From the IMG/VR virus record IMGVR_UViG_3300013102_000005, positions 1 through 64,000 of that record: a stretch of DNA of 64,000 nt. One strand, written 5' to 3'. This document shows, in pieces, positions 1-64,000 of this stretch. Numbering within the stretch: position 1 is the stretch's first letter; every line of letters starts with the position of its first letter. Under the pieces are notes generated by a model that was not told the origin of the DNA, did not search any database, and saw only the letters and a program-made list of their open reading frames with translations. The stretch comes from a virus. Made by a program: the position numbers and the translations under genes.

Positions 1-537
1 CACGTCGTAGCCGCCGACCTTGCTGGCGGCCTGGTGGCTGACGATGCCCAGGCGGGCCTCGTTCGAACCGATGCCGGTGGGCAGGTAGGTGGCGCCGGGG
101 AAGGCCTCGGCTACAGCGCTCAGCAGGCCCAGCTGGATCTGCTCGGGCATGTAGGAGATCTGGTTGTGATGGCCGGTGGAGCCCACGCCGTCCAGCTTGA
201 CCATACCCTTGCTATCGCCGGCCATGTTGGCGGCCTGATCCAGCGCGGCCTCCATGACGTCAGCGGTCGGCATGGCGCCGTGCTTGTCGTAGTAGAGCTT
301 CATGCCCTTGATGACGCTGTCGAGCACCTGCTCGCCGGACATCTCGCGACCGTCCAGGCGGTCGATGGCATGCTGGATGGAGGGCGGCAGGTGCTCTGCG
401 CTATCCAGGAAAGACTTGATTGCGCCTTCGCCGGAGGCGCTGTCCAAGAGCACGCCGCCCTTGGTTTCTGCATAGAGGCCGTCGAAGATTTCTTCGGTGC
501 GTGCGGCGCCTTCGGTTGCGTAAGTCGCGCGGGTCAT
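1..537 (-). CDS. Probable major capsid (head) protein, N-terminal part only
   Basis: The ATG at 537 opens a frame that runs without a stop to the window edge, so about 179 N-terminal residues are visible and the C-terminus lies outside. The sequence is acidic and soluble, has no signal peptide, and includes a PTGIGSNEARLGIVSHQAA stretch. I infer a virion structural protein, possibly the major capsid protein, from its position beyond the injected-protein block, its own leader with a terminator and a late-type TCGGAAA element upstream, and its general composition. No domain is recognised with certainty; another abundant head or tail protein is possible. Confidence 0.5.
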   Translation of the reverse strand, partial: MTRATYATEGAARTEEIFDGLYAETKGGVLLDSASGEGAIKSFLDSAEHLPPSIQHAIDRLDGREMSGEQVLDSVIKGMKLYYDKHGAMPTADVMEAALDQAANMAGDSKGMVKLDGVGSTGHHNQISYMPEQIQLGLLSAVAEAFPGATYLPTGIGSNEARLGIVSHQAASKVGGYDV

Positions 538-590
538 ATAGCCGTTCTCTCGTCTGTGAGGGATACCCAAAATCGGGATGTGGCCAATGT

Positions 591-610
591 AAAAGGGGGC
601 CTAAGACCCC
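591..610 (-). terminator. Rho-independent terminator
   Basis: On the minus strand GGGGTC, loop TTA, GGCCCC (one G-U pair) is followed by C and TTTT. It lies between the end of the broken gene at 630 and the capsid-like gene starting at 537, so it would separate their transcripts. Confidence 0.55.
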
Positions 611-620
611 TCTTTCGCGA

Positions 621-628
621 CTTTCCGA
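621..628 (-). promoter_or_regulatory. Late-type element TCGGAAAG
   Basis: Minus-strand TCGGAAAG directly follows the stop codon of the remnant gene and lies about 85 bp upstream of the capsid-like ATG. It is one of eight copies that occur at gene junctions ahead of mainly structural genes. Its role (late promoter or RNA processing signal) is inferred from position only. Confidence 0.4.
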
Positions 629-629
629 T

Positions 630-905
630 TTATCTCTGTACGACGATCAGGCGAGCGTTCGCGCTGGTTTGGGCTAGTAGTTCCTTGGCCTTGAAGGTGC
701 CCACACCCAGGGCCTCGACCACGGTGCTGTGCTCGTCCAGCCAGGCCCGGAATTGCACCGCCTTGGCATCGCTGCCGATGAACACGACTTCACCGGCGAT
801 CGCTACGAAGCATCCAGGTGAGTGGCCTTACCCTGCTCGATGGCGTCCGCCAGGTTGTTCAGTGATACCGCAAGCGCGTGGTCGCACTCTGCTCGTGCCA
901 GGCTC
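630..905 (-). pseudogene. 3' remnant of a phage gene, frameshifted and without a start
   Basis: On the minus strand one frame reads SLARAECDHALAVSLNN... and stops with TAG inside ...THLDAS. A -1 shift at that point continues as VAIAGEVVFIGSDAKAVQF... to TAA at 630-632. Both halves have phage-like codon use and join into one plausible polypeptide of about 90 residues, but there is no start codon before the in-frame TAG near 908. GC-rich sequence ends there and AT-rich insert begins. I read it as the tail of a gene cut off by that insertion and then frameshifted. Programmed -1 frameshifting cannot be excluded, but the missing start makes it unlikely to be functional. Confidence 0.45.
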
Positions 906-1141
906 TAAATCATTGATCAAGGCCAGATTCGACTACATTTTATGAATATTTTTCGACGTCCTGTATTCGCGATAAATGATCTACACAGAGTTCGTTGGAG
1001 GCAACAATAAAGATGTACGTGCCTAGTCTTTGCATTACGGGCAGGCATTGCCCATAGATCTCACCCAAGGCCGCCAAATGGCTAGCCACTATAGAGATTT
1101 CGGCTAAGCTGACACCACCATGAATCGTGGGGGATGAGAAC

Positions 1142-3007
1142 ATGAATGACCAGGATCAGAAGAGAAACCAACCCGTGATGGACGTGGCGACCGTTGATGA
1201 CTTTGAACGCATCAATCTTTCGTCAATCCTTGCTATGACGAACACTCTCCACTTTCATACGCTGCAGGACGCATTCAACCGGGCAGCTCAAACTTCCAAA
1301 GAATCGGGAGATAGCGCTGCCGAACGTGGCTACAACGTGTTAGCTGTGATTTGCAGTTACCACTTTAATCCCAATAGAACTGATGCATTTAGCCCTCAAA
1401 TTATGATGGATGGTCGGAGGTCGCTAATACCGAATGACTACATTGGTGAGCAGCAGGACGTATTGATTCAAATCACAGAGCGGATTGATCATCCATTGCT
1501 AAGAGCTCGGATCGCTGATAGCTGCTGGTACACGAATAGAAAGCTTCACAGGATGGCCGAGGTAGCGTCCAGATCTTACCTTGACGCGGTGAATATGTTC
1601 TTTGCTAGAGTTCTTTTCTATCAGTACGAGTCAGATTTCGAGGTGCCGTCAAAGGTAGTTGATCTGGTTGATCGAGCATTTTCAATATACGCTTCAACCG
1701 GAAAAAGAAAATCGATTCCAGATTACGCTAAACAAACATTTTCGAAAGCTTATGAAATTGCGAAGGATAAGCTGAATATAATAGCATTCCATAGGCTTTC
1801 CTCTCTTGGGAATAATTTCGGATTGCTTGAATGGAAAGACATAGCCAAAGACGCTGAGTCAATTGCAATTGCTACTAAAGACAAACAATATGCTGAGGCA
1901 GTAAAAAAAGTTTGGCTACATGCGGCTTATGCGTATTCTAAGATAGGCGACAAAGATGCTTCCAATCAATGCAAGGTAAACGCAGTTGAGCAGACACTTA
2001 GGCTAAGGGATGCCGTCAGCTCATCTATGGCGAAAGCGTCATGGACAAGGGATGCCATTGGTGAACTTAGGTCTATAGGTGGCATGAATGATCGAATCGC
2101 CGAATTAAAATCTGAACTACAGCAATACGAGGAAGACTCGCTATCCGAATTAAGCGAGTTCAGTATACCAATAGATTTAACTGAAGAGCGACGGGCAACG
2201 ATCGAGAACTTCGAGGGCTTGGGGATTCACGAAATGCTCTACCGGTTAGCATTCGCTTCGAGACCACCAGAAAAGATTGCCCTGCATAAAAACTGTCTCC
2301 AGAAGAAAAATAAATATTTCCTATCCTCAATCGCGGGAAAAAGCTATTCCGACGAGCAGGGGAAGATGATTGCTCAATCACCATCAGCTGGTTTTAGAGA
2401 CAAACCTTCTGAAGAGTGGTTCGATCATGAGAGTCTGACAGAGGTTGGATTCCGCTATCATGTTGAAGCCGAGGCTTTCATTAAGCCCGCGTGTATCACT
2501 ATGGTTCAGAATGAGTCTATTGACGAACGACATATAGAGCCGATTGTCTACCACAGCGCGTTCATACCACCAGGACACGAGGCAATTTTCGCACTGGGTT
2601 TCGCTCGAATGATTCAAGGGGACATGGTGTCGGCTGTGCACATGCTCATTCCTCAGTTGGAAAACTCGCTCCGATACGTGCTTACTAATCGGGGACTTAG
2701 AACTGCAAAACTCAATGTTGATTTGACTCAAGAAGACCAGTCACTCAGCCAAATGTACTCAAACCGTAAAGAGGAACTTGAAAAGGCTTTTGGCCAAGAC
2801 ATTACCTACATTTTCCATCTGCTTTTCAACTTAAAGGGCGGGCCTATGCTGAGACACGAAATGGCTCACGGAAAGCTGACTATTGGTGACTGCTACAGCG
2901 CCCCATGTATCTATGCATGCTGGCTAATTTTTCACATCACCTGTCTTCCCCTCGTGAGCTTCTGGAAAACTCACATTGAGCCGGCGATCCAAGAAGTAGT
3001 TCATTGA
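1142..3007 (+). CDS. DUF4209-like protein with a HEPN-type RxxxxHG motif; probable accessory (moron) gene
   Basis: This is a 621-residue soluble, mainly helical protein. ATG 1142 is preferred over GTG 1127 because GGGGGA lies 7 nt before it. Near the C-terminus R571-H-E-M-A-H576-G577 matches the R(N)xxxHG signature of DUF4209 and the RX4-6H pattern of HEPN ribonuclease-like domains; the context, beginning about residue 512 with an LENSLRYVL segment, also fits DUF4209. The gene is on the strand opposite its neighbours and is clearly AT-rich, unlike the phage backbone, so it looks acquired. I infer a host-takeover, superinfection-exclusion or defence role. Catalytic activity is not shown by sequence alone, and the N-terminal 500 residues match nothing I recognise. 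Confidence 0.7.
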   Translation: MNDQDQKRNQPVMDVATVDDFERINLSSILAMTNTLHFHTLQDAFNRAAQTSKESGDSAAERGYNVLAVICSYHFNPNRTDAFSPQIMMDGRRSLIPNDYIGEQQDVLIQITERIDHPLLRARIADSCWYTNRKLHRMAEVASRSYLDAVNMFFARVLFYQYESDFEVPSKVVDLVDRAFSIYASTGKRKSIPDYAKQTFSKAYEIAKDKLNIIAFHRLSSLGNNFGLLEWKDIAKDAESIAIATKDKQYAEAVKKVWLHAAYAYSKIGDKDASNQCKVNAVEQTLRLRDAVSSSMAKASWTRDAIGELRSIGGMNDRIAELKSELQQYEEDSLSELSEFSIPIDLTEERRATIENFEGLGIHEMLYRLAFASRPPEKIALHKNCLQKKNKYFLSSIAGKSYSDEQGKMIAQSPSAGFRDKPSEEWFDHESLTEVGFRYHVEAEAFIKPACITMVQNESIDERHIEPIVYHSAFIPPGHEAIFALGFARMIQGDMVSAVHMLIPQLENSLRYVLTNRGLRTAKLNVDLTQEDQSLSQMYSNRKEELEKAFGQDITYIFHLLFNLKGGPMLRHEMAHGKLTIGDCYSAPCIYACWLIFHITCLPLVSFWKTHIEPAIQEVVH

Positions 3008-3073
3008 AATCACTGAAATCGCTTGTGGATTTGTTGGCTAGCCGGTCGGTCTCTTACTGTGCTGGCACTCCAT

Positions 3074-4885
3074 TTAGGGATCTGCTACAGGCACGGGCTC
3101 GACCACCGGTAGCACGCCCATCGTTGCCAGGTGCCGCTTGCGGATGAAATAGCCGCCTTCCTTGGGGAACGTGTATTCGTCGATGGCCTTAGCTTCGGCA
3201 TAGGTCACGCTGCGCAAGATAATGCCGCGAATGATCTTTCCCTTGCCGTCTTTGCCGCCCTTGGTGTGGTGCTCGACGATCTCGTGTGCGCGTGCGGGGA
3301 TTGCGGCAGGCTCGTCGCGGGATTCTTCTTGTGTGGGTTCAGGCGCGGGAGCCGCCGCTCGCTGCGCTTTGATGCGATCAGACAGGTGCTGATCAGCCCA
3401 AGCGTGGCAGTGGGCGGTAAACCCTTCATGCCAAGCTATAGCCTCGGCTGACTGAGACACGAAAGGCATCCGGCCGGCCTCGCGTTCGTATTCGGCCATG
3501 CGCTGCGGGATCCAGGCCATGTAGCCGATCTGGATCATGGTGCGGTTTTCCGGCGCCAGGTCCTCCAGGGTGTCCAGATAGGCCTGGAGCCGCTGATTGC
3601 CCGACGTCCCGCTGCCGATGGTCGCCTGCCACTGGGCCAGGTCGCGCTCGGCATTGGCTGCCAGGATGGCATCGCGCTCCGCGCGAAGGTCGTCGCGCTC
3701 GGCATCGCTCAGCTTGGTCCAGTCGCCGGTGCGCTTGGCGTAGTCGATGCGCGCCGCCGTGTCTCTGGCCTCATTCTCCGCCTTGCGCTGCCCGATCTCG
3801 GCTTGGTCTTCCTCGTAGGCCGCGACGTCCTCGGCCGCCGCCGGCCGGCCGAACACCTGAGCGAATACCTCGGGGCCATGGCGCAGCACGAAAGCCGCTT
3901 CTAGCCTGCCCAGGCTGGAGGCGATGCCCAGGGTCGTACCCTCGAAGTTGCCGCGCACGCCGATACCGCCGGAGGCGTAGTGCTCCAGCTGGGCGCCGCT
4001 GGCCAGGCGCTCGATCGCTACCGGCACGAAGGCGGCGAACCGCGCATCGCCCTTGGTCAGCCGAACACCGCCCTCGACGATCTGCGGCTTGCCGCCCAGC
4101 TCGCGCACCCGCGCGGCAATGGCTTCGGCGTCGCCCCTGAGCAATATCGCTCCACCCTTGGCATCCTCGGCGGCCGCGAAGGGCTCGCGCTGGGCGACGG
4201 GACGCACGGCGAGGATGGTGATATTCAAATCATCCTCTGCTACGCTGTTCTCAGCGGCATCCAAGGCGAAGCTCTGAATAATTGACAGGGTGGAGTCTAG
4301 GGTGCCGTTCTCGTTTCTGCGCTGCCAAGCCGGCTGGCCCGAATGGGTCAGGTTGTAGAACAGATTGCCCTGGCCATCCTCGGCCACGGTCACCCCCGCC
4401 GTGATGATCTGCCCCTCCAGCTCGATGTCCTTCTGGGCGAAGTAGAACGCCACCACGCCGTCCTCGCGCGGCTTGTAGAGCGGCTCGCGCGGGCCGTAGC
4501 TGCCCTGGACCAGGATCTCGACCAGATGCGGCACCAGTTGCGCCTTGATGGCGTCCCGGTTGAGGTTCATCCGGTACTTGCGCAGCCCCTTGCTGGACAG
4601 ACGAACCGGGCCCACCGGCGTCTGCACGACCTCGCCTTGCAGCTCGCCCTTGTAGTAGGCCATAGCCGCCTTGTAGCCATCGCCCTCGGACTCGGTCAGG
4701 TACTCAGCTAGCGACTTGCCGGCGTGGGGCGGCGCATTGATGCCCAGACGCTCCAGCAGCGCGGCGACGCGCCCGGCGATCTGGACCTTATCCAGCGGGC
4801 TGGCGCCCTCCAGCGCCTTGATCTCGGTTGCCAGCTCACCGGTAAGGCGGATCCGCTCCACCGGGCTCAAGGTGACCTTACTCAT
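3074..4885 (-). CDS. Large polyvalent-protein component (injected virion protein family)
   Basis: This 603-residue protein begins with a repeat-like helical motif (LSPVERIRLTGELATEIKAL then DKVQIAGRVAALLERLG) that also opens the 5384-7300 product. Residues about 150-190 (VVAFYFAQKDIELEG...LFYNLTHSG) resemble large polyvalent protein-associated/nuclease-like domains of phages. The C-terminal TYAEAKAIDEYTFPKEGGYF region also resembles conserved polyvalent segments. The middle is charged and coiled. It overlaps the upstream gene (stop at 4878) by 8 nt, so it is the last gene of a three-gene unit. Known relatives are packaged in heads and delivered into the cell; a nuclease or anti-restriction job here is inference. 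Confidence 0.6.
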   Translation of the reverse strand: MSKVTLSPVERIRLTGELATEIKALEGASPLDKVQIAGRVAALLERLGINAPPHAGKSLAEYLTESEGDGYKAAMAYYKGELQGEVVQTPVGPVRLSSKGLRKYRMNLNRDAIKAQLVPHLVEILVQGSYGPREPLYKPREDGVVAFYFAQKDIELEGQIITAGVTVAEDGQGNLFYNLTHSGQPAWQRRNENGTLDSTLSIIQSFALDAAENSVAEDDLNITILAVRPVAQREPFAAAEDAKGGAILLRGDAEAIAARVRELGGKPQIVEGGVRLTKGDARFAAFVPVAIERLASGAQLEHYASGGIGVRGNFEGTTLGIASSLGRLEAAFVLRHGPEVFAQVFGRPAAAEDVAAYEEDQAEIGQRKAENEARDTAARIDYAKRTGDWTKLSDAERDDLRAERDAILAANAERDLAQWQATIGSGTSGNQRLQAYLDTLEDLAPENRTMIQIGYMAWIPQRMAEYEREAGRMPFVSQSAEAIAWHEGFTAHCHAWADQHLSDRIKAQRAAAPAPEPTQEESRDEPAAIPARAHEIVEHHTKGGKDGKGKIIRGIILRSVTYAEAKAIDEYTFPKEGGYFIRKRHLATMGVLPVVEPVPVADP

Positions 4886-5387
4886 TGCCCACCTCCGCCA
4901 GGATCTCGGAGGCCAAAGCCACAGCGGCCTCCTCCTCGGCCTCGGTATCGAACGCCACCAGCGGCACCAACTGGATGACGCGCTGCGCCATCTGCACCAG
5001 GGCGCCCTCGGGGGCGTATTCGCGCATCTGCCTGAGCAGGCGGGTCAATTCCTGCTCCGGGCTTTCCACGCCGTCCAGCACCAGGGCCTGGCCATCCTCA
5101 TCGTCGAGATCGTCCAGCAGCATGGCGGCGAGCGCGTCGGGATCCATGGTCACGGTGACGCCGTACTCGCGCGACTGGCAGAAGCCGTAAAGCTCGCCCG
5201 GTTCGAGGGTATCGGCCGACAGCCGTTCGCCGGCGGCGCCGACGACCATCTGGAGATCCATGTAGGCGCGGAAGTAGGCGAGGGCGCTGGCGTCGCCCTG
5301 GTAGGACACAGGCTTGGCTTCGTCCTCGTCCCAGAGTGCCAGGAACTGGCCGTGTGGGGTGGCAACGGTGTATTGGGTAGAGATCAT
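4878..5387 (-). CDS. Small acidic protein in the polyvalent operon
   Basis: This is a 169-residue acidic protein (MISTQYTVATPHGQ...). ATG 5387 overlaps the TGA of the upstream metallopeptidase gene as ATGA, and its own stop overlaps the next start, so translation of the three genes is probably coupled. The sequence has many Asp/Glu residues (for example LLDDLDDEDGQALVLDG) and a C-terminal helix. I do not recognise a family. Its position between two proteins that share an N-terminal motif suggests it works with them, perhaps as a co-packaged or inhibitory partner; this is inference. Confidence 0.7.
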   Translation of the reverse strand: MISTQYTVATPHGQFLALWDEDEAKPVSYQGDASALAYFRAYMDLQMVVGAAGERLSADTLEPGELYGFCQSREYGVTVTMDPDALAAMLLDDLDDEDGQALVLDGVESPEQELTRLLRQMREYAPEGALVQMAQRVIQLVPLVAFDTEAEEEAAVALASEILAEVGNE

Positions 5388-7300
5388 TGCTGCTGCGCTC
5401 CCAGCACGGACTGCGCCCTTTCCAGCAGGGCCTTGACGGGGTCTTTGTTGAAGCGGGTAGAGATCACGTTCTGCCAGGTCTTGCGCATGGAGCTGCCCTG
5501 GGTGTGGGCGATCACCATGAAGGCCTTCACCAGTTCGAGGTCGCCGTGGATGGCCGAAAAGTCGGGTATGTAGAGGCGGGCGCCGTCTTCGGTCGTGACC
5601 AGGTAGCCCTTGGCGTTGCGCTGCGTGTTTTGGTTGCGGAACACGCCCTGGAAGACGTGCATGTCTTGCCAGCCACCCAGGTAGGTCGGCACCTTGCCGC
5701 GCACGAAGGCGTAGCGGCCAAAGTGGCTGGCATCCTCGGCCCGCTCCGCCTGCAAGCGGTCCCACCAGCCGTCCACCGTCAGAGTCACCTGCTTGGCCAG
5801 GATGGCGACGGTCTCGACATAGAGCTTGCCGTCCTCTTCGCGCCGCTCCTGGAGCATGTCCACGGCGACCGTGTGCAGACCCAGCTTGGCCCGCATCGCT
5901 GGCGTCAGCTCGCTGGCCAGGTAGCCGGAGATCAGCGCGAACATTTCGGGATCCTTTGCGGCGAACAGCGCCGCATCCCTGGGGTTGGCCAGGTACTGGA
6001 CGCCCATGGAGAACACTTCGGTGATGCCGTCGGGGTAGATCTTGCCGATGTAGGGGTTCAGCCAGCTGTCCTTGTAGGCGACCTCGTCCTTGCGGTACTT
6101 CTTGTTGTCGGTGAGCCCGCGCAGGGAGTAGGCCATCCCGTCCTCACGTCGGCGCACGAGGAAGCCGTTGGCGGCCGCCTTTGCGATAGGGTCGTTTTCG
6201 AGGTGGTGCGCCAGCTCGTGGAACAGGACGGTGCGATCAAAGCGCGAACCGACGTTCACGACCTTCTCCCCCAGGCGCGTGGAGACGCCCACGGCGTTGG
6301 CGCGGCTACCGCCGTCCACGGAGATCCGCACCGCCGAAGACTTGCCACCGGTGAGGCGGTAGAAGTCGGCCATGTCCCGCAGCAGCGACTCACGGGTGTA
6401 GCCGCCACGTTCGAGCTTGGCCACCGCCTTGGCGTCCAGGATCTGCGTCGCGGCCCAGGCCTCGGCCTGCTCCTGGGTCACGGGCGATGCTTCGCGCAGC
6501 GCCGTCAGGATGGCTTGCCCTTCGTCTTCGAAAACGGCTTGGCTGCGCTTGAACTTGGCCTCATCGAAGGCGCGAGCAACGGCCAGGGCCTGATCCTTCA
6601 AGGGCTTGCGATCTTTCTGGTATCGCTCCCAGAGAACCGCCTCCTCCTCTTGGAGCTGGCGCAGCTCGGCATCGTCGCCGCCGTCCTTCACCAGCCGGCC
6701 AGCAGCCCGCAACTTCGGGTTGAGGACGTCCACAGCGGCCTGCATGGCATCGTCCAAGGCCTTGAGGGCGACCAGCGCCGCTTGCATCGCGGGATCGTCG
6801 TGCGCCGACTGCTTGAGCAGCTCCTTGGCTTCGGCCTCCTTGCGCAGCACGGTGGCGGCATCGATGCCGGTATCCACGCCCCTTGCCGAGATCTCCTCGT
6901 AGGCGGCCAGGTTGGCGATGTCGCGCTTGGGGCCCCAGACCCCTTCCAGGGCGATGTCGTTGGCGCGAGCGTCCAGGGTCTTGGAGCCGACCGTGCTGGC
7001 CAGCTCCGACACCGTCATGGCCTCGAACGGGACCAGGGCCTCGGGCAGCTGCTCCAGACCATCGTCCAGGTACTGCTCCAGCGCCTGGGTGGAGCCGGCC
7101 ACATCGGTCAGGGAAAACGCGATGGCGCGCATGGCGGTCTTGATGCCGGCGCCCAACTGCTCCAGCAGCTTGGCCACGACACCGGCGATACGCACGCGCT
7201 CTAGGGCAGGGAGTTCGCCCTCCAGGGAGCGAACATTTTCAGCGAGTTCGCCTGATAGGCGCACTCGATCAAGCGGAGAAATGGCGTCCAGAATTTCCAT
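5384..7300 (-). CDS. Polyvalent protein with HExxH zinc metallopeptidase domain
   Basis: This 638-residue protein has residues 1-50 (SPLDRVRLSGELAENVRSL, then ERVRIAGVVAKLLEQLG) that duplicate the N-terminus of the 3074-4885 product. A long helical, charged middle (150-300) leads to a zincin domain: HELAHH at 361-366, with the likely third ligand Glu in GITEVFSMG near 428. These motifs are typical of the metallopeptidase modules of phage polyvalent proteins, which travel in the virion and act in the host at the start of infection. Substrate unknown. It is first in its unit, preceded by a late-type element at 7367 and a terminator at 7379-7402. Confidence 0.75.
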   Translation of the reverse strand: MEILDAISPLDRVRLSGELAENVRSLEGELPALERVRIAGVVAKLLEQLGAGIKTAMRAIAFSLTDVAGSTQALEQYLDDGLEQLPEALVPFEAMTVSELASTVGSKTLDARANDIALEGVWGPKRDIANLAAYEEISARGVDTGIDAATVLRKEAEAKELLKQSAHDDPAMQAALVALKALDDAMQAAVDVLNPKLRAAGRLVKDGGDDAELRQLQEEEAVLWERYQKDRKPLKDQALAVARAFDEAKFKRSQAVFEDEGQAILTALREASPVTQEQAEAWAATQILDAKAVAKLERGGYTRESLLRDMADFYRLTGGKSSAVRISVDGGSRANAVGVSTRLGEKVVNVGSRFDRTVLFHELAHHLENDPIAKAAANGFLVRRREDGMAYSLRGLTDNKKYRKDEVAYKDSWLNPYIGKIYPDGITEVFSMGVQYLANPRDAALFAAKDPEMFALISGYLASELTPAMRAKLGLHTVAVDMLQERREEDGKLYVETVAILAKQVTLTVDGWWDRLQAERAEDASHFGRYAFVRGKVPTYLGGWQDMHVFQGVFRNQNTQRNAKGYLVTTEDGARLYIPDFSAIHGDLELVKAFMVIAHTQGSSMRKTWQNVISTRFNKDPVKALLERAQSVLGAQQQ

Positions 7301-7366
7301 ACACGCGCGGCGCTCATAGTTACGATGCGCGATGATGGAGCCGGCGCGGGACGCGGCCTGGCTGGA

Positions 7367-7374
7367 CTTTCCGA
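7367..7374 (-). promoter_or_regulatory. Late-type element TCGGAAAG
   Basis: Minus-strand TCGGAAAG lies about 70 bp upstream of the metallopeptidase ATG at 7300 and just past the terminator of the preceding unit, where a new promoter would be expected. Confidence 0.4.
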
Positions 7375-7378
7375 AGGC

Positions 7379-7402
7379 AAAAAAAGACCCGCCGAAGCGG
7401 GT
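7379..7402 (-). terminator. Rho-independent terminator
   Basis: Minus-strand ACCCGC, loop TTCG, GCGGGT is followed by C and a run of seven T. This is a textbook hairpin ending the 9692-7404 transcript. Confidence 0.9.
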
Positions 7403-7403
7403 G

Positions 7404-7505
7404 CTACAAAGGGTTGCGCATCCGTGCGCCAGTCACCACACAGGAAGCCATGGCCTCTGTGCGATAGGTGAAGCCCTCGCGGAGCGAGGAGATCGAGTCG
7501 AGCAT
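7404..7505 (-). CDS. Possible 33-residue small protein
   Basis: ATG 7505 opens a 33-codon frame (MLDSISSLREGFTYRTEAMA...) ending in TAG two bases before a strong terminator. It starts 33 bp after the stop of the 7539-9692 gene. I see no convincing ribosome binding site, so translation is uncertain. The perfect fit between stop codon and terminator is the main argument for it. Confidence 0.35.
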   Translation of the reverse strand: MLDSISSLREGFTYRTEAMASCVVTGARMRNPL

Positions 7506-7538
7506 ATCAGATGGCCAGCCGGAGCGGCGAACCGCGTA

Positions 7539-9692
7539 TCAGGCAGCGGTTGCCTTGGCTACGACGGCCGCCGAGTAGGCTTCAGCGGCCTGCTCGAACA
7601 GGTTCAGCAGGTCGGCATTGCCGTGGATCTGCTCATAGACCTGGGTCAGCGTCTGGGCCAGGGCCGGATCGGTCATGTCCTCGTTCCCGTCGATCACCGA
7701 TTGCAGCAGCGCGCGGGCGGCCTCCAGTTCGTCTGACACCACCGCTGCTGGGTCAGGCTGCACGGCCACAGTCTCTGGCACCGCAGGCATGGCAGCTACG
7801 GCCTTCGCTACCAGGGGCGGCACGATCTCGGCGAACTGCTCCGGCTGCCACGGCGCGACGTCGAGCTTATCCAACCCCTGGGCATCTACGCGGTAAAGCA
7901 TCAGGAACCGTCCATTGGCGGAGACCCGCAATTCGAAGCCTTGGCCGTCCGCGCGCACCGCCCGGAACTGGTCGGGAGCCGATTCGACAACGGTAAAGTC
8001 CTCGGGAAGTGCGGCGCGCGCCACGTCGTTCAGGAGCAAGGGGGTTGCCTGGCCCTCGGCGGTTGGCTCGGGCACGGCTACCGTTTCCACGCTCGCGTTC
8101 AGCTGGGTAGCCAACTGCTCGGGTGTGAGGGTGAGATCGTCCAGCACCTTGGTGGTGCCGTCGTCCACGAGCCAGGTCACCGCTACGACATTGGCACCCG
8201 CGCCCACGTTGCGGGTCTGGTGGCGCACGCTGTGATAGGAACCATCGACCACCTTCGTCAGCTCGATAGTGCGCAGCGGGCCGCCCCAGCCCAGGTCGCG
8301 CAGGGCATTGCGCACGGCGACGATGCGGCCAGCGAAAAAGCTGTCCAGCGCGTCCTGGTGCGCACGCTGGAGGCGGTCGTCGGCCAGCACCTGGGCATAG
8401 CCTTCCGGGCTCAGCGGATCGAACTGGCCAGGCGTGCGGCCGCTGGTATCGACCGCGCCTTGTTCGTCGCCAGGCTGGACGGCCTGGGTGTTGCGCTTGG
8501 CCTGCACCTGGGTGGTCAGGTCCTCGATCTCCGCTTCCAGGGCCTGGAGCTCCTGCTCTTTGCTGGCCACCTGCTGACGGCTGTCCTCGATCGCCTGCAT
8601 GCGCTGCGCCCGGCCCTCGTTGGCCTTCTGGAATCGCGCGCTGTTCTTCTCGGCCAGACGCATGATTCGCCGCGCCACTTCGCGCGGGTTGAGGTCCAGG
8701 CCCTTCTCGGGCGCCACCAGGATGGTGATGTCCATCTTGTTGAGCATCCACTTCCAGCTAACCAGCTCATCGGTCGGCAGGATCCTGTCGGGGGTGGCGT
8801 CAGGGTTGTGAAACCAGATGGCCACGCTCTGTCCATCGCTCAGCTCATAGACCGCGCAGATGTTGGTGGTGCCGCGCTGCTTGAACGGCTCGGTGACCTG
8901 CAAGGCAACCGGCTTCACCTTGTCGCCGGCGCTGTCCATGATCCGCTGGAGCTGCTCCATCTTGATCTGGAGCTTGGAGCTGATCACCACCATGGCATCG
9001 AGCGCCTCGAAGCCATCGGCGTCCTCCATGATGTCGGCGATGGTGCAGGCGTCCAGCAGCAGGTCGGCATCATCGGCCCGGCGAAGGCCGTAGATCAGGC
9101 CTGCCAGATTGGCCTCGACCGGCATCGCGGCGCTGTCCCAAGAAATGGTGCTCATGTCGTTCTCGCTATCGAAGGGCAGCGCCGCAGCGCTGAAGGGGAT
9201 GGAGTGGTCGCCGTATTTCAGCCACCAGCGAAACTGGCCCAGGGTGGCGCCGATGATCGCGCCCAGGCCCTGCCAGCCACGCTCGTAGCTGCCCAGATAG
9301 GCCTGGCGCGCGGAGTCCTCGTCGGTGAACCCCAGCATCACCTTGTGCTCGTCGAAGCCACCGCTACGGCTGTTCTGGTTCACCACGAACACGCGCGTCG
9401 ATTCCGGCACCGGCCCGACGAATACGTCCACCGGATCGCCGTCGGCCCCGCGCGTACCGGTGATGTCGCCATAGTGGGCCTGCATCACCACCGACCAGGG
9501 CTTGCCATCCTGCTTGCCGATGCGGTGCTGGCCCTTGGGCGTCTCGATGGCGATTGGCAGCCCATGGAGCTGGAGGCGCCCCTTGCGGTAGTTGCCGGCC
9601 TGGAGCTGGGCGGGTGTGGGATGCGCGCTGGAGCCATGGCCCAGTGCCCCGGCATGGGCGCCGCGCTGGATTGCCGAGTAGAGGTCTGTCAT
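7539..9692 (-). CDS. Polyvalent virion protein: pyrophosphatase-like (InPase) plus DarA N-terminal-like domains
   Basis: This is a 717-residue modular protein. Residues about 30-160 form an inorganic-pyrophosphatase-like module (AGNYRKGRLQLHG, then GADGDPVDVFVG at 82-93, matching the class I PPase DGDPxD signature, and FDEHKVMLGF). Residues about 240-350 (VYELSDGQSVAIWFHNPD, LVSWKWMLNKMD, REVARRIMRLAEKNSARF) resemble the 'defence against restriction A' N-terminal domain of phage P1 DarA. A coiled coil (350-410) and an unassigned C-terminal half follow. P1 Dar proteins are packaged internally and protect incoming DNA from restriction; a similar role here is likely but inferred. A late-type element lies 45 bp upstream. 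Confidence 0.75.
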   Translation of the reverse strand: MTDLYSAIQRGAHAGALGHGSSAHPTPAQLQAGNYRKGRLQLHGLPIAIETPKGQHRIGKQDGKPWSVVMQAHYGDITGTRGADGDPVDVFVGPVPESTRVFVVNQNSRSGGFDEHKVMLGFTDEDSARQAYLGSYERGWQGLGAIIGATLGQFRWWLKYGDHSIPFSAAALPFDSENDMSTISWDSAAMPVEANLAGLIYGLRRADDADLLLDACTIADIMEDADGFEALDAMVVISSKLQIKMEQLQRIMDSAGDKVKPVALQVTEPFKQRGTTNICAVYELSDGQSVAIWFHNPDATPDRILPTDELVSWKWMLNKMDITILVAPEKGLDLNPREVARRIMRLAEKNSARFQKANEGRAQRMQAIEDSRQQVASKEQELQALEAEIEDLTTQVQAKRNTQAVQPGDEQGAVDTSGRTPGQFDPLSPEGYAQVLADDRLQRAHQDALDSFFAGRIVAVRNALRDLGWGGPLRTIELTKVVDGSYHSVRHQTRNVGAGANVVAVTWLVDDGTTKVLDDLTLTPEQLATQLNASVETVAVPEPTAEGQATPLLLNDVARAALPEDFTVVESAPDQFRAVRADGQGFELRVSANGRFLMLYRVDAQGLDKLDVAPWQPEQFAEIVPPLVAKAVAAMPAVPETVAVQPDPAAVVSDELEAARALLQSVIDGNEDMTDPALAQTLTQVYEQIHGNADLLNLFEQAAEAYSAAVVAKATAA

Positions 9693-9733
9693 GCCCTCAT
9701 CATGAGGGCGCGACTTACCTCGAATGAGGGGTC

Positions 9734-9741
9734 ATTTCCGA
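9734..9741 (-). promoter_or_regulatory. Late-type element TCGGAAAT
   Basis: Minus-strand TCGGAAAT lies between the terminator at 9753-9775 and the ATG of the polyvalent gene at 9692, 42 bp upstream of it. Confidence 0.35.
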
Positions 9742-9752
9742 ATTGCGGATAC

Positions 9753-9775
9753 AGAAAGGCCGCCCGAAGGCGGCC
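9753..9775 (-). terminator. Rho-independent terminator
   Basis: Minus-strand GGCCGCC, loop TTCG, GGCGGCC is followed by TTTCTG. The seven-base-pair stem with a stable tetraloop ends the transcript carrying the genes at 9797-10909. Confidence 0.85.
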
Positions 9776-9796
9776 CGGTGTGGCTATGCCACAAAA

Positions 9797-10027
9797 TCAG
9801 GCAGAGGCGGCTTGGCCTCCGCGACGAGTCTGCTTTTTCTTCGCAGATACAGGCCCGGCGAGCGGGCCAGCGGGCTCTAGTTCAACACCCCGCGCAGCGG
9901 CTACAGCAAGCATCTGCCGCTGCGACATGCTGACAGTGCCAATTCGAGCCTCGGCGTAAGCTCGCAGCTCCGCCATTTTCTTCTCTTTGGTGGCCTTCGC
10001 GGCCTTCTGTCTATCGAGTCGGGACAT
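9797..10027 (-). CDS. Small basic Lys/Arg-rich protein
   Basis: This is a 76-residue basic protein (MSRLDRQKAAKATKEKKMAE... ending KKKQTRRGGQAASA). ATG 10027 is chosen over GTG 10033 because GGAGG lies about 6 nt upstream of it. Basic ends and a helical middle suggest nucleic-acid or protein binding, but no family is recognised. It is the last gene before the terminator at 9753-9775. Confidence 0.65.
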   Translation of the reverse strand: MSRLDRQKAAKATKEKKMAELRAYAEARIGTVSMSQRQMLAVAAARGVELEPAGPLAGPVSAKKKQTRRGGQAASA

Positions 10028-10054
10028 ACGCACCTCCAGTAGATAGATTGCCTA

Positions 10055-10600
10055 TCATCCTACGGCCAGGTCGATGGGCTTGACAAGCTCGTTGTCTTGG
10101 TTGTAGTCGAATCCCAAATCTTTATAGAGGCGAACGACGCCAGGCAACGGCTGGGGAATGAGGATGCTCGGTAGATCGATTAGCTTCGCGTAGTCCTCTA
10201 CGGCCGTGATCATCATTGCGGCCACAAACCCCTTGAGGGGGTGCGATGCGTCAGGATGCCCCTCCACAAGCATCAGCTTGATTCGGAACTTGCTTCTTTT
10301 GGGCGTAGCAAAGCAGAGCCCACACAGGGTCTGGCCGTGCCATAGCGAGAGACTGATGGCCTTCGGGTGCCCTCTACCGCGCCTCGGCACGTCCAGCCAC
10401 TGGTCTTTGAAGTAGCTATGAGACCAGTCGTTCATCCGCTTGAGTGCGTTATGGTCGATGCTGTCATAGCGGATCAATTCGGGCGAAATGACCTTCTTCA
10501 CCACAGCTGGATCCTGCTGGATCTTTCGCTGCGTGATTTCACGAGAAATTATCGCTATCTCTCGATAATGCTTACGCACGTTGCGCGGTCGTTCTGCCAT
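10055..10600 (-). CDS. GNAT-fold N-acetyltransferase-like protein
   Basis: This is a 181-residue protein. The central LSLWHGQTLCGLCFATPKR strand pair, an acetyl-CoA-loop-like LVEGHPDASHPLKGFVAAMM helix, and the C-terminal VRLYKDLGFDY motif, which resembles the terminal strand-helix of GNAT enzymes, support the call. The target is unknown. It sits between a small basic protein and an operator-controlled gene. The assignment rests on motif shape rather than a strong family match; a catalytically inactive GNAT is possible. Confidence 0.55.
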   Translation of the reverse strand: MAERPRNVRKHYREIAIISREITQRKIQQDPAVVKKVISPELIRYDSIDHNALKRMNDWSHSYFKDQWLDVPRRGRGHPKAISLSLWHGQTLCGLCFATPKRSKFRIKLMLVEGHPDASHPLKGFVAAMMITAVEDYAKLIDLPSILIPQPLPGVVRLYKDLGFDYNQDNELVKPIDLAVG

Positions 10601-10636
10601 CCCTGTACCCCTTTCTGCATAGCGACACAGTCTGGC

Positions 10637-10909
10637 TTAGCAGCGGACCACTTCCAATAGCACCCATGGCTGATAGCCAGCCTTGCGAGCGGCCTTCTCG
10701 GCGTTCATGCGCGCCTCAAATTCGCTGATGGTGTCGTCCTCGTGCTCGAAGCGGTAGCAGATGCCGCCGCCAGGCTTGCGCACTGAGAGCACGACCTTGA
10801 TGCGCGGGCGCCGCTGTCCGTTGGTGCGCACGACGGGTTTCGCGGACGGGAGGGGAATCGGAAGGCCCAGGGCCTCGCGCATCATGGTTTCGGTGAGCAT
10901 CACTTGCAT
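10637..10909 (-). CDS. Small hypothetical protein, first gene of a divergent pair
   Basis: This is a 90-residue protein (MQVMLTETMMREALGLPIPL...) with a basic middle and an IKVVLSVRKPGGGICYRFEH beta-like segment; no family recognised. ATG 10909 fits the start because a strong promoter (-35 TTGCGG, 18 bp, -10 TATAAA) with an embedded 12-bp operator ends just upstream. The longer frame to 10993 would place the start inside the promoter. Likely regulated by the factor that binds the palindrome family. Confidence 0.65.
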   Translation of the reverse strand: MQVMLTETMMREALGLPIPLPSAKPVVRTNGQRRPRIKVVLSVRKPGGGICYRFEHEDDTISEFEARMNAEKAARKAGYQPWVLLEVVRC

Positions 10910-10937
10910 GGGAGCGTCCTGCTTGAAGAGTGATAAA

Positions 10938-10967
10938 TTTATAGCACCTGCTAAAATAATCCCGCAA
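10938..10967 (-). promoter_or_regulatory. Sigma70-like promoter for the 10909 gene
   Basis: Minus strand: TTGCGG (10967-10962), an 18-bp spacer, TATAAA (10943-10938). The palindrome TAGCACCTGCTA fills the end of the spacer, so protein bound there would block or reshape the promoter. The -35 is identical to that of the XRE regulator gene. Confidence 0.6.
10942..10953. promoter_or_regulatory. 12-bp operator TAGCACCTGCTA
   Basis: This is a perfect member of the TAGCA-NN-TGCTA family, lying in the intergenic region between divergent genes starting at 10909 (minus) and 11015 (plus), so it could control both. Confidence 0.6.
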
Positions 10968-11014
10968 GCTATTTGCTCTTCATCCCAGATCAAGCCCGTG
11001 CAAGGTGCCGTCGC

Positions 11015-11503
11015 ATGTCCGATCAGAAAGACCCCAATCTACAGCTGTTCCACGTGAGCATTGCGGGCCACTACGGGCCGCCGGTGACCTTGGCCTGCTC
11101 CATCGTCGAGGACACAAACGTCTTGGTCATCGCCCGAGAGGAACCGTTCAAAGAGCGGCGTGATGCGGGATATGCGCTGATCACCAATCAGGACTTGCCG
11201 GAGCGTGACTGGCTGTTCGCCGACGATCATGTTCGAGACTCCATCAATAGCTTCTTCGCCCGGACATCCCGAAGCACCATCGCCATCGTCAATAGCCTTC
11301 AGCGGCATTCACCAGCGCAGGGGATCCAGAAGGACAGCTTTGACGAGCACGGACCTCGGTATCGCCTGATACGAGAAATCACCAATGGCCAGATAGCCGT
11401 GCTAGCTGCTTGCGGATTTGCCGACATCCAGTCCAGCGTCATCCTGGCCCAGTCGCTGGCCGACGACTTTATGGACCTCTACGACATCTACACGATCTCC
11501 TGA
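11015..11503 (+). CDS. Hypothetical protein on the plus strand, divergent from 10909
   Basis: This is a 162-residue acidic soluble protein (MSDQKDPNLQLFHVSIAGHY...). ATG 11015 has AAGGTG about 8 nt upstream; the longer frame from 10973 overlaps the promoter region. Contains ALITNQDLPERDWLFADDHV and a C-terminal helix SSVILAQSLADDFMDLYDIY. I recognise no family. It is one of only three plus-strand genes, and codon use looks ordinary for the phage, unlike the two AT-rich inserts. A divergent partner facing away from an operator often encodes a regulator or a countering activity, but nothing in the sequence proves that. Confidence 0.7.
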   Translation: MSDQKDPNLQLFHVSIAGHYGPPVTLACSIVEDTNVLVIAREEPFKERRDAGYALITNQDLPERDWLFADDHVRDSINSFFARTSRSTIAIVNSLQRHSPAQGIQKDSFDEHGPRYRLIREITNGQIAVLAACGFADIQSSVILAQSLADDFMDLYDIYTIS

Positions 11504-11548
11504 CAGCAGAAGGCCCGCACACGGCAGGCCTCATTCATCATCTGTCAT

Positions 11549-11580
11549 ACGGATGACGTCATGGGTCATTCCTCATCCGT
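11549..11580. promoter_or_regulatory. Inverted repeat ACGGATGA...TCATCCGT with embedded ATGACGTCAT palindrome
   Basis: An 8-bp inverted repeat (11549-11556 with 11573-11580) overlaps the 10-bp palindrome ATGACGTCAT (11553-11562). It lies between the convergent stops at 11503 and 11605, so it may be a bidirectional terminator-like hairpin or a protein site. There is no T-run. Confidence 0.35.
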
Positions 11581-11604
11581 GTGAGGTCAGAACCCTCGTA
11601 GTCG

Positions 11605-12372
11605 TCACGCGGCATGCTCGATCTCCTCCCCGAGCTTAGCCAGGGCGGCCCGGAACGACTCTGCGTTGCGCTCACACAGCTCGGCCTGCTCTTCTTCACC
11701 CTCGGCGCGCCAGATGGGCGCGTTAGTCTCGACGCTGTGCAGTGCGATTCCCAGCACCGTCCGGGCGGACTCCAGTTCGGCGCTATCGAGCATTTCCCCT
11801 GCATCCAGGCGGACCAGCAGCGCATCAGCCTGCTGATCGTTCACGGCATCGAGGACCAGCATCGGTGCCTCACCGGCGCCGGCATCGTCCAGGGCAATGC
11901 CGAGTTCAGTTCGCAGGTTGTCACGGGTAGTCCTGGCTTCCAGGATGCGCTGGTCCAAATAGGTCACGCGCTCGGCCAGCGCTTGCTGGAGACGTGGAGC
12001 GGCCGTGCGAACGGACTTCGGTAGCTCAGCCCTTTGCCTGGCCAGCATGGCCTGGAACCGTTTTTCGTTGGCGCGCGCGGCGGCAGCGATCTCGGCCACG
12101 GCTTCCAGACCGCTCTGGTTCTTGATCGGCAGGTCGCGCTTGTTGAGCAGGACGCGGAAGATGTCGCCGGTCTGCTTCACTTGGAGCGCGATGGTCTGGC
12201 CGCTTGCCAGGGTCAGCAGCGCCTGGCGGAAGCTGATACCGGCACGACGCTGGACGCGCGGATCGAACGAGGTTTGCGCCACTGGCTGGCCAGCCCGCAG
12301 CATGGCCTGGCTGACGCGCTTGAGCGAGCGCTGGGCGTCGCTGGGATTGTCGAAGTCGAACAGAAGATCCAT
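11605..12372 (-). CDS. Dar/polyvalent-like accessory virion protein
   Basis: This is a 255-residue protein. Its N-terminal half has SFDPRVQRRAGISFRQALLT, SGQTIALQVKQTGDIFRVLL and DLPIKNQ, a pattern I associate with small proteins linked to phage polyvalent/DarA-type modules; the C-terminal half is a long coiled coil (about 95-150) and an acidic helical tail. It lies between the spike gene and the InPase/DarA-like gene, which supports a packaged-protein role. The family name is uncertain and no catalytic residues are evident. Confidence 0.5.
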   Translation of the reverse strand: MDLLFDFDNPSDAQRSLKRVSQAMLRAGQPVAQTSFDPRVQRRAGISFRQALLTLASGQTIALQVKQTGDIFRVLLNKRDLPIKNQSGLEAVAEIAAAARANEKRFQAMLARQRAELPKSVRTAAPRLQQALAERVTYLDQRILEARTTRDNLRTELGIALDDAGAGEAPMLVLDAVNDQQADALLVRLDAGEMLDSAELESARTVLGIALHSVETNAPIWRAEGEEEQAELCERNAESFRAALAKLGEEIEHAA

Positions 12373-12444
12373 GGGCAGGGTCTCGAAGGATTTGCCCTAT
12401 GGTGCCGCGCCTGCCGCCCGCCGGCGGACGCACCTTTCCGGCCC

Positions 12445-12960
12445 CTACATCGGCGGACCGACTGGCGCCCCGTCGCCCTGCTCTAGGTGACTATGCTCCT
12501 GGGCGCTGATGCCGTCGGAGGTCATGTCGCCACCCGTTTGGGTCACCGGCCCCTTGATGGTGTGTTGGCTCGCGATCTGGGCGATCGCCTCGGCGGTGAG
12601 CTCCAGCACCGAGCCGCCGACTTGCAGCTTGATCGACTTCCCGGCCTTGATCAGGACGGTGTCGTCCGCAATGAGGGTGAAATTGTCGTGCTCCCAGTGG
12701 CGGGTGCCGACCATGTTCACATCCTGCTGGGCGCGAAAGCCGGTGATGATCGGATAGCGCGGGTCCCCGCTGATGAACGCCACCCAGACCTTGTCGCCGG
12801 GCCTGATGCGGATCTCCGTGTCCTCGCCTCGATCACCGATCGGCAGCTCGATCTCGGCGATCAGGTTGGCGCCCGCGCCATCAGTGAGGCCCGGCAGCTG
12901 GACCTCGCAAGTCTTGGCGCCGCGCGTGTAGGCGGCCACGACAGCAGGATAGCGGCTCAC
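12445..12960 (-). CDS. Baseplate spike (gpV/gp45-like)
   Basis: This is a 171-residue protein. An N-terminal OB-fold-like part (CEVQLPGLTDGAGANLIAEI, then IRPGDKVWVAFISGDPRYPI) is followed by a beta-rich stretch (HDNFTLIADDTVLIKAGKSI) and an apex-like C-terminus with EHSH near 155, a His-x-His-type metal site expected at spike tips, then GAPVGPP. This matches the P2 gpV / baseplate assembly protein V family that pierces the outer membrane on sheath contraction. The start overlaps the hub gene's stop (ATGA), consistent with coupled production of hub and spike. Confidence 0.8.
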   Translation of the reverse strand: MSRYPAVVAAYTRGAKTCEVQLPGLTDGAGANLIAEIELPIGDRGEDTEIRIRPGDKVWVAFISGDPRYPIITGFRAQQDVNMVGTRHWEHDNFTLIADDTVLIKAGKSIKLQVGGSVLELTAEAIAQIASQHTIKGPVTQTGGDMTSDGISAQEHSHLEQGDGAPVGPPM

Positions 12961-13850
12961 GTCGAGAGATCTCCGACCCAGAAGCGGGACAGGGTTTCGG
13001 TAATGCCCTCGCGCGCCCGGAAGCGGTGGGCGCCGGTGATAACCAGCTGCTTGATGCCATTGACGTCCACCACGTCGCCAGCGCGGATGTGCTGGGCCAT
13101 CTGGGAGTTGATGATCCGACGGGTCACCGCCACCCGGCTCAAGTTGTAGAGCATCCGCTCATCATGGTGCGGCATGAAGGCGACCCGACGGGGGATGTCG
13201 TAGTTGCCGCGCACGATGGCGCCGCCACTGTTGACCGAGTAGCCCATGGGGATCTCGTGCCGTTCGAGCAGCTCACTGCCCTGGGCGGCGCTGGAATCGA
13301 ACTGACCAATGCTGTCCACCGGCTCCTGCTGGAGCAGGTTCTGGAGGCGCTCGATGGACATCCGCCCTTCGCGCAGCACCATGGCTGCGCCTTCCTCCTG
13401 TAGGGCGATGGCCAGCGGATAGGTCGGCACGTCGCCGACCAGGGCAGCGAAGCGCGCCACGGTGAAGTCGTTGCCAATGTTCACCCGCGCGCCGCAGGCC
13501 AAGTAGAGGGCGCCGAGCGAGGCCTTGTGCTGGATCACCGCGCGACTACGCGGGCCGGCCAGCGCCTCGAAGCCTTCCAGGAATGCGGTGTAGGTGCCGA
13601 CTTGCAGCGCGTCCTCGCCCTGCACCAGGCCGGCGGGGTGGCCACGCTCGCGTTTCACGATCACGTACTTGAGGTGCTCACGGCCGCACCAGACGGGGGT
13701 GCGGTCGGCCAGCTTGGCCTCCAAGCCGCTCTTGAGCCGCACCGAAAACTCAAGAGTGCGCGGCACCGGGGCGAGGTCCGTCCGCAGGACGGTCTCCAGC
13801 AGCAGGTCGCCGGGCAGCTGGTCCTTGCCGTCGTTGAGGTAGACGTTCAC
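12957..13850 (-). CDS. Baseplate hub protein (gp27/gpD-like)
   Basis: This 297-residue protein starts with GTG at 13850 overlapping the upstream stop as GTGA. Features: VPRTLEFSVRLKSGLEAKL strand at the N-terminus, central helical insert, and C-terminal AGDVVDVNGIKQLVITGAHR with TLSRFWVGDL, typical of hub proteins that form the tube-like collar above the spike. Its place directly upstream of the spike gene is the standard hub-spike order. The family call is by fold pattern and synteny. Confidence 0.7.
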   Translation of the reverse strand: MNVYLNDGKDQLPGDLLLETVLRTDLAPVPRTLEFSVRLKSGLEAKLADRTPVWCGREHLKYVIVKRERGHPAGLVQGEDALQVGTYTAFLEGFEALAGPRSRAVIQHKASLGALYLACGARVNIGNDFTVARFAALVGDVPTYPLAIALQEEGAAMVLREGRMSIERLQNLLQQEPVDSIGQFDSSAAQGSELLERHEIPMGYSVNSGGAIVRGNYDIPRRVAFMPHHDERMLYNLSRVAVTRRIINSQMAQHIRAGDVVDVNGIKQLVITGAHRFRAREGITETLSRFWVGDLST

Positions 13851-14632
13851 GCCGGCGCTCGCGTGGTGCCACTGGAGGTCGTGCGGATCACGGTGCCCAG
13901 GTTGACGTTGACCGCCTCGATCTCCTGCACCAGCGGATAGCCTGGAGGATTGTTGGTGCTGCCGTCGTTAAGCTCGCCGACCTTGGGCGCGTCGAAGAGC
14001 GGCGTGGTGACCTTGAGGGTGAAGTCGCCGGCCAGCACGGTCATGTTCTTGGCTTCGCCAGCCACCATGAACGCCATGTCGGGGTTCTCGATCACCGCAG
14101 GCGCCTGGACGGTGTACTGCCCGAACCGATGCTCTGCGGTGATGTGGCGGTTCTCGCCGAAGTCGCCCAGGAACATGGCGAACTGGGCGGCCAGGCTCCG
14201 GGCGCTCTGCTTGTCGGCCGCGAAGATCGCCACCTGCACGCGCACGTCGTGCATGGCGGTGCGCAGGCCGTAGTAGGAGCGGGGCTGTCCTGCTGGGGCG
14301 CCCTGGGCCTCGCTGAAGGTGACCAGCTGGCGTGGCATGGGGCGGGCGCCCCAGTCGCCACCGGTGCCCACGTAGTCGCGGGCCAGGGCGAAGATCACTA
14401 CCGGCAGCTTGGCGTTGGCGCCATGCTCGCCCTGCTGATCGCGTCGGTAGGCTTTGAGCATTTCCTCCGCATCCTCGCTCATGCGGCCCGGCGCGAGCTT
14501 GACGGCGAACTTGCAGCCTCGCGTGGCGAACTCCTGCACGGCGGCCGTATCGCCGTAGATACCCGCGTACCAGCGGGCCATCAGCTTGGCCACCGCCAGG
14601 TCGAGGGGGAACATTTCGCCATTCTGGCTCAT
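13847..14632 (-). CDS. Baseplate/tail-associated structural protein, family unassigned
   Basis: This is a 261-residue protein (MSQNGEMFPLDLAVAKLMAR...). ATG 14632 overlaps the upstream gene's stop (ATGA), favouring it over the longer frame to 14800. It contains a beta-rich C-terminal part (MTVLAGDFTLKVTTPLFDAP, NVNLGTVIRTTSSG) and an N-terminal helical part. It is translationally coupled to the hub gene, so it most likely forms part of the baseplate or tail end. It could be a tail-completion type protein; I cannot name the family. Confidence 0.6.
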   Translation of the reverse strand: MSQNGEMFPLDLAVAKLMARWYAGIYGDTAAVQEFATRGCKFAVKLAPGRMSEDAEEMLKAYRRDQQGEHGANAKLPVVIFALARDYVGTGGDWGARPMPRQLVTFSEAQGAPAGQPRSYYGLRTAMHDVRVQVAIFAADKQSARSLAAQFAMFLGDFGENRHITAEHRFGQYTVQAPAVIENPDMAFMVAGEAKNMTVLAGDFTLKVTTPLFDAPKVGELNDGSTNNPPGYPLVQEIEAVNVNLGTVIRTTSSGTTRAPA

Positions 14633-15144
14633 GGGTTCAACTCGGAAGTCAGGACATCGCTCGATAGTAGGGCGCGCATCGCCGGCGTCAGGACCTCGCT
14701 TTCCCGGCCCCAGGGAAACTCCAGCATCCAGAGGTGCTGCGGCGTAATCCGCCAGACCAGGTCCTTGCGAAACAGCGGCCAGCCGGCGGCATCGAAGCAC
14801 CAGGACACCAGCTCCGAACAGAACCAGCGCTCACGGTCCTGCCAGTTGCGCGCACGGGTCATCAGACCGACGATGCCGGCGAAGTCGTAGGGCTTGCCGT
14901 ACTGCGTGTAGCAGGCCGTCAGCACCCGCCGGGGCTCCGGGCAAGGGACCCGCACGATCTGGAAGGCGCTCACCTCGGCCAGGCGCTCCGTCAGGGGCGT
15001 GCGCCGCACGCCGCCGGGGAGGGCGCCAATGACACCCTCGCCGTCGATGAACTCGACGTGAGACCAGGGCGAGCCGGTGAACAGGCGGACGGCCAGCGAG
15101 TGGAGCGTGCGTGTGCGGCTGAACAGCAGCTTGATCTCGCCCAT
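14629..15144 (-). CDS. NlpC/P60-like permuted cysteine hydrolase (tail-associated)
   Basis: This is a 171-residue protein. SPWSHVEF places a catalytic His at residue 29 and RWFCSELVSW a catalytic Cys at 109, the circularly permuted order (His before Cys) of YiiX/YaeF-type NlpC/P60 enzymes; YGKPYDF lies between. Such enzymes cut peptide or amide bonds, in phages often cell-wall cross-links, and this one is embedded in the baseplate operon with ATGA coupling to the next gene. A local wall-digesting role during injection is inferred. Confidence 0.7.
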   Translation of the reverse strand: MGEIKLLFSRTRTLHSLAVRLFTGSPWSHVEFIDGEGVIGALPGGVRRTPLTERLAEVSAFQIVRVPCPEPRRVLTACYTQYGKPYDFAGIVGLMTRARNWQDRERWFCSELVSWCFDAAGWPLFRKDLVWRITPQHLWMLEFPWGRESEVLTPAMRALLSSDVLTSELNP

Positions 15145-15147
15145 GGG

Positions 15148-15834
15148 TCAGTCCGCCTTGGAGGAGAACTGCACGCGCAGCGTGAAGGCCTTATCGAGGT
15201 CGTCGCTGTCCTGGACCTGGCTGGCGTGCTCGGGCTTGATCTTGTAGCCTAGGGTCATCTGGTAGACGGTGCCATCCTCGTTCAGGCGCACGCGCCGGTA
15301 GCCGTAGTAGACGCGGCCGGTCGTGCGGTGCGTGGCGCGGCAGAAGTACCAGCCTTCCACCACCGGCGCCTTGTCGGTGATGCCCATGTGAGGGCCCCAC
15401 CAGTCCAAGTCGCAATCGTTGATGTAGCAGGCCAGCAGCGAACTGGTGCGCTTGGCCCAGTTGAAGGGGTTGCGGCAGAGCCAGAGGTAGACGTTCCAGC
15501 GGGCGCGCTCGCGTCCCTTGCAGCGCGCGCTGGTCTTGCCACTCGGCTCGCCATACAGGCCGTCCTCGTAATTGCACCAGGGGCGCAGCCAGGCCCAGGC
15601 GCTGTTGGCGTACTCCCACCAGCCGGAGGCCCCTTGGGCGATGTATCGGGCGTCGTGGCGGGCTGCTAGCGGCTTGCCCTGGGGGTGCTTGGTCTGCACC
15701 TTGGCCGTCAACGCCACCAGGATGCCCATGGGGAAGTAGGTCAGCAGGACGCCGAGGAACAGGAGGGCGCCGACCCAGCACCACTGCCAGAAGGCAGCCA
15801 GCCGGTAGCGCAACGGGACGTCAGAAAAAGACAT
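15148..15834 (-). CDS. Conserved phage membrane-anchored protein (DUF7338-like)
   Basis: This is a 228-residue protein. A hydrophobic N-terminal segment, roughly residues 13-40 (WCWVGALLFLGVLLTYFPMG and beyond), is followed by a Trp/Cys-rich soluble part (GWWEYANSAWAWLRPWCNYED, WNVYLWLCRNPFNWAKR). ATG 15834 has GAGG upstream. It resembles a conserved phage family found beside tail genes, with no known activity. A late-type element lies about 66 bp upstream. Membrane topology and tail context suggest an envelope function, but it may simply be virion-associated. Confidence 0.6.
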   Translation of the reverse strand: MSFSDVPLRYRLAAFWQWCWVGALLFLGVLLTYFPMGILVALTAKVQTKHPQGKPLAARHDARYIAQGASGWWEYANSAWAWLRPWCNYEDGLYGEPSGKTSARCKGRERARWNVYLWLCRNPFNWAKRTSSLLACYINDCDLDWWGPHMGITDKAPVVEGWYFCRATHRTTGRVYYGYRRVRLNEDGTVYQMTLGYKIKPEHASQVQDSDDLDKAFTLRVQFSSKAD

Positions 15835-15876
15835 GGGCGAACCTCGGAGATTGAGTGTTCGCCCATGGTGAGGGGA

Positions 15877-15895
15877 CGCCAGGGCTCCCCTGGCG
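15877..15895. terminator. GC hairpin at the end of the 15908-16495 gene
   Basis: CGCCAGGG (15877-15884) pairs with CCCTGGCG (15888-15895) across a 3-nt loop. No T-run follows on the minus strand, so it may attenuate or protect RNA rather than terminate. Confidence 0.4.
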
Positions 15896-15899
15896 CGGG

Positions 15900-15907
15900 G
15901 TTTCCGA
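15900..15907 (-). promoter_or_regulatory. Late-type element TCGGAAAC
   Basis: Minus-strand TCGGAAAC immediately follows the TGA of the fibre-assembly gene and lies about 66 bp upstream of the ATG at 15834. Confidence 0.4.
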
Positions 15908-16495
15908 TCAGGCCCAGACGACCGCGCGGACCTTGTCGATGTCCTCGTAGGCCGCGACCTGCGCCAGCAGCTTCTTACGCTTGATGCGCAGCTCAAGGAT
16001 GGTGTTGTAGCTCACGCCGGCCACCTTCTGGATCTGCTCGGCCGTGTGCATCTGGTCGCCCCAGACGCCGGTGTCGGGATCCAGACAGGTGAAGGGGCCG
16101 CGCCAGTCTGGATCGCTGGCGTTCATGGGCAGCTGCGAAGCCGCCACGGTGCCGGTCAGGTTGAGCTGGTCCTCGGTGTTCGAGGGATACAGGTATGCCT
16201 TGCCCAGTACGTCGCAGACGAAGCCGGCAACGATCGCCTGCGCGCAGGCCTCGGTGATCTCGGCGGCCTTCTGCTCTTTGAGCCTGGCAAGGGAGATCTC
16301 GGTCACCGGCTCGATGTCAGCCAGTGCCCCAGCAGTCGTCACCCACCAGGTGGACGCCTGGTCGTGGGCTTCGAAAGTTTCCGCATCGATCTCCAGCAGT
16401 TCGGCCTCCGGGGGCAGTGCGCTGTAGGTGAAAGCGTCGGTGTCGATCCAGCCCAGGACGCGGCGCGTCCTGGGGTCGAAGTGAACGTATTGCAT
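15908..16495 (-). CDS. Tail-fibre-associated protein with DUF4376-like domain
   Basis: This is a 195-residue protein directly following the tail fibre gene. N-terminal HFDPRTRRVLGWIDTDAF is a short beta domain; the C-terminal half (AAEITEACAQAIVAGFVCDV, YLYPSNTEDQLNLTG, HTAEQIQKVAGVSYNTILEL) matches the DUF4376 pattern common in fibre assembly or fibre-tip partners. The 11-bp gap to the fibre gene implies co-expression. Chaperone versus structural role cannot be separated from sequence. Confidence 0.65.
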   Translation of the reverse strand: MQYVHFDPRTRRVLGWIDTDAFTYSALPPEAELLEIDAETFEAHDQASTWWVTTAGALADIEPVTEISLARLKEQKAAEITEACAQAIVAGFVCDVLGKAYLYPSNTEDQLNLTGTVAASQLPMNASDPDWRGPFTCLDPDTGVWGDQMHTAEQIQKVAGVSYNTILELRIKRKKLLAQVAAYEDIDKVRAVVWA

Positions 16496-16505
16496 GTGGG
16501 TGTCC

Positions 16506-19500
16506 TTAGTATTGGATCATCAGGAAGCCGGGCATGCCTGCCGTGCCGTTACCGCCATCGCCGCTGCTTTGCCAGCTCGCGCCGCCACCACCGCCGCCAC
16601 AGCCGTAACCCAGGCCAGGCTTGGAGGCCACCCCGTAGTTATTACCGGCACGACCGCCACCACCGGCGGTGCCGAAGGGGCCGCTGCCGCCAGAGCCGCC
16701 GTCGCCACCGAGGCCCGCGCCACGTGCATCGCCGCCGTCTTCGCCACCGTAGTAGCCGCCAATCCCGCCGGCTCCCGAGGTAAGCGAGCCGCCCGTGGCC
16801 CCGGCGCCACCCACCAGCGGACTGAACATATCGTTGCCATTGCTGTTCTTCATGGTGGTGGAGCCACCGGAGACACCGCTGTTGCCACCGTTGCCCGAAG
16901 TGCCGCCGGTCCCGGCATTACCGCCCGCGCCGATACCGATGGTGTAGGTCATGCCCGGCGTGACGGTGAGCGGGTGCATGATGAGGAAGGTGCCAGCGCC
17001 ACCGCCGCCGCCGCCGCCAGCGCCATAGGTCTGGCCGTAGCCACCACCCCCAGCACCGCCACCGCCGCCGGCGCAGGCCGAGACGTAGATCTGCGTCACG
17101 CCCGCCGGGCAGGTCCAGGTGCCGTTCGCAACGAAGCGGACAGAAACACCCTTGACGCTGATGGCGTCGCGCACGAATGCCGTCGTGGCGCCCTTGGTGC
17201 TGCTGTCGGTGCGCGCCTGGGTCGGCATGGTGATAGTGGTCGCAATCGCCATCTGCCCGACGTTGACGAGGCCTGTCGAGCGGATGATGGCGAACGGGGT
17301 GTCCAGGTAGCTGCCGTCGTCGGCGAACCGGTTGACGTAGAAGTTCGAGCCGACGTTACCGCTGCTCTCGGCATCGTTGGTCGCGCCGACGTCCCAGCGC
17401 ACAGTGCCGGCGGTGCTCAGGCGCAGGTGCCGGTAGTTGCCCGACACACCATTGATGTTCAGGTAGGCCGAACCGCTGCCGTAGCTGATCGTCGTGGGCC
17501 GGTTCAGCGTGGTCCAGGCGTTGACGTAGAAGGCATTGCCCGTAAAGGTCATGGTGCCGTTGCCGACCGTGCCGTCGCCGCCCGAGGCGAGCATGCGGAA
17601 GTCGTAGTCCACCGCCGTGGCGCCCGAATGCCAGTCCAGGAACGGCGTGGTCGCGCTACCGCCACGGGTGTCGCCCAGCTCGATGCCGGCGTTCATCCCG
17701 CTGGGGGTGATGGCCAGGCTGTTGGTGGTGAAGACGAAACCGCCGTCGGATAGGGTCGTCTGCCCCTTAACGGCAAAGGTGCCGGTCACGTTGGCGTTGC
17801 CGTTGAAGGTGGCGCCCGAGGCGGTCGTGAGGAACCCCGCATCGGTCAGCGTCAGCAGCACGCTGTTGAAGGCGCTGTTGACCACCTCGAAGTTGCCGCC
17901 CTTGGAGCGCAGGTATTTGCCAGGGGTCGATCCGTTGCCGTACAGCTGGATCGCGGCGCCCTGGGCGCCCTCGTCGCGGATCAGCAGCGACTTGACGTTG
18001 CCGCTGGTGTTGATCGACATCATGTTGCCGTTCAGCTGCAACATGCTGCCGCTGCCGTCGTCGGTCGCGGTGCCGATCAGGACCTTGCCGGCCAGGTAAT
18101 TCGGCGCCGAGCCACCCATGTACAGGTTCCAGCGGTTTTTGCCGGACACGGTGTTCATCGAGCCGTAGAAGCCGTAGGCGTTGGCCAGGGCCACCAGCGG
18201 CTGGTCGTTGGCCAGGTACGAGGTGTGGTTGGTCACCAGCTGGTTGCTGCCGATGGCCAGGGGCTCCTGGACATACCCAATGTGCTGACCCAGGGTGGCC
18301 GAGGTGGAGCCGTCACCGATCGAGCTGTAGGCCCGGAAGTCGTTCGCGGTGCTGGTGCAGTCGGGGCCGTAGTTCAGCTGGACGTTGACGCCGCGCTGGC
18401 TGGTGCCCGTCATGGCGGCCGTGGCATAGCCGCGCGGGCCGACGTTCAGGGAGACAGAACTTGCGATCGGGGCGCCGGCGAAAGCCGCCACGTTGCCGGC
18501 CTGGAAGGTGCCCGAAACGCTCGCGTTGGCCGCCACCGTGACAGCATGGCCAAAGGTCACGGTGCCGTCGGCCAGATTGACCCGGAACGGCCGCAGCGCG
18601 TTATAGCCGCCGTACTGGTCATTGGCGCTGGTCAGCATCAGCCAGAGGTTGCTGCCGTCATTGCGCCAGAACGTGCCGTAGTTGCCGTAGACCTGGCGGT
18701 AGGAGTTGATCGCGGTGGTCTGCACCTCGCCGGCGAACTGGCCGCTGCCGTTGTCGTTCAGCGAAAAGATCGTCGCGCCATAGGCGCTGTTGATGATCTG
18801 GAAAGAGCCATCCTTGACGCGCAGGTACTTGCCCGGCGTGGCGGAGCCATTGCCGACCATCTTGAGGGTCGCGCCGTTGGCGCCGGTGTCCTGTATCGTC
18901 ATGGTCCAGGCGTTGCCGCTGCCCTGGACGTTGGCCTGACCGACCACCTGGAGATTGCCGCCGATGTCGGCAGTGGTGCCGATCAGCAGATTGCCCATCA
19001 TGTGGTTCGGCGCGGTGCCATCCGCGAACAGGTTCCAGCGGTCCTTACCGTCTACCCGGTTGAGCTGGCCACGGAAGCCGAAGGCCTTGCCGATGGCGGT
19101 ACTGCCCACGGCAGTCGCCTGGAAGTGCATATGCTCGCCAATGGCTGCGTTGGCGCCGTTGAACGTGGGGGCCGTGGATTGGAAGCCGTAGGTGAACCCG
19201 ATGGTGCCGGCCGTATCGGCAATCGCTGGCCGCGAGGCAAAGGCGATGCCCTGCGTGGTGGCTACGGTCGGGTCCCAGACGCTTGCGAAATAGACACCGT
19301 AGTTGCTGCTGGTGAGCTGGTTATCGGTGCGGATGTAGAGCGCCACGGAGCTGGACGTAGTGGTGCCCAGGGCAAAGCACCGGGCGCGAACGCTCAGGAA
19401 GCCGCCGCCCGAGGTGCCATCGCCGCCGCCCGCCATCAGGCGGGAGTCAAAATCCGCAACGGTCGCGCCGGAGTGGAAGTCGATATAGGGCGAGGTGGCC

Positions 19501-20723
19501 GCGCCGCCCACATAGCCGATCTCGAAGCGGGCATTGGTCGCCGTCGCCGGCTGCCACAGCACGGTGTCGCTGTTGATGTAGGCCCAGCCGTTGAGCGTGG
19601 TTGTGCCGTTGACGGTGAGGTTGTTGCTCAGCGTCGCAGCACCCGCCAGCGCCAGCGAGCCCGCCATGTTGACCGTGCCGGTGAAACTGGGCGAAGCCAG
19701 GGGCGCCTTGAGCGCCAGCGCATTGGTCATCGTGGCGGCGAAGTTGGGATCGTCGCCGATGGCGTCGGCCAACTCGTTCAGGGTGTCGAGCGCCCCCGGC
19801 GCCGAGTTGATCAGGTTGGCGATGGCCGTGGACACGAAGGCCGTCGAGGCGGCCAGGGTCGTATTGTTGCCGACGGCCTGGGTGGGCACGTTGAGTGCGC
19901 CGGTGACCGTGGCACTGGCGAGGGTGGCCAGGCCTGCGACGCTCAGGGTGCCGGACAGGACCGCAGCGCCGGCGACCGACAGCGAGCTTTTCAGGGCGGC
20001 GGCGCCGTTGACCGTGATCGCCGCGAGGGTGGCCATGCCGGCCACCGCCAGGGTGCCTGCCATGCTGACGGGGCCGGTGAACGACGGCGCCTCCACCGGC
20101 GCGCGGGTGGTATCGGTCGGGTGGACGTGATCCTCGCGCGCGAATCGCTTGCTGGCGCCGACCTTGCTGGTGCCATCCATCAGCGGCTGCGCGGTGCCGC
20201 CGTAGTTGCTATCGACCGTCGAGATCAGCACGTAATTGGGGTGCGGATTGGTCGCGGCCTCGTGTGCCGCGAGCATGGCGAGCACCAGGGCCGAATCAGG
20301 ATCCACAGAGACGGTCAGGCTGCTGGAAGGCAGCTGGTCGAAACTGATGTCGTTGACCAGGACGAACGCCACGCCACTGGTCTTGCTACCCAGGGGCCCG
20401 GTGGTGCGGCTCCAGACGGCGAAGAGCACGTTGCCCGCCCAGAACGCCACCTCATTGATGGTCCCGGTGCTGGTGTCCGCCGGCCAGACGCTGGTCATGC
20501 GGATCTGGTTATTGGTCACGCGGGCGCTGGAGCCTACCTTGACCCGCTTGATCTCCTTGACCAGAGCGGTTTCTTTGCCGGTGGGTGTGTAGGCGCCAGT
20601 GCCGAACGATACGGCATCCAGCGTCAGCGCCAGTCCGTTATTGCTGGCAGCCAGCGCGGCGGCCTTGCCTGCGTCGGTGATGGTCGGGATGAACACGACC
20701 GATTGCGGGGTGGATGTAGCCAT
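16506..20723 (-). CDS. Long tail fibre with collar N-terminus and glycine-rich tip
   Basis: This is a 1405-residue protein; ATG 20723 begins MATSTPQSVVFIPTITDAGK, the N-terminal tail-collar fibre domain (about 1-165) that attaches to the baseplate. A long beta-rich shaft follows with repeated AGAAVLSGTLSVAGLATL-type units. Residues about 1200-1405 are a Gly-rich domain (many GGGGG runs, ending GMPGFLMIQY) like the polyglycine receptor-binding tips of phage adhesins. Two segments of the shaft are duplicated (nt about 19170-18775 and 18300-17865), each with RWNL-x-G-x-AP and PGKYLR motifs. Host range is probably set by the tip. The start is upstream of the assembly partner at 15908. Confidence 0.85.
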   Translation of the reverse strand: MATSTPQSVVFIPTITDAGKAAALAASNNGLALTLDAVSFGTGAYTPTGKETALVKEIKRVKVGSSARVTNNQIRMTSVWPADTSTGTINEVAFWAGNVLFAVWSRTTGPLGSKTSGVAFVLVNDISFDQLPSSSLTVSVDPDSALVLAMLAAHEAATNPHPNYVLISTVDSNYGGTAQPLMDGTSKVGASKRFAREDHVHPTDTTRAPVEAPSFTGPVSMAGTLAVAGMATLAAITVNGAAALKSSLSVAGAAVLSGTLSVAGLATLASATVTGALNVPTQAVGNNTTLAASTAFVSTAIANLINSAPGALDTLNELADAIGDDPNFAATMTNALALKAPLASPSFTGTVNMAGSLALAGAATLSNNLTVNGTTTLNGWAYINSDTVLWQPATATNARFEIGYVGGAATSPYIDFHSGATVADFDSRLMAGGGDGTSGGGFLSVRARCFALGTTTSSSVALYIRTDNQLTSSNYGVYFASVWDPTVATTQGIAFASRPAIADTAGTIGFTYGFQSTAPTFNGANAAIGEHMHFQATAVGSTAIGKAFGFRGQLNRVDGKDRWNLFADGTAPNHMMGNLLIGTTADIGGNLQVVGQANVQGSGNAWTMTIQDTGANGATLKMVGNGSATPGKYLRVKDGSFQIINSAYGATIFSLNDNGSGQFAGEVQTTAINSYRQVYGNYGTFWRNDGSNLWLMLTSANDQYGGYNALRPFRVNLADGTVTFGHAVTVAANASVSGTFQAGNVAAFAGAPIASSVSLNVGPRGYATAAMTGTSQRGVNVQLNYGPDCTSTANDFRAYSSIGDGSTSATLGQHIGYVQEPLAIGSNQLVTNHTSYLANDQPLVALANAYGFYGSMNTVSGKNRWNLYMGGSAPNYLAGKVLIGTATDDGSGSMLQLNGNMMSINTSGNVKSLLIRDEGAQGAAIQLYGNGSTPGKYLRSKGGNFEVVNSAFNSVLLTLTDAGFLTTASGATFNGNANVTGTFAVKGQTTLSDGGFVFTTNSLAITPSGMNAGIELGDTRGGSATTPFLDWHSGATAVDYDFRMLASGGDGTVGNGTMTFTGNAFYVNAWTTLNRPTTISYGSGSAYLNINGVSGNYRHLRLSTAGTVRWDVGATNDAESSGNVGSNFYVNRFADDGSYLDTPFAIIRSTGLVNVGQMAIATTITMPTQARTDSSTKGATTAFVRDAISVKGVSVRFVANGTWTCPAGVTQIYVSACAGGGGGAGGGGYGQTYGAGGGGGGGAGTFLIMHPLTVTPGMTYTIGIGAGGNAGTGGTSGNGGNSGVSGGSTTMKNSNGNDMFSPLVGGAGATGGSLTSGAGGIGGYYGGEDGGDARGAGLGGDGGSGGSGPFGTAGGGGRAGNNYGVASKPGLGYGCGGGGGGASWQSSGDGGNGTAGMPGFLMIQY

Positions 20724-20804
20724 GCGGTCCTCGTGGGCGCCAAAAAGGGCAGGCGCGGCCGAGGAGGCCACGCCTATGCTGCGCCTATTCTGCGAGGGCC
20801 GTTA

Positions 20805-20836
20805 CACCCCTTCGGCCGAGGCTTTCCGAAGGGGTG
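20805..20836. terminator. 11-bp GC hairpin enclosing a late-type element
   Basis: CACCCCTTCGG (20805-20815) pairs perfectly with CCGAAGGGGTG (20826-20836). It lies between the SGNH gene stop (20843) and the fibre start (20723). The late-type element CTTTCCGA (20822-20829) straddles its loop and stem. There is no T-run. Confidence 0.5.
20822..20829 (-). promoter_or_regulatory. Late-type element TCGGAAAG
   Basis: This minus-strand copy lies about 100 bp ahead of the tail fibre ATG and is partly inside the hairpin at 20805-20836. Confidence 0.35.
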
Positions 20837-20842
20837 CCGGGG

Positions 20843-22153
20843 TCAGTAGGTGACCTTGAGGGCGCCGGTCTTGCCGAACCAGATGGTGCAGTCCACGTCC
20901 CGCGAAGGGCTCACGGTGATGGTGAGTCGCAGGCGGACCAGGGTCAGACCGGTCGCGGTGAGGAAGACCAGCAGCGGGGTCTCGAAGGGCAGGGGCCCCA
21001 GGTTTTCGCTTGGGTAGGGCAGGCTGGAATCGGACTCATCGCCGTCGAGCTTCTGGGTGTAGCCGGGCACCAACATGAGGTTGAGGCCGATGGCCGAGAG
21101 GCCTACGCCCTGACTGATCACGAGGCCGGACGCTTTGAGCTTGTCATTGTTCGCCAGGCTAGCCAGCGGCACGTCCAGGTAGGCGCTGACCTCGGCGGGA
21201 CTGCTGGTAGCGATCCCCTTGATGCGCAGCTTCTGGTAGCTGACGCCGTTCAGGGTTTCCTTGGACCAGGTGGTGGTCAGGCCGCTGATACTGCCGCTGG
21301 TGAGCTCGGCGATCCAGCCGTCAGCCAGCACTGAGCCTGCCACTGGCGCGCAGCTGGCATAGATCGAGCCGCCGGTGCCCGCCACCAGGGGATTAGGGGT
21401 GAGCGAGCCCTTGGGGTTGGAGGTGGCGTTGAACACCACGTTGGACTCGGCGAGATCCGGCAGGCCCCGGCACCAGGCCGCGACGATCTTGCCCACCACG
21501 CGCCCAGCGACCATCGCGCCGATCTTGCTGGGATGGATCCAGTCACGCACGACGCTGGCCAGGGGGTAGTAGTTGGTCCCGCTGGCGGGATCGACCCAGT
21601 AGTCCCAGACGTTGGCCACCGCGCACATCTGACTCATGACCCTCTCGATCCAGACGTGCATCGCGTAGTGGTCGGCCTTCTGCGCGGCGGTGAGCTCGTA
21701 GCTGCTGGAGCCATTCCCGCGCGGCGTCTCGCTTATCAGGATCACGTCGATGCCAGCGATCTGGAAATTGCGCACGATCTCGCGCAAGTTGCGCTGGCTG
21801 GTGCCCAGGTCGATACCGGCGGGGCGGTCGTTGGTCGAGCCCCAGACCACCACCAGGTTGACGCCCGCCGCCTTGAGCGTGGCGATATAGGCGGCCTGGC
21901 GGACGAGCATCTGGGCGGTGGTGTCGCCGGCGACGCCGCCGTTGTAGGCCACCGGTGCGGAGCAGGCGCCGTTGCTGAACTTCTGCACCCAGCCCATGAG
22001 GCCCCAGGTCTTGAGATAGTCGTTGGCGCCGGAGCCCGACCAGGAGAGGAAAATCCGGCTATCGCCAAAGCCGCCGATGGTGCGGTTACGCGGTGTGGCG
22101 CGGACGAAGCCCAGTCGGTTGAGGGCTGCGGTGAGTTCGAGGGTGTCGGCCAT
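20843..22153 (-). CDS. SGNH/GDSL-type hydrolase, tail-fibre locus esterase
   Basis: This is a 436-residue protein. Block I GDS with Ser32 (GGFGDSRIFL), block III WGSTND (Asn105), and block V DWIH (Asp201, His204) give a complete SGNH catalytic set in residues 25-210. The C-terminal half is a beta-rich domain (about 225-436) probably for trimerisation or attachment. Such enzymes in fibre loci remove acetyl or other ester groups from surface polysaccharide. Located between the gpI-like gene and the long fibre, so it is likely a virion enzyme. Substrate is inferred. Confidence 0.75.
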   Translation of the reverse strand: MADTLELTAALNRLGFVRATPRNRTIGGFGDSRIFLSWSGSGANDYLKTWGLMGWVQKFSNGACSAPVAYNGGVAGDTTAQMLVRQAAYIATLKAAGVNLVVVWGSTNDRPAGIDLGTSQRNLREIVRNFQIAGIDVILISETPRGNGSSSYELTAAQKADHYAMHVWIERVMSQMCAVANVWDYWVDPASGTNYYPLASVVRDWIHPSKIGAMVAGRVVGKIVAAWCRGLPDLAESNVVFNATSNPKGSLTPNPLVAGTGGSIYASCAPVAGSVLADGWIAELTSGSISGLTTTWSKETLNGVSYQKLRIKGIATSSPAEVSAYLDVPLASLANNDKLKASGLVISQGVGLSAIGLNLMLVPGYTQKLDGDESDSSLPYPSENLGPLPFETPLLVFLTATGLTLVRLRLTITVSPSRDVDCTIWFGKTGALKVTY

Positions 22154-22174
22154 GGGGTCGCTCTAAGCAGGGGG

Positions 22175-22861
22175 TCAAGACGAGGCGACGACGCGCTGAC
22201 CACCCGATACGATCACTGCCCCACCCAGCGCCAGGGCACCGTCAGGGAGGTCGTCGTCGATCAGCTCGCCGGCGACATAGCACAGCGTGATGGGGAAGAA
22301 CGTCGGCGCGGCGACGTAGGTACTGCGAAAGGCGCGGGTTACGCGGACTTCAAGGACGATCCGGGCGGCCACGGTGGAGAGCAGGGCGCGCAGCACGCGC
22401 TCGGGGACTTCGGAGGTGGCCACATCCACCCGCACGCGCGAGGTCATGTAGAAGGCCTCGATGGCATCGCCATCCAGGGCGATCTCGGCCAGGCTCTTGC
22501 AGCCCTCGGGATAGGCGGCGGACTTCTTCTGCCAGAGCTGGCTGACGTCCCAGACCGACCCGAACAGGATCTGGAGGTACTTCTTGAGGAAGTGCATGCC
22601 CCGCTTGGGGTTGCGATGCCGCCACGCCTTGTAGAGGTAGCGCATCCCGTCGTCGTCGGTGAGGTTGAGCACCGACAGACCGTCGCCCGTGAGCGCGCGC
22701 TGGATGAGCGACAGCGGCCCCAGGTGCGGGGCGCCGTAGACGTTGATCTCGTCGTCCAGCTCGGCCAAATTCTCGAGATACAGCTGGTTGAACAGCTGCA
22801 CCAGCTGCTCCTCGGTGTCGCCGACTTGCAGCGTCTGGAGCAGCGGATTCATGGGGTTCAT
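22175..22861 (-). CDS. Baseplate wedge protein, gpI-like
   Basis: This is a 228-residue protein overlapping the gpJ-like gene (ATGA at 22858-22861), in the usual J-then-I order. It has an N-terminal helix set (LVQLFNQLYLENLAELDDEI), a central WRHRNPKRGMHFLKKYLQIL, and a C-terminal beta part. Sequence similarity to P2 gpI is weak by eye, so the call rests largely on order and size. Confidence 0.6.
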   Translation of the reverse strand: MNPMNPLLQTLQVGDTEEQLVQLFNQLYLENLAELDDEINVYGAPHLGPLSLIQRALTGDGLSVLNLTDDDGMRYLYKAWRHRNPKRGMHFLKKYLQILFGSVWDVSQLWQKKSAAYPEGCKSLAEIALDGDAIEAFYMTSRVRVDVATSEVPERVLRALLSTVAARIVLEVRVTRAFRSTYVAAPTFFPITLCYVAGELIDDDLPDGALALGGAVIVSGGQRVVASS

Positions 22862-24261
22862 TCGCTGGGCGGCTCCACGTTGACGGTGAGGCTCGCCTCA
22901 CTGACGTAGCGGTAGCTCTCCGGCACGATGGTCCCGGCGTCGGAGACCACCACCTGGATGTCAGCGTTCTCTGCCTGGCAGGCGGGGATGTTGTCGTAGA
23001 GCAGCTTGGTGATCGTCTTGTAGAGGATCCGCCCACGGCCGCGCTTGGCCCAGGCTGATTCGCGGCCGTACTTGGCCAGGATCAGGTCGCGCGCGGCGGC
23101 GCGGACGGTGTCCTCGTCGTAGACGGTGGGCACCTGAAGCATCACCGTGACCGGAATGGCTGTCTCGGCCACCGGCACGAACGCCACGTTGTAGGAATCG
23201 TCCGCGCGGGCGATCACTCGCTTGATGTCGGCCTGGAGGGTGGCCACGTCCTCGCCGTCCATGAGCGCGGCGACAAACAGCTTGTTGATGTTCTCGACGT
23301 TGGAGCCGCGCACCGCTTCTTCCACCCGCTCGTTCCAGACCGACAGGAAGCGGAACGCCGGCAGGTTGCGGCGCAGCAGAAAATCGAACTCGCCCAGGTA
23401 GACCGCCGATTCGTCGTACAGCGACGGATAGCTGATCACCTCTCGCATGGTGGCGATGTCCATCGGCGCCGAGCCGGCGGAGACCACCGCCGTGAGCACG
23501 ATGGTCGCGCCCGATTCAGCCTTGGTCGGGGTGTACTCGAAAACGAAGGGGGCGTTCGCCGCCAGGGAGATCTCGCCCTCAGTCTGGGTCACCGCCACCA
23601 GGATCTGCTCACCGGCAACCGGCTGATAGCCGGCGATGGCGCTGGCGCCGAAGCGCACGGACAGCTGTCGGCTCTCGTCGCTCTCGATGGTATAGGCGCG
23701 CTCGTCCACCTCGGTATTCGCGAAGGCGGGACTGTAGGCGAAGGTGTTGGCCAGGCTATCCACCACCTTGATCGCGGCGATGTAGCCGGTATCAGGAGTG
23801 GCCACGTCGATGGAGTAGAACGGCTTGGACTCCGTCACCTCGTGGGTAATGGTCGTCGTGACCTCTTGGGCCACGGTGATGCTGGCCGAACCCAGGGCCG
23901 GCACCGTGGCGCCCACGGTGACGACATGGACGCGGCCCTGCGGATCAAGCAGGCGCTTGCCGGGACTGACCATGAACGCGGTGTCGGTGGCGTTGGTGAC
24001 CAGCAGGGTGGAGCGCTGGCCCGTGCCGAAGGGCAGCACGCCCTTGACGGCGGCGCTGGCCAGCACCGTGACGTCCCGCGCCATGGTGAACGGTTCACTC
24101 GCAGCCGTATCCTGCATCTGGGAGTACATGCTCAGCATGGCGGCCATCGCGGCCAGGTTGGCCTTGATCCGTGGATCGCCCTGCTGGTACAGCGCTGCCA
24201 CAGCGGGATAGTTGGCTATCCGCTTCTCGGCGGCACTGAGAAATTCGTCGGTCGTCTTCAC
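22858..24261 (-). CDS. Baseplate wedge protein J-like (Mu gp47 / P2 gpJ)
   Basis: This is a 467-residue protein with baseplate-J-like features: an N-terminal helical region, central beta repeats (VTVGATVPALGSASITVAQE, TGYIAAIKVVDSLANTFAYS), SGATIVLTAVVSAG, and a C-terminal segment (VRAAARDLILAKYGRESAW, GRILYKTITKLLYDNIP) typical of the family. It forms the wedge arms of the baseplate. Upstream and downstream overlaps of 4 nt place it in one operon with gp25-like and gpI-like genes. Confidence 0.8.
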   Translation of the reverse strand: MKTTDEFLSAAEKRIANYPAVAALYQQGDPRIKANLAAMAAMLSMYSQMQDTAASEPFTMARDVTVLASAAVKGVLPFGTGQRSTLLVTNATDTAFMVSPGKRLLDPQGRVHVVTVGATVPALGSASITVAQEVTTTITHEVTESKPFYSIDVATPDTGYIAAIKVVDSLANTFAYSPAFANTEVDERAYTIESDESRQLSVRFGASAIAGYQPVAGEQILVAVTQTEGEISLAANAPFVFEYTPTKAESGATIVLTAVVSAGSAPMDIATMREVISYPSLYDESAVYLGEFDFLLRRNLPAFRFLSVWNERVEEAVRGSNVENINKLFVAALMDGEDVATLQADIKRVIARADDSYNVAFVPVAETAIPVTVMLQVPTVYDEDTVRAAARDLILAKYGRESAWAKRGRGRILYKTITKLLYDNIPACQAENADIQVVVSDAGTIVPESYRYVSEASLTVNVEPPSE

Positions 24262-24566
24262 GTGATGGCGCCTGCGCTGTCGATGGTCACCTGGGTGCCC
24301 ATCAGGTCGATGATCAGCCGCTGGTGCTGCTTGCTGACCTGCTCCAGGTAGAGGTTGATGGAGCCGCTGGGCAGTCGCTTGAGGATCGGCACGTCGGTGA
24401 GGAGCTTCTTGAGCAGGCTATCGGCGAGCACCGAGCTACCCGGCTGCTGGAGCAGGCTCGGGATGTCGTGCCCGTAGCTCTGCCCCAGATAGCCGTTGGT
24501 GGGCATCTGGAGCCAGTGCCGTACCATCTGCGCGATCTCCAGCATCGTTACGTTCAAGCTGGACAT
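24258..24566 (-). CDS. Baseplate wedge gp25-like (gpW-like) protein
   Basis: This is a 102-residue protein located just upstream of the J-like gene with an ATGA overlap, and overlapping the lysozyme gene's stop by one base (TGATG). Size, gene order and the motifs YGHDIPSLL, LLTDVPILKRLPSGSINLYL fit the gp25/gpW wedge family. The lack of a clear EPR signature lowers certainty. Confidence 0.55.
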   Translation of the reverse strand: MSSLNVTMLEIAQMVRHWLQMPTNGYLGQSYGHDIPSLLQQPGSSVLADSLLKKLLTDVPILKRLPSGSINLYLEQVSKQHQRLIIDLMGTQVTIDSAGAIT

Positions 24567-27385
24567 CAGCGATTCCCCATCCCTATCCCACCCGTCGCGG
24601 CCTGCGCCAGGCCTCTGTCACGCACATTCTGACCGAGCGGTAGCTCGATACTGGGCGGGGTTTCCTTGGCGGCGTCGTTGCTCGTGATCTTGACGGGCGC
24701 CGGCGGCGGCGCGGGTGCCACCTGCACGCTGGAGGTCGGTGGCACGCTGGCGATGGCGGGCAACTTGCCCGCACCGGTGGTGGCCACCGCCGCAGGTAGC
24801 GGCTTGAGGCTCGCCGGCACGTTGCTGGCCGCTGGCGACTTACCCAGGCGGGCGTCCAGGGCCTGCTGGTTGGCAGCCAGGTACTCGCCGGCCGTCTTGC
24901 TGCCCTTGCCTACGTTGAAGCCGGCCGCCGATTGGGTGGATACCGACAGCTGGTCCATGGTCTTGCCTTCGCCCGCGCCCTTGATGATCTCCACGCCGGC
25001 CTTGGGGCCCAGCTGGTGCAGCATGTAGAGGTTGTCGCGGTTCACGGCCAGGCCCGCTCGTGTCAGGGTGGCGGCATTCTCCTTGGCCAGCTTCATGGCC
25101 CCGGCGATGTTCTGGTCCGCATCGAACCGGTCGGTGATGCCCAAGCCCGACGCCGTGCCCCCAGTCATCTGGTAGACGCCGATGGCGCCGGTGGAGCTGA
25201 TGGCGTTGGCGTTGCCACCGGACTCGATGTTGGCCATGTCGAGCATGGCGTCCGGGTCCAGGCCTTCGGCCTTGGCGGCGGCAATGATCTTGCTGCGGAC
25301 CTCCAGCGGCATGCCGTCCTTGAGGCGGCCGCTGGTGTTGGCGCCGGAGGTCTTGAGTTCGCGGATACGGTCGGCCTCGGCGTTGGTGTACCGGCCCCAC
25401 TTGGCCAGGTCGCCACCGCCCTTGACGTCCTCGAACGACTCCTTGTGCCGGTAGCTCGCATCGAGCTTGCCCGCCAGCCGGCCGCCGGCGACGATCGCCG
25501 CCTCCTTGACCTCACCGGCCTTGGTGGTCACCGCCTCGACCACCGGGGCTGCCTTCTCCTTGACGGCATCCACCACCTTGCCGCCAGCCTCCACCGCCTG
25601 CTTGACCGTGGGGTGCTCCAAGACCGCCTGGGCCTTCTCCTGGACGTAGGCTTTGCCTTGCTCGACCAGCTTGCTGGCCTGCTCGCCCTTTTCCTTCATC
25701 CAGTCGCTGGCGCGGTCCGCCCAGCCGGAGAGCGTGTCCAGGGCACCGGAGAACTTGTTCTGCACCCAGTCCCAGCCGCTTTTGACGGTCTCGACCGCGC
25801 CGTCCCAGGCACCGGTGATCTGGTTGCCGATGTCCTTCCAGTCCACGGTGGCCAGCCAGTCCCCGACCATGCCGCCGATCTTGTCGCCCAGCATGCCGCC
25901 GATGACCGCCCCAACGGGACCGCCCAGCAGGGTGCCGATACCACCGCCGACCAAGGCGCCCACGCCCGAACCGGCGCCGTGGAAGCGCTCTTCGCGACTC
26001 TGGTCGCCCATGCCGAAGATGCTGGACAGGGCCATGCTGCCGCTGAGTAGGGCGCCCAGCAGCGGGATGCGCCGCAGCAAGCCGCCTGCAAGGCGTCCAG
26101 CGCCACCCAGCATCCGCCCCGCACGGCCGAAGCGACCCGCGCGAGCAGGACGGGTTGCGGATGGTGAGTCCGGGCCTTTCGCCGCTCCAGCGCCCTTACT
26201 GGCAGGGGAGCCGTCAGCGTTCTGCTGGGCGCTCTGCTGGCGGCCGAGCCGGCGCCGGCGGCGTTCCTGGAGAATGCTCTTGCGCCGCTGGGCCCGCTCG
26301 CGACGGGTTTCTCGGCCCTGGGCCCTGCCGGCACGACGTTCCGCGCGACCCTTGCGGCCCAGCAGACGACGAGCAAGGCCGCCAGCGGCCGCCGCCGCGC
26401 CAGTACCGACCGCGCCCAGGCCGCGCAGCAGCCCCGCCAGGAGCCCCAGGAGTGGGCCCAGGAGCGGCAATCGACCGAGGAGGCTGCCCAGGCCACCGAG
26501 CAGCTTGGATAGCGTCCCCTTGCGCTCGGTCTTCTTGTTGATCTCGCGCAGCTCGCCGAACATGCGGCGATACCAGGGCACGTTGACCTTGGTGTCGGCG
26601 GCCTCTTGGGCAGCACCAGGGCGTAGCCGACCGAACACAGACATCAGGGGGCGCGTCAGCGGCGCCAGGAGGCCACCGGCCTCTTTGGCTGCGGCAATGG
26701 AAGGGTCTACCTGTTCCAGGCCGCCAGCGGCCTCGCTGACCCCTCCGCGCATGCGGTCAAGCACGCCGGCCAGGCGCGACAGGACGCCATCGCGACGATT
26801 GTCGCGCACGCGATCGTCCTGATTGCCCTTGGCGGGATCCTCCTCGACGCGTCGGGCCCGTCCTGCCGCGTCACCGGCCGAGGCCTTGACCAGTTCTGGG
26901 CGGCCCTTGCCGATGAATCGGCCGTTGGCGTCACGCTCGCGCACTGCCTGGGCGACGGGCGCGGCCGGCGGAGGCAGCCTGACCACCTTAGATGCCAGGC
27001 TGGGTGCCACCGTGTCGGCCACCGCCGTGTTGGTAGAGGAGGCGCCCGCCACGCGCGTGCCGTCCACTGCAATCCCTTCGAGCGCTGCGGCTGCACCTTC
27101 CAGGCTGCCGGCGGCCCGCTCCAGCATCCGCAGTGCAGGATCTGCCCTCTCATCGGTGGTGCGTCGTGCAGAAGCGAGCTGCCGAATGGGTGTCTCGGCA
27201 GGCGCAGGCTCCGGCGCTTCGCCCAGGGCCTGCTGCTGGCTCAGGACATCCAGCAGCGCGCCAGTGTCGCCCTTGATGGCGCGCAGTAGCTCCAGATGCG
27301 CGCGCTCGGCGCCCAGGTCGGTGGAACGGCCTCGCAGGAAGCCCTCTGGGTCGTAGTGCAGGTGGATCTCGTCGGCGGCGTCCAT
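24566..27385 (-). CDS. Structural lysozyme: virion protein with C-terminal lytic transglycosylase
   Basis: This is a 939-residue protein. The N-terminal third is charged and disordered; residues about 280-470 hold hydrophobic Gly/Leu stretches (LGSLLGRLPLLGPLLGLLAG; GGGIGTLLGGPVGAVIGGML) that may cross membranes. A helical spacer (500-690) leads to a soluble lytic transglycosylase domain: GLDPDAMLDMANIESGG with catalytic Glu721, and GAIGVYQMTGGTASGLGI. It would cut peptidoglycan to let the tail tube or DNA through. Placed between head genes and baseplate genes, it may be a tape-measure-like or inner-tail protein. Confidence 0.8.
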   Translation of the reverse strand: MDAADEIHLHYDPEGFLRGRSTDLGAERAHLELLRAIKGDTGALLDVLSQQQALGEAPEPAPAETPIRQLASARRTTDERADPALRMLERAAGSLEGAAAALEGIAVDGTRVAGASSTNTAVADTVAPSLASKVVRLPPPAAPVAQAVRERDANGRFIGKGRPELVKASAGDAAGRARRVEEDPAKGNQDDRVRDNRRDGVLSRLAGVLDRMRGGVSEAAGGLEQVDPSIAAAKEAGGLLAPLTRPLMSVFGRLRPGAAQEAADTKVNVPWYRRMFGELREINKKTERKGTLSKLLGGLGSLLGRLPLLGPLLGLLAGLLRGLGAVGTGAAAAAGGLARRLLGRKGRAERRAGRAQGRETRRERAQRRKSILQERRRRRLGRQQSAQQNADGSPASKGAGAAKGPDSPSATRPARAGRFGRAGRMLGGAGRLAGGLLRRIPLLGALLSGSMALSSIFGMGDQSREERFHGAGSGVGALVGGGIGTLLGGPVGAVIGGMLGDKIGGMVGDWLATVDWKDIGNQITGAWDGAVETVKSGWDWVQNKFSGALDTLSGWADRASDWMKEKGEQASKLVEQGKAYVQEKAQAVLEHPTVKQAVEAGGKVVDAVKEKAAPVVEAVTTKAGEVKEAAIVAGGRLAGKLDASYRHKESFEDVKGGGDLAKWGRYTNAEADRIRELKTSGANTSGRLKDGMPLEVRSKIIAAAKAEGLDPDAMLDMANIESGGNANAISSTGAIGVYQMTGGTASGLGITDRFDADQNIAGAMKLAKENAATLTRAGLAVNRDNLYMLHQLGPKAGVEIIKGAGEGKTMDQLSVSTQSAAGFNVGKGSKTAGEYLAANQQALDARLGKSPAASNVPASLKPLPAAVATTGAGKLPAIASVPPTSSVQVAPAPPPAPVKITSNDAAKETPPSIELPLGQNVRDRGLAQAATGGIGMGNR

Positions 27386-27388
27386 GGC

Positions 27389-28216
27389 TTACTTCAGTCC
27401 ACGGATCATGCGTTGCATCCAGGGCGACTCCTTGATCTCGGCCTTGCGCTGCTCGACCGCGAACAGAGGAACATCCAGAAAGGCCTCGGCGCTATCCAGA
27501 TGGGTGCCGACCTTGCGGGCGGACACGTCCATGACGCCGTCCAGGATGGCCGTGGGCTTGCCCTCGCGCGCCAGCCGATCCAGGTAATACTCGTTCTCGC
27601 CCTGGAGCCGGTTGAAAGCGGCTAGCAAGCGGTCGTATTCGCTTTGCATCGAGTCGAGCAGGACATTGCACTGCTCCAGCACCAGGTGCTGCTCGCGCAC
27701 CGAGTCGTAGGCCGTGAGCTCGGCGTCCATCACCCCGTCCAGGCACAGTGCATAGCCGCGATTGCCGCTGTAGTTGGGCTCCAGCACGTAGTCAAACCCG
27801 TAGAAGCCGGTCGGCACCGACTTGCTGCCGATGGTGCGGCCCGAGTAGATGGCCGAGGAGAACCCGCCGGCCTTGCTCGCGAACATGCGCGCAGCGATCT
27901 TGCCGGGCACCGTGTCCAGGAATTCCGCCTCGTGCTCGACCCAGCCGTCCGGCGAGGCCTTGATGGAGACGGTGCGCAGCGCCGGCGCCACGGCGACGGC
28001 CTGGCCATCCACGACGCCGCCCTCAGCGGGATTCAGGCCGAATTTCTGGCGTGGCCAGTGCCCGAAGTAGCCGAGCAGGTCGCCATGGCGCACACGCTCC
28101 TGCACGTCGGGGCTGTTGATCAGCCGGGCAGCGGAGGTCAGGTCGAAATTACGGTCCACGCCCCGTACCGCGCGGCCACGATCGGCCAGGTTGTAGCGGA
28201 TAATCCCGGTTCTCAT
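27389..28216 (-). CDS. Putative prohead (capsid maturation) protease
   Basis: This is a 275-residue protein immediately after the portal gene, the common place for a head protease. GWVEHEAEFLDTV (His95) and AGGFSSAIYSG (Ser120/121) have the His...Ser order and GG-F-SS-type nucleophile context of serine proteases that process phage proheads. The C-terminal 100 residues are a coiled coil (LLDSMQSEYDRLLAAFNRLQ), which could be a scaffold part. The call depends on motif and context. Confidence 0.55.
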   Translation of the reverse strand: MRTGIIRYNLADRGRAVRGVDRNFDLTSAARLINSPDVQERVRHGDLLGYFGHWPRQKFGLNPAEGGVVDGQAVAVAPALRTVSIKASPDGWVEHEAEFLDTVPGKIAARMFASKAGGFSSAIYSGRTIGSKSVPTGFYGFDYVLEPNYSGNRGYALCLDGVMDAELTAYDSVREQHLVLEQCNVLLDSMQSEYDRLLAAFNRLQGENEYYLDRLAREGKPTAILDGVMDVSARKVGTHLDSAEAFLDVPLFAVEQRKAEIKESPWMQRMIRGLK

Positions 28217-29781
28217 TACTCGTCCCCTTCCGCGCTGTTGGCGGAGAAATCGGTGTTGTCGTCGTTGTAGCCGGGCATGCCGAAGCCGCCGCCCTGGGCG
28301 TCAGCCGGCGGCTTGGCATCCTTCAAGCCCTTGGCCAGCTGTTTGGCGTAGTCCTCGTCGAGCCGCATGCTCCTGACCATGAAGGCCACCACGGCCGCCT
28401 CGGGCATGCCGGTCTCGCGCAGCTGCTGCATGACCTGCACCTCCACGGCGGCGGCGTTGGTGGAGCGCTCGCGGGTCTCCTGCTGTTCGCGGTCCAGCGC
28501 CGAGGTCGCGCCGAAGAAATTGAAGTCGTAGGGGCGGTCGCCCGGATCGAAGCACCAGCCGTATTTGGTCAGCGTGTGCACGTCCACGACGTGGTTGAAG
28601 CACTCCGTCAGGGCGGTGCGGATGATGTCGGCCTTCTCCGCCGCCTGAACCGAGGTACGGAAGAACCCCCCCTCACCCAGGCCGCCGGCCAGCTGGTCGG
28701 CGAAACCCAGCAGCGCAAGGTCGGTGCCGAGGGCGCCGGCGGTCAGCCGGGCCTGGATCATCACGTCCTCGATGCTGATGGTTCCGGTAGCCGCCGAGCC
28801 CTGGAACTGGGAGACGGTGGTGATCCCCTTGTCGCCCTTGATGGGCATCAGGTGGGTGATGCGGCCGGAGGGGAACTCACCCCGCTCGACCAGGCGACGC
28901 ATGTGGTCCCGCGAGCGCTGGAGCATCTTGGCCACGGCGCCCTTGGCCATTTCCGCCTGCTCCTTGGTCATGCCCTCGGTGTTGATGGTCATCAGGCTCT
29001 CGTCCATGGAGCCCAGGATGCGGTTGGAGACCAGGCCGGCCAGGGAGGCATGCAGGCGCCGCCAGGGTACTTCGGCGGGATCCAGGAAGCTGCCACCGAC
29101 CAGCGAGGGCAGGTGCGGCCACTTCTCCGGGTCGTCTTCGAGCAGCTGGAGCCGCTCGGCCTGCTCCTGGGCGCGGACCTGCGGCACATAGTTCATCCGC
29201 TTCATCTTGCAGCGCGCCATCTGCAAGACAGTCAGCTTCTGCACGCCCTTCTTGCCGCCGGTGAGCACATAGCCGGTCGTGGTGTCGGCCTGCTCGTAAG
29301 GCTGCACCAGAGGCGACCAGATGCCTTCGCCGCCATAGACGCCGATCACGCCCTCACCGGGGCGGCGGAAGATGCGTAGGTAGCCATCGCCGAAGCCCGA
29401 CGCGCGGAACGCCAGGGCGTGGGCCTCACGATTGAGCAGCGGGAGCAAGGCCTTGCCGATCTCCTCCACCACCTTGCGATCGGCGGCCTTGGCGCTGGCC
29501 TTGACCTCCATGAACACCGTGTCGCCACTGGTCTCGTGGCCGCCCAGGGCGTGGGTGACATGGGAGCGCAGCGCGGTGCTGATGATCGGGTCGCCCATCA
29601 TCAGGTGCCACAGCTCGTAGATCTGGATGCGGTTGCGCGCTGGCACGCTGCTGGAGCCCAGCAGCATGGAGGTGGTGATGCCGTCGTAGCCCCACCCCTC
29701 GTTCTCGTTGATCTTTTCGGCGGCTTCGGCCACGCCCAGCATGCGCTTGGCGAAGCCCTTCAAGGTTGTATCTGCTGCCAT
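28216..29781 (-). CDS. Portal protein
   Basis: This is a 521-residue protein. Portal hallmarks: RNRIQIYELWHLMMGDPIIS near residue 50, a beta clip region (GVIGVYGGEGIWSPLV), the long stem helices (MTKEQAEMAKGAVAKMLQRS) and a crown/C-terminal acidic tail (NDDNTDFSANSAEGDE). It forms the dodecameric channel at the head vertex through which terminase pumps DNA. The start is preceded by a late-type element 72 bp upstream. The stop overlaps the protease start by one base. Confidence 0.85.
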   Translation of the reverse strand: MAADTTLKGFAKRMLGVAEAAEKINENEGWGYDGITTSMLLGSSSVPARNRIQIYELWHLMMGDPIISTALRSHVTHALGGHETSGDTVFMEVKASAKAADRKVVEEIGKALLPLLNREAHALAFRASGFGDGYLRIFRRPGEGVIGVYGGEGIWSPLVQPYEQADTTTGYVLTGGKKGVQKLTVLQMARCKMKRMNYVPQVRAQEQAERLQLLEDDPEKWPHLPSLVGGSFLDPAEVPWRRLHASLAGLVSNRILGSMDESLMTINTEGMTKEQAEMAKGAVAKMLQRSRDHMRRLVERGEFPSGRITHLMPIKGDKGITTVSQFQGSAATGTISIEDVMIQARLTAGALGTDLALLGFADQLAGGLGEGGFFRTSVQAAEKADIIRTALTECFNHVVDVHTLTKYGWCFDPGDRPYDFNFFGATSALDREQQETRERSTNAAAVEVQVMQQLRETGMPEAAVVAFMVRSMRLDEDYAKQLAKGLKDAKPPADAQGGGFGMPGYNDDNTDFSANSAEGDE

Positions 29782-29852
29782 GGAATGCTCGGCATAGGCC
29801 CAAAGTAGGATGGGCCGATGGTAGGGGGCGCCAGGGGGCGTCCTCGGCCGAG

Positions 29853-29860
29853 CTTTCCGA
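29853..29860 (-). promoter_or_regulatory. Late-type element TCGGAAAG
   Basis: Minus-strand TCGGAAAG is 2 bp past the stop of the gene at 29863 and about 72 bp upstream of the portal ATG. GC-rich near-repeats (GGGGGCGCC, GGGGGCG) follow. Confidence 0.4.
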
Positions 29861-29862
29861 TG

Positions 29863-30342
29863 TCAGATGCCGGTGAGTTCGTCCTGGCGCGGCTGCACCA
29901 GGTACTTGGTGACATAGGGGGGAATGGCGGACGGCGAGGTCCGGCCGACCACCTCGTAGGGGATGATCATTCCGTTGCCAGGGAAGACGTCGAAGCGGTC
30001 GTGCTTCTTGATCTCGAACGCGCCCTCGGTGAGCGGCTCGATCTGACATTCCATGACGCCCTCGCTGTAGGTGACGCCGTCGTCGCTGTCGATCAGGTTG
30101 TTATCGCCTTGGTAGACGCCCATGAACAGCACCTTGGCATCGCCCAGCTCGGGATAGGTGTAGGCCGCCTCGTCCTCGCTATCGAGCACGCCGACGCCGC
30201 CCATGTCGGGCAGGCCGCCTACCACCTCCTCGGAGGTGCGCAGTACCTGCTTACGGTAGACCGTGCAGGCCATGCTGTTGGGATGGCGCAGGGTCACCTG
30301 GCGCTGGCCACGCTGGGCCTGGATGGAGACGTTCGACAGCAT
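29863..30342 (-). CDS. Head/tail structural or completion protein, family unassigned
   Basis: This is a 159-residue acidic, beta-rich protein (MLSNVSIQAQRGQRQVTLRH...; AKVLFMGVYQGDNNLIDSDD; FDVFPGNGMIIPYEVVGRTS). It lies between portal and a zinc-finger structural protein, all in one direction with small gaps. I infer a head-completion or connector role from position only. Confidence 0.6.
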   Translation of the reverse strand: MLSNVSIQAQRGQRQVTLRHPNSMACTVYRKQVLRTSEEVVGGLPDMGGVGVLDSEDEAAYTYPELGDAKVLFMGVYQGDNNLIDSDDGVTYSEGVMECQIEPLTEGAFEIKKHDRFDVFPGNGMIIPYEVVGRTSPSAIPPYVTKYLVQPRQDELTGI

Positions 30343-30351
30343 GGGGACTCC

Positions 30352-31401
30352 TTAGCCTGCGGTCTTGGTGGCGGCCAGTGCGGCCTGCGCCTGGGCCTCG
30401 GAAAAGCCCATGCTCATCAGCTGCTGGATGAACTTGGCATCGGGCACGGGCGCCTTGGCGGCGGCTTTCTTGGCCGAGTTGGCGCGTTGCTGGCGCTGGG
30501 CCTCCAACTGACGCTGGTAACCGGGCTGAGCCTGGCGTTGCTTGCGCTTCTCGTCGCTGGTCTTGAGCTGCCGGGTACGCGATCGCTCGCCCTTCATCTG
30601 CTCGGCCAGGGCGTGCATCTGCTGCAAGCTGATGCGCTTCTGTTTCGTGCTGACCTGATTGCGCTCGGACTCGATCATCCGGGCCACGTAGTTGCGCATG
30701 GCCGCCGACTGCGACAGGGCGGTCACGGTGCGCAGGATGTGCTTGCAGGCCAGGCCGTGCAGGTTCGGGTTGCGGACCTTTGGGAACGCCGATTCCCGGT
30801 GCCTGGCGTCGGCGTTGTAGTTGCCGGCGGTGGCCATGTAGGCGTACCAGAAGCGCCAGCGCTCGCAGTCGCAGGAGATCGATACCGCCCCCTTGAGGAG
30901 CGGGCCGACGATCTCGCTTGCCGGCTTGGGCGAGACAACGTAGGCCTCAAAGTCGCGCAGCTTGACCGTCACGTAGTGGCGGCTCTTCTTCGACTCAGGC
31001 CCGGCGTTGGTCATGAACCGCAGTTCGCCGCCGCGCAAGGTGTGGGGCATCGCTTGATGGATCTGGGAGCGCGCTCGCTCGCGATCCTCGGCCAGGGACA
31101 TGTCGATCACGTCCTTGATCTTGACCCCGCCCTTGTACTTGTTCTGGAGCCGGTCGCGCTGGCGCGTGAACTCCAGCAGGTCGTCCATGGTGAGCGGTCG
31201 GGCCTTGCCGCCGCGCGTGGTGATGTAGCGCCACAGCGTGCCGGCGTCGGCCTTGCCGTTGAGGATGTCGTCGGGGTTGAGCAGCGTGCCGGATTGGCTG
31301 CGTACCGCATTGTCCTGCTTGAACTGGCGGCTCTGCTCGGCCAGGCCCTGCTGGGCACTGACGGCGTTCGGGTCCCGGCGCTTCACCGGTGCCTTGGCCA
31401 C
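30352..31401 (-). CDS. SWIM-type zinc-finger protein with UBA-like C-terminus, head module
   Basis: This is a 349-residue protein. Cys177-x-Cys179 (SISCDCERW) and Cys219-x-His221 (LACKHIL) form a CxCx(39)CxH SWIM zinc-finger pattern. Residues 240-318 are a basic coiled region rich in Gln/Arg/Lys. The last 30 residues, FIQQLMSMGFSEAQAQAALA then ATKTAG, fit the UBA three-helix pattern with the MGF loop. It is conserved in position near the portal, so it may bind DNA or protein during head assembly. SWIM fingers bind nucleic acid or protein; the role here is inferred. Confidence 0.65.
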   Translation of the reverse strand: MAKAPVKRRDPNAVSAQQGLAEQSRQFKQDNAVRSQSGTLLNPDDILNGKADAGTLWRYITTRGGKARPLTMDDLLEFTRQRDRLQNKYKGGVKIKDVIDMSLAEDRERARSQIHQAMPHTLRGGELRFMTNAGPESKKSRHYVTVKLRDFEAYVVSPKPASEIVGPLLKGAVSISCDCERWRFWYAYMATAGNYNADARHRESAFPKVRNPNLHGLACKHILRTVTALSQSAAMRNYVARMIESERNQVSTKQKRISLQQMHALAEQMKGERSRTRQLKTSDEKRKQRQAQPGYQRQLEAQRQQRANSAKKAAAKAPVPDAKFIQQLMSMGFSEAQAQAALAATKTAG

Positions 31402-31402
31402 G

Positions 31403-31699
31403 TCAGCGCACCGACCGCGCGGAGGTGCTGGCGAAGCTGGTCATCTGCTTGAAGGCGAGCAACTGGGCGGGCGTAGGCAGCACCAGGCGGCGCTGGGTCA
31501 GTTCCTGGAACGGATGGTCGATGCCGGCAGCCGCGATAACGGCCAGGTACTCATCGCGCGTGCCATAGACGCGCTGGCTGACGAGGGTGGCGTCCCAGCG
31601 CTCGTCGGGCTGGGTGTCGTAGCGAATCGCTTCCTGCCAATCCTTGCGGGTGGCAGCGAACTCGCGGACCTTGCGGTAGAACTGGCTGGATTCAATCAT
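31403..31699 (-). CDS. Small tail protein, gpX/LysM-like
   Basis: This is a 98-residue protein. RVYGTRDEYLAVIAAAGIDH, then TQRRLVLPTPAQLLAF, follows the pattern of P2 gpX-like/LysM tail proteins (helix with YG, then a final hydrophobic strand with a LP or IP step). P2 gpX helps attach tail parts and contains a LysM-like fold. It starts about 40 bp after a late-type element. A different small baseplate protein is possible. Confidence 0.5.
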   Translation of the reverse strand: MIESSQFYRKVREFAATRKDWQEAIRYDTQPDERWDATLVSQRVYGTRDEYLAVIAAAGIDHPFQELTQRRLVLPTPAQLLAFKQMTSFASTSARSVR

Positions 31700-31727
31700 G
31701 CCGCCACTATGTCGCGGCGGCAGAGGC

Positions 31728-32186
31728 CTATCTGGCGGCGGTTTCCGAAGGTGGCGCGTCGTCGCGGATCCGCTTCACCGCAGCGCTTATCCGGCGCAGA
31801 TGCCGCCTGGGTACGAACCAACGGCCTTCGAGATCTCCCAGGTAAGCCAGCAGCAAGCGGATGCCGATCTGCTCGCCGCGCCGGTAGAGCACGTCCTGCA
31901 TGCGCTCGGCATGTCCTACACGCTCGGCTAGCCTGCGGGCACCCAGTAGGGGATGGGGGCCGCCGACGACGTCGTGGATGCGCGTGAGCTCCAGCTGGAG
32001 GCTGGCCACCCGCGTGCGCAATTCCAGATTCAAGGTATCCGCCGTGGCCAGCTTGGCGCGCTCTGCGCGCAGCTTGCTGCGAAGCTCGGCGGCGCAGTCA
32101 TGGCCCATGGGCTGGAGCGGGTGACGCGGGAACTCGCAAATCGGGCAGACGGTGACGCCTGGATCCAGCGGGGCCGGTTTCGTCAT
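31728..32186 (-). CDS. Small zinc-ribbon and coiled-coil protein
   Basis: This is a 152-residue protein; ATG 32186 has AAGGA upstream. N-terminal CPICEFPRHPLQPMGHDC (CxxC...HxxC) should bind zinc, followed by a coiled coil (LRSKLRAERAKLATADTLNL) and a basic C-terminal region. An operator copy at 32225-32236 lies 39 bp upstream, which places it in the early/accessory regulon. The last codons contain the late-type element of the next gene (31741-31748). Confidence 0.65.
   Translation of the reverse strand: MTKPAPLDPGVTVCPICEFPRHPLQPMGHDCAAELRSKLRAERAKLATADTLNLELRTRVASLQLELTRIHDVVGGPHPLLGARRLAERVGHAERMQDVLYRRGEQIGIRLLLAYLGDLEGRWFVPRRHLRRISAAVKRIRDDAPPSETAAR
31741..31748 (-). promoter_or_regulatory. 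Late-type element TCGGAAAC inside the 3' end of the preceding gene
   Basis: Minus-strand TCGGAAAC lies 42 bp upstream of the ATG at 31699, within the last codons of the 31728-32186 gene. It marks the boundary between early-type and structural genes. Confidence 0.3.
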
Positions 32187-32224
32187 GATGGTGTCCTTGA
32201 CTGCGCTACAGGCTAGCAAGCGGC

Positions 32225-32236
32225 TAGCAGGTGATT
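32225..32236. promoter_or_regulatory. Operator TAGCAGGTGATT
   Basis: Eleven of twelve positions fit the palindrome family (last A is T). It touches the TAA of the 32236 gene and is 39 bp upstream of the ATG at 32186. Confidence 0.45.
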
Positions 32237-32469
32237 TATTGCAGCAGATGCTGCGGCACGAACTCGACGCGGACCTCTCGTCCCTGCACCGTCCATATCG
32301 CCGGGGTGCCGTTGTCTTGGGTGGTCGCCGGCCGGCCCGTCTGGGTCAGCTTGATAGCCTCGCCAGGGGCGAAAGGATCAGTGCCAGTAAGGGCGCAGAT
32401 GGCCAGATAGGGGGAGGCTTCGTGGACGTGGCTGACGGCTTGGCCATCCGTGATGCGGTACTGCTGCAT
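32236..32469 (-). CDS. Small hypothetical protein
   Basis: This is a 77-residue protein (MQQYRITDGQAVSHVHEASP...) with probable beta structure (NGTPAIWTVQGREVRVEFVP). No family recognised. It has its own upstream operator pair at 32516/32540, and its start lies 47 bp below it, so it is a likely early-expressed single-gene unit. Confidence 0.65.
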   Translation of the reverse strand: MQQYRITDGQAVSHVHEASPYLAICALTGTDPFAPGEAIKLTQTGRPATTQDNGTPAIWTVQGREVRVEFVPQHLLQ

Positions 32470-32515
32470 GGTGGTGTCCCTGGAATCTAGTTGGTCTGTG
32501 TACTAGATCACATTG

Positions 32516-32527
32516 TAGCAGTTGATA
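32516..32527. promoter_or_regulatory. Operator TAGCAGTTGATA (proximal of a pair)
   Basis: A perfect mixed member of the family, 47 bp upstream of the ATG at 32469, and 24 bp from its partner at 32540. Confidence 0.6.
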
Positions 32528-32539
32528 AAATTTAAAATC

Positions 32540-32551
32540 TATCGCCTGCTA
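32540..32551. promoter_or_regulatory. Operator TATCGCCTGCTA (distal of a pair)
   Basis: One mismatch from the family (G for A at position 5). It lies 3-5 bp beyond the terminase stop at 32557. Together the pair forms an extended inverted arrangement TTGTAGCA...TGCTACAA in an AT-rich stretch. Confidence 0.55.
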
Positions 32552-32556
32552 CAAAT

Positions 32557-34095
32557 CTACCGGATGCCCATGGCCGCCAGGGTCCTCGCCACCGCGTCGT
32601 CCTTGCGCTCGGAGACGGCCAGCACCTGCACGTCCTCGCTCTGGATGTAATGGGCGTTCTCCAGGAAGGCAAAGGCGATGGTGTCCCAGATGTCAGGGGA
32701 GGGCAGGCCTTCCTTCTGCTGCATGTCGATCTTGCTCATCAGCTGCCACCGGCCTTTCTCGTCGAAACCGAAGGGGATGCGTGAGCCTTGGTCGAGCATG
32801 TCGTTCTGCTGGGCATCGCAGAAGCTGATTCGGTTGTTGTCCACGGCCAGTTTCAGGTGCACGTTGCACTGGGCCCGCTGGTTGATGAAGCGCTCGCGGT
32901 ATTCTTTGCGGAAGTTCGGCACGCCCCAGCTCACGTTGGTGATCAGGGGTACGCCCAGGCGCTCCAGCATCTTGGCGAACTGGATGCCCTGGCCACCGAC
33001 GTCCACCAGCACGGTGCAGTTCGAGTATTTGGCAGCCTCCAGCGCCACCATGGCCGCCGCGTCCGTCCAGTCCCGGCTGTTGGTGTAGATCGGGATGTCC
33101 AGGACGTCCACCCGCCTGGGCTCGGGCGCCTCCGACCCGCCCTGGCCGATGACCCGCACGAGGGTGCCCACCGTCTTGTCGCGGTAGACGCCGCCGCCCA
33201 CGTCCACCAGCAGGAAGTAGCCGTAGGGCTCGTCCTCGCCGATCACGCGATGCTCCTCGCCGATCAGGCGCTCGATGGAGCGCCGGCCGAGCAGGTACTT
33301 GTCGGAATGCTCGGGGAACCGACCCTGGACCTTGACCTGGTACTCCACGGAGTCGCGGCTGCCGTACTCCAGCGCCTTGTCGCGGATGAACTCGTCCGAA
33401 ACGATGGGCGAGTCCTCGGAGTTGAACACGAGGCTCGTCCAGAGCCCTCCGTTGCGTACCGCCCACTTGTGATGGGTCTCGTAGAAGAAGCCCGACCCCC
33501 GGGTAGGCTGGCTGGCCAGCGCAAAGCGGTTGCGCTTGTCGGTCAGGGCGCCGGCGATGACCTTGAGGTTCGCGTCGGGGATACCCGAAGCCTCGTCACC
33601 CAGCCACAGCAGGTAGTTGCCGTGCGTACCGGCCATGTTCTCCGGCGAGCCGCGCGGTGCCGTCCGGCAGGTGATGAACCAGCGCATGCTGGCGCCTTTG
33701 ACGTAGACCTTCTTCGCCTTGATCTCGAAGTATTCGGCCACCCAGCCCTGCGGGCCCTGCTCGATCACCTCCTTGAGGGTCGAGAACTCTTTCCAGATGC
33801 CTTCCGACAGGGTGTTGAGCTTGGGCGCGGTCAGGTAGGTGTTGCTGTCCGCGTAGCAGAGCAGGTGCCACAGGGCGATGACGGCAAAGGAGCGGGTCTT
33901 GCCCGTACCGTGACCGGACGACACTGAGGTGCGCGAGCCGAAGGGGGAGACACTGTTGAACAGGTCCACCTGCTGCCAGGTGATCGAGGTCATGCCGCAG
34001 ACCTCTACGGCGAAGCGCGCCGCATCCATCGCATAGCGCTCGGCGAAGGCCTTCCAGCGGACATCGGCCGAGAGGGCCCGGATCTTCTTAGCCAC
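32557..34095 (-). CDS. terL: Terminase large subunit
   Basis: This 512-residue protein starts with GTG at 34095 and overlaps the small upstream gene by 8 nt. ATPase: Walker A GHGTGKT at 61-67, Walker B LLWLGDE with Asp168-Glu169. Nuclease: FLLVDVGGGVYRDKT supplies the first acidic residue, TVLVDVGGQGI the second, and SPDIWDTIAFAF the third. This is the motor-nuclease that cuts and pumps DNA into the head. The portal lies about 2.8 kb further along in the direction of transcription, and the small subunit is 22 kb away. Confidence 0.95.
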   Translation of the reverse strand: MAKKIRALSADVRWKAFAERYAMDAARFAVEVCGMTSITWQQVDLFNSVSPFGSRTSVSSGHGTGKTRSFAVIALWHLLCYADSNTYLTAPKLNTLSEGIWKEFSTLKEVIEQGPQGWVAEYFEIKAKKVYVKGASMRWFITCRTAPRGSPENMAGTHGNYLLWLGDEASGIPDANLKVIAGALTDKRNRFALASQPTRGSGFFYETHHKWAVRNGGLWTSLVFNSEDSPIVSDEFIRDKALEYGSRDSVEYQVKVQGRFPEHSDKYLLGRRSIERLIGEEHRVIGEDEPYGYFLLVDVGGGVYRDKTVGTLVRVIGQGGSEAPEPRRVDVLDIPIYTNSRDWTDAAAMVALEAAKYSNCTVLVDVGGQGIQFAKMLERLGVPLITNVSWGVPNFRKEYRERFINQRAQCNVHLKLAVDNNRISFCDAQQNDMLDQGSRIPFGFDEKGRWQLMSKIDMQQKEGLPSPDIWDTIAFAFLENAHYIQSEDVQVLAVSERKDDAVARTLAAMGIR

Positions 34096-34249
34096 GCGCG
34101 CGCTCCGCCTTGAGGCGCGCCAGGGCCTGCTCGATGAGTTCCAGCGAGGTGGCGGCTACCAGCATCGTCAGGCAGTCCTGGGCGACGGTCAGCTGGTGGT
34201 CGTCGATAGCGGCGGCCTGAGCGCGGCGCCGGCGCTTGGCTTTAGGCAT
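34088..34249 (-). CDS. Small basic protein overlapping terL start
   Basis: This is a 53-residue protein (MPKAKRRRRAQAAAIDDHQL..., ending LKAERARG) with a basic N-terminus and a long helix. Its stop lies inside the terL start region (8-nt overlap), so the two are probably translated together. It could aid terminase or DNA binding; a small-terminase role is less likely because a full TerS is present at 56240-57166. Confidence 0.55.
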   Translation of the reverse strand: MPKAKRRRRAQAAAIDDHQLTVAQDCLTMLVAATSLELIEQALARLKAERARG

Positions 34250-34329
34250 GATGTGGGTATCCAGAAAAAGTCAGGAAACCCTACTGGCGCCCAGATAAGG
34301 GCTAGCTGTTCACTTTCCCATCCAAGCGC

Positions 34330-34358
34330 TTCGGCAAGATGATTACTGCTGGTATGCT
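34330..34358 (+). promoter_or_regulatory. Possible promoter for the FRG gene
   Basis: Plus strand TTCGGC (34330-34335), 17-bp spacer, TATGCT (34353-34358) preceded by TG as an extended -10. The resulting start of transcription suits ATG 34396. Confidence 0.35.
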
Positions 34359-34395
34359 CGCAGTATTAACTCATGCAGGCCAGGATCGCAAAGTA

Positions 34396-35307
34396 ATGAT
34401 GTATATAGAAGAGCTGGCATTTAACAGCGTGGAAGAACTACTTAATCATGTGGTTCCATGGGGTTCTAACCCAGAACTCGACGGTTATATTTTTCGAGGG
34501 CATAGCCAGGAGTCGTATCTACTGGTGCCGCTTGCACTTCGGTCTGACAAATTGGATTTGCTATGCAACGCGGCTGGTTTCACTATAAATGATAAGCGTG
34601 AAATGAACCTTTTCGACCAGGTGCAAGCCGAATATCAAATATTGAGGAGATTCTATCGCTTGGCAGACCAGAGGGGATTGCCTGTTCCGATCAGTACTCG
34701 CATTCGCGAAGATCTGGCATCAAAATCCTCGTCAATCATGAATTTCAAAGCCAAGCACACTGATACTTGGATTCCACCGGACCTGCATGAAGCAGCGGCA
34801 CTAGCCCAGCATTATGGTATGCCCACCAGACTTCTCGATTGGACATACGACATTTTTGTAGCGATGCATTTTGCATTCAAAGGTGCGATTAAAAAGGAGG
34901 ATAACCTTTGTATCTGGGCGCTAAATATGGCCCACCTTTCGTGGCTAACTCCAACTGTAGAGGCTGTAGGTGTTGACTTCGTGACTCCTCATTATGCCGG
35001 CAATCCGCATTTAAACGCCCAAAAAGGCCTGTTTACTCACATGCCTAGTTTTTTCCCCCATACTGTACAGATCCATCATGATGTAAATAACGTCGAAAAA
35101 ATAACTGGGCCAATCGATAGAGCGCCATTTGACGAAACGCTACGGGGGCGATTTGCCAATATAGAAGAAAATATATTTAAGAAATTCATATTGCCTTGCT
35201 CTGAGGCCAAGAAGGGGCTCCAGATACTGGACAACCTAGGCTATGACGAGTCTAGGATATATCCAGGGTATAAAGGTGTAGCTAATCAGCTGCTACACCC
35301 TAATTAA
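34396..35307 (+). CDS. FRG-domain protein in an AT-rich cassette
   Basis: This is a 303-residue protein. Phe33-Arg34-Gly35-His (DGYIFRGHSQ) gives the FRG signature and LAQHYGMPTRLLDWTYDIF (136-154) is the second conserved FRG block. ATG 34396 fits the family start and a possible promoter; an earlier ATG at 34339 exists. FRG proteins are widespread in bacteria and occur in defence islands, with unknown biochemistry. Codon use is AT-rich, unlike the flanks, and the strand is opposite its neighbours. It converges on a membrane-protein gene with a 15-bp 3' overlap, suggesting a two-gene exclusion or defence cassette (inference). Confidence 0.8.
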   Translation: MMYIEELAFNSVEELLNHVVPWGSNPELDGYIFRGHSQESYLLVPLALRSDKLDLLCNAAGFTINDKREMNLFDQVQAEYQILRRFYRLADQRGLPVPISTRIREDLASKSSSIMNFKAKHTDTWIPPDLHEAAALAQHYGMPTRLLDWTYDIFVAMHFAFKGAIKKEDNLCIWALNMAHLSWLTPTVEAVGVDFVTPHYAGNPHLNAQKGLFTHMPSFFPHTVQIHHDVNNVEKITGPIDRAPFDETLRGRFANIEENIFKKFILPCSEAKKGLQILDNLGYDESRIYPGYKGVANQLLHPN

Positions 35308-35856
35308 GCTACTCAGCCAGCCGGCTATTGCTGCACTAATAGTCTGTGCACGCTCATATGTCTCGGCAGGAAATGCAAGGTATAGCGATCCCCAGATAGC
35401 TAATACAGCAGACATTACACTGTAGCCCGCCCCTTGCGCCAGAACCCTTGGCAATGTGACTTCGTCATGATATTGAATTTGGGCTAGGCAGCTATCGACC
35501 CTGGCTCTATTTATTTTATAAAGCATTTCGAAACGCGCCTTGTCCTCATCAACTACCTTTCTTAGCTCTTCAATGTCTTTAGTAATCTGTGCAAGCGGAT
35601 TTTTTGTATTAATGCCCATCAGGCTTGCGGTATATCTGAACGTATAGGACGGCGCGTCATTCCACTCCGGTAGGTATTCTTCAAACTTCGCATCTTTTGC
35701 AGATCTCGCCTTGATAGCATTGCGGGCTGCCAGATAAATAGTAATCGCCGAAGAGATTCCTACCAGCAACATTCCATACGCGAGAAAGTAATTATTGGGG
35801 AATAGGCCAAGCACGACCGTTCCAACTAGCACAGATATGAATGCGAGAACGGCCAT
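35293..35856 (-). CDS. Membrane protein with paired transmembrane segments, partner of FRG gene
   Basis: This is a 187-residue protein. It has two hydrophobic segments at the N-terminus (residues about 2-19 and 23-45), a soluble helical middle (DIEELRKVVDEDKARFEMLY) and another pair of hydrophobic stretches near the C-terminus (SVMSAVLAIWGSLYLAF; ISAAIAGWLSSLI). It is AT-rich like the FRG gene and overlaps it tail to tail by 15 bp, so the two were probably acquired together. No family recognised. Effector, anchor or sensor roles for the FRG protein are all possible. Confidence 0.65.
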   Translation of the reverse strand: MAVLAFISVLVGTVVLGLFPNNYFLAYGMLLVGISSAITIYLAARNAIKARSAKDAKFEEYLPEWNDAPSYTFRYTASLMGINTKNPLAQITKDIEELRKVVDEDKARFEMLYKINRARVDSCLAQIQYHDEVTLPRVLAQGAGYSVMSAVLAIWGSLYLAFPAETYERAQTISAAIAGWLSSLIRV

Positions 35857-35900
35857 GAATGGTTATCCATTGAGGAGGCAGGACGGGCCCGCACTGTATC

Positions 35901-36290
35901 TCACAGGGCGGGTTGGGCGACACGGTAACGACCGCGCTTTTTACCACCAGGTGGTTGGTAGGCTGCGCAGCATGCCTTGCAGTGGGCCCGCACACGCGTG
36001 ACCACACCTTTGACCCTCACCAGACCGAAGAACTCGCCGTCGTTCGGCCACCACTCCTGGCACTGGGTGCAGAGCTTTTCCTCACCGTACTCGGCCTGGC
36101 GCATCTGGGGCACGGTCGCCCGTTTGCGCCGGCGGCCGTTGGCCTTGGTCGGCTCCCGCACGGGCTCATCCGGCGGGGTTTCTGGCCACTCCATTTCCAG
36201 CACCAGCCGGTCGCGCTGCTCGCGCTCGAACCGGTAGAGGATGGCGAAGATGGGATCGCCCTGGAATGGCGTGGAGGCGAGCATCTGCAT
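35901..36290 (-). CDS. Zinc-finger protein (CxxC...CxxC)
   Basis: This is a 129-residue protein. Its basic middle (ANGRRRKRATVPQMR) precedes KLCTQCQEWWP...AHCKACCAAYQ, a four-Cys zinc site, and a basic C-terminus (GGKKRGRYRVAQ). Resembles HNH-less phage zinc-binding proteins that follow 'CTxCxEWWP' motifs. Likely nucleic-acid binding. First in the small-gene run behind the FRG cassette. Confidence 0.65.
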   Translation of the reverse strand: MQMLASTPFQGDPIFAILYRFEREQRDRLVLEMEWPETPPDEPVREPTKANGRRRKRATVPQMRQAEYGEEKLCTQCQEWWPNDGEFFGLVRVKGVVTRVRAHCKACCAAYQPPGGKKRGRYRVAQPAL

Positions 36291-36293
36291 GGC

Positions 36294-36755
36294 TCACCCC
36301 TTGGCGCCGAGGTAGGCCCGGCAGGCCTGGCCAGCTCGCACGCACAGCTCCAGATCGAACAGCCCGAAGTGGCACCGGTCGGGCGTCAGCCCCAGCTGCT
36401 CGGCAAGCCAGCGATAGGCCGCGCTTCTGGAGAGGTGCCCATCCCGCCAGATCAGCTCAAAGGGCGCCTTGTGCAGCTCGCGAGCCTTGCGTAGGGACTC
36501 ATCGGCCAGGGTGCCCAGCGGCAGATTGGTGGAGGGGTGAAGCCCTACCCGTGCATCGCACCCGGTGCAGCCGTAGACCCAGGGCCAGTCGCCGTAGCTG
36601 CGGCCGTTGTAGATGTCGTGGTGATGCTTGATCACCACCGCTCCACCGCAGCAGGGACACACAGTCGGGATGGCCAACGGGTCTTTCACCCGCGCGATCG
36701 CCCGCCGACTCGGATTGCTGGGCGTCTTGACCGCCGACGCGACCTCACTGCTCAT
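36294..36755 (-). CDS. DUF3268-like zinc-finger protein
   Basis: This is a 153-residue protein. CPCCGGAVV...YGCTGCDARVGLHP with NLPLGTLADESLRKARELHK, and FELIWRDGHLSRSAAYRWLA, fits the zinc-finger-containing DUF3268 family found in phages and mobile elements. ATG 36755 overlaps the ParB-like gene's stop (36745) by 11 nt, so translation may be coupled. Probably nucleic-acid binding; function unknown. Confidence 0.75.
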   Translation of the reverse strand: MSSEVASAVKTPSNPSRRAIARVKDPLAIPTVCPCCGGAVVIKHHHDIYNGRSYGDWPWVYGCTGCDARVGLHPSTNLPLGTLADESLRKARELHKAPFELIWRDGHLSRSAAYRWLAEQLGLTPDRCHFGLFDLELCVRAGQACRAYLGAKG

Positions 36756-37728
36756 CGCCGTCCTCCCGCGCCTTCTCGGCTGCCTTGAGCTCGGCCTTGC
36801 GCCGGTTCTCCTCGTGGGTTTCGCGCACGTGCCGGGCCGTGGCCACCACCGCATTGAGCGAGCGGATGGTCAGGGGCACCGTCATGCTGCCCAGGACCGT
36901 CTCACCGGTGCGGTAGCGCTCCACCTGCTCCAGGATCGACTCGGGCAGCTCGGCCACGAGCTGGAGCGAGGCGGCCAGCAGGTCCTCGGACAGAGCGCGC
37001 GGGATGGCTGGGGGCAGGGCGGGCAGTGCCTTGCGGGTCTTGCGCTCCTCCAGCATCTTGGGAGTGACCTTGGCGCCGCCGGCTTCCTCGCTGATCGTGC
37101 GGATCTCGGCGGCCGCCTCCTCCCCAAATGCTCGAAGGGCCTTCACGGCGGTGCCGGGGGCGATGACGTCCTGGTCGATGAGGTCGCGCACGTCCTCGCC
37201 GCCATGGGCAATCTTGAGCAGCTGCTCCACGTACTGGCGAGAGAACCCCACGAGCTTGGCAATCTGGGCGGCTGGTAGGCCGTCGGTTTCGGCGAAGTCA
37301 CGCACCACATCGGCCAGTTCGACCGGATCCAGCGGCTCCTGGCTCTGGGAGGTGACAATGCGCGCCTTGCACTCCAGCTCGTTGCCGATGAAGGGTTTCA
37401 ACCCGATCAGCGGGATGGTGTAGCCCCAGGACTCCAGCAGGCGCAGCGCACGAATGCGGCGGTGCCCCTCGATCACCTTGAGTCCGCCCTCGGCCCGCGC
37501 CTGGACCTCGATTTGCGGCAGGACGTTGTTGATGTCCACCAGCGTTTTGGTCGCCTTGTCCTTGATCAGGCTGCGAGCGCTGCGCTCGATGCTGGCGTCC
37601 AGCTTGGGACCCTCGCGGCGCTTGTTGAAGCCGGGCGTGAAATGGAACTGGTCCAGGGCGGCAAACATGCCTTTGTCGGTGCGCTTGATGATCTTCTCGT
37701 TGATCATCTTTTGGATCGAATTACTCAT
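36745..37728 (-). CDS. ParB-like DNA-binding protein
   Basis: This is a 328-residue protein. The ParB/Srx fold is seen in LPQIEVQARAEGGLKVIEGH with GHRRIRAL at 88-95 (the GxRR-type box), followed by a helix-turn-helix (LPAAQIAKLVGFSRQYVEQL, 151-170) and a long helical C-terminus. The ParB box binds CTP in true ParB proteins and nicks DNA in others. No ParA-like ATPase is seen nearby. ATG 37728 is chosen over the longer frame. In phages such proteins may partition, transcribe, or protect genomes; which applies here is unknown. Confidence 0.75.
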   Translation of the reverse strand: MSNSIQKMINEKIIKRTDKGMFAALDQFHFTPGFNKRREGPKLDASIERSARSLIKDKATKTLVDINNVLPQIEVQARAEGGLKVIEGHRRIRALRLLESWGYTIPLIGLKPFIGNELECKARIVTSQSQEPLDPVELADVVRDFAETDGLPAAQIAKLVGFSRQYVEQLLKIAHGGEDVRDLIDQDVIAPGTAVKALRAFGEEAAAEIRTISEEAGGAKVTPKMLEERKTRKALPALPPAIPRALSEDLLAASLQLVAELPESILEQVERYRTGETVLGSMTVPLTIRSLNAVVATARHVRETHEENRRKAELKAAEKAREDGDEQ

Positions 37729-37837
37729 ACCTGCTCGCTCCTGAGCGTGCATGCGCGCCAAGGGCGCTGGCCGGCTGCCACGTGATGGATATTGAAAAGC
37801 ACTAGGGGGCTCAGGGCGGGGTCCAGACTGTCTGGAG

Positions 37838-38404
37838 TCATAGTATCCGGGCCTCCCGCCGACGAGTCGGGCGATCGCCCAGGACGGCCGTCATGGCGTC
37901 CTCTGCGGCCCGGTACTCGCACCCCATGATCTCCACGCAGTAGGGAGCGGCAGCTGCGCTGACATGGAAGTAGAACCAGCCATCCACCCCGTCGAAGCAG
38001 TGGTAGCCGCGCCGTCGCTCATGACTCGCCAGGCTAACGCCCAGCTGACCCATCAGCCGCGACATGTCGGCGAGGAAATAGGGGCGCTCGGCCGCCCAGC
38101 AAGCCCGTAGGGCGGCGATCTCGTCCAGGCGGATGTCGCGTAGCTCTTCGGGCGTGTTCACCGCAGGCACGCAGCGGGGAATGTAGCCGCCCTGGCCGCG
38201 CAGCTCCCACAGATGCAGGTTCGGCTGGGCTTCGAAGTTCAGGCCCGAGAACGAGCGGCCGCCCAGGTCGTTAAAGAACACCGGCCGGCTGCCGGGGAAG
38301 TGATGGGCAAAGGCCTCGCCTTCGAGCTGCACGCGGCGGCAGTCGAGCAGGTACTGCTGGCGTGCATGTAGCACGTCAGGATTCTTGGTCTTGTAGTAGC
38401 TCAT
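37838..38404 (-). CDS. Hypothetical protein, His/Trp-rich
   Basis: This is a 188-residue protein (MSYYKTKNPDVLHARQQYLL...). It contains GQGGYIPRCVPAVNT, PYFLADMSRLMGQLGVSLAS and CFDGVDGWFYFHVS, suggesting a compact mixed alpha-beta fold. No known family. It sits between the ParB-like gene and further small early genes. Confidence 0.6.
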   Translation of the reverse strand: MSYYKTKNPDVLHARQQYLLDCRRVQLEGEAFAHHFPGSRPVFFNDLGGRSFSGLNFEAQPNLHLWELRGQGGYIPRCVPAVNTPEELRDIRLDEIAALRACWAAERPYFLADMSRLMGQLGVSLASHERRRGYHCFDGVDGWFYFHVSAAAAPYCVEIMGCEYRAAEDAMTAVLGDRPTRRREARIL

Positions 38405-38421
38405 GGCAACGCGGTTCCTGC

Positions 38422-38751
38422 TCAGGCGCTGAGGGTGGCGGCGGGGATGTCGAGGAAGTAGCTGTTCTCGCCCTGGCCGGCGCGCATCACCCCGATGACG
38501 GTGCTGTCCCGGTGCAGCAGGACGTTTCCAAGCCGATCAAAGCGGGGCGTGACGTTCTCGCGCAGCAGGGCGCGATCCCAGTCCTGGGCAGTGCAGGGAC
38601 GGATACGGGCCGCGCATTCCAGGGCCTCCTGGCGGGCAGCGGCGGCAGATACGCCGGCCATGCGCAGCAGGAAGTAGCGGGCGCCAACGCGGCGGTTGTA
38701 ACGGCGCGTCAGGTAGACGAGCGATCCAATGAGCGCTGAGGTGTGGGACAT
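38422..38751 (-). CDS. Hypothetical small protein
   Basis: This is a 109-residue protein: N-terminal helix with LVYLTRRYNRRVGARYFLLR, then a beta-like end (FDRLGNVLLHRDSTVIGVMR). No family. A strong hairpin lies in its leader (38821-38867). Confidence 0.6.
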   Translation of the reverse strand: MSHTSALIGSLVYLTRRYNRRVGARYFLLRMAGVSAAAARQEALECAARIRPCTAQDWDRALLRENVTPRFDRLGNVLLHRDSTVIGVMRAGQGENSYFLDIPAATLSA

Positions 38752-38820
38752 GGTGCATTTCCGTGTGGTGAGCCGGCGATCCTGCCGGCGGGTGTGGCGC
38801 GCAATCTGTCGTCGCGCTGC

Positions 38821-38867
38821 CTGGGTATCTCGATAGGGGCCGTCCTCGGCGCCTATCGACAGACCCA
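38821..38867. ncRNA. Structured leader hairpin
   Basis: CTGGGT-ATC-TCGATAGG pairs with CCTATCGA-CAG-ACCCAG: two perfect stems of 8 and 6 bp with a symmetric 3x3 internal loop and a 14-nt apical loop. It is in the gap between genes at 38890 and 38751. There is no T-run, so an RNA regulatory or protective role is possible. Confidence 0.45.
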
Positions 38868-38889
38868 GTGCTCGCCTGGGCCTGCCCTG

Positions 38890-39174
38890 CTACATGCGTC
38901 GCCGCTGGCGACCCGCTGCGGGACGCATCCGCACCGTCCCCTGGGTGCCATGCCGGCCACTGAGCGTCCGCCACGCCATCGTGTAGCCCATGCCGGCCAG
39001 GCGCATGGACATGCGGCGAACCCTACGCAGATCGGCCTGCGGATCGAGATCACCGTAGGTCTTGAGCGTGAGGGTGCGCACGACGTCGCCCGAGTCGTAG
39101 CCGACGAACTCGAACACGACCGCATTGGCGGTTGGGAAGGGGGTGGATACCTCAGCAAGCGGGCGGGACTGCAT
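38890..39174 (-). CDS. Small basic hypothetical protein
   Basis: This is a 94-residue protein: beta-rich N-terminal half (NAVVFEFVGYDSGDVVRTLT), basic C-terminus ending QRRRM. No family recognised. Upstream lies an operator pair at 39254/39276, making it a likely early transcript. Confidence 0.6.
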   Translation of the reverse strand: MQSRPLAEVSTPFPTANAVVFEFVGYDSGDVVRTLTLKTYGDLDPQADLRRVRRMSMRLAGMGYTMAWRTLSGRHGTQGTVRMRPAAGRQRRRM

Positions 39175-39253
39175 GGCCTGAACTCCTGTATCGGCCCGGC
39201 AGGAGGCCGAGCAACGGACAGGGAAAGCCTACTGCAAGCCGCTAGCGAAATTC

Positions 39254-39265
39254 AAGCATATGCTA
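39254..39265. promoter_or_regulatory. Operator AAGCATATGCTA
   Basis: One mismatch (first T is A). Its partner starts exactly 22 bp away at 39276. Upstream of the ATG at 39174. Confidence 0.5.
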
Positions 39266-39275
39266 CAATTATTTA

Positions 39276-39287
39276 TATCGCATGATA
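39276..39287. promoter_or_regulatory. Operator TATCGCATGATA
   Basis: One mismatch (G for A at position 5). It lies next to an AT-rich minus-strand TATAAA, 7 bp from the stop of the gene at 39295. Confidence 0.5.
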
Positions 39288-39294
39288 TGAATAA

Positions 39295-39525
39295 TCAGAT
39301 GGACATTTGGCGCCTGATCCACTGGAATAGCAGTATCCAAAGCATGACAGGCCAGATGACGACACACAGCAGGCTTGTAGCAAATGCTGATTTTATTGCG
39401 GACGCTCTCCCGCGTTCCTCCACCAGCTGGAGAAAGTCGGGATCGGCAAGGAGGTCGTGGCGATCGAGCCACAGGTACAGCGCCCAGAGCAGGGCGCCGA
39501 CCAGGTAGAGCATGAACCAATTCAA
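39295..39525 (-). CDS. Small membrane protein, two transmembrane segments
   Basis: This is a 76-residue protein. Two hydrophobic segments (LYLVGALLWALYLWL at 6-20; FATSLLCVVIWPVMLWILLF at 48-67) flank a charged loop. Start is TTG 39525 or ATG 39513; no strong ribosome site decides. Could be a holin-like or envelope protein, but no lysin lies beside it. Confidence 0.55.
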   Translation of the reverse strand: MNWFMLYLVGALLWALYLWLDRHDLLADPDFLQLVEERGRASAIKSAFATSLLCVVIWPVMLWILLFQWIRRQMSI

Positions 39526-39542
39526 AGGCGCTATTCCGGTGG

Positions 39543-40259
39543 TCAGACCGTAGCAGCTTCGCTGGCCGTCGATGGCGAAGCAAGCGAACTGCGTGCAGTT
39601 GCTATCAGCACGGGAAGAGCATTGACCGCAGCGATGGCCAGCGCGGCGTCGCGCTTGTAGCTAAAGCTGGCCCAGGCCTTCTCGTGGATGCTGAAAGCGG
39701 CTAGCAGATCGCCCACGGTGGGACTCGAACAGATGGCCCCCATGGAGAGCCGGGTAGGCGCCCAGTCGCCTGGCCGATGTTCAGCCTCGGCGATGGCCAC
39801 GTCCAGTTGATCCAGCAGAGAGGGCAGCTGGCCAGCCTCCAGAGCTTGTCGCACGCGCTCGCGTGAGCAGTCCAGAAACGAGCGCCAGCGGCGGCCCTCT
39901 TGCGCCAGCTCGGTCAGCTCAGCCAGATCCTGCTGGCCAGCCTCAATCGCCGCGCGGCATGGCTCGACGCTGGGCGCCGGCATAGCCTGGGGCTCAGGGG
40001 TCGCCAAGCCGTCCTCGATCAGCATTTCCAGGCGGCGCATCAGGGTGTCGCGCGCCTCGCGCAGGTCCTTGGCTCTGTCCTTGCCGCCGCCCCGCTGACC
40101 TGGCAAGAGCAGCTTCTTGATGGCGTGCTGAGTGGCGCCGCTGTAGTCCTCCACCTGGAAGAGCTCGCACACCCGATAGACATCCAGCTCGGTCAGCTGG
40201 CTGACGTCCTTGAAGTAGTGAAAATGCCGGCGTGCGCGGGCAACGATGCCCGCCCTCAT
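39543..40259 (-). CDS. Hypothetical soluble protein
   Basis: This is a 238-residue, mostly helical protein (MRAGIVARARRHFHYFKDVS...). A KKLLLPGQRGGGKDRAKDLR stretch is basic; the rest is Ala/Glu-rich helix. Overlaps the upstream gene as ATGA. No family recognised. Confidence 0.65.
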   Translation of the reverse strand: MRAGIVARARRHFHYFKDVSQLTELDVYRVCELFQVEDYSGATQHAIKKLLLPGQRGGGKDRAKDLREARDTLMRRLEMLIEDGLATPEPQAMPAPSVEPCRAAIEAGQQDLAELTELAQEGRRWRSFLDCSRERVRQALEAGQLPSLLDQLDVAIAEAEHRPGDWAPTRLSMGAICSSPTVGDLLAAFSIHEKAWASFSYKRDAALAIAAVNALPVLIATARSSLASPSTASEAATV

Positions 40260-41002
40260 GCCTGGGCCTCACGCCAGCCGGCGAGCACCGTCCCAACGAT
40301 ACGCACCACCTCGTCCTGGGTAGCGGGGGCCGGCAGCGGAGAGCCGTATGCTTCACCGCGCGGATGGTAGGCGAACCCCTGGCCAGTCATAGGCAAGCCG
40401 AGCTGGAGGATCTCCACGGCGAAGCCCTGGGCCTCGATGCGGTGTGGCAGGTGGGCGTCCAGGGTGTAGCGCTCGCCCATGCGGTGAATACTCGCGCGCT
40501 GCTTGCGCAACTGCACCTGGCGCGCAAAACCACTGGCCAGGCGCAGGCTATTGACCGGCTGGCGCAGCAGGACGCCGTCGCTGTTCTGCCCGACCTCCTG
40601 GAACGAGGTGCACAGCAGGCCGCCGGCCAGGACGAGGGACTCATAGCCGCGCGCCTGGCTGCCGAGGTCACTGACGTCGGCGCAGCGATCGATAGCGCTC
40701 CAGATCCGCAGCTCGACCAGGCTGGACAGCCGGCAGGACAGCAGACCGGCCCGATCAATCACCCAGGGCAAGGCCAAGGTGCCGGCCAGGGACTTCTCCA
40801 GCAGCTGGCGCACCTCCAGCCGAGTGGCGGCGATGGTGAGGGTATCGCCGATCCGTGCGTCCACACGGCCGCGCTTGGCGGCCTTCTTTTCGGCCTTGGT
40901 TGGCCGGGCACCCTGGCGCAGGCGAACCGGCTGCGGGCGGCGGGGCGCGGTGTCAGGATTGGCGGCGACGACAAGGCTTTCGCCGGCAGTGATTTCGTTC
41001 AT
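40256..41002 (-). CDS. Hypothetical protein
   Basis: This is a 248-residue protein. Basic N-terminus (LRQGARPTKAEKKAAKRGRV), then TLTIAATRLEVRQLLEKSLA and a C-terminal half with GERYTLDAHLPHRIEAQGF. Coupled to the next gene by ATGA. No family recognised; gene pair 40256/39543 is probably co-translated. Confidence 0.65.
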   Translation of the reverse strand: MNEITAGESLVVAANPDTAPRRPQPVRLRQGARPTKAEKKAAKRGRVDARIGDTLTIAATRLEVRQLLEKSLAGTLALPWVIDRAGLLSCRLSSLVELRIWSAIDRCADVSDLGSQARGYESLVLAGGLLCTSFQEVGQNSDGVLLRQPVNSLRLASGFARQVQLRKQRASIHRMGERYTLDAHLPHRIEAQGFAVEILQLGLPMTGQGFAYHPRGEAYGSPLPAPATQDEVVRIVGTVLAGWREAQA

Positions 41003-41028
41003 GGCTGTGCTCGTGCAGAGGGAAGGGG

Positions 41029-41340
41029 TCAGCTCGCCAGGCGCGAGCCTTTGGGGGCCGGAGTGCCTAGAACGGCCTCCATGCGTCCGAGGGCGCCGCG
41101 CACCAGGCGTCGGCCACGCTCCTCGGCTTCCAGGCGCTGCTGGGCGCAGACCTGGGCGAAGGTGTCCGGGCGAATCGGCAGGGGCTCAGGCTGTACGACC
41201 CTGGCCTCCAGCTCATCCGCATAGCGCTCATAGCTGCGAGCACGGTCCCGCTCCCACTGGGCGGCCTGGCCGTCGGCATACAAGGCATCCCTGCGGATCT
41301 CGGCGGCAAGCTTGCGGTAGTGCTCAGGCGTCTGGGGCAC
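41029..41340 (-). CDS. Small helical protein
   Basis: This 103-residue protein begins with GTG at 41340 (PQTPEHYRKLAAEIRRDALY...), preceded by GAGGAG at ideal spacing; the longer frame starting at 41484 is a shadow. Highly charged coiled helix, then PLPIRPDTFAQVCAQQ. No family. Confidence 0.6.
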   Translation of the reverse strand: MPQTPEHYRKLAAEIRRDALYADGQAAQWERDRARSYERYADELEARVVQPEPLPIRPDTFAQVCAQQRLEAEERGRRLVRGALGRMEAVLGTPAPKGSRLAS

Positions 41341-41542
41341 GTGGAGTCTCCTCGATAACGCCAGCAGCTTGCGCCATGGCCAGGCCCGCCTCGGCGATGA
41401 CATTCCGGCGCGCGACGCTATCGAGCTGGTCGGCCAGATCGAGCAAGGCCAGCAGCTCGGCACGCGGCCACACCACGGTGGCATAGGCGCCGCCGGCGGA
41501 GAGCAGCTGCTGGCGCAGCAGATCCCGCTGATCCTTATCCAT
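41324..41542 (-). CDS. Small helical protein
   Basis: This is a 72-residue protein (MDKDQRDLLRQQLLSAGGAY...) with a leucine-rich middle (LLALLDLADQLDSVA). Its end overlaps the next gene by 17 nt and its start overlaps the previous gene by 8 nt. Unknown function. Confidence 0.6.
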   Translation of the reverse strand: MDKDQRDLLRQQLLSAGGAYATVVWPRAELLALLDLADQLDSVARRNVIAEAGLAMAQAAGVIEETPRAPDA

Positions 41543-41852
41543 GAGCTGGCACCTCACGCCCGCTGATCGCTGTCTCCAGCCTGGCCACGAGGCCGGCCTC
41601 GGAATGCTGGGCAGGGTTGGCGCTGACCGACACCTGCCAGCTGAGGACGCCGTAGCACTCCACTAGAAGATTGAGCAGCAGGGTGTCACGGGCGGCCGCC
41701 TGCTGGATGGCCTGGGCGGTCGTGGCCATGACCATCTGATTGACGATGCGGATGGCCTCGAACTGTGAGGGCGCAGGCTCGCCCAGGAACTGGTCGGCGG
41801 CCTGCTTGAGGTTGCGCATGGTGGGGCTGGAGAGCGGGTAGGCGGTGGGCAT
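41535..41852 (-). CDS. Small hypothetical protein
   Basis: This is a 105-residue protein; ATG 41852 is used (MPTAYPLSSPTMRNLKQAAD...). Helical with a Leu-rich core. An operator copy (41938-41949) lies about 86 bp upstream. Unknown function. Confidence 0.6.
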   Translation of the reverse strand: MPTAYPLSSPTMRNLKQAADQFLGEPAPSQFEAIRIVNQMVMATTAQAIQQAAARDTLLLNLLVECYGVLSWQVSVSANPAQHSEAGLVARLETAISGREVPAHG

Positions 41853-41937
41853 GTCGGCTCCGTTCAGAAACAGCGAGGGCGCCGAACCGAAGTGCGGCGC
41901 CCTCATTCTTGGGCGGAGCCACTATGCCTCTTTTTTC

Positions 41938-41949
41938 TATCACATGCTA
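41938..41949. promoter_or_regulatory. Operator TATCACATGCTA
   Basis: A perfect mixed-type family member. Its last three bases are the stop codon of the gene at 41947-42132. Confidence 0.55.
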
Positions 41950-42132
41950 CATTTTTTGGGAGGGTATCGGCGCTATCGCACCGTATCGCCGGAGCAGTTG
42001 CTCAGCTCGCTGGCGTCGCTCTCGCTCCGCAGCAAGATCCGCTACGGCCTTGCGGTACAGGCCGCCAAAGCAGGCCAGGAACAGCGCAGAGCCGGCAAGC
42101 ATGCCGAGCGCCAGGACGAGGATTGGTGACAT
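41947..42132 (-). CDS. Small single-pass membrane protein
   Basis: This is a 61-residue protein. A transmembrane segment at residues 4-25 (ILVLALGMLAGSALFLACFG) is followed by a charged coiled tail (AERERRQRAEQLLRRYG). It resembles an inner-membrane spanin by layout, but there is no outer partner. An operator lies 32 bp upstream. Confidence 0.6.
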   Translation of the reverse strand: MSPILVLALGMLAGSALFLACFGGLYRKAVADLAAERERRQRAEQLLRRYGAIAPIPSQKM

Positions 42133-42163
42133 CGTGCAACCCTTGGAGGTAGTTTCGGGTATG

Positions 42164-42175
42164 TATCATCTGATA
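42164..42175. promoter_or_regulatory. Operator TATCATCTGATA
   Basis: A perfect TATCA-NN-TGATA palindrome, 32 bp upstream of the ATG at 42132, in the gap after the small HTH gene. Confidence 0.6.
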
Positions 42176-42213
42176 CAAGTGTTCGGCATTGCAGGCGCAG
42201 CTCTGGCCAGCGA

Positions 42214-42435
42214 CTACAGATCCGGCTTGATCAGGTCGAATCGCGTGCAGAAGCTCAGGAAGAGGCGTCCGTTCATTTCGTGCTTGCCCTCCTCGTAGTA
42301 GCCCCACATGCGTGCCGTCACGCCGATGCAGGCGGCGGCCGCAGTTGGCGAGACGTCGGCCAGCTTGCGGGCCAGCGCCACCTGTTCCTTGGTGGGGCTG
42401 GGGAAGGTCTTAACGTTCAATCGGCGAGCGGCCAT
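42214..42435 (-). CDS. Small HTH (Cro-like) DNA-binding protein
   Basis: This is a 73-residue protein: residues 16-60 (KEQVALARKLADVSPTAAAA, then GVTARMWGYYEEGKHEMNG) fit a lambda-Cro/XRE helix-turn-helix, with the recognition helix at TARMWGYYEEG. It ends 38 bp before operator 42164-42175, so it is a second candidate for the palindrome-binding protein. Confidence 0.65.
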   Translation of the reverse strand: MAARRLNVKTFPSPTKEQVALARKLADVSPTAAAACIGVTARMWGYYEEGKHEMNGRLFLSFCTRFDLIKPDL

Positions 42436-42438
42436 GGG

Positions 42439-42867
42439 TCACTCCAGGAAACGAATGTGTCGAGCGCATGGCGTCTCGATCCGGCCATCCGGGAACTCGA
42501 CGACACCGCAGGTCACGTGCAGGGCGCCGACTTCCAGTTCCTCGCTTTCGACGGTGAACTGATGGAATCGAGCCTCCCCGATCTCGACCGGCTTGCGCTC
42601 ATCCTTGTCCCAGGCGCTGACCATTACGCGGCGAAGGTGCGCGGTGCGCTGCTGCCGCACCTTGGCCATGGCCTCGTCAGCATCCATCACAAGAGCGCCG
42701 ATCGGGACGACGGTGGCTGTAGCGCCTCCCAGCACGGGCTTGCCGCGCATCTTGGCGCCGCAGGCCTTGGAGCAGCACTTGCCGCCGCCGCGCGCGACCT
42801 CAGCGGGGCGGGCATAGAAGGTCTGACCGCAGTCAGGATTTTCACAGGTTCTGTTGTGGGTCGTCAT
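42439..42867 (-). CDS. Zinc-finger protein
   Basis: This is a 142-residue protein. CENPDCGQTFYAR...KCCSKACGAKM forms a four-Cys zinc site at residues 8-36; the rest is a mixed alpha-beta domain (VEIGEARFHQFTVESEELEV). ATG 42867 is used. Similar zinc sites in phages often bind DNA or stabilise small regulators. Confidence 0.65.
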   Translation of the reverse strand: MTTHNRTCENPDCGQTFYARPAEVARGGGKCCSKACGAKMRGKPVLGGATATVVPIGALVMDADEAMAKVRQQRTAHLRRVMVSAWDKDERKPVEIGEARFHQFTVESEELEVGALHVTCGVVEFPDGRIETPCARHIRFLE

Positions 42868-42916
42868 ACACCCTCCGGGTGATGGTTTCTCAGGGCGTGC
42901 AGCGGATTGCATTGGC

Positions 42917-43675
42917 TCACTGGTGCGACCCCCCAATAGCCAGAGGCTGCTCGCCACGATTGGCCACTCCATGATGGAGCTGCACCTGGCTACCTATCAC
43001 TGCGCCATTGTGCAGGTCCTCGCTGTAGTGCTTGCCAGTACGAGGCTGAATCTGGGTGATCTCCATGTGCTTGGCGATGTACTCACGGATCAGCGCCTGC
43101 TCCTGGGTCTCGGTGGCCACCAGGGCGGTGGAATCGCTCGTCTCGATCTCCGGCGCAATCGCTTTCAGCTTGCTGGCCACCTGCGCAATCCAGCCCAACA
43201 GGAAGTGGTCGCCGCGCGTCTCCGGCGTCAACCCGCGCTGCCGGCCCCGAGACTTGCGCAGCCACGACACGTATTCGCGACGGGCGTGCACCGCTTTGGT
43301 ATGCAGCGCCTCATAGGCGTAGGCAGCAACCTCCTGCGCGGGCGCTACGCCGATGAACAGCGAAACCTCGTACCACAGCCGGGTCTCCTCGTTCTTTACC
43401 GCATCGACCACACAGCGGCAGTTCATAGCCTCGGCAACGATGATGGCCAGCGACCACTCCCAACGCTTTAGGCGGACCTTCATCACGTGGCCGCGCTGGG
43501 TCTTCACCTCCGCCAGCGCCACATCTTTCTCGGTCAACCGGTGCTTCTGCATGAGCGCCTGGGCTTGGCGCATGGCGGCCGCCGCCTCGTGCTCGTTGCT
43601 GCTCGCTGATAGGGCCAGGCAATGCTTGATCTTGCGGATGATCCGATCCTGGTCCTTTTCCCGCTCTGTGCTCAT
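42917..43675 (-). CDS. DUF2786-family protein
   Basis: This is a 252-residue protein. The N-terminus (DQDRIIRKIKHCLALSASSN, EAAAAMRQAQALMQKHRL) is the DUF2786 signature and the middle (EWSLAIIVAEAMNCRCVVDA, LFIGVAPAQEVAAYAYEAL) matches the domain that accompanies it. Common in phages, function unknown. No operator directly upstream; likely in one unit with the ASCH gene. Confidence 0.8.
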   Translation of the reverse strand: MSTEREKDQDRIIRKIKHCLALSASSNEHEAAAAMRQAQALMQKHRLTEKDVALAEVKTQRGHVMKVRLKRWEWSLAIIVAEAMNCRCVVDAVKNEETRLWYEVSLFIGVAPAQEVAAYAYEALHTKAVHARREYVSWLRKSRGRQRGLTPETRGDHFLLGWIAQVASKLKAIAPEIETSDSTALVATETQEQALIREYIAKHMEITQIQPRTGKHYSEDLHNGAVIGSQVQLHHGVANRGEQPLAIGGSHQ

Positions 43676-43684
43676 GGTGACGTC

Positions 43685-44116
43685 CTAGATCTCGCTGTCG
43701 TATAGGCCGGTCTCGAAAAAGCCGAGCCTGCCTTTGATGGGGGTGAACGGTAGTGGGCGTGCGTCTCTCAGCACCAGCCCGATGTCGCCCATGTACCAGG
43801 GCGATTCGCTGTCGTCGATGCAGTCAACCAGCTCGACGGAACCGATGATGCCGCCACGCAGCAGCGCCTCACGGGAAGGCAGCACAATGGCACCGATGCG
43901 CTGATGGACCCAGGCCGACCACAGGTCGTACTCCATGCGGGTCATGCCGGCGGCGGCGTGCACCAGGAAGCGCCCCCGAAAGCGTGTCTTCCACGTGCGG
44001 TTCTCGATGTCCTTGATCAGGCCGGCTGCGGCTGCCTCGGCGCGCTGCTCTGCCGTGGCCAGGTCTGGGCGAACGATCAACCAGGCCCAGGGCTGGCGGA
44101 TGGATAGAGCTTTCAT
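43685..44116 (-). CDS. ASCH-domain protein
   Basis: This is a 143-residue protein. MKALSIRQPWAWLIV, then IENRTWKTRFRGRFLVHAAA and GGIIGSVELVDCID, is a clear ASCH (PUA-like RNA-binding) fold pattern. ASCH proteins bind RNA or modified nucleotides and some hydrolyse modified cytidines. ATG 44116 overlaps the upstream stop (ATGA). Confidence 0.85.
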   Translation of the reverse strand: MKALSIRQPWAWLIVRPDLATAEQRAEAAAAGLIKDIENRTWKTRFRGRFLVHAAAGMTRMEYDLWSAWVHQRIGAIVLPSREALLRGGIIGSVELVDCIDDSESPWYMGDIGLVLRDARPLPFTPIKGRLGFFETGLYDSEI

Positions 44117-44373
44117 GCGTATCTCCGGTAGAGCTGGCGCAGCTGGCCGAACAAGAGGGCAGGCCAGAAAACCAGGGAAAACAGGATCGTGGCGATCAGC
44201 AGCAGCGCCATCAGCCCTCGCACCGCCCACAGCGGATGCTCCCGCCGCAGGCGAGCGTTCGCCTCGGCGATGGAGCGATCACGCGGCGCCGGCGCCAGGA
44301 CCTCCCAGTAGACGTAGCGGGCGAACAGCAGGCCCCATGCCAGGCCCAGGGCGAGGTAGAGGCCCCAGGTCAT
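44113..44373 (-). CDS. Small membrane protein, two transmembrane segments
   Basis: This is an 86-residue protein: hydrophobic segments at 2-20 (TWGLYLALGLAWGLLFARYV) and 50-72 (VRGLMALLLIATILFSLVFW), basic C-terminus. ATGA overlaps on both sides place it in a unit with the ASCH gene and the 44370 gene. Unknown role. Confidence 0.65.
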   Translation of the reverse strand: MTWGLYLALGLAWGLLFARYVYWEVLAPAPRDRSIAEANARLRREHPLWAVRGLMALLLIATILFSLVFWPALLFGQLRQLYRRYA

Positions 44374-45098
44374 GCCGGCGCTTCCGGCGAGAAGTCTCGA
44401 GAACGGTTGAGCTCCTCCACGGGCACCCAGCCGATCACGTGGCCGGTACTGAGCAGGTCGCAGACGAAACCGGGGCTCATGTAGTGAGAGATCTCAAGCC
44501 AACGACCTGAGCGGTGGCCTGGGTGCAGACCATTACCCACGCGCCCTGCATCGCGCAGCACGACCACCATCTGGTCACGCTCGGGGAGATCCTGCGGCGA
44601 GCGCCAGTAGCTGGCCAGCCGCTCCTTGGCCTGGAGCGCGTCCAGCTCGGCCTGTAGCTCCTGCGCCTTGCTCTTCCAGGCCTGAGCCTGCTGGTGCTCG
44701 TTCTCGGCCACTGTCCGCCAATGCTCATCAGGATCCCGTGGAGAGCGAATGACCTCAATTGCGATCTCAGGCCATTCCTTGCCCTGTTCCTGGCCGATGC
44801 GGGCCAGGACGTCCAATGTCTCGCGACGATCGCGCTCGGCACCCTCCTTGCTGATTGAGGGATGAAATTCATTGGGACCGACGCTCCAGGTCCCCCACAG
44901 CTCCGGCTGCTCCTGATCGATCGCGGCGCGCAGCTCGTTCACCCAGAGGCGATCATCCAGCACCTCGGGGCGCCCATCGTCCAGCAGCTTGAGCAGCTCC
45001 TTGGCGCCGGCCAAGGTGATGGTGACGACAGGGTCGGCCGGATCGGGGGCCCGGCCCATGGCTTCGAGCATTTGCAGCACCTGGCTATTTGGCTGCAT
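44370..45098 (-). CDS. Protein with C-terminal DUF551-like domain
   Basis: This is a 242-residue protein: N-terminal helical and acidic, a coiled coil (QAWKSKAQELQAELDALQAK), then YWRSPQDLPERDQMVVVLRD...GWVPVEELN, matching the DUF551 pattern of phage proteins (short beta domain with W-x-P at start). Unknown activity. Starts 4 bp after the RtcB stop. Confidence 0.65.
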   Translation of the reverse strand: MQPNSQVLQMLEAMGRAPDPADPVVTITLAGAKELLKLLDDGRPEVLDDRLWVNELRAAIDQEQPELWGTWSVGPNEFHPSISKEGAERDRRETLDVLARIGQEQGKEWPEIAIEVIRSPRDPDEHWRTVAENEHQQAQAWKSKAQELQAELDALQAKERLASYWRSPQDLPERDQMVVVLRDAGRVGNGLHPGHRSGRWLEISHYMSPGFVCDLLSTGHVIGWVPVEELNRSRDFSPEAPA

Positions 45099-45101
45099 GG
45101 C

Positions 45102-46337
<1,236 letters not shown>

Positions 46338-46376
46338 GGTGGTGACTCCGTGCTTTCTGGTTATGGGTGCCGCGCC

Positions 46377-46928
46377 TTACAGCGCGCGGCCCATGGGAAT
46401 GGCGGCCGGCGCCGGCTTGGGCGGCGTCTCGCGCAGGTAGACGTGGCGGTAGCGCTCGCTCACCGGCTTGAGCCCCTGGATGTCAGCAGGCGCGGCCTCG
46501 TGGCAATAGCGGAAGTAGGAGAGCAGGGGGCAATAGGTCTCCTGCACCTCATTCAACTGGTTGCAGTCCTCCTGCCAGGCCTTCGCTTTGGCCACCTCCT
46601 CAGTGGAGCAGATGGTCAGCAAGGGCGTAGCCACCTGCACTGGAGAGGCGCTGCTGGCGTCGCTGGCGCTGGAGTGAGTGGCGGCCAGCCCCAGGGCGCC
46701 AGCGGCGACATACAGCGGCACCAAGCTGGCGGCGCTGGAGCTGCTCGACGTGGTAGGGCTGCGACGCATGACGGGGGCAGCAGTAGAGACACGCGGCGCA
46801 CTCGCCGAGGGGCGCGCTACGGGTGCGGCCGGACGGACCGATATGACCGGCGCGCGGGCTACGACTGCCGCCTGGGCGGAGCCGGCCAGCAGCAGGGCCA
46901 GGGCGGCCAAGGTGGGGGCGTACTTCAT
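46377..46928 (-). CDS. Secreted or periplasmic Ala/Ser-rich protein
   Basis: This is a 183-residue protein. Signal peptide MKYAPTLAALALLLAGSAQA with an AQA cleavage site at 18-20 predicts export. The mature part has Pro/Ser-rich disordered stretch, a hydrophobic segment (ASLVPLYVAAGALGLAATHS) and four Cys (CSTEEVAKAKAWQEDCN; YCPLLSYFRYCHEA) fit for disulfides. Possibly an envelope-acting protein such as a lysis or exclusion factor. Confidence 0.65.
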   Translation of the reverse strand: MKYAPTLAALALLLAGSAQAAVVARAPVISVRPAAPVARPSASAPRVSTAAPVMRRSPTTSSSSSAASLVPLYVAAGALGLAATHSSASDASSASPVQVATPLLTICSTEEVAKAKAWQEDCNQLNEVQETYCPLLSYFRYCHEAAPADIQGLKPVSERYRHVYLRETPPKPAPAAIPMGRAL

Positions 46929-47017
46929 GAGGGGAGACCTCTCGCTATGGCTTCTCGGGGGAAGGCGCACAGCAGGACGCCCTCTCGCGAAGAGCCCGGC
47001 AGACCGGGCCCAGCGCA

Positions 47018-47161
47018 TTACTCGTCGTCGTCCTGGAGGCTTTCGAGCAGGGTGTCCACGTCGTCACGCAGCTCTTCGAGGCCCTCACGGGTTTCGGAGC
47101 GGCTGCGGGAGGTGTCGCCGAAAAAGTCTTGGATGCTTTGCTTGACGGAGTCGAGGGTCAT
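47018..47161 (-). CDS. Small acidic protein (47 aa)
   Basis: This 47-codon frame from ATG 47161 (MTLDSVKQSIQDFFGDTSRS..., ending LQDDDE) is strongly acidic. Two operators lie upstream (47225, 47247), with a 64-bp leader. Such acidic phage peptides often act as DNA mimics or host RNA polymerase modulators, but nothing here proves it. Confidence 0.6.
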   Translation of the reverse strand: MTLDSVKQSIQDFFGDTSRSRSETREGLEELRDDVDTLLESLQDDDE

Positions 47162-47224
47162 GGTCCACCTGGTGGGAAGTTGCTTCGCGGTTGCGAACTA
47201 GCATGTTCGCCGGAAGTATTTTCG

Positions 47225-47236
47225 CATCAGGTGATA
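47225..47236. promoter_or_regulatory. Operator CATCAGGTGATA
   Basis: One mismatch (first T is C). Exactly 22 bp from the partner at 47247. Ahead of the 47161 gene. Confidence 0.55.
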
Positions 47237-47246
47237 CCAATCTCAA

Positions 47247-47258
47247 TAGCAGATGCTA
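47247..47258. promoter_or_regulatory. Operator TAGCAGATGCTA
   Basis: A perfect palindrome, identical to copies at 49942 and 56071, and flanked by the same TTGTAG...CTATTG context on the minus strand. Confidence 0.65.
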
Positions 47259-47300
47259 CAAAATATAGCGGATGAAGCGGAGCGCGCGAGGTCGCTTGGG

Positions 47301-47690
47301 CTATTTGTTAAGCCGCGCGATCATGGTGTCTGCCCAATACAGTGGCCACTGTAGAGCGCGCTCCACAGCCTCGTTCTTAGCGTTCTGCTCTTTCTGGTCC
47401 GCAGCCACGTGATACTGCTCTAGATAGCTGAATAGCACCTCAATATCATCGATATCCCAGGTCTGGGTGTGTGCTTTCGCTTCATCGGGGGACCAGTCTT
47501 GGTCCAAAGCCAGGTTGGCCATCTCTGCGATGGAGGAGCCGCGTGGCAGCTTCTCGGGCCACTTCACTTCAGGCATCACAGGCTCGAACGAGTTCGGCGC
47601 TGCGGGTGCATGTGCTACAAAATATTCACGCAGTGACAGCTGGCCAGGGATCACCTCGGGGACAGCTGTTTGGGATGGGTTACTGCTCAT
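47301..47690 (-). CDS. Hypothetical protein
   Basis: This is a 129-residue protein; ATG 47690 has GGAGTAG upstream. N-terminus MSSNPSQTAVPEVIPGQLSL; C-terminal helix. No family recognised. A chance half-site of the operator (TGTGCTA near 47611) lies in its coding sequence. Confidence 0.6.
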   Translation of the reverse strand: MSSNPSQTAVPEVIPGQLSLREYFVAHAPAAPNSFEPVMPEVKWPEKLPRGSSIAEMANLALDQDWSPDEAKAHTQTWDIDDIEVLFSYLEQYHVAADQKEQNAKNEAVERALQWPLYWADTMIARLNK

Positions 47691-47728
47691 GTGTACTACT
47701 CCAACGGTTGCGGGGCATGCCCCAGTGA

Positions 47729-47791
47729 TCACTCGGACAGTATCCCCAAATCACGCGCAGCCTGCTGCACCTCGGCGGAGGCATCAGCCAT
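47729..47791 (-). CDS. Possible 20-residue peptide with strong ribosome site
   Basis: ATG 47791 (MADASAEVQQAARDLGILSE, stop TGA 47729-47731) is preceded by AGGAGGTGG at good spacing, better than most genes here. It overlaps the upstream gene's end by 8 nt. A leader peptide or coupling device is possible. Confidence 0.35.
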   Translation of the reverse strand: MADASAEVQQAARDLGILSE

Positions 47792-48038
47792 GGGCCACCT
47801 CCTGGCCTTTGCCAGGCTGGGTGAGGATGCGCCGGCCAGTCTGGAGGTGCTGCACCTCACCGCCGAACATGCGCGAGTAGTCACGCGCGGTCGGCCAGTA
47901 CATGCGGCCGGAGGCGTGGCCTTCGGGGTAGACGACGCGATAGCGGCCCAGGTCGGCCTCGCGCAGGCGGGTATCGCAGTGGAAGCGATCCAGGTAGACG
48001 ATCAGCGCCAGCAGCGCGGCTTGGATACGGTCGATCAT
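47784..48038 (-). CDS. Small hypothetical protein
   Basis: This is an 84-residue protein (MIDRIQAALLALIVYLDRFH...). A hydrophobic N-terminal helix may be membrane-associated. The last codons contain the ribosome site for the 20-residue peptide. Confidence 0.55.
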   Translation of the reverse strand: MIDRIQAALLALIVYLDRFHCDTRLREADLGRYRVVYPEGHASGRMYWPTARDYSRMFGGEVQHLQTGRRILTQPGKGQEVAHG

Positions 48039-48059
48039 GGTGATGTCCTTGCGTTCTCG

Positions 48060-48164
48060 TTATGGGGTGACAGCGCGGCCGGCCGGCGCCGGCGGGTTGC
48101 AGCGGAAGCAGGCGCATCCTGCTGCCTTCAAGCCAGTGGTGCGGCAGTAGATCGGGGCGCTCAT
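48060..48164 (-). CDS. Very small Cys-rich protein (34 aa)
   Basis: ATG 48164 follows GGAGG; the frame encodes YCRTTGLKAAGCACFRCNPP with four Cys, enough for one zinc site. It overlaps the upstream stop as ATGA. Too short to assign. Confidence 0.5.
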   Translation of the reverse strand: MSAPIYCRTTGLKAAGCACFRCNPPAPAGRAVTP

Positions 48165-48703
48165 GCCTGCCTCCGGCGCTTGGCGCCTCGGTATTCGGGA
48201 CAGGGGGTTGTCGCAGGCGCAGCGATCGCCGCTGCAATCAGCGCCTGCCAGGTCGGACGATCATTCGCGAGGCACACGCCCTGCTCCCTGGTGTCGTACC
48301 CGACGACGCGCGCAAGGGCTCTCGCCGTGGCCAGGGGCACCGCCAGGTTGGAACAGCCATCGTTGTAGTAGCCCAGGTGCTGCATGACCTGCTCGCGCTG
48401 GTAGATGCCAGCCCCGGACAGGCGCCAGCAGTAGCCTTTATCGTCGGCCTGCCAGAGGGTGACGGCTCGATGCCGGCGCTGGGTGTGATTGAGGCTCAGC
48501 ACAACGAAGTCGTCCGGGCCCGCCTGCTCCTTCAGGGCGACCTTCTCCCGATCGATACGCGCGCCGGACGCCTGGTTTTCTACCACCCGGTGGCAGCCCA
48601 GCAGGTGTACCTGTTCGGTGGTGAGGGTGAGGGACTCGCCTCGGGCAGCGGCCGTCACCAGCAGCTCCCAGGGCGAAGGAGTGTTCATGGACTGGGTAGT
48701 CAT
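48161..48703 (-). CDS. Hypothetical protein
   Basis: This is a 180-residue protein (MTTQSMNTPSPWELLVTAAA...), basic C-terminus (EYRGAKRRRQA). Contains GPDDFVVLSLNHTQRRHRAV, a beta-like core. No family recognised. Its start overlaps the upstream TGA by one base. Confidence 0.6.
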   Translation of the reverse strand: MTTQSMNTPSPWELLVTAAARGESLTLTTEQVHLLGCHRVVENQASGARIDREKVALKEQAGPDDFVVLSLNHTQRRHRAVTLWQADDKGYCWRLSGAGIYQREQVMQHLGYYNDGCSNLAVPLATARALARVVGYDTREQGVCLANDRPTWQALIAAAIAAPATTPCPEYRGAKRRRQA

Positions 48704-48870
48704 CAGCAGCTCTCATCACAGGGACGCGACCCGCAGGTTTTGCAGGCAACAGGCGAGTGGTTGCAGCCCGACTGCGCCGTACCATCCACCGTGCGCTCGC
48801 CGCACGAAGGGCATTCGCCTACGAAGCCCTCGCTGTCGTCCAGGCGCCATCCATCGCAGCAGCCCATCAT
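48703..48870 (-). CDS. Small zinc-ribbon protein (55 aa)
   Basis: ATG 48870 (MMGCCDGWRLDDSEGFVGEC...) encodes several CxxC pairs (CPSCGERT, CKTCGSRPC) that look like a two-zinc ribbon. It overlaps the preceding gene by 4 nt and the next by one. Function unknown; likely nucleic-acid or protein binding. Confidence 0.6.
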   Translation of the reverse strand: MMGCCDGWRLDDSEGFVGECPSCGERTVDGTAQSGCNHSPVACKTCGSRPCDESC

Positions 48871-49286
48871 TGCGCCCCTTCCGGCTGGCGGAACATCGCC
48901 AGCGCGCCCGCCTGGGCCCGGACGGTGGCCAGCGCCTCGGGCTCATAGCCCCAGATGTTCGATCCGTTCTCGCGCTCGTGGCCCAGGTAGCCGGGATGCA
49001 GCGGCTGGCCGGTGCGGATGTAGTCGCGGAACAGCTCCACCAGGTTGCGCAGCGTGCCGCCGTGGGAGAATCCGTTCCAGTCGTTACCGAACGAGGCCTC
49101 GTGGGTGTAGACGCGGCGCCGGGTGTAGTCGTCCACGAACCAGACCCGTCCGCGCGCGTCCACCTCCATGCCGGCGTAGGTGTCCTGGGACTTGCAGTAG
49201 AAGAACCGGCGCCCGTGGGCGGCGATGATGCGGATCGCCTGATTGACCAGCTCGCAGCGTTGCTGCTTGGCGGCCAGCTTAGACAT
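48867..49286 (-). CDS. Hypothetical protein
   Basis: This is a 139-residue protein with beta segments (GRRFFYCKSQDTYAGMEVDA, GRVWFVDDYTRRRVYTHE). I do not recognise the family, but the pattern recurs in phages next to such small-gene clusters. ATGA coupling to the zinc-ribbon gene. Confidence 0.6.
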   Translation of the reverse strand: MSKLAAKQQRCELVNQAIRIIAAHGRRFFYCKSQDTYAGMEVDARGRVWFVDDYTRRRVYTHEASFGNDWNGFSHGGTLRNLVELFRDYIRTGQPLHPGYLGHERENGSNIWGYEPEALATVRAQAGALAMFRQPEGAQ

Positions 49287-49611
49287 CGCAGCTTTCCTGG
49301 CCCTGCTCGCGCATCACCCGGAAGGCGTCGCGGATGTCCTGGCAATGCAGCTCGCCCGACACTTCAACGTGCCGCAGCGCGGTAGCCACAAAGGTGCGCA
49401 CCTGCTCGTCGCTCCAATGCTCGGGTGCGTCCTGACGTTCGGCCGCTTTCTTCCAGTCGGTATAGCGGACCCACGCGCCCATTTCGTTCGGCACCATGAG
49501 GGCGCTCTCGAAATGCTCGGAGCTGATCGACAGCAGGAAGCACTCAGGCTGGGCCAGAGGGATAGCCGCTCCAGCAGCGGGCGTGACAGCAGTTTCGGTC
49601 TGGGCGCTCAT
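49279..49611 (-). CDS. Hypothetical protein
   Basis: This is a 110-residue protein (MSAQTETAVTPAAGAAIPLA...) with an acidic helical end (CQDIRDAFRVMREQGQES). No known family. Its start overlaps the upstream stop by 4 nt (49608-49611). Confidence 0.55.
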   Translation of the reverse strand: MSAQTETAVTPAAGAAIPLAQPECFLLSISSEHFESALMVPNEMGAWVRYTDWKKAAERQDAPEHWSDEQVRTFVATALRHVEVSGELHCQDIRDAFRVMREQGQESCDV

Positions 49612-49853
49612 GCCGTGGCCTCTTCGTCTACCGGGGTGCAATGGCTCAGCATGACGCAGCCGGACTTGTTCTCCAGCCAGACCACCGCAGAGTGTCCGCT
49701 CAGCACCTGGGCCTCGCTGCGGGTCTTGGTGCGCAGGGTGGTTTCGCTACGGCCGCGCACTTCCTGGTAGTCCACCACAGTGCCGATCGCATGCTCAGCG
49801 TTCCAGGCGGCGCATTCCGCCTCCAGCTGCTTGAGTGTTTTGGGTCGTGCCAT
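49608..49853 (-). CDS. Small hypothetical protein
   Basis: This is an 81-residue protein: basic N-terminal helix (MARPKTLKQLEAECAAWNAE) then a beta-like end. First gene of its unit; operator 49942 and a terminator at 49967-49989 sit upstream. Confidence 0.6.
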   Translation of the reverse strand: MARPKTLKQLEAECAAWNAEHAIGTVVDYQEVRGRSETTLRTKTRSEAQVLSGHSAVVWLENKSGCVMLSHCTPVDEEATA

Positions 49854-49941
49854 TTCGCCTACTCCGAAAGGAAGCAACTTCACAGCTACCAACTAGCTGG
49901 AATGTGCGAAGCATCTTCCCATCGGGTGAGGCTCATTTCAA

Positions 49942-49953
49942 TAGCAGATGCTA
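49942..49953. promoter_or_regulatory. Operator TAGCAGATGCTA
   Basis: A perfect palindrome. A degenerate copy CATCGGGTGAGG lies 22 bp away at 49920-49931, keeping the pair spacing. It lies just past a terminator and about 90 bp ahead of the ATG at 49853. Confidence 0.6.
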
Positions 49954-49966
49954 CAATTTGTGGGCA

Positions 49967-49989
49967 AGAAAAAGCCCAGCGGACTGGGC
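49967..49989 (-). terminator. Rho-independent terminator
   Basis: Minus-strand GCCCAG, loop TCCG, CTGGGC then TTTTTC. It ends the helicase-side transcript (helicase stop at 50062). Confidence 0.9.
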
Positions 49990-50052
49990 AAGGTGGGGGC
50001 TAAAGCAGCGACTTAATAGGTGTAGACCCGTTCTGTCGCTTTTTCCACGCTA

Positions 50053-50064
50053 CATCAGGTGCTA
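50053..50064. promoter_or_regulatory. Operator CATCAGGTGCTA
   Basis: One mismatch (first T is C). It overlaps the TAG stop of the helicase gene. Confidence 0.45.
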
Positions 50065-51900
50065 TAGCAAATCGAACTGAGCGACAGTGGGCTGCACGGG
50101 TGCCGGCACGGCCTTTTCCGGGCGGGGCAGTACCGGGCGGGCAGGTTCAGACGCCGCCACCTCGGGCAACGCCTCGCCCTGGGCCACCAGATAGCGCCGC
50201 GCCAGGTGCTTGAGCTGGTTCTCACCAAGGTCGGCTCGCTCGACCAGATGCTGGCCAGGGTTGCGCACGCCCTCGATCTGCTCACGCTTCACGCCCAGGA
50301 CCTCGCACATGATCGGGTCGGTGCCGTCACTGGAGAGCGGGAAGAACGCTTGCACGGGCCGCTGCTGGCCATCGCGGTGGACTCGGCCAATGTTCTGCTC
50401 GATCACACCTGGCGACCAGTCCAGCTCGGCATGCACTGTGGTCGCGCACACGTGCTGTAGCCCATCGACGCCGGCGCCGGCGCGAACCGAGATCAGCATT
50501 ACCCGTGCCTGGCCAGCCACGAAGGCGTCCTTGGCGGCCTGCTTCTGATTGGGCGACTCGCTGCCCGTGTAGAGCACAGGGCTGTAGGTGGCCAGCGCCT
50601 CCTGGAGGATCGAATAGACCTCCCGGTGCCAGGCGAAGACCAGCACCTGCTCGCCCTGCTCCAGCAGCATGCGGGTGAACTCCGCCACGAAGGGCGCCTT
50701 CGCCACACCGGTGGCCTGGCGCATCAGCCGGTCGAACTCGCCGGCGGCCTGCATATGCTCGCCCCGGTAGCGCTCGTTCGCATCCAGGATCGTCTTGGCC
50801 AACTCCACCGCGTCGGTCTTCACCCGGCGCAGCACGCCCTCGTCGTGCTCGATCTCGTGGGTGATCTTGGTCAGCTCGGGCAGCTCGCGACCGACCTCCT
50901 CGCGGGTGCGGCGTAGCATGATCCCCTCGCGGCGCAGGTACTCGCCGAACATTTCGGCATCAGCCAGGCGGGGCTTGTCGTCGCCATAGTCGCGCACGCA
51001 CCACTCGCGCAGGAACTCGTCCCGGTCGCCCAGGCAGTCCGGCAGGATCACGTCGATGACGTTCCAGAACTCGCCGCCGTAGTTGTAGATGGGGGTCGCG
51101 GACAGGCCCATGCAGTACCGGGCGTGGGCGCGCAGGTGCTTGGCCGCCGTGTAGATCTCGGTGCCGGAGCTGCGCAGCTGCTGGCACTCTTCAAAGACCA
51201 CGTACTGCACCAGCTCGGCCAGCACCTCGGCCCAGCCGCGTAGCTTGTGATAGCTGATCAGGATCACGTCAGGCAGCGTGTCCCAGAGGTCCGTGCGGCG
51301 CTGACGCGGCTGCTTGATCAGCGGGTAGGGCGAACCCTTGTTCACGTGGTGCACGCGCAACCCAGGGCAGAACTCCGCCAGCTTCTCTGGCCAGTGGTTC
51401 GGCAGCGAGGCAGGGTAGACCACCACCGTGGGCAGATTGCCCGCCAGCGCCATCGCGCACATGGCGGTCACGGTCTTGCCCAGGCCGAGATCGTCGGCGA
51501 CCAGCAGGCCGCCCTTGATCATCATCTGGGCGGCCGCATAGGCCTGGTACTGGCGTTCGGGCTTGGCCAGGCTGAATGCGGGCACTTCGCGCCGGCCAGC
51601 CAGGAGATCGGCCAGGTCCTGCTCGGTGCGCACGTGCTCGGCAGCCAGGCGCTCCATGCGATCGCGGGTGGCCAGGTCCATGGTCATTGGATAGCGCTGG
51701 GTGAACCAGAGCAGCTCGCGGCTGTTCTCGGCGCTGGCCAGCAAGGGCAGGGTATTGGCGGCATGCTGCGGCGCGCGGGGGAAGACCCGCTTGAGCCTGG
51801 CGCGAACCTGGGGGTCGGCGGAGACGATCCAGCTGCGGCCGTCGAAGGCGATCGAGCCGAACGCGCGGACAGTGAGGGCCTGGGGTAGGGCTGCGGTCAC
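50062..51900 (-). CDS. SNF2/DEAD-like superfamily 2 helicase
   Basis: This is a 612-residue protein. Motif I DDLGLGKT at 136-143 (SNF2-type), motif II FEECQQ near 236 (D of DExx replaced by E), motif III GLSATP at 265-270, and C-terminal helicase motifs (HREVYSILQEALATYSPVLY; VCATTVHAELDWSPGVIEQN, IGRVHRDGQ). It uses ATP to remodel or translocate on DNA; role in phage replication or recombination is likely. The extreme C-terminus, TVAQFDLL, resembles a bacterial beta-clamp-binding motif (QxxLF type). Confidence 0.85.
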   Translation of the reverse strand: MTAALPQALTVRAFGSIAFDGRSWIVSADPQVRARLKRVFPRAPQHAANTLPLLASAENSRELLWFTQRYPMTMDLATRDRMERLAAEHVRTEQDLADLLAGRREVPAFSLAKPERQYQAYAAAQMMIKGGLLVADDLGLGKTVTAMCAMALAGNLPTVVVYPASLPNHWPEKLAEFCPGLRVHHVNKGSPYPLIKQPRQRRTDLWDTLPDVILISYHKLRGWAEVLAELVQYVVFEECQQLRSSGTEIYTAAKHLRAHARYCMGLSATPIYNYGGEFWNVIDVILPDCLGDRDEFLREWCVRDYGDDKPRLADAEMFGEYLRREGIMLRRTREEVGRELPELTKITHEIEHDEGVLRRVKTDAVELAKTILDANERYRGEHMQAAGEFDRLMRQATGVAKAPFVAEFTRMLLEQGEQVLVFAWHREVYSILQEALATYSPVLYTGSESPNQKQAAKDAFVAGQARVMLISVRAGAGVDGLQHVCATTVHAELDWSPGVIEQNIGRVHRDGQQRPVQAFFPLSSDGTDPIMCEVLGVKREQIEGVRNPGQHLVERADLGENQLKHLARRYLVAQGEALPEVAASEPARPVLPRPEKAVPAPVQPTVAQFDLL

Positions 51901-52451
51901 AATTGCTCTCCTATGGTTGCCCAGCGTCGCCTAGCGGCCTCTCTATCGCGCTCACGCTCCTGGTGCTGACGCTCGATGTCGGCCAGGACCTCTGGCAGGG
52001 CCGCCAGCACGTGGCGCGCCGTGGGCAACCGGCGCAGATAGACTATCTGCTGCTCGACGTAGCCGGTTTCCGGGCATTCCGCGCCCTCGATGAAGGCCAT
52101 GAAATGGCTCTCCACACGATCATGCAGCGAGCACCATGCGGTCTGCTCCGACCATTCGGACTCGTAGCCGCCGCTCATGCAGCCCACCATCACGGTTCCT
52201 GGCCAGGGGCTCAGGTAGTCGCGATTCTGGACGATCATGCCTTCACCCTTGCGGGGCCGGGTATGGATGGCGCCATAGCGAGGCTTTTCGTCCCATCGGT
52301 GGCAGCGCCGGCGGCACCAGTGCTTTCGCTCGTTGATGTAGGTCTGCATTTCGTTATCGCCCTCAGCGAGGAACTGCCCCCGCGTGTCGTCCAGCGCCTC
52401 CAGGAACGGGGCGGCGCGCTTCGACAGCTTCTTGAGGATGCGTAGGTTCAT
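51897..52451 (-). CDS. Hypothetical protein, His/Cys-rich
   Basis: This is a 184-residue protein with WCRRRCHRWDEK and a helical, charged C-terminus. Overlaps the helicase start by 4 nt (ATGA), so it may be a helicase partner. No known family. Confidence 0.55.
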   Translation of the reverse strand: MNLRILKKLSKRAAPFLEALDDTRGQFLAEGDNEMQTYINERKHWCRRRCHRWDEKPRYGAIHTRPRKGEGMIVQNRDYLSPWPGTVMVGCMSGGYESEWSEQTAWCSLHDRVESHFMAFIEGAECPETGYVEQQIVYLRRLPTARHVLAALPEVLADIERQHQERERDREAARRRWATIGEQL

Positions 52452-52666
52452 GGCTCGCAGTGCTCCCGGTACTGGGTCGTGATCCGGCGGGCGATAGCGT
52501 CCAGGCGCTCGGCCATCCCGTAGGTGTCATTGTTGTCGTGGCGCGAGATCACGCCGGAGCGGCTCACGTTGCGGCTGCGCAAGATGCAAGCGGCTAGCTG
52601 GAGTAGCAGCGCCTCTAGTTGGCGGCGGCGCCAGCCGGCATGAGGGATCAAGCGAAGTAGGGTCAT
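52448..52666 (-). CDS. Small basic protein
   Basis: This is a 72-residue protein with a Leu-rich N-terminal helix (GWRRRQLEALLLQLAACILR) and a basic middle. Overlaps neighbours by 4 nt on both sides. Unknown. Confidence 0.55.
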   Translation of the reverse strand: MTLLRLIPHAGWRRRQLEALLLQLAACILRSRNVSRSGVISRHDNNDTYGMAERLDAIARRITTQYREHCEP

Positions 52667-53025
52667 CCCTGTCCCTCCTGGTTGCAGATGCAGACGGCAT
52701 AGCTGTCTTCGGCATCTTCATCATCGACAGCAGCATTGACGGGGCCGATGCTGGCGAGCGCCTTTTTAGTTGCTTCGGGATTGGCCTCGCGCGCAATACG
52801 CACGCCAGCAGCCCACAGATCCACGCCGGTGCCCGAGCCCCACAGCGTTGCCCAGGAGCTCGTGCTCTCGGCATTCTCCTTGGCACTCATCAGGTACTGC
52901 TCTGTGTTGCAGCCAGGGCAAGGATCGCTATGGTCGCGCGGGTCGTATCCGTCTTTGTCGGCATCCCACAGGTAGCCATCGCCTCGGCACTCAACGGTGC
53001 CGCGCTGATAGTCACAGCGGCTCAT
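52663..53025 (-). CDS. Zinc-ribbon-containing protein
   Basis: This is a 120-residue protein: CDYQRGTVECRGDGY and CPGCNTEQYL at the N-terminus form a likely zinc site; the C-terminus is acidic (AVDDEDAEDSYAVCICNQEG). Unknown function. Confidence 0.55.
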   Translation of the reverse strand: MSRCDYQRGTVECRGDGYLWDADKDGYDPRDHSDPCPGCNTEQYLMSAKENAESTSSWATLWGSGTGVDLWAAGVRIAREANPEATKKALASIGPVNAAVDDEDAEDSYAVCICNQEGQG

Positions 53026-53510
53026 GACTTGAGCCCCCCGTGAGCAGCGGTAGGCTGGGGCTTATATCCGCTGTGAATGTCCCCATCGTAGTCAAGGACG
53101 AAAGGCTCTTCCGGCAGCTCACCGATGATGTACCGAACTTTGTCAGCCTCGTAGCGAACACGGTCCGGGTACTCGGATCGAGCAATGGTGATGCACGCAC
53201 CGTCGCCGAGAGGCTCGTTTTTACGGTGCAGGATTGCAGTCCAGTTGGTCCTACCGTTCGATTCAGGCATCGCGCCATACCAAACCGCCAGCGCTACCGG
53301 CTCCGTAGTGGAAGGCTGGGCAATCGCATCCTCGCCGGCCTGGGTCATCATCCACCGTGCCGGGCTGCGCTGGACTCGCGCCAGCAGGCCCAGCTGGGTC
53401 AGCAGGTCGAAGCGGGCGCGCTCCAGGTTCACGTCGTTGTTGTCCTCGACGCACTCCGCAAAGCGGCGCAGGTCCGCAAGGATCTCTTCCATGAAGGGCT
53501 GACTACGCAT
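53022..53510 (-). CDS. Hypothetical protein
   Basis: This is a 162-residue protein; ATG 53510 is used. N-terminal helical domain (FMEEILADLRRFAECVEDNN) and a C-terminal beta half (PLGDGACITIARSEYPDRVR). No family recognised. It overlaps the next gene upstream (53503) by 8 nt. Confidence 0.55.
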   Translation of the reverse strand: MRSQPFMEEILADLRRFAECVEDNNDVNLERARFDLLTQLGLLARVQRSPARWMMTQAGEDAIAQPSTTEPVALAVWYGAMPESNGRTNWTAILHRKNEPLGDGACITIARSEYPDRVRYEADKVRYIIGELPEEPFVLDYDGDIHSGYKPQPTAAHGGLKS

Positions 53511-54111
53511 GGTCGGCACCTCGCACAGCACCCTGGGTTGTGTAGAGCGGGTATTCGCCAGCCGGCAGCGTTGTGTGCAGTCCATTCGGCCACTCGATAC
53601 CCACCTGGGTGCTACGACCCCGAACCTCCACAGTCAGGTGCGCGACAGGCTCTGGGTGGACGAACACGGCGGGCTCGCTATGACTGGCGAGGAGTGCGTC
53701 AATCTCTTCACGCAGCTCGCTGGTGATCGTCCTGCCGACCTGGGTGACGACGCGATCCAGCAGACCCTCAGCCTCAGCTAACCGGCCTTGCAAGGCCGTC
53801 AGCCGCGCATAAGGGTTGGCGCCCAGGAGATCGCAGATGCGCCCTTCGAGATCCTCGACACGGGCCTTCTTTCGATCGCGATCAGCCATCAGCTCAGCCA
53901 GGCGGTCTCGCTCTGCCTTACCAATCTCATAGAAGCGCCAGGCCCAGTGTCCCTCGGGCGGCTCCTGGCCGTCCTGGAAGCCTCGCATCATGGCCCCTAT
54001 GGCCACGTCGATCAGGTCGTCCTTGTAGAGGTTGTCCCCATCGACTCCCAGCCCCTGCTTACGCAGCGCGGTCAGCTGCTCGTTCATAGCTGCTTGGTCG
54101 TTCACGCTCAT
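53503..54111 (-). CDS. Coiled-coil protein
   Basis: This is a 202-residue protein: acidic N-terminal half, a coiled coil (LMADRDRKKARVEDLEGRIC; LQGRLAEAEGLLDRVVTQVG) and a beta-like C-terminus. ATG 54111 has AAGGA at good spacing. Unknown. Confidence 0.55.
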   Translation of the reverse strand: MSVNDQAAMNEQLTALRKQGLGVDGDNLYKDDLIDVAIGAMMRGFQDGQEPPEGHWAWRFYEIGKAERDRLAELMADRDRKKARVEDLEGRICDLLGANPYARLTALQGRLAEAEGLLDRVVTQVGRTITSELREEIDALLASHSEPAVFVHPEPVAHLTVEVRGRSTQVGIEWPNGLHTTLPAGEYPLYTTQGAVRGADHA

Positions 54112-54134
54112 GATCATTCCTTCGTTCAGGTGGA

Positions 54135-54392
54135 TTAGCGGGTAACGCCGTGGGCGCGGTACTGCGCTATGACGCCGTCCAGTACGTCACTAGGGCCGAA
54201 CTCTGCGATGTTGTTCCGGCAATCCTTGGGAGTCATCCAAAGCCAGTTGACCTGCTCACCGCCCAGGAAGATGGCCACCTTGGCTGCTGCGGCCCCGCGC
54301 ATCATGCGCTGGGTGTTGAACTCGATCAGCGTGAAAGTCACGGTGTCGCCGGAATGGCCAGGCGCGGGTGCAACTTGGTCTGCGGTACTCAT
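54135..54392 (-). CDS. Small hypothetical protein
   Basis: This is an 85-residue protein with DTVTFTLIEFNTQRMMRGAA and NWLWMTPKDCRNNIAEF. ATG 54392 has AGGAC at 7 nt spacing. No family. Confidence 0.55.
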   Translation of the reverse strand: MSTADQVAPAPGHSGDTVTFTLIEFNTQRMMRGAAAAKVAIFLGGEQVNWLWMTPKDCRNNIAEFGPSDVLDGVIAQYRAHGVTR

Positions 54393-54401
54393 CGTCATGT
54401 C

Positions 54402-54899
54402 CTACTGGATGGGGAAGGGAATCAGCGGTGTGGAGTAGCCCAACATCAGGGGGTGAGCAGGATCGCCTCCCTTGGTGAGCCCAAAGGTGAGAACCGGTTT
54501 GCCGGTGGCCAGTAGCATGGCCAGCACGGTCGCGAGGCGCGCATGCAGCTCAAGGGGAAGCTTTCCCCTGGCGCCCCAGCAGGGCACCAGCACGTCCGCC
54601 GCTGCGGCGATGGCAGCCAGGTGCTGATCGTTTTCAGGCCCCACCGGATCGACAGCTAGTGCCAGGGCGCCAACGTCGGTCGCGCGGTAGGCGAAGGCAT
54701 TACCTACCAGGAAGCGGCTGGAGCCATAGATCCGCGAAAAGCCCCGCCACTTGCGCACGGTGGCATCGTCCATTTCGGCGTCGGCCGTGGAGGGGTTCAC
54801 CCCGAAATAGGCGATGACCTCGCCACCGAGCGGCAGGTCGTGCACATCACGCTCAAGGCGATAGCGGTAGGTGGCGCAGGGACTGAGGACCGCGCTCAT
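54402..54899 (-). CDS. DUF1643-family protein
   Basis: This is a 165-residue protein. FGVNPSTADAEMDDATVRKW, then GNAFAYRATDVGALALAVDP, is a clear DUF1643 match (the NPSTAD motif). DUF1643 occurs in phages and bacteria; biochemistry unknown. ATGA coupling to the next gene. Confidence 0.85.
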   Translation of the reverse strand: MSAVLSPCATYRYRLERDVHDLPLGGEVIAYFGVNPSTADAEMDDATVRKWRGFSRIYGSSRFLVGNAFAYRATDVGALALAVDPVGPENDQHLAAIAAAADVLVPCWGARGKLPLELHARLATVLAMLLATGKPVLTFGLTKGGDPAHPLMLGYSTPLIPFPIQ

Positions 54900-55174
54900 C
54901 GACGGCCTCGCTTGCCAGGGCCACGACCGTGAGCCATCCAGCCGGCGTCGGCGACTTCATTGCCCAGCTCGGCGATCAGCTCGTCTATGCGGTCGCCGAT
55001 TGCCGGGACGAGGTCACTAACCGTTGCGCTCGGGATCACGAGGCTGTGGGTCGTCTTTTCACCGGAAGGCAGCTGAACCCAGACGGTGACGTCCCAGCGA
55101 CTGGGGCGCGGCGAGGGGGTGCCTTTGACCGTCGCGACTGAACGCCCGACGTGATGGGAGACGGTGCAGGTCAT
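54896..55174 (-). CDS. Small hypothetical protein
   Basis: This is a 92-residue protein: beta-rich N-terminal part (CTVSHHVGRSVATVKG, WDVTVWVQLPSGEKTTHSLV) and a basic end GRGPGKRGRR. ATG 55174 overlaps the upstream stop (ATGA). Unknown. Confidence 0.55.
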   Translation of the reverse strand: MTCTVSHHVGRSVATVKGTPSPRPSRWDVTVWVQLPSGEKTTHSLVIPSATVSDLVPAIGDRIDELIAELGNEVADAGWMAHGRGPGKRGRR

Positions 55175-55563
55175 GCGGCACCTCGCGCCCAGCGGCGGGC
55201 GTTGTATGGGTCGGGCTTGAACTCCAGGGCGACGCCCCGAACGGCCAGCGCCTTGACCAGCGCGCAACCGTCGCCGTAGCCAATCACCTTGGCCACCTGG
55301 ATGAGGGTGTGAGTGGGCGCCAGTCGGCGGGCGGTGGTCACGACAGTCTCGCCACTGGTGCGAACCCAGTTCTGCGCCACCCAGCGGCTGGAGAAAGGGG
55401 ATTGATCGCCCAGGCGATGGATATAGGCGCGCAGCGCCTCACGGCCGACGCCCATGATCTCGGCGCACTGGCGGATGCTGTGGCCCCGCTTGGCGAGCAG
55501 CACCAGCTGCGGGTAGCTGACAGGGGGCGTGGCGCCAGGGCGGCGCGGAATGCTGGTGCTCAT
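55171..55563 (-). CDS. HTH-like DNA-binding protein
   Basis: This is a 130-residue protein: residues 18-50 (YPQLVLLAKRGHSIRQCAEI, GVGREALRAYIHRLG) form a helix-turn-helix and a second helix pair follows (LIQVAKVIGYGDGCALVKAL). Basic C-terminus. Could be a transcription factor; downstream of the PD-(D/E)XK gene in the same unit would be unusual for a nuclease partner. Confidence 0.55.
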   Translation of the reverse strand: MSTSIPRRPGATPPVSYPQLVLLAKRGHSIRQCAEIMGVGREALRAYIHRLGDQSPFSSRWVAQNWVRTSGETVVTTARRLAPTHTLIQVAKVIGYGDGCALVKALAVRGVALEFKPDPYNARRWARGAA

Positions 55564-55985
55564 AGCGCCTGGCGCTCCAGCCGGCACATGCGCAGGGCTC
55601 CGGCCAGGTAGGCGGGCAGCTCGTGGATGCCCTCCAGCGCCCAGGTGGGCGTGCCGGCCAGCAGAACACCGGACACCTGCGGCAGCTTGAGATACCGATG
55701 TACCTGGCGCAGCGCCTGGGCCAGCGAGCCGTCTACCTTGACCTCGATCACCAGGCCGGACTCTTCCAGGAAGAAGTCGGCGCGGTTCTGCGCGTCCAGG
55801 ATGTGCTCGTGCCGATAGGCGACCTGGTAGGTACTCAGCACGTCGGCGAGCCGCTCGTGGAGCTGCTGCTCACTGCCGTAGCGGTAGCGGTACTGAGTGA
55901 GAATCCGCGCGATCAGCAGCAGGGCGCCCGAAACATCCGGCTTCTGCTGCTCGACATCGCAGGCGGTAGGCAAAGGGAGAGGCAT
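55560..55985 (-). CDS. PD-(D/E)XK nuclease-like protein
   Basis: This is a 141-residue protein. RHEHILDAQNRADFFLEESG, then LVIEVKVDG, gives the D...E-x-K catalytic pattern with a downstream Q-helix (ALRQVHRYLKL). The compact size fits a small phage nuclease (repair, resolvase-like or restriction-like). ATG 55985; its leader carries operators at 56049 and 56071. Confidence 0.7.
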   Translation of the reverse strand: MPLPLPTACDVEQQKPDVSGALLLIARILTQYRYRYGSEQQLHERLADVLSTYQVAYRHEHILDAQNRADFFLEESGLVIEVKVDGSLAQALRQVHRYLKLPQVSGVLLAGTPTWALEGIHELPAYLAGALRMCRLERQAL

Positions 55986-56048
55986 TGTAGGCACCCGAAA
56001 GACGAAGAAACTTCGGTAAAACGCCAGGGTTTGGCCGAAGTATTTTCG

Positions 56049-56060
56049 CATCAGGTGATA
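56049..56060. promoter_or_regulatory. Operator CATCAGGTGATA
   Basis: One mismatch (first T is C). Exactly 22 bp from the partner at 56071; identical copy at 47225. Confidence 0.6.
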
Positions 56061-56070
56061 CAGTTAACAA

Positions 56071-56082
56071 TAGCAGATGCTA
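56071..56082. promoter_or_regulatory. Operator TAGCAGATGCTA
   Basis: A perfect palindrome with the same flanks (TTGTAG...CTATTG on the minus strand) as copies at 47247 and 49942. Confidence 0.65.
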
Positions 56083-56239
56083 CAATTTTAGGGCTTCCTT
56101 TCCCATCCTGCTGGCCCGTGCGTCGGGATCCTGAACGGTCAGACGCCAGCAACGGCGGCCTATTGCGCGATCTACCCCCTACCCGCTACCCATGCACAGG
56201 GTGATAGCCGTTTGCTGCGCCTACGGGCCGCTCCGTTCG

Positions 56240-57166
56240 CTACAGGTTGCGCCGAGGGGCAGCGGCACCGGTGAATTTAGCCCGGTTGGCCTCCGCCTGC
56301 TTCATCGAACGCTCATACAGGGCATCCAGCTCGGCCGCGCTCACCAGATTGACCACGGTCTCCTGGCGCTCGTCGTACAGGCGCAGAATCTTCATCAGGG
56401 TCTCACGGGCCCGTTCCTGGTTGTGCACCATCAGCTCCAGACCTTCCTTGGTGCGCTTCACGCCGGCATACAGTGCCTGAGCGGACGGAGACAGGTTGCG
56501 CGTGTCCTTGAACACCTCGCGCTCGATGCCTTCGCCGTAGCACTCCGGGCAGCTCTCGACCGGCTCCTTGCGTGGATCGTAGCCCGTCCCGCCCTCGGGA
56601 TCGGGTTCGGGCGGTAGGTCAGCGTCGCTGGCGTCAGGGTTGCGCTCCAGGGCCTTGCGCAGGTCCTCCTCCCACTTGCGCTGCCGGTTGCGCCACTCGC
56701 CTGGCTTGTACTGATACAGGTGATCCTCCCCGTAGCAGAAGCGGCAGCACTCCCGGCGCATCTCCATGAGTTCGTTCGGGTCAGCGAACGCAACGGCCAC
56801 CAGCTGCTCTAGCACGCGCGTCTGGAGGTCTTCGCTCTTCTCGAACAGGACCTTGATGCGTAGCGCCATCAGCGCCCGGACCTTAGCGGAATTTAGCAGG
56901 CGATGCGCACTCGCACATGCCCCGCCGGTGCTCTGGACGTTGTAGACCGCCATGTAGGCCTTGGTCTGGTTGTAGGTCCGCAGGTACTCATCCACGAACT
57001 GGACGTGTTGCGGATCCATGCCAGAGACCAGCTCATCCTCAGCGGACAGCTTGGGATCGAGCACCACGGGAGCAGGCGCCTCCTCCTTGGCCGTAGCCTT
57101 GGATCGAGGAGGACGCTTGGGCTTGGCCTTGGGAGCTGGCTTATCCGCCTTGGGCTTGGGAGCCAT
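56240..57166 (-). CDS. terS: Terminase small subunit with a DnaJ-type zinc motif
   Basis: This is a 308-residue protein. Basic Pro/Lys-rich N-terminus (1-30), then DPQHVQFVDEYLRTYNQTKA...ASAHRLLNSAKVRAL, the helix-turn-helix of terminase small subunits that bind pac DNA. An insert has CRFCYGED (around 145) and CPECYGEG (around 215), CxxCxGxG half-motifs as in DnaJ zinc domains. The C-terminus is a coiled coil with TerL-contact-like helices. Unlinked to terL (22 kb away). ATG 57166 is used. Confidence 0.8.
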   Translation of the reverse strand: MAPKPKADKPAPKAKPKRPPRSKATAKEEAPAPVVLDPKLSAEDELVSGMDPQHVQFVDEYLRTYNQTKAYMAVYNVQSTGGACASAHRLLNSAKVRALMALRIKVLFEKSEDLQTRVLEQLVAVAFADPNELMEMRRECCRFCYGEDHLYQYKPGEWRNRQRKWEEDLRKALERNPDASDADLPPEPDPEGGTGYDPRKEPVESCPECYGEGIEREVFKDTRNLSPSAQALYAGVKRTKEGLELMVHNQERARETLMKILRLYDERQETVVNLVSAAELDALYERSMKQAEANRAKFTGAAAPRRNL

Positions 57167-57322
57167 AGGGAGAACCTTGCAGGAATGAGAGGAACACGAC
57201 CACGGAGCGCCCTGCTGATCGAGCAATGGGAACCGTAGGCGATGCGGGGTATCGAGCCTTGCCGACTAGGGCAGGTATGTGAGCACCAGGGTATGAGGTG
57301 CTACGGGACGAAGCGGAGGGGG

Positions 57323-57330
57323 CTTTCCGA
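57323..57330 (-). promoter_or_regulatory. Late-type element TCGGAAAG
   Basis: Minus-strand TCGGAAAG lies just past the stop of the 57356 gene and about 157 bp upstream of the TerS ATG at 57166. A 6-bp hairpin (AGCACC...GGTGCT, 57282-57302) sits between. Confidence 0.35.
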
Positions 57331-57355
57331 AAGGGATCGCCCTATAGGGGTGGTA

Positions 57356-57892
57356 TTACCGGTGACGCTTGGACAGGTAGGGATTGGGGAGGCGGTAGAC
57401 GGCGCGCTCGACCAGGCCGGCCCAGAACAGGGTGGCGGCACTCAGGGACACGGAGAGGCTGTAGGCACCGGCCAGGGCGGCAGTGCAGGCCTCATGACCG
57501 GTTACCGCTGTCAGGCCGAAGTAGACCAGGGCGGCGCAAGCATACAGGGCGCGACGGGCCCAGCGCTTCCAGCGTACCGACATGCCGAGGCGGTTGCGCA
57601 GCTCGATGACGTCGCCCTCCCGCATGGTCATGCGCATATTGCCGCCGGCGGTGACCTTCACGCCCTTGTAGAGGAAGGCAGTACCCTCCCGTAGCTGGAT
57701 GTCCACAAGGGTGTGCGGCTGTACGGCCATATCGGCCCGGCGGGTGGTCAGCCAGGCGCGCAGGCGGTTGGGGCGAGGTGGCAGCTTGCGGCTCTCTTCG
57801 GCCTCACGGCAACCCAGGCACCAGATCAGGTGGCCACCGATCTCGTCGTAGCGGCACTCGCAGGTCTGGGGGATACGAGGCTCACACGTCAT
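57356..57892 (-). CDS. Membrane protein with N-terminal Cys motifs
   Basis: This is a 178-residue protein. N-terminal CECRYDEIGGHLIWCLGC may bind metal; a soluble beta part (LREGTAFLYKGVKVTAGGNM) precedes two hydrophobic segments (ALYACAALVYFGLTAV; LSVSLSAATLFWAGL). Probably inner-membrane. Unknown; a holin role is possible but unsupported. Confidence 0.6.
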   Translation of the reverse strand: MTCEPRIPQTCECRYDEIGGHLIWCLGCREAEESRKLPPRPNRLRAWLTTRRADMAVQPHTLVDIQLREGTAFLYKGVKVTAGGNMRMTMREGDVIELRNRLGMSVRWKRWARRALYACAALVYFGLTAVTGHEACTAALAGAYSLSVSLSAATLFWAGLVERAVYRLPNPYLSKRHR

Positions 57893-57980
57893 ACGTCACC
57901 TGGGTGATGGGTGAAACCATGGAAGAAAAACGCATGCTGGACCTCGGTAACGGTTGAATGGGTCCCGGTTACTCCATCCG

Positions 57981-58119
57981 GGGCGCTCTGGTAGCGGCTT
58001 CGAGGGCACGCTGTGCGCAGCAAGCGACTTGCGGTCGCGGCGCCCGATACCCTGGGCGCGTGGTGCAGGTGGCCGGTGCCGTCTCTCCGGCTTGTTGCTC
58101 GTCCCGCTATGGGAGCAAC
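57981..58119 (-). ncRNA. Structured RNA region in a 370-bp gap without a gene
   Basis: GGGCGC (57981-57986) pairs with GCGCCC (58040-58045) and encloses hairpins GCTG/CAGC (58010-58021) and GCGAC/GTCGC (58024-58038), a multi-branch junction. A separate 7-bp hairpin GTTGCTC/GAGCAAC lies at 58094-58119. No open frame fits the gap. It is not a standard tRNA. May be a leader of the 57892 gene or an independent RNA. Confidence 0.35.
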
Positions 58120-58161
58120 CCCAGGCGGCGGGTTTCAGTGCGCATCGGCCTGCGCATTCAC

Positions 58162-58238
58162 CTGCATCGGTAGAACGTCCTGCCAGGGCTCACCAGGAAA
58201 AGGTGCGGGCCCTGGCAGGGCGCTCTCCCATGCAGCCC
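58162..58238 (-). ncRNA. Leader RNA element 1 of a three-copy family
   Basis: The minus strand starts GGGCTGCATGGGAGAGCGCC and closes with ATGCAG (pairing CTGCAT). Inside is a strong hairpin, CCTGCCAGGGC with GCCCTGGCAGG (58179-58189 / 58209-58219), extended by CACC/GGTG. It shares the (C/G)TG(C/T)AT-SGGWGAG start with elements 2 and 3. It follows the stop of the alpha-CTD-like gene and precedes the 57892 gene. Confidence 0.45.
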
Positions 58239-58263
58239 ACACTGCCGTGGGTGCAATCGGGGG

Positions 58264-58761
58264 TCAGGCGGCGGCCCGCGCCTCTTGTGCAAGCGGCTGG
58301 CAGAAGTTGCGAGCGACCTGATCCAGGTACTTGGCGCCCACCAGGCCGAGGGTCTCAAAGCCGGCCAGCTCCTCAACGCTGAACTGCACCAAGGAGACGA
58401 GATCCACGACGCCGGCCGGATACAGCACCTGGCGATATTCGTAGGGCACCCGCATATCCAGCAGGGAGGGATTACCGAAATCCACCTCCGGGCCATCCGC
58501 CAGGCACAGGCCATGAGCACGAAGCAGGTTGTGGATGTGTGCAGCGCCCCGGTAGCGGATACCCGGAATGTCGATGAGCTCTTCCAGGCTGGTGCACTGG
58601 AGATCGACGACGGTGAGGATGTTGGCGCGAGCCAGGTCGCTCAGCTGCTTGGTGCAAAGACCCAGGGTGGCCAGGTCGAGCGCGGCGATCAGCGCCCGAT
58701 CAAGATCGGCGACGACGATGGCGGCGGCCAGGGAGGTGGTGCTAACACTGTCTTGGGTCAT
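58264..58761 (-). CDS. Protein with two RNA-polymerase alpha-CTD-like helix-hairpin-helix domains
   Basis: This is a 165-residue protein; ATG 58761. Residues 24-88 (LIAALDLATLGLCTKQLSDL, ILTVVDLQCTSLEELIDIPG, IHNLLRAHGLCL) align in pattern with the C-terminal domain of RNA polymerase alpha. A second similar unit lies at about 104-153 (YRQVLYPAGVVDLVSLVQFS, VEELAGFETLGLVGAKYLDQ). Alpha-CTD binds DNA UP elements and activators; a free two-domain copy might redirect or mimic polymerase. Leader element 2 lies 19 nt upstream. Other HhH roles remain possible. Confidence 0.7.
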   Translation of the reverse strand: MTQDSVSTTSLAAAIVVADLDRALIAALDLATLGLCTKQLSDLARANILTVVDLQCTSLEELIDIPGIRYRGAAHIHNLLRAHGLCLADGPEVDFGNPSLLDMRVPYEYRQVLYPAGVVDLVSLVQFSVEELAGFETLGLVGAKYLDQVARNFCQPLAQEARAAA

Positions 58762-58779
58762 GGGTTCACGTCTTTGCGT

Positions 58780-58826
58780 GGCTGTATGGGGGAGGCACCT
58801 GAGCCAGGGGACTCTCCGATACAGCC
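58780..58826 (-). ncRNA. Leader RNA element 2
   Basis: GGCTGTAT (minus, 58826-58819) pairs with ATACAGCC (58787-58780). Nested pairs GGAG/CTCC and CCTG/CAGG form a single 47-nt hairpin. It ends 19 nt before the ATG at 58761. Confidence 0.5.
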
Positions 58827-58855
58827 CGACCGCCGCAGCGGCCAGGCATAGCGCA

Positions 58856-59275
58856 TCAGCGGCGAGCGGCGCGCGGCTTCTTGGGCTTGGTGTCGGGCAC
58901 CTGGGCCGGATCGGTCTTGGCCACCGCCGGGCCGGCATCGGCCAGCAGGGTGTGGCGCGGCAGGCCCTCGGGGGTGACAGCCATGTGACGGCACTTCACG
59001 ACGGTCGCCGGGGATCTCTGGCCAGGAAGGTCTGCAACGTCGTAAACCACCAGCACCAGGTGATCACCCACCTCGGGCAGTACGCCGCCCACGAAGGTGT
59101 CCGCGATCTTGTCGTTCTCGACAGCGACGCCGTGAGGGATGTACTCGGGCTCGGGCTGGCGACTGAGCCAGGATTGCGCCAGCGCGTGGATGGCAGGCGC
59201 CGAGTTCGGGTCTTGCAGCGCGCCATTGAGGGCGTATTGCAGTTGCTGGGGCGTCATGTCTTGCGGCTGATTCAT
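58856..59275 (-). CDS. Hypothetical protein downstream of leader element 3
   Basis: This is a 139-residue protein (MNQPQDMTPQQLQYALNGAL...) with helical N-terminus, a beta-like middle (VGDHLVLVVYDVADLPGQRS) and a basic end (KPKKPRAARR). An ATG at 59308 would add 11 residues but abuts the leader hairpin. No family recognised. Same direction as the alpha-CTD-like gene. Confidence 0.6.
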   Translation of the reverse strand: MNQPQDMTPQQLQYALNGALQDPNSAPAIHALAQSWLSRQPEPEYIPHGVAVENDKIADTFVGGVLPEVGDHLVLVVYDVADLPGQRSPATVVKCRHMAVTPEGLPRHTLLADAGPAVAKTDPAQVPDTKPKKPRAARR

Positions 59276-59308
59276 GTCGGTCTCACTGGTCTCGGGTTGC
59301 TGCTGCAT

Positions 59309-59364
59309 GGCTGCATGGGTCAGGACGCCGGCGCCGGTCGCGCTGCGTACTCACCGATGCACCC
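59309..59364 (-). ncRNA. Leader RNA element 3
   Basis: GGGTGCAT (59364-59357) pairs with ATGCAGCC (59316-59309) with one bulge. The inner part contains the palindrome CCGGCGCCGG. It shares the TGCAT-CGGTGAG start with the other two. It is 33 nt upstream of the ATG at 59275. Confidence 0.45.
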
Positions 59365-59472
59365 TTGCGGGGTTCGGGCCGGTTGCCACTCCCGGCGATC
59401 ACCCTCACCAGCGTCGCTGGCCAGGGCATCGGCTTCACCCTGTGCGGCCACTGCCAGCCAGGGAGGTCTTGG

Positions 59473-59538
59473 GCGAGGCGGTGGAGTTGAACCACCGAGT
59501 CGGGATGATGAGTCCCGTCTTGCACCGGCATGCCTCGC
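59473..59538 (-). tRNA. tRNA-like gene, anticodon CAT (Met-like), with reduced D arm
   Basis: The 66-nt minus-strand sequence has a 7-bp acceptor stem (GCGAGGC/GCCTCGC), a perfect 5-bp anticodon stem (CGGGA/TCCCG) with loop CTCATCA (anticodon CAT), and a 5-bp T stem (GGTGG/CCACC) with loop TTCAACT. The D arm is only a 3-bp TGC-CGGT-GCA hairpin. CCA follows the acceptor directly without a discriminator. It is either an unusual functional tRNA or a tRNA-derived element. Confidence 0.5.
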
Positions 59539-59585
59539 AGTGCTCATGCCCTCTTGACGCCCGTTGCCGGGGAGGACTTACGACT

Positions 59586-59727
59586 GGGTCCCGCCATTGG
59601 GCCAGCCCACTCCGTTGGGCGACCCTGCCGAGGAGGTTGCCGGCAGGCGTATCAGCTGTGTGGGATGGTGGCCCTACGCTCTCCACACCCACGTATCCAG
59701 GCTATCCCTCCGCGAGGGCCGCCCTGG
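59586..59727 (-). ncRNA. Array of consecutive stem-loops in a 475-bp gap without a gene
   Basis: Paired segments on the given strand: GGGTC/GACCC (59586-90/59621-25) enclosing GCCCA/TGGGC (59605-09/59616-20); CTGCCG/CGGCAG (59625-30/59641-46); GTGTGG/CCACAC (59658-63/59683-88); CCAGG/CCTGG (59697-701/59723-27) enclosing CCCTC/GAGGG. No open frame fits. Together with the tRNA-like gene just downstream it looks like a structured RNA locus. Confidence 0.4.
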
Positions 59728-59750
59728 CACGGTGTTTCCAATCCCTCAGC

Positions 59751-60494
59751 TCAAGCGAACAAGTCGCCGCTCGGGCTGCGTTCGGCCTGGGCCCGGTCGC
59801 GCAGGTCGGCGCGATCGGCGATCAGGTCGATGCTGATTTGCTTAACGTTCTGCGCGGTGGACTGGCGCATCCGGCGATCAAACTCACCGTTGGCCACCTG
59901 GAACTCGCGCTCGATGATTTCGCAGTGCTTCAACTCGCCCGCGATACGGGCATCCGCACCGGTGATGACGTCTTCAAGGCCGCGCAGAGCCGCCTCCAGC
60001 GTTGCCGAGCCGCGCCACTCCTCCTCGTACTCGGGATTGAGCTGGGCCATGCGGCGATGGGCGTGCTTCACGTCCTTGAGCTTGATGGCGATACGCTGGA
60101 GGTCGGAGCGGTCCTGGTTCTGGCCCTGGAGGGCGACACCCACCTGCTGGGCCAGATACTCGTGGTAGCGGCTGGTGGACTCGGCGATGGTGTTGGCCAC
60201 CAGCCTGACGCGAAAGCTCTGGTTGTTCTCGGCAGCGTCGGCCAGGGGGTCGTCGCTGGTGCCGGACAGGTAGTCCAGAGGTACTGCGAACAGCTCGGCC
60301 ATGCCGATCATGTCCAGCAGCTTGGGCATGCGCTCACCGCTCTCCCAAAGACTGATCTGGGTAGCGTTTTCGTGTCCCAAGTGATGCGCAACTGCGTCCT
60401 GGCTCATGTCCGCCAATTTGCGGGCAGCGTAGATGCGGCAACCTATGATCTGGCGCAGCTTTGCGGCTCTTTCGGCAGCGGTCGGAATGGCCAT
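59751..60494 (-). CDS. XRE-family helix-turn-helix regulator
   Basis: This is a 247-residue protein. Residues 10-75 (LRQIIGCRIYAARKLADMSQ, DAVAHHLGHENATQISLWES, GERMPKLLDMIGMAELF) form a lambda-repressor/XRE HTH, with VPLDYLSGTSDDP following, typical of the family. The remaining 165 residues are an unassigned effector or multimer domain. Operator TAGCAAATGATA at 60525-60536 overlaps the -10 of its promoter, so self-regulation is likely and it is the leading candidate for the operator-binding protein. Confidence 0.8.
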   Translation of the reverse strand: MAIPTAAERAAKLRQIIGCRIYAARKLADMSQDAVAHHLGHENATQISLWESGERMPKLLDMIGMAELFAVPLDYLSGTSDDPLADAAENNQSFRVRLVANTIAESTSRYHEYLAQQVGVALQGQNQDRSDLQRIAIKLKDVKHAHRRMAQLNPEYEEEWRGSATLEAALRGLEDVITGADARIAGELKHCEIIEREFQVANGEFDRRMRQSTAQNVKQISIDLIADRADLRDRAQAERSPSGDLFA

Positions 60495-60524
60495 GGACGA
60501 CGTCTCTCATGGGGTGAATTTCTG

Positions 60525-60536
60525 TAGCAAATGATA
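60525..60536. promoter_or_regulatory. Operator TAGCAAATGATA
   Basis: A perfect mixed-type family member 31 bp upstream of the XRE ATG. It contains the -10 box of the promoter at 60531-60559. Confidence 0.65.
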
Positions 60537-60559
60537 GAAATATCACACCCTAACCGCAA
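60531..60559 (-). promoter_or_regulatory. Promoter of the XRE regulator gene
   Basis: Minus strand TTGCGG (60559-60554), 17-bp spacer, TATCAT (60536-60531). The -35 is identical to that of the 10909 gene. The -10 lies within operator 60525-60536. Confidence 0.6.
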
Positions 60560-60563
60560 CGCA

Positions 60564-60584
60564 GTTCACGCTTTCCCTGTGAAC
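60564..60584. promoter_or_regulatory. Inverted repeat GTTCAC-N9-GTGAAC
   Basis: A 6-bp inverted repeat just upstream of the XRE promoter. It differs from the 12-bp palindrome family, so a second regulator may act here. Confidence 0.4.
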
Positions 60585-60600
60585 TTATTCCCATTGACAG

Positions 60601-60617
60601 GATCGTTTCTGTCGATC
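60601..60617. promoter_or_regulatory. Inverted repeat GATCG-N7-CGATC
   Basis: A 5-bp inverted repeat directly beyond the stop of the DUF1367 gene; possible terminator stem (no T-run) or protein site. Confidence 0.3.
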
Positions 60618-61096
60618 TAGGAAAACCGGATGATTTCGTCCACCTGCTGCTGTAGCCGCTGCTCGTCCAGCTGGTTGCGGTACACGTGCTTGAGGATGGC
60701 GTTGATGACGTCGGAGTAGATCGCCTGGGCCTGCTCTTCCTTGCAGTTGGCGTAGCTCAGGCTCGCGGCCTTGAGCCGCACCTTGCCGGTGATGTCATAG
60801 GTCGGCTCGTAGTGGCCGGCCATGATGATCAGGTCCTTGCGGAAGCGATCGATGCACGGCACCACCTGGCGGCCTCGGTACTCCATCGCGGCCAGGTTGT
60901 TCTCGCACCAGTGGTCATAGGCCACGCGGAACAGCACCATGGTTTTCTGGAGGAACTTGTAGTTGCGGACCTGCTTGACCTCGCAACGCACGCCAGCGCC
61001 GACCTTGAGCCTTTGCAGCTGCTCGATGCCCTCCTCGGTGGCCGGCCGTAGCGACCCGTCCATGGTCTTGACGAGGATGATCTCCAAGGCGCGCAC
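60617..61096 (-). CDS. DUF1367-family protein
   Basis: This is a 159-residue protein: LRPATEEGIEQLQRLKVGAG, VKQVRNYKFLQKTMVLFRVA, then FRKDLIIMAGHYEPTYDIT, matches the DUF1367 pattern of phage proteins (RN...FxxK...FR). Related to the phage NinX/DUF1367 group in replication regions. Start is GTG 61096 or TTG 61087; the latter has a better spaced GGAG. Confidence 0.75.
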   Translation of the reverse strand: MRALEIILVKTMDGSLRPATEEGIEQLQRLKVGAGVRCEVKQVRNYKFLQKTMVLFRVAYDHWCENNLAAMEYRGRQVVPCIDRFRKDLIIMAGHYEPTYDITGKVRLKAASLSYANCKEEQAQAIYSDVINAILKHVYRNQLDEQRLQQQVDEIIRFS

Positions 61097-61109
61097 TCCA
61101 GAGGGTGCG

Positions 61110-61388
61110 CTACTCCTCGGTGGCGTTGAGCCCCAGGATCTCGTGCACCCGTTGTTTCAGGGCTGGGAAGAGGTGCGGGGCGTCCCGGCGCTCGGCCTGC
61201 ATGATGCGGCGGCGCTCCAGACGATCCGGCTGGGACATGATGAAAGCGGTCAGGTAGTCCACCCGGAGCGCCTTTCCGATTTCGCAGTAGCGCGCCGACG
61301 GCGCATGGCAGCAGCGTGCTGCGCTCATGATGTGAGCGAGGTAAGGCGCGTGGGCCGCTTCCACCGGATCAGTCTCGAGATCGGTCAC
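61110..61388 (-). CDS. Small hypothetical protein
   Basis: This 92-residue protein starts at GTG 61388 (TDLETDPVEAAHAPYLAHIM...), overlapping the upstream stop as GTGA. Helical with His/Cys residues (SAARCCHAPSARYC). No family. The longer frame to 62180 is an artefact. Confidence 0.55.
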   Translation of the reverse strand: MTDLETDPVEAAHAPYLAHIMSAARCCHAPSARYCEIGKALRVDYLTAFIMSQPDRLERRRIMQAERRDAPHLFPALKQRVHEILGLNATEE

Positions 61389-61849
61389 GCGCGAACTTCC
61401 TCGATGTCGTAGCCACCGCCGTCCGCCGCCTTGCGCGGATAGACCAGGTAGAACGCAAATGGGTAGCGCTGCGCGGCCCATTGCATTTTGACCTTGGAGT
61501 CCTCCTGGGTGATGGCGCGGGCGCCCTTGGTGTCGTGCATTTCCAGCTGGCCATCGGCGAGCATGACGGCGAAGTCCACCGTGAGGTGGCGATTGTTGGC
61601 GAGCTTGAACTTGATCGCCTCGAACGCCCACCAGAGGATCTCCCCCGCCTGCTTTCGCTGATCCAGGTACTGCGCGTAGGCCTCCTCGGTCTTGTTCATC
61701 ACGCCAGCCGGCAGGCGCCCCTTGGCGAACAGCTTCGCCTTGGGGTCCTTGGCCTTGGCCGACGACGGTTGGCCGGCCGAGGGCGGCGACTGACGGCCCT
61801 GGGCCAGGCGCCGCTCGCGGTCGATGACATCCTGGGCCGTCATGCGCAT
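61385..61849 (-). CDS. DUF1064-like endonuclease (phage Holliday-junction/endonuclease I type)
   Basis: This is a 154-residue protein. MNKTEEAYAQYLDQRKQAGE, then FEAIKFKLANNRHLTVDFAV, MHDTKGARAITQEDSKVKMQ, and YPFAFYLVYP match the DUF1064 pattern: conserved E, D (TVDF), and D/E-x-K-G (here HDTKG). Such enzymes cut branched DNA. Starts at ATG 61849 or 61843; the ribosome site is weak. Confidence 0.65.
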   Translation of the reverse strand: MRMTAQDVIDRERRLAQGRQSPPSAGQPSSAKAKDPKAKLFAKGRLPAGVMNKTEEAYAQYLDQRKQAGEILWWAFEAIKFKLANNRHLTVDFAVMLADGQLEMHDTKGARAITQEDSKVKMQWAAQRYPFAFYLVYPRKAADGGGYDIEEVRA

Positions 61850-61851
61850 GG

Positions 61852-62292
61852 TCAGTCGTAGCTCGAGCTGGAGGAGCTGCTGGAGTCGCTGGAGCTGCTC
61901 GACCACGAGTCCGAGCCGCTGTAATGGCTATGACTGGAACTGGAGTGGTCGCTATGGCTCGGCGACTCACTACGCACCGGCTCGCAGCGCACCGGCTCGG
62001 GATCGGCAAGCCGCTTGCGCGGTTCGTCGTCCAGGGCCGCCAGCTGATTCGCCTGATTGTAGGGCGACAGCGGATTGAGCGGATGCAGTGGGCTGGCCAG
62101 CCCCATCGAGTCCGCCGGCGCGCTTTGGCTTTCGAAGCGGACAGTGCCGGCCGGCGCAGACTGCTGGCGTACCTCGGCACGCTTGGCAGCCACCCCCGGC
62201 GGCACCTGGCGCGGCTCGGTCAGCGGAGGGGCGCCGGTGGCGCGCGCTACGGTCCGAGCCTTGCGGTTGCTCCACCAGGTGCGCAGGCCCAT
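61852..62292 (-). CDS. Disordered protein with Ser-rich C-terminus
   Basis: This is a 146-residue protein: basic N-terminal 20 residues (GLRTWWSNRKARTVARA), a Pro/Ala-rich linker, and from about 110 a Ser-rich tail (SDHSSSSHSHYSGSDSWS...) ending in YD. Probably disordered. Found next to dUTPase in other phages, with no known role. Overlaps the dUTPase stop by 1 nt. Confidence 0.65.
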   Translation of the reverse strand: MGLRTWWSNRKARTVARATGAPPLTEPRQVPPGVAAKRAEVRQQSAPAGTVRFESQSAPADSMGLASPLHPLNPLSPYNQANQLAALDDEPRKRLADPEPVRCEPVRSESPSHSDHSSSSHSHYSGSDSWSSSSSDSSSSSSSSYD

Positions 62293-62756
62293 CAGTGCAG
62301 CCCCATGGCGCCAGTGGAGCCAAAGCCGCCCGCGCCACGCTCGGTCGCCGGCAGTTCGACGGGATCGACCTCGCCCAGAGTGGTCGGCAGGTAGCCCTGG
62401 AGCACGATCTGCGCGACCCGCTCGCCATGCTGGAGGGTAATCGGCTGATCCCCCAGGTTGATCAGCGCCACCTTGATCTCGCCGGTGTAGTCCTGATCGA
62501 TCAAGCCGGCGAGCACGTCCAACCCATGGCGGGTAGCCAGACCAGAACGCGGCCAGATGAAACCGGCGACGCCCAGAGGGAAGTGGATGGCGAAGCCAGT
62601 CGGCACCAGGGTGCGCTGGCCAGGCATGAGGGTGTGCTCACCGACCGCCGATAGGTCCAGACCGGCCGCGCCAGGGGTAGCATGCGACGGGCGCGGCAGG
62701 TTGTGCTCGCCGATGCGGACACAGGAGACGAGGTGACGGGTAGGCATGTCGATCAT
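62292..62756 (-). CDS. dut: dUTPase
   Basis: This is a 154-residue protein with the five trimeric dUTPase motifs: AAGLDLSA (1), PRSGLATRHGLDVL (2 and part of 3), GLIDQDYTGEIKVAL (3), ERVAQIVLQ (4), and ATERGAGGFGSTG (5). It converts dUTP to dUMP and pyrophosphate, limiting uracil in DNA. ATG 62756 overlaps the upstream stop (ATGA). Full length for the family. Confidence 0.95.
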   Translation of the reverse strand: MIDMPTRHLVSCVRIGEHNLPRPSHATPGAAGLDLSAVGEHTLMPGQRTLVPTGFAIHFPLGVAGFIWPRSGLATRHGLDVLAGLIDQDYTGEIKVALINLGDQPITLQHGERVAQIVLQGYLPTTLGEVDPVELPATERGAGGFGSTGAMGLH

Positions 62757-63043
62757 GCTGGCTTGACCTTGCGTGTGGCCCGGCTGGGCTGGAGGGTATA
62801 GGTCTGCCCTTGGTCGAGATCCCATGGGGTCTCGCTCTGGCAGTCCACACAGATTTTCAGGCGCAAGCTGGGCAGCTGAACCATGCACTTTCCGAAACAG
62901 CGCGGACAGACCTTGGTGGTCGGCAGGTCCGCGCCGGCAGGCGCGGCGGTCCGGTGACGCGCCTGGCGCCACCGATTGGATTTGGGCTTGCTCCAGACCC
63001 AGGCCAGCGCGACGCTCACGGCGAGCAGGATGATCTGTTTCAT
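62753..63043 (-). CDS. Secreted or membrane-anchored zinc-ribbon protein
   Basis: This is a 96-residue protein: N-terminal hydrophobic helix (KQIILLAVSVALAWVW, 2-17), basic linker, then CPRCFGKCMVQLP and ICVDCQSETPWD (CxxC...CxxC) zinc ribbon and a basic tail. The helix is a signal anchor. Overlaps the PAPS-reductase-like gene by 4 nt. Confidence 0.6.
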   Translation of the reverse strand: MKQIILLAVSVALAWVWSKPKSNRWRQARHRTAAPAGADLPTTKVCPRCFGKCMVQLPSLRLKICVDCQSETPWDLDQGQTYTLQPSRATRKVKPA

Positions 63044-64000
63044 TCGCACAGTCCGTAGGCAGAGCTGCATGCCTTCCCATCGTCGGCGGCGGCCAGCAGG
63101 TCGAACTGGCGGCCCCCGCGCGCAGTCATCGACCACTCCACCATGCGCTCGATGCCATGCGTCTCATGAGCGATCAGGTCACTGGACAGTACCGTCGGGT
63201 CACCCACAGCCGGGAAGAACGTCGAGTTACCGCGCTTGCAGGCGATCGATACTGACCGCTCCCAGCGAGCCACCCGCTCGATCACTTCGGGGAAACGCCG
63301 GCTGATGTTGCTCAGCTCTTCCTTGCGAGTGTTAACGCACGGCATACAGCCCACGCGACCCATCCCCTCCTCGTACAGCGGGTTCCATTTGATGCCGTGC
63401 CGGCGGTGCATGTCGAACACGTCCGCAGCCGACCAGTGCAGCAGCGGCCGATAGTTGAACAGGCCGTTGCCGACTTCATCCTGGATTGGAAGCAGGCTTC
63501 GAGCGCGGGACTCATCGGCACGAACGCCTTGCCAGCTGTAGACGTCGGCGGTGGTGTGCAGCGCCAGCAGAGGCTCGAATACCTGCCGCTGCATGGGGAA
63601 GACCTTGAGCTCCTGAGTGCAGAACCTGGTCTTGGTCCCAGGGAATCGGCCGCGCCACAGGCAGAGGTCCAGGAACGGGATACCCGTGGGTTGCAGCATG
63701 GCAATCGCGGCGGCACATACCTCATCGGCCTCGCCGGCCGTCAGCGGCCGCACGGCGCGTCGCGCCGGCATCCAGCTCCAGCACATGAAATCGTGGGGAC
63801 CATAGACATGCACTGGTGAGCGGGTAGGCATCGGCACCGCTGGAGGGAAGTCGCTTTCGCTGTCGCAGCCCTCCAAGTCATTGCGATACCAATGGCCAGG
63901 CACCTCGGGTACGCCCGCCATCAACTCGGCCGGCCAGCGCTTGGCGATGTACTCGCGCTTGTGCGCCATCTGGCTGGTGAAGTCCGCGCGGATCCGCCGG
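63040..64000 (-). CDS. PAPS reductase-like protein, N-terminus outside the window
   Basis: The frame stays open to base 64000 (upstream codons read RIRADFTSQMAHK), so the start is outside. Visible features: PLLHWSAADVFDMHRRHGIK, GCMPCVNTRKEELSN, and C-terminal ARGGRQFDLL...CSSAYGLCE, matching the phage/bacterial PAPS-reductase (adenine nucleotide alpha hydrolase) superfamily. The ATP-binding SGGKDS motif would lie upstream. Relatives include sulfate reduction enzymes and DndC-type DNA-modifying proteins. Here a role in nucleotide or DNA modification is likely, not proven. Confidence 0.75.
   Translation of the reverse strand, partial: RRIRADFTSQMAHKREYIAKRWPAELMAGVPEVPGHWYRNDLEGCDSESDFPPAVPMPTRSPVHVYGPHDFMCWSWMPARRAVRPLTAGEADEVCAAAIAMLQPTGIPFLDLCLWRGRFPGTKTRFCTQELKVFPMQRQVFEPLLALHTTADVYSWQGVRADESRARSLLPIQDEVGNGLFNYRPLLHWSAADVFDMHRRHGIKWNPLYEEGMGRVGCMPCVNTRKEELSNISRRFPEVIERVARWERSVSIACKRGNSTFFPAVGDPTVLSSDLIAHETHGIERMVEWSMTARGGRQFDLLAAADDGKACSSAYGLCE

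Follow-up and report, generated by a model that had tools for sequence, protein, structure and literature searches.

A predicted P1-type Dar cassette without DarB and Ulx, and a DdrA-like helical hairpin as candidate loading tag of its cargo proteins

The DNA analysed here (the window) comprises bases 1-64000 of the 93,777-base virus record IMGVR_UViG_3300013102_000005. A perfect 123-bp direct repeat terminates the record, which is therefore considered a complete circular assembly of 93,654 bp. The phage genome has a G+C content of 64%. The nearest named phage is Xanthomonas phage Rb1 (PQ569993), matched at about 30-45% identity by the capsid, portal-type connector, terminase, prohead protease, baseplate, and several other proteins. 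Unnamed viral contigs (L066-L074) are closer than Rb1, and the nearest of them, L072, shows 63% identity in DarA, 60% in the capsid protein, and 80% in the baseplate spike. Relatives in bacterial genomes were found in Neisseriaceae, Nitrosomonas, Nevskia, Sphaerotilus, and Acinetobacter. At the DNA level, no close relatives of the cassette described below were detected by megablast against the phage collection.

The cassette is composed of hdf, InPase-darA, a zincin gene, a small gene, and an LPD3 cargo gene, all on the minus strand. It includes the three open reading frames described in an initial annotation of this DNA, which were recovered at 7539-9692 (717 aa), 5384-7300 (638 aa), and 3074-4885 (603 aa). 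The annotation had placed a Dar-like set in a late-type region and proposed HMM searches for DarA_N, InPase, and LPD domains. All of these domains have been found, and the set, with Hdf and zincin homologues besides, is situated in the morphogenetic region. The major capsid protein gene comes after the Dar cassette, with one convergent gene between them. Its start, encoding the N-terminal part, occupies positions 1-570 on the minus strand, and the gene crosses the contig junction and continues to 92503. In the circularised genome, its product is 42% identical over 529 aa to the major capsid protein of Rb1.

The hdf gene (11605-12372) encodes an Hdf-like protein of 255 aa with a DarA_N-type domain (Pfam DarA_N, 7.8e-16; PHROG Hdf-like antirestriction, 4.9e-33), which is 42% identical to the Hdf-like protein of Rb1 over 153 aa. 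The region delimited in the initial annotation (3074-12372) terminates in this homologue. Three small open reading frames, whose membership of the cassette is uncertain, lie between hdf and darA on the same strand (9797-10033, 10055-10600, and 10637-10993; span 9797-10993). They have no Pfam match, and the frame at 10055-10600 matches PHROG 4350 weakly (3.9e-6). The 717-aa product of darA had been read as joining a pyrophosphatase-like to a DarA N-terminal-like module. Both were identified above the Pfam cut-off, as InPase at residues 28-159 (9216-9611; 7.7e-51) and DarA_N at residues 230-351 (8640-9005; 1.5e-39). An acidic motif resembling that of soluble pyrophosphatases, DGDPVDV, can be read in the former. 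Two unrelated conflict domains are combined in this single polypeptide, as is characteristic of polyvalent proteins. The protein shares 44% identity over 574 aa with the internal head protein of Rb1. Its match to the NCBIfam model anti_RE_DarA (NF052326) is confined to residues 278-402 and, at 79.2 bits, does not reach the equivalog cut-off of 350 bits. A module of about 50 aa that is common to the Dar cargo proteins of relatives, designated the C-tag, ends the protein (residues 660-709; 7566-7715).

The 638-aa protein is, by homology, a zincin metallopeptidase related to the peptidase part of P1 DdrB. It matches PHROG 20397 (1.9e-41), PHROG 2299 (4e-13), and P1 ddrB. No Pfam domain was detected above cut-off, and the ddrB-ParB domain, which was detected in P1, is absent. 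The zinc-binding motif HELAHH at residues 361-366 (6203-6220) is invariant in the alignments of relatives, and both the HExxH motif and a distal Glu are conserved without exception across 17 of them. In the AlphaFold (AF2) model of the zincin (pLDDT 88.6), two helices (residues 9-27 and 32-57) are found at the N-terminus. A Foldseek search of the PDB with this model gave nothing below E 0.001, and its long helices yield meaningless matches.

The small gene (4878-5387, 169 aa), which was left unnamed in the initial annotation, shares 4 bp with the zincin gene on one side and 8 bp with the LPD3 gene on the other. Similarity to its first ~90 aa was found at the N-terminus of the Rb1 DarB-like protein and at that of cargo proteins of relatives, and its last ~60 aa resemble the C-terminal end of another tagged protein encoded by L072. 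The C-tag was not detected in the small gene by profile search. In the 603-aa cargo protein, the LPD3 domain (residues 72-177; 4355-4672; 1.6e-11) is the only one recognised by Pfam, which leaves residues 200-600 unassigned; the LPD3 domain also occurs inside the DarA proteins of two relatives (L009 and L010). As a single query against the viral contigs, the LPD3 protein confirmed no relatives, and these were obtained only through the zincin search. Its first 515 aa are 59% identical to a 1,368-aa LPD3-methyltransferase protein of L072. The AF2 model of the LPD3 protein has a pLDDT of 46.5, and its interpretable part is limited to two N-terminal helices.

Comparison with known phages identifies the region, on the basis of homology and gene order, as a Dar (defence against restriction) cassette of the P1 type that lacks DarB and Ulx. 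Its genes are arranged as hdf ... darA, zincin, cargo, in agreement with the hdf-darA-ddrA-ddrB operon of P1 and with the Rb1 region. In relatives, InPase-darA is typically followed by the zincin, the small domain, the cargo, darB, and ulx. Neither DarB nor Ulx was found in the complete genome by tblastn and profile search, and the Rb1 DarB is matched only by its N-terminal ~85 aa, which correspond to the small gene. The same profile search gave full-length DarB matches in L067, L069, L074, and L090. An SNF2 helicase at 50062-51900 was considered as a displaced DarB and rejected, for it has no methylase part and its helicase similarity is only weak. DarB is also missing from the whole record of L066 (profile search), as is Ulx from the L066 locus (tblastn), and a complete DarB is lacking in L072. 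The position ahead of the capsid gene is taken by the LPD3 protein in this phage and by an LPD1 protein in L066. In L072, a protein of 1,322-1,368 aa consists of the LPD3 protein, an insert, and a methyltransferase domain.

A decaying cassette could be envisaged, in which the proteins left without DarB and Ulx serve head assembly only and the LPD3 protein has been left by truncation of a larger fusion. The genome-wide absence of both genes and the length of the LPD3 protein, less than half of its L072 counterpart, would fit such decay. It is nevertheless very unlikely, since the reading frames are all intact, the gene overlaps are operon-like, and L066 is likewise without DarB while carrying a different cargo, an intact LPD1 protein.

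The initial annotation had regarded the modules as split in this phage and fused elsewhere. This contrast holds for the small gene and the LPD3 protein, whose parts are joined to the N-tag (see below) and the C-tag within one 612-aa protein of L068, in addition to the methyltransferase fusion of L072. It does not hold for the P1 Dar genes, which are also separate, nor for the InPase-DarA fusion, which is usual in this group of phages. The view of the set as a plain anti-restriction kit was not sustained. In P1, DarB is tied to EcoB and EcoK protection, together with Ulx and DdrB; because DarB and Ulx are absent here, a restriction phenotype cannot be assumed. The interpretation given at that time appears right in kind, as the cassette is P1-like, and partly right in detail.

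The two cargo proteins have one further feature in common. A helical motif had been noticed at the N-termini of both, and it has been delimited as a hairpin of about 45 residues (the N-tag), located at residues 5-48 of the LPD3 protein (4742-4873) and at residues 6-50 of the zincin (7151-7285). The two hairpins align with a score of 121, against 25±5 and a maximum of 51 in 5,000 shuffles. With the tag removed, no significant similarity is left between the proteins (best BLAST E 1.2). The two N-terminal helices of the zincin model cover the shared motif. Neither this hairpin nor the C-tag has a model in Pfam or NCBIfam, and neither was found in the main-text passages searched of the work on polyvalent proteins (PMC5512222). 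What had been recorded as a mere resemblance is probably the key to the cassette, and looks like a loading or docking tag.

A profile built from the two hairpins of this phage (G000) located the module in L066 as well, where it is carried by the zincin and the neighbouring cargo protein. An iterated HMM search of 32,204 open reading frames from 173 sources gave 69 matches, namely 22 zincins, 19 DarB proteins, 18 small-domain cargo proteins, and 10 others; the last are cargo proteins, stand-alone DdrA-like frames, and one distant Rb1 frame. An iterated profile may drift, but the first-round profile already matches the DdrA of E. coli phage D6 (E 5e-6 for 20 sequences). With a fixed alignment, 41 matches were obtained in 33 whole phage records, nearly all in frames of cassette-protein length, while two were weak and in frames of 79 and 143 aa. 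About a third of these records (~11) contain two or three tagged proteins each. In 150 whole bacterial genomes of one order, the only match was a frame immediately downstream of darA. Many DarB proteins of the set bear the hairpin at the N-terminus, and across all carriers it is found either there or between domains. Zincins, LPD1 or LPD3 cargo, and DarB proteins begin with it in dozens of phage contigs. Many relatives, e.g., L079, L099, and L100, show no tag above threshold.

The hairpins group by phage lineage rather than by carrier protein. Their similarity is 0.51 between zincin and cargo of the same genome and 0.11 between zincins of different lineages, although the zincins themselves are 31-46% identical. 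This pattern is predicted if the tag fits a lineage-specific receptor, but the clustering involves three lineages, and it could also have come about through local duplication or recombination, with no receptor in common. Taken further, the hairpin similarity could be a by-product of duplication and recombination at gene starts, with no selected function. The cassette is strongly mosaic, with LPD3, small, and C-tag modules shifting between proteins, and thus provides a setting for such events. A neutral remnant, however, would disappear, whereas the hairpin is kept over large divergence and on many protein types, N-terminal or inter-domain, so that this origin is highly improbable.

Sequence comparison equates the hairpin with the N-terminal half of DdrA. 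The PHROG DdrA family is matched by the N-terminus of the L166 DarB (4.7e-6) and by an L088 frame (1.3e-4). The D6 DdrA aligns with the two hairpins of this phage at scores of 61-62 (shuffles 22±4.5), and P1 DdrA aligns with the LPD3-protein hairpin at 45 (shuffles 20.8±4.2, p 0.0002). No separate DdrA gene is present in this phage, where the DdrA hairpin is found solely as a fused part of the zincin and of the LPD3 protein. The presence of P1 DdrA in virions is confirmed, and a table of the same study lists the protein as an antagonist of EcoA (PMC9024508). From this listing and from the stand-alone DdrA-like frames, it might be argued that the hairpin is an effector, e.g., a type I restriction antagonist, which was added to several injected proteins and is loaded by other signals. 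An effector should nevertheless not need to be present two or three times in a genome on different proteins, and the activity of P1 DdrA could reside in its additional C-terminal part of ~70 residues. The hairpin at the N-terminus of DarB also takes the site of the P1 targeting signal. An effector role is accordingly judged decidedly unlikely.

The packaging of Dar proteins has been studied in P1. The capsid is lined at the penton-hexon junctions by 55 DarA-Hdf pairs, which are ejected with the DNA, and without DarA or Hdf no other Dar protein is packaged (PMC12810830). DarB enters the head by means of a signal located in its N-terminal 30 residues (PMC9024508). Entry of the Dar proteins proceeds in steps, in which DarB is assisted by DdrB and Ulx, and a packaging signal common to them was suspected by the authors, for which BLAST gave no consensus (PMC9024508). 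The peptidase of DdrB has been proposed to process proteins before packaging (PMC5512222). By homology with P1, packaging of the Dar-type set of this phage and its ejection along with the DNA are to be expected. Hdf and InPase-DarA would be expected to line the prohead interior, and the zincin and the LPD3 protein would represent cargo, each headed by the same helical hairpin. The hairpin is a candidate loading tag that would dock diverse cargo onto the capsid-lining DarA/Hdf scaffold; docked cargo would enter the head and then exit with the DNA. The agreement with the P1 capsid-targeting signal is, as far as the alignments tell, one of position and not of sequence. P1 DarB and DdrB are without the hairpin, and there is no match in the P1 DarB N-terminus. 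An N-terminal signal of their own, common to P1 DarB and DdrB, is not claimed (p 0.31 for the P1 pair; p 0.004, marginal, for the D6 pair).

The stepwise entry of the P1 proteins, and the help that DarB receives from DdrB and Ulx, could also suggest that the hairpin mediates oligomerisation or the docking of one cargo on another, as in a DdrA-DdrB-DarB assembly, with no contact to the capsid or the DarA/Hdf scaffold. Tags on different proteins do co-vary by lineage, as if they were binding each other. Some genomes (e.g., G018 and G022-G028), however, have a single tagged protein and hence no tagged partner, which makes cargo-cargo docking unlikely, if still worth considering. A common capsid-loading tag is probably the best explanation of the hairpin distribution. 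It is considered fairly likely that this phage has a DarB-less P1-type cassette whose two cargo proteins load by means of a DdrA-type hairpin docking on the Dar scaffold.

The C-tag may be part of the same docking. It gave 79 matches at the C-terminus of DarA and cargo proteins, of which all but two end within 13 residues of the C-terminus (77 of 79; one at 17 and one at 206), and ten cargo proteins have both tags. It is not claimed to be lineage-matched like the N-tag, as the C-tags of group B DarA proteins (FLAAAAAGNVDFYDKG...) are unlike those of the cargo (AFLNSVISGNADMWAD...).

The cassette shares with the Dar system of P1 (Hdf, DarA, DdrA, DdrB, DarB, Ulx) the Hdf and DarA_N proteins, the DdrA hairpin, the prohead protease, the head-linked context, and a DdrB-type zincin that follows darA as it does in P1. 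It differs from P1 in lacking DarB, Ulx, a separate DdrA, and the ddrB-ParB domain, in the N-terminal InPase of DarA, in the added LPD3 cargo and small genes, and in the DdrA hairpin common to two cargo proteins. The Dar region of Rb1 likewise has an Hdf-like protein, an InPase-DarA with C-tag, and a zincin of 637 aa, but it also encodes a 2,238-aa DarB-like protein with a fused small-gene domain, an Ulx-like product, and a separate, unannotated DdrA-like frame at 55467-55943. The phage-type polyvalent proteins (Iyer et al. 2017, PMC5512222) combine InPase, DarA_N, LPD3, LPD1, and zincin domains in several ways, whereas this phage mostly has them in individual genes that overlap. As a concept, a short N-terminal element routing unrelated proteins into the head recalls the capsid targeting sequence of phage T4 internal proteins. 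The T4 element is a short peptide and the present one a helical hairpin of ~45 residues.

As a general view, it could be proposed that Dar-type phages load their injected proteins by a few exchangeable terminal tags, the DdrA hairpin and the C-terminal DarA-type module, that the N-tags evolve in concert within each lineage, and that any protein picking up a tag becomes injectable cargo; the chances for and against this view seem evenly balanced. A candidate of ~45 residues on cargo proteins, DarB, and DdrA in many phages makes the question of the P1 packaging signal directly testable. If the proposal is true, the tags would offer a simple route to finding unrecognised injected phage proteins. 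The cargo behind the DarA/Hdf scaffold would then be exchangeable, with DarB in some phages and LPD1 or LPD3 proteins in others.

The contig ends carry a perfect direct terminal repeat of 123 bp (window 1-123 and record 93655-93777), and the record is therefore a complete circular assembly, though its listing gives no completeness. Between the capsid gene and the Dar cassette lies a gene on the plus strand (window 1127-3007) encoding a 626-residue DUF7380/DUF4209 protein, for which PADLOC gives a match to PDC-S39, a candidate defence family (E 4e-103); the gene is perhaps a defence gene carried by the phage. The hdf-darA interval contains a gene on the opposite, plus strand (window 10973-11503), which shows 31% identity to Xanthomonas phage Rb1 20705-21208 (E 3e-17). 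The stand-alone SNF2-type helicase of the replication/early region (window 50062-51900, minus strand, 612 residues) is unrelated to the methylase part of DarB.

The DdrA hairpin, the N-terminal helical module proposed as a loading tag, is also present in an unannotated Rb1 ORF (PQ569993 55467-55943; L003 13968-14444). Flanked by darA-type and ddrB-type genes, this ORF probably represents the ddrA that was missing from Rb1. A second hairpin-bearing ORF (Rb1 7079-7573, E 2.5e-4) is distant from the Dar cassette, and its product is a possible candidate for an unknown injected protein.

In the nearest relative, the viral contig L072, darA and the zincin gene are separated by an inserted gene (7312-10005) for an 897-residue LPD1 protein with the same hairpin at its N-terminus. 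Over its last ~60 residues this protein shares 63% identity with the C-terminal end of the protein encoded by the small gene of the window phage (4878-5387, minus strand, 169 residues), which suggests a further exchangeable module at the C-terminus. The N-termini of P1 DarB and DdrB show no significant likeness; those of Escherichia phage D6 look marginally alike over the first ~40 residues (p 0.004), so phages of the P1 group may have another kind of shared signal, distinct from the hairpin.

What the first reader, a model, noticed from the sequence alone, without database searches (positions are those of the whole stretch)
10942..60536. Genome-wide family of about fifteen 12-bp palindromic operators
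TAGCA-NN-TGCTA, TATCA-NN-TGATA or mixtures with 0-1 mismatches occur at 10942, 32225, 32516, 32540, 39254, 39276, 41938, 42164, 47225, 47247, 49942, 50053, 56049, 56071 and 60525. All are intergenic or on a stop codon, and nearly all lie upstream of small early/accessory genes; none precedes the baseplate-portal block. This is far above chance and implies one dimeric regulator controlling a multi-promoter regulon, recalling the dispersed stoperator sites of temperate mycobacteriophages.
Basis: partly seen in the sequence, partly recalled or inferred. Interest (0 to 1): 0.78.

Follow-up and report, generated by a model that had tools for sequence, protein, structure and literature searches.

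The report
Dispersed repressor operators of a phage-plasmid
About twenty copies of one short palindrome sit just upstream of gene groups across a phage that appears to live as a plasmid, almost certainly as docking sites for its own lysogeny repressor; this resembles what phage P1 does, but with a different protein and a different DNA signal.

Summary
All 15 listed sites fit TAKCA-NN-TGMTA with 0-1 mismatch and lie outside genes. A PWM finds 20 intergenic sites where 0.7 are expected (maximum of 200 shuffles: 4). Three more lie outside the window (67745, 67915, 67935). The record is a 93.8-kb phage-plasmid of the P1 lineage (P1-like portal, DarA relative, Rep_3 initiator, ParA, integrase). The sites head transcription units: Cro-like gene, divergent recT operon, XRE repressor, terminase small subunit, several accessory operons. 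None lies upstream of rep, par or int. Five tandem pairs are spaced 20-24 bp (chance about 0.1 pair), like operators bound cooperatively by dimers. The best reading is a genome-wide repression regulon of the XRE protein (59751-60494), probably shared with the Cro-like protein at 67198-67713. The nearest relative, pPRS08-11306 (XRE 46%, Cro-like 54%), has three sites with the same ATCANNTGAT core; four more distant relatives have none. They are not stoperators: they are symmetric and promoter-proximal. They differ from P1: no C1 homologue, no C1 operators. Binding itself is untested.

The parts
10942..10953 (.). operator TAGCACCTGCTA between divergent genes (33 bp from start 10909 -, 62 bp from start 11015 +)
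   Evidence: right half overlaps an extended -10 (TGCTATAAA) towards the - gene
32225..32236 (.). operator TAGCAGGTGATT (1 mismatch), 39 bp upstream of 31728-32186 (-)
32516..32527 (.). operator TAGCAGTTGATA, pair with 32540, upstream of start 32469 (-), head of a run leading to tail and portal genes
32540..32551 (.). operator TATCGCCTGCTA (1 mismatch), pair spacing 24
39254..39265 (.). operator AAGCATATGCTA (1 mismatch), upstream of 38890-39174 (-)
39276..39287 (.). operator TATCGCATGATA (1 mismatch), pair spacing 22
39378..39389 (.). additional operator-like site TAGCAAATGCTG, not in the first list
41938..41949 (.). operator TATCACATGCTA, 86 bp upstream of start 41852 (-)
42164..42175 (.). 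operator TATCATCTGATA in the same intergenic stretch (41853-42213)
47225..47236 (.). operator CATCAGGTGATA (1 mismatch), proximal member, inside the spacer of the -35/-10 candidate TTGAGA-17-GAAAAT (-)
47247..47258 (.). operator TAGCAGATGCTA, distal member, pair spacing 22, upstream of start 47161 (-)
49942..49953 (.). operator TAGCAGATGCTA, 89 bp upstream of start 49853 (-); a degenerate partner lies 22 bp nearer the gene
50053..50064 (.). operator CATCAGGTGCTA (1 mismatch), overlaps the stop codon of 50062-51900 (-)
56049..56060 (.). operator CATCAGGTGATA (1 mismatch), proximal member of a promoter resembling the 47-kb one
56071..56082 (.). operator TAGCAGATGCTA, distal member, pair spacing 22, upstream of start 55985 (-)
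57292..57303 (.). weak site TATGAGGTGCTA, 126 bp upstream of the terminase small subunit gene
60525..60536 (.). operator TAGCAAATGATA, 31 bp upstream of the XRE gene (autoregulation); identical in L003, a relative about 95% identical here
59751..60494 (-). XRE-type (HTH_3) regulator, 247 aa, best candidate for the repressor
   Evidence: Pfam HTH_3 E 5e-9; PHROG transcription regulators; NCBIfam RstR below cut-off
56240..57166 (-). terminase small subunit
   Evidence: PHROG 51, E 6e-27

Best explanation
The sites are operators of a phage-wide lysogeny regulon in a P1-lineage phage-plasmid. A dimer of the XRE-family repressor (59751-60494) binds the 12-bp palindrome TAKCANNTGMTA, probably about 18 bp with its flanks (TTGTAKCANNTGMTACAA). 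Tandem pairs two helical turns apart bind two dimers cooperatively. Bound repressor covers the -35/-10 region and silences, at one time, the divergent early promoters (Cro-like/replication and recT operons), the terminase small subunit, several accessory operons and its own gene. The plasmid-maintenance genes (rep, par, integrase) carry no sites and stay on in the lysogen. On lytic entry the Cro-like protein 67198-67713 probably acts at the same sites. Shown: sites, symmetry, spacing, placement, regulator genes. Inferred: who binds, repression, cooperativity, Cro competition.
For: 20 intergenic PWM sites against 0.7 expected; top palindrome in the unbiased search, 12 of 12 intergenic. Twelve of 43 called transcription units have a site within 150 bp of their first gene, and rep, par and int have none. 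Five pairs at 20-24 bp, null mean 0.13. Putative extended -10 elements (TGCTACAAT, TGCTATAAA, TGCTACATT) overlap the right half-site at several promoters. A site lies 31 bp upstream of the XRE gene, and sites lie on both sides of the Cro-like/recT divergence. Phage-plasmid nature: Rep_3 initiator, ParA and integrase, P1-family portal, DarA relative. The closest relative pPRS08-11306 (XRE 46%; Cro-like 54%) has three ATCANNTGAT sites in a GGAATCANNTGATTCC setting, one directly upstream of recT; four more distant relatives have none.
Against: No binding data. Both XRE and Cro-like genes are conserved in pPRS08-11306, so the comparison does not tell which protein binds. In the related phage Rb1 a separate CI lies at the recT divergence and the XRE orthologue sits elsewhere, next to the terminase gene, so the XRE could be a different, late-acting regulator. 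Sigma-70 promoter matches in the region scanned are no more frequent than in shuffles (2 against 2.3). The pPRS site set is small (three), and its XRE upstream region has only a weak match. Gene starts rest on a codon-model caller I wrote.
Confidence: 0.68

Rival explanations
1. The sites are operators, but the main binder is the Cro-like protein 67198-67713 or another phage regulator, and the XRE protein is a separate, perhaps late, regulator next to the terminase gene.
For: The Cro-like gene is first in the leftward early operon with a site 32 bp upstream, is conserved in pPRS08-11306 at 54%, and resembles solved Cro proteins weakly. In Rb1 a CI gene with dispersed TACCYGCRGGTA palindromes coexists with an XRE orthologue.
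Against: No other CI candidate was found at the recT divergence in this phage; the XRE has its own site 31 bp upstream; CI and Cro usually share operators, so this rival overlaps with the main reading.
Confidence: 0.22
2. The sites belong to a host regulator such as LexA (SOS boxes) that the phage exploits.
For: Phage P1 itself carries a LexA site (annotation); host boxes in phages are known.
Against: The consensus does not look like the Pseudomonas or Xanthomonas LexA boxes I recall (CTGT-N8-ACAG, TTAGTA-N6-TACTAA; from memory). Related phage-plasmids of Pseudomonas and a Xanthomonas phage lack the motif. The host of this record is unknown.
Confidence: 0.05
3. The sites are partition (parS-like) or replication iteron repeats of the plasmid state.
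For: The phage has ParA and Rep_3, and related plasmids have palindrome arrays beside parA.
Against: In this phage a different palindrome, ATGACGTCAT / CGTCATNNNNATGACG, clusters at the par operon and after rep; TAKCANNTGMTA does not occur there.
Confidence: 0.02
4. The sites act as stoperators that stop elongating polymerase inside operons.
For: A few sites (32225, 50053, 39378) lie between co-directional genes (gene table).
Against: Sites are palindromic, not oriented, and most head transcription units within 150 bp of a start.
Confidence: 0.03

Closest known systems
Phage P1 C1 repressor and its 22 dispersed operators (PMC8546580)
   Same: Same kind of logic and count: about 20 operators scattered over a phage-plasmid genome, at promoters of separate operons, including the repressor's own; the phages share a portal family.
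   Different: P1 operators are 17-bp asymmetric (ATTGCTCTAATAAATTT) and bound by C1; here they are palindromic, often in tandem pairs, and no C1 homologue or C1 operator was found.
Lambda-type CI/Cro switch
   Same: Palindromic operators in tandem pairs about two turns apart (20-24 bp) at divergent early promoters with a Cro-like first gene; XRE-type repressor.
   Different: Operators are spread over about 57 kb instead of two control regions; the repressor gene lies about 7 kb from the divergence and no S24/LexA-type autoprotease domain was detected.
Cluster A mycobacteriophage stoperators (PMC9283540)
   Same: More than twenty repressor sites distributed across a temperate phage genome.
   Different: Stoperators are asymmetric 13-mers, oriented with transcription, bound by a monomer; these are palindromes at transcription-unit heads.
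SPbeta MrpR and the SPBRE element (PMC10516654)
   Same: A master repressor bound at a repeated element in several intergenic promoter regions of one prophage.
   Different: MrpR has a tyrosine-recombinase fold and a 15-bp element; here the candidate is an XRE helix-turn-helix protein.

Membership tests
P1 C1 dispersed-operator immunity | C1 repressor homologue | tested here: not met
   phmmer of P1 C1 against all six frames: no hit up to E 10
P1 C1 dispersed-operator immunity | 17-bp asymmetric operator ATTGCTCTAATAAATTT | tested here: not met
   no match with fewer than 4 mismatches, two with 4
P1 C1 dispersed-operator immunity | about 20 operators dispersed over the genome at separate promoters | tested here: met
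P1-lineage phage-plasmid | P1-type portal, plasmid replication and partition genes | tested here: met
   portal 27% to P1 Prt, E 9e-28, and 68% to pPRS08-11306; Rep_3; ParA
Mycobacteriophage stoperators | asymmetric site oriented with transcription | tested here: not met
   sites are dyad symmetric
Mycobacteriophage stoperators | stops transcription elongation | not testable with these tools
   needs read-through reporters
Lambda-type CI/Cro switch | palindromic operators, tandem, about two helical turns apart | tested here: met
   five pairs at 20-24 bp
Lambda-type CI/Cro switch | divergent early promoters with a cro-like first gene | tested here: inconclusive
   67198-67713 (-) against recT (+), sites 67745, 67915, 67935; layout met, but the Cro assignment rests on weak hits and synteny
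Lambda-type CI/Cro switch | repressor with C-terminal S24/LexA-like autoprotease | tested here: not met
   only an N-terminal HTH in Pfam; model all-helical but low confidence, pLDDT 57
parS/iteron repeats | clustered at par or rep genes | tested here: not met
   a different palindrome holds that place
SPbeta SPBRE/MrpR | regulator with tyrosine-recombinase fold | not tested
   an integrase exists at 76064-77188 but binding cannot be tested here

The most novel reading that the evidence does not exclude
Phage-plasmids of the P1 lineage each run a genome-wide regulon of dispersed operators, but the repressor and the operator sequence have been replaced in different branches: C1 with asymmetric sites in P1, TAKCANNTGMTA here, GGAATCANNTGATTCC in pPRS08-11306, TACCYGCRGGTA with a CI in Xanthomonas phage Rb1. 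Some twenty scattered sites would then have to change specificity together with the protein, which would make the evolution of multi-site immunity directly testable.
Probability: 0.4. Interest if true: 0.58.

Novelty: new variant of a known kind. Interest (0 to 1): 0.42.

Why it matters
It predicts, from sequence alone, the immunity system and the lysogeny regulon of a P1-lineage phage-plasmid known only from a viral contig collection, and gives a concrete operator for reporters and immunity tests. It also shows that the dispersed-operator plan of P1 can be served by an unrelated repressor with symmetric sites, which bears on how immunity specificity with many scattered sites changes.

Tried and rejected
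XRE in genome contigs gave nothing, in viral contigs only L003, about 95% identical and 7.6 kb long; the XRE alignment was too diverse to scan; recT gave one 49% relative without the motif. Palindromes enriched in pDR133, pKF715C and pSM1 (TATCTNNAGATA, TAGCTA-N5-TAGCTA, ACTTGCGCAAGT) first looked like parallel operators but lie mainly at or near their parA genes, so were read as partition sites. AlphaFold models of the XRE and Cro-like proteins were single-sequence and low confidence (pLDDT 57 and 56), so no fold search was run. The P1 C1 homologue search was negative.

Full report
Setting. The window is bases 1-64000 of a 93,777-b IMG/VR virus record. I read the remaining bases in two overlapping stretches and called genes with a codon model. 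The record is a temperate phage-plasmid. It has a Rep_3 initiator at 80939-81811, ParA at 77573-78223 and an integrase at 76064-77188. Early genes include RecT and exonucleases on the + strand from 67968, and O- and P-like replication genes at 64648-66400 on the - strand. The portal is 68% identical to that of Pseudomonas plasmid pPRS08-11306 and 27% to P1 Prt, and 7539-9692 resembles the P1 head protein DarA. So the record belongs to the P1 lineage in the broad sense.

The sites are real. All fifteen coordinates fit TAKCANNTGMTA with 0-1 mismatch. Window shuffles give 0.31 matches for TATCANNTGATA with one mismatch against 8 seen. The reversed-pattern control on the whole record gives 1 against 21. 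Because intergenic DNA is AT-richer, I repeated the test on intergenic DNA only: 20 PWM sites against a mean of 0.7 and a maximum of 4 in 200 shuffles. A seed-free scan for palindromes enriched outside genes put TAGCANNTGCTA first, 12 of 12 intergenic; that p value (2e-9) is before correction for the many seeds tried. The PWM was built from these sites, so the shuffle comparison is somewhat favoured; the fixed-consensus tests are less so.

Anatomy. Half-site information is high over TAKCA (A at position 2 in 40 of 40, C at position 4 in 39 of 40), the two central bases are free, and outer flanks prefer TTG on an AT-rich background, giving TTGTAKCANNTGMTACAA. Five pairs are spaced 20, 22, 22, 22 and 24 bp centre to centre; random placement in intergenic DNA gives 0.13 such pairs on average. 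Read in gene direction, the right half-site TGMTA often runs into a -10-like hexamer: TGCTATAAA before 10909, TGCTACAAT before 32469, TGCTACATT before the Cro-like gene with TTGGCA 17 bases upstream, and TGCTACAAA before recT. At 47 kb and 56 kb, which look like copies of one another, the proximal operator lies in the spacer of a TTGNNA-17-GAAAAT candidate; 49.9 kb has the same layout with TTGAAA-17-GAAGAT and a degenerate proximal site. An automated promoter scan of 46.9-60.7 kb was no richer than shuffles, so promoter overlap is an inference.

Placement. Sites lie within 150 bp of the first gene of 12 of 43 called transcription units: 10909, 11015, 32469, 39174, 41852, 47161, 49853, 55985, the terminase small subunit, XRE, Cro-like and recT. 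None lies at rep, par, integrase or the 82-94 kb block.

Who binds. The XRE protein 59751-60494 has a clear HTH_3 domain and a site 31 bp upstream of its start. A second regulator, 67198-67713, is the first gene of the leftward early operon; its resemblance to Cro rests on weak hits (phrog_35 E 0.009; PDB 8co2 E 0.17) and on position. Its orthologue sits in the same place in pPRS08-11306 (54%). In pPRS08-11306, whose XRE is 46% identical, the exact core ATCANNTGAT occurs three times, all outside genes or at a gene end, inside GGAATCANNTGATTCC or close to it, one of them upstream of recT. Rb1, pKF715C, pDR133 and pSM1, with XRE identity of 24-30%, have none. This links the core to the XRE and Cro-like pair but does not separate the two.

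Comparison. P1 C1 has 22 operators dispersed over P1, 17 bp and asymmetric (PMC8546580). Here neither C1 nor its operator is present. Mycobacteriophage stoperators are asymmetric 13-mers oriented with transcription (PMC9283540), unlike these. SPbeta MrpR is another master repressor at several intergenic elements (PMC10516654). Xanthomonas phage Rb1, a relative by portal (42%), has a different dispersed palindrome, TACCYGCRGGTA, at eight intergenic places including both sides of its CI gene. The finding is thus a new variant of a known kind: a dispersed-operator regulon with symmetric, paired operators and an XRE repressor.

Limits. No binding or expression data exist; the host is unknown; only one informative relative of intermediate distance was found; gene starts are computed.

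Noticed in passing
record 77227-77278, 78226-78370, 81840-81908 (outside the window); window 11543-11562: A second palindrome family, ATGACGTCAT / CGTCATNNNNATGACG, clusters around the parA operon and just after the rep gene, with one copy at 11543-11562; probably the partition site of the plasmid state.
   Followed up: partly
Xanthomonas phage Rb1 (PQ569993.1): 4719, 9081, 13958, 15859, 82775, 84380, 84927, 89199: Eight intergenic copies of TACCYGCRGGTA, on both sides of the CI gene and dispersed elsewhere: apparently a separate dispersed-operator regulon.
   Followed up: partly
window 45102-46337: RtcB-type RNA ligase gene; the DNA is 73% identical over about 0.7 kb to a Caulobacter phage gene, and NCBIfam's best match is an intein-containing RtcB model although this protein is only 411 aa.
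   Followed up: no
window 36745-37728: A ParB-like protein (phrog_1033) far from the parA operon.
   Followed up: no
window 34250-35900: A stretch of about 1.6 kb with GC near 0.5 and no confident gene between the terminase large subunit and the next operon; it holds a one-mismatch site at 35284.
   Followed up: no
window 1001-3000: A low-GC stretch (0.45-0.47) with a 626-aa + strand ORF (1127-3007) in a 64% GC phage, suggesting recent acquisition.
   Followed up: no
window 59471-59538: ARAGORN reports a tRNA-Met on the - strand in the gap after the XRE gene; Rfam at gathering threshold does not confirm it.
   Followed up: no
CP018759.1 (L004-L006): pPRS08-11306 (114,250 bp) repeats its beginning from base 94242 on, so the real circle is probably about 94.2 kb: an assembly overlap.
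   Followed up: partly
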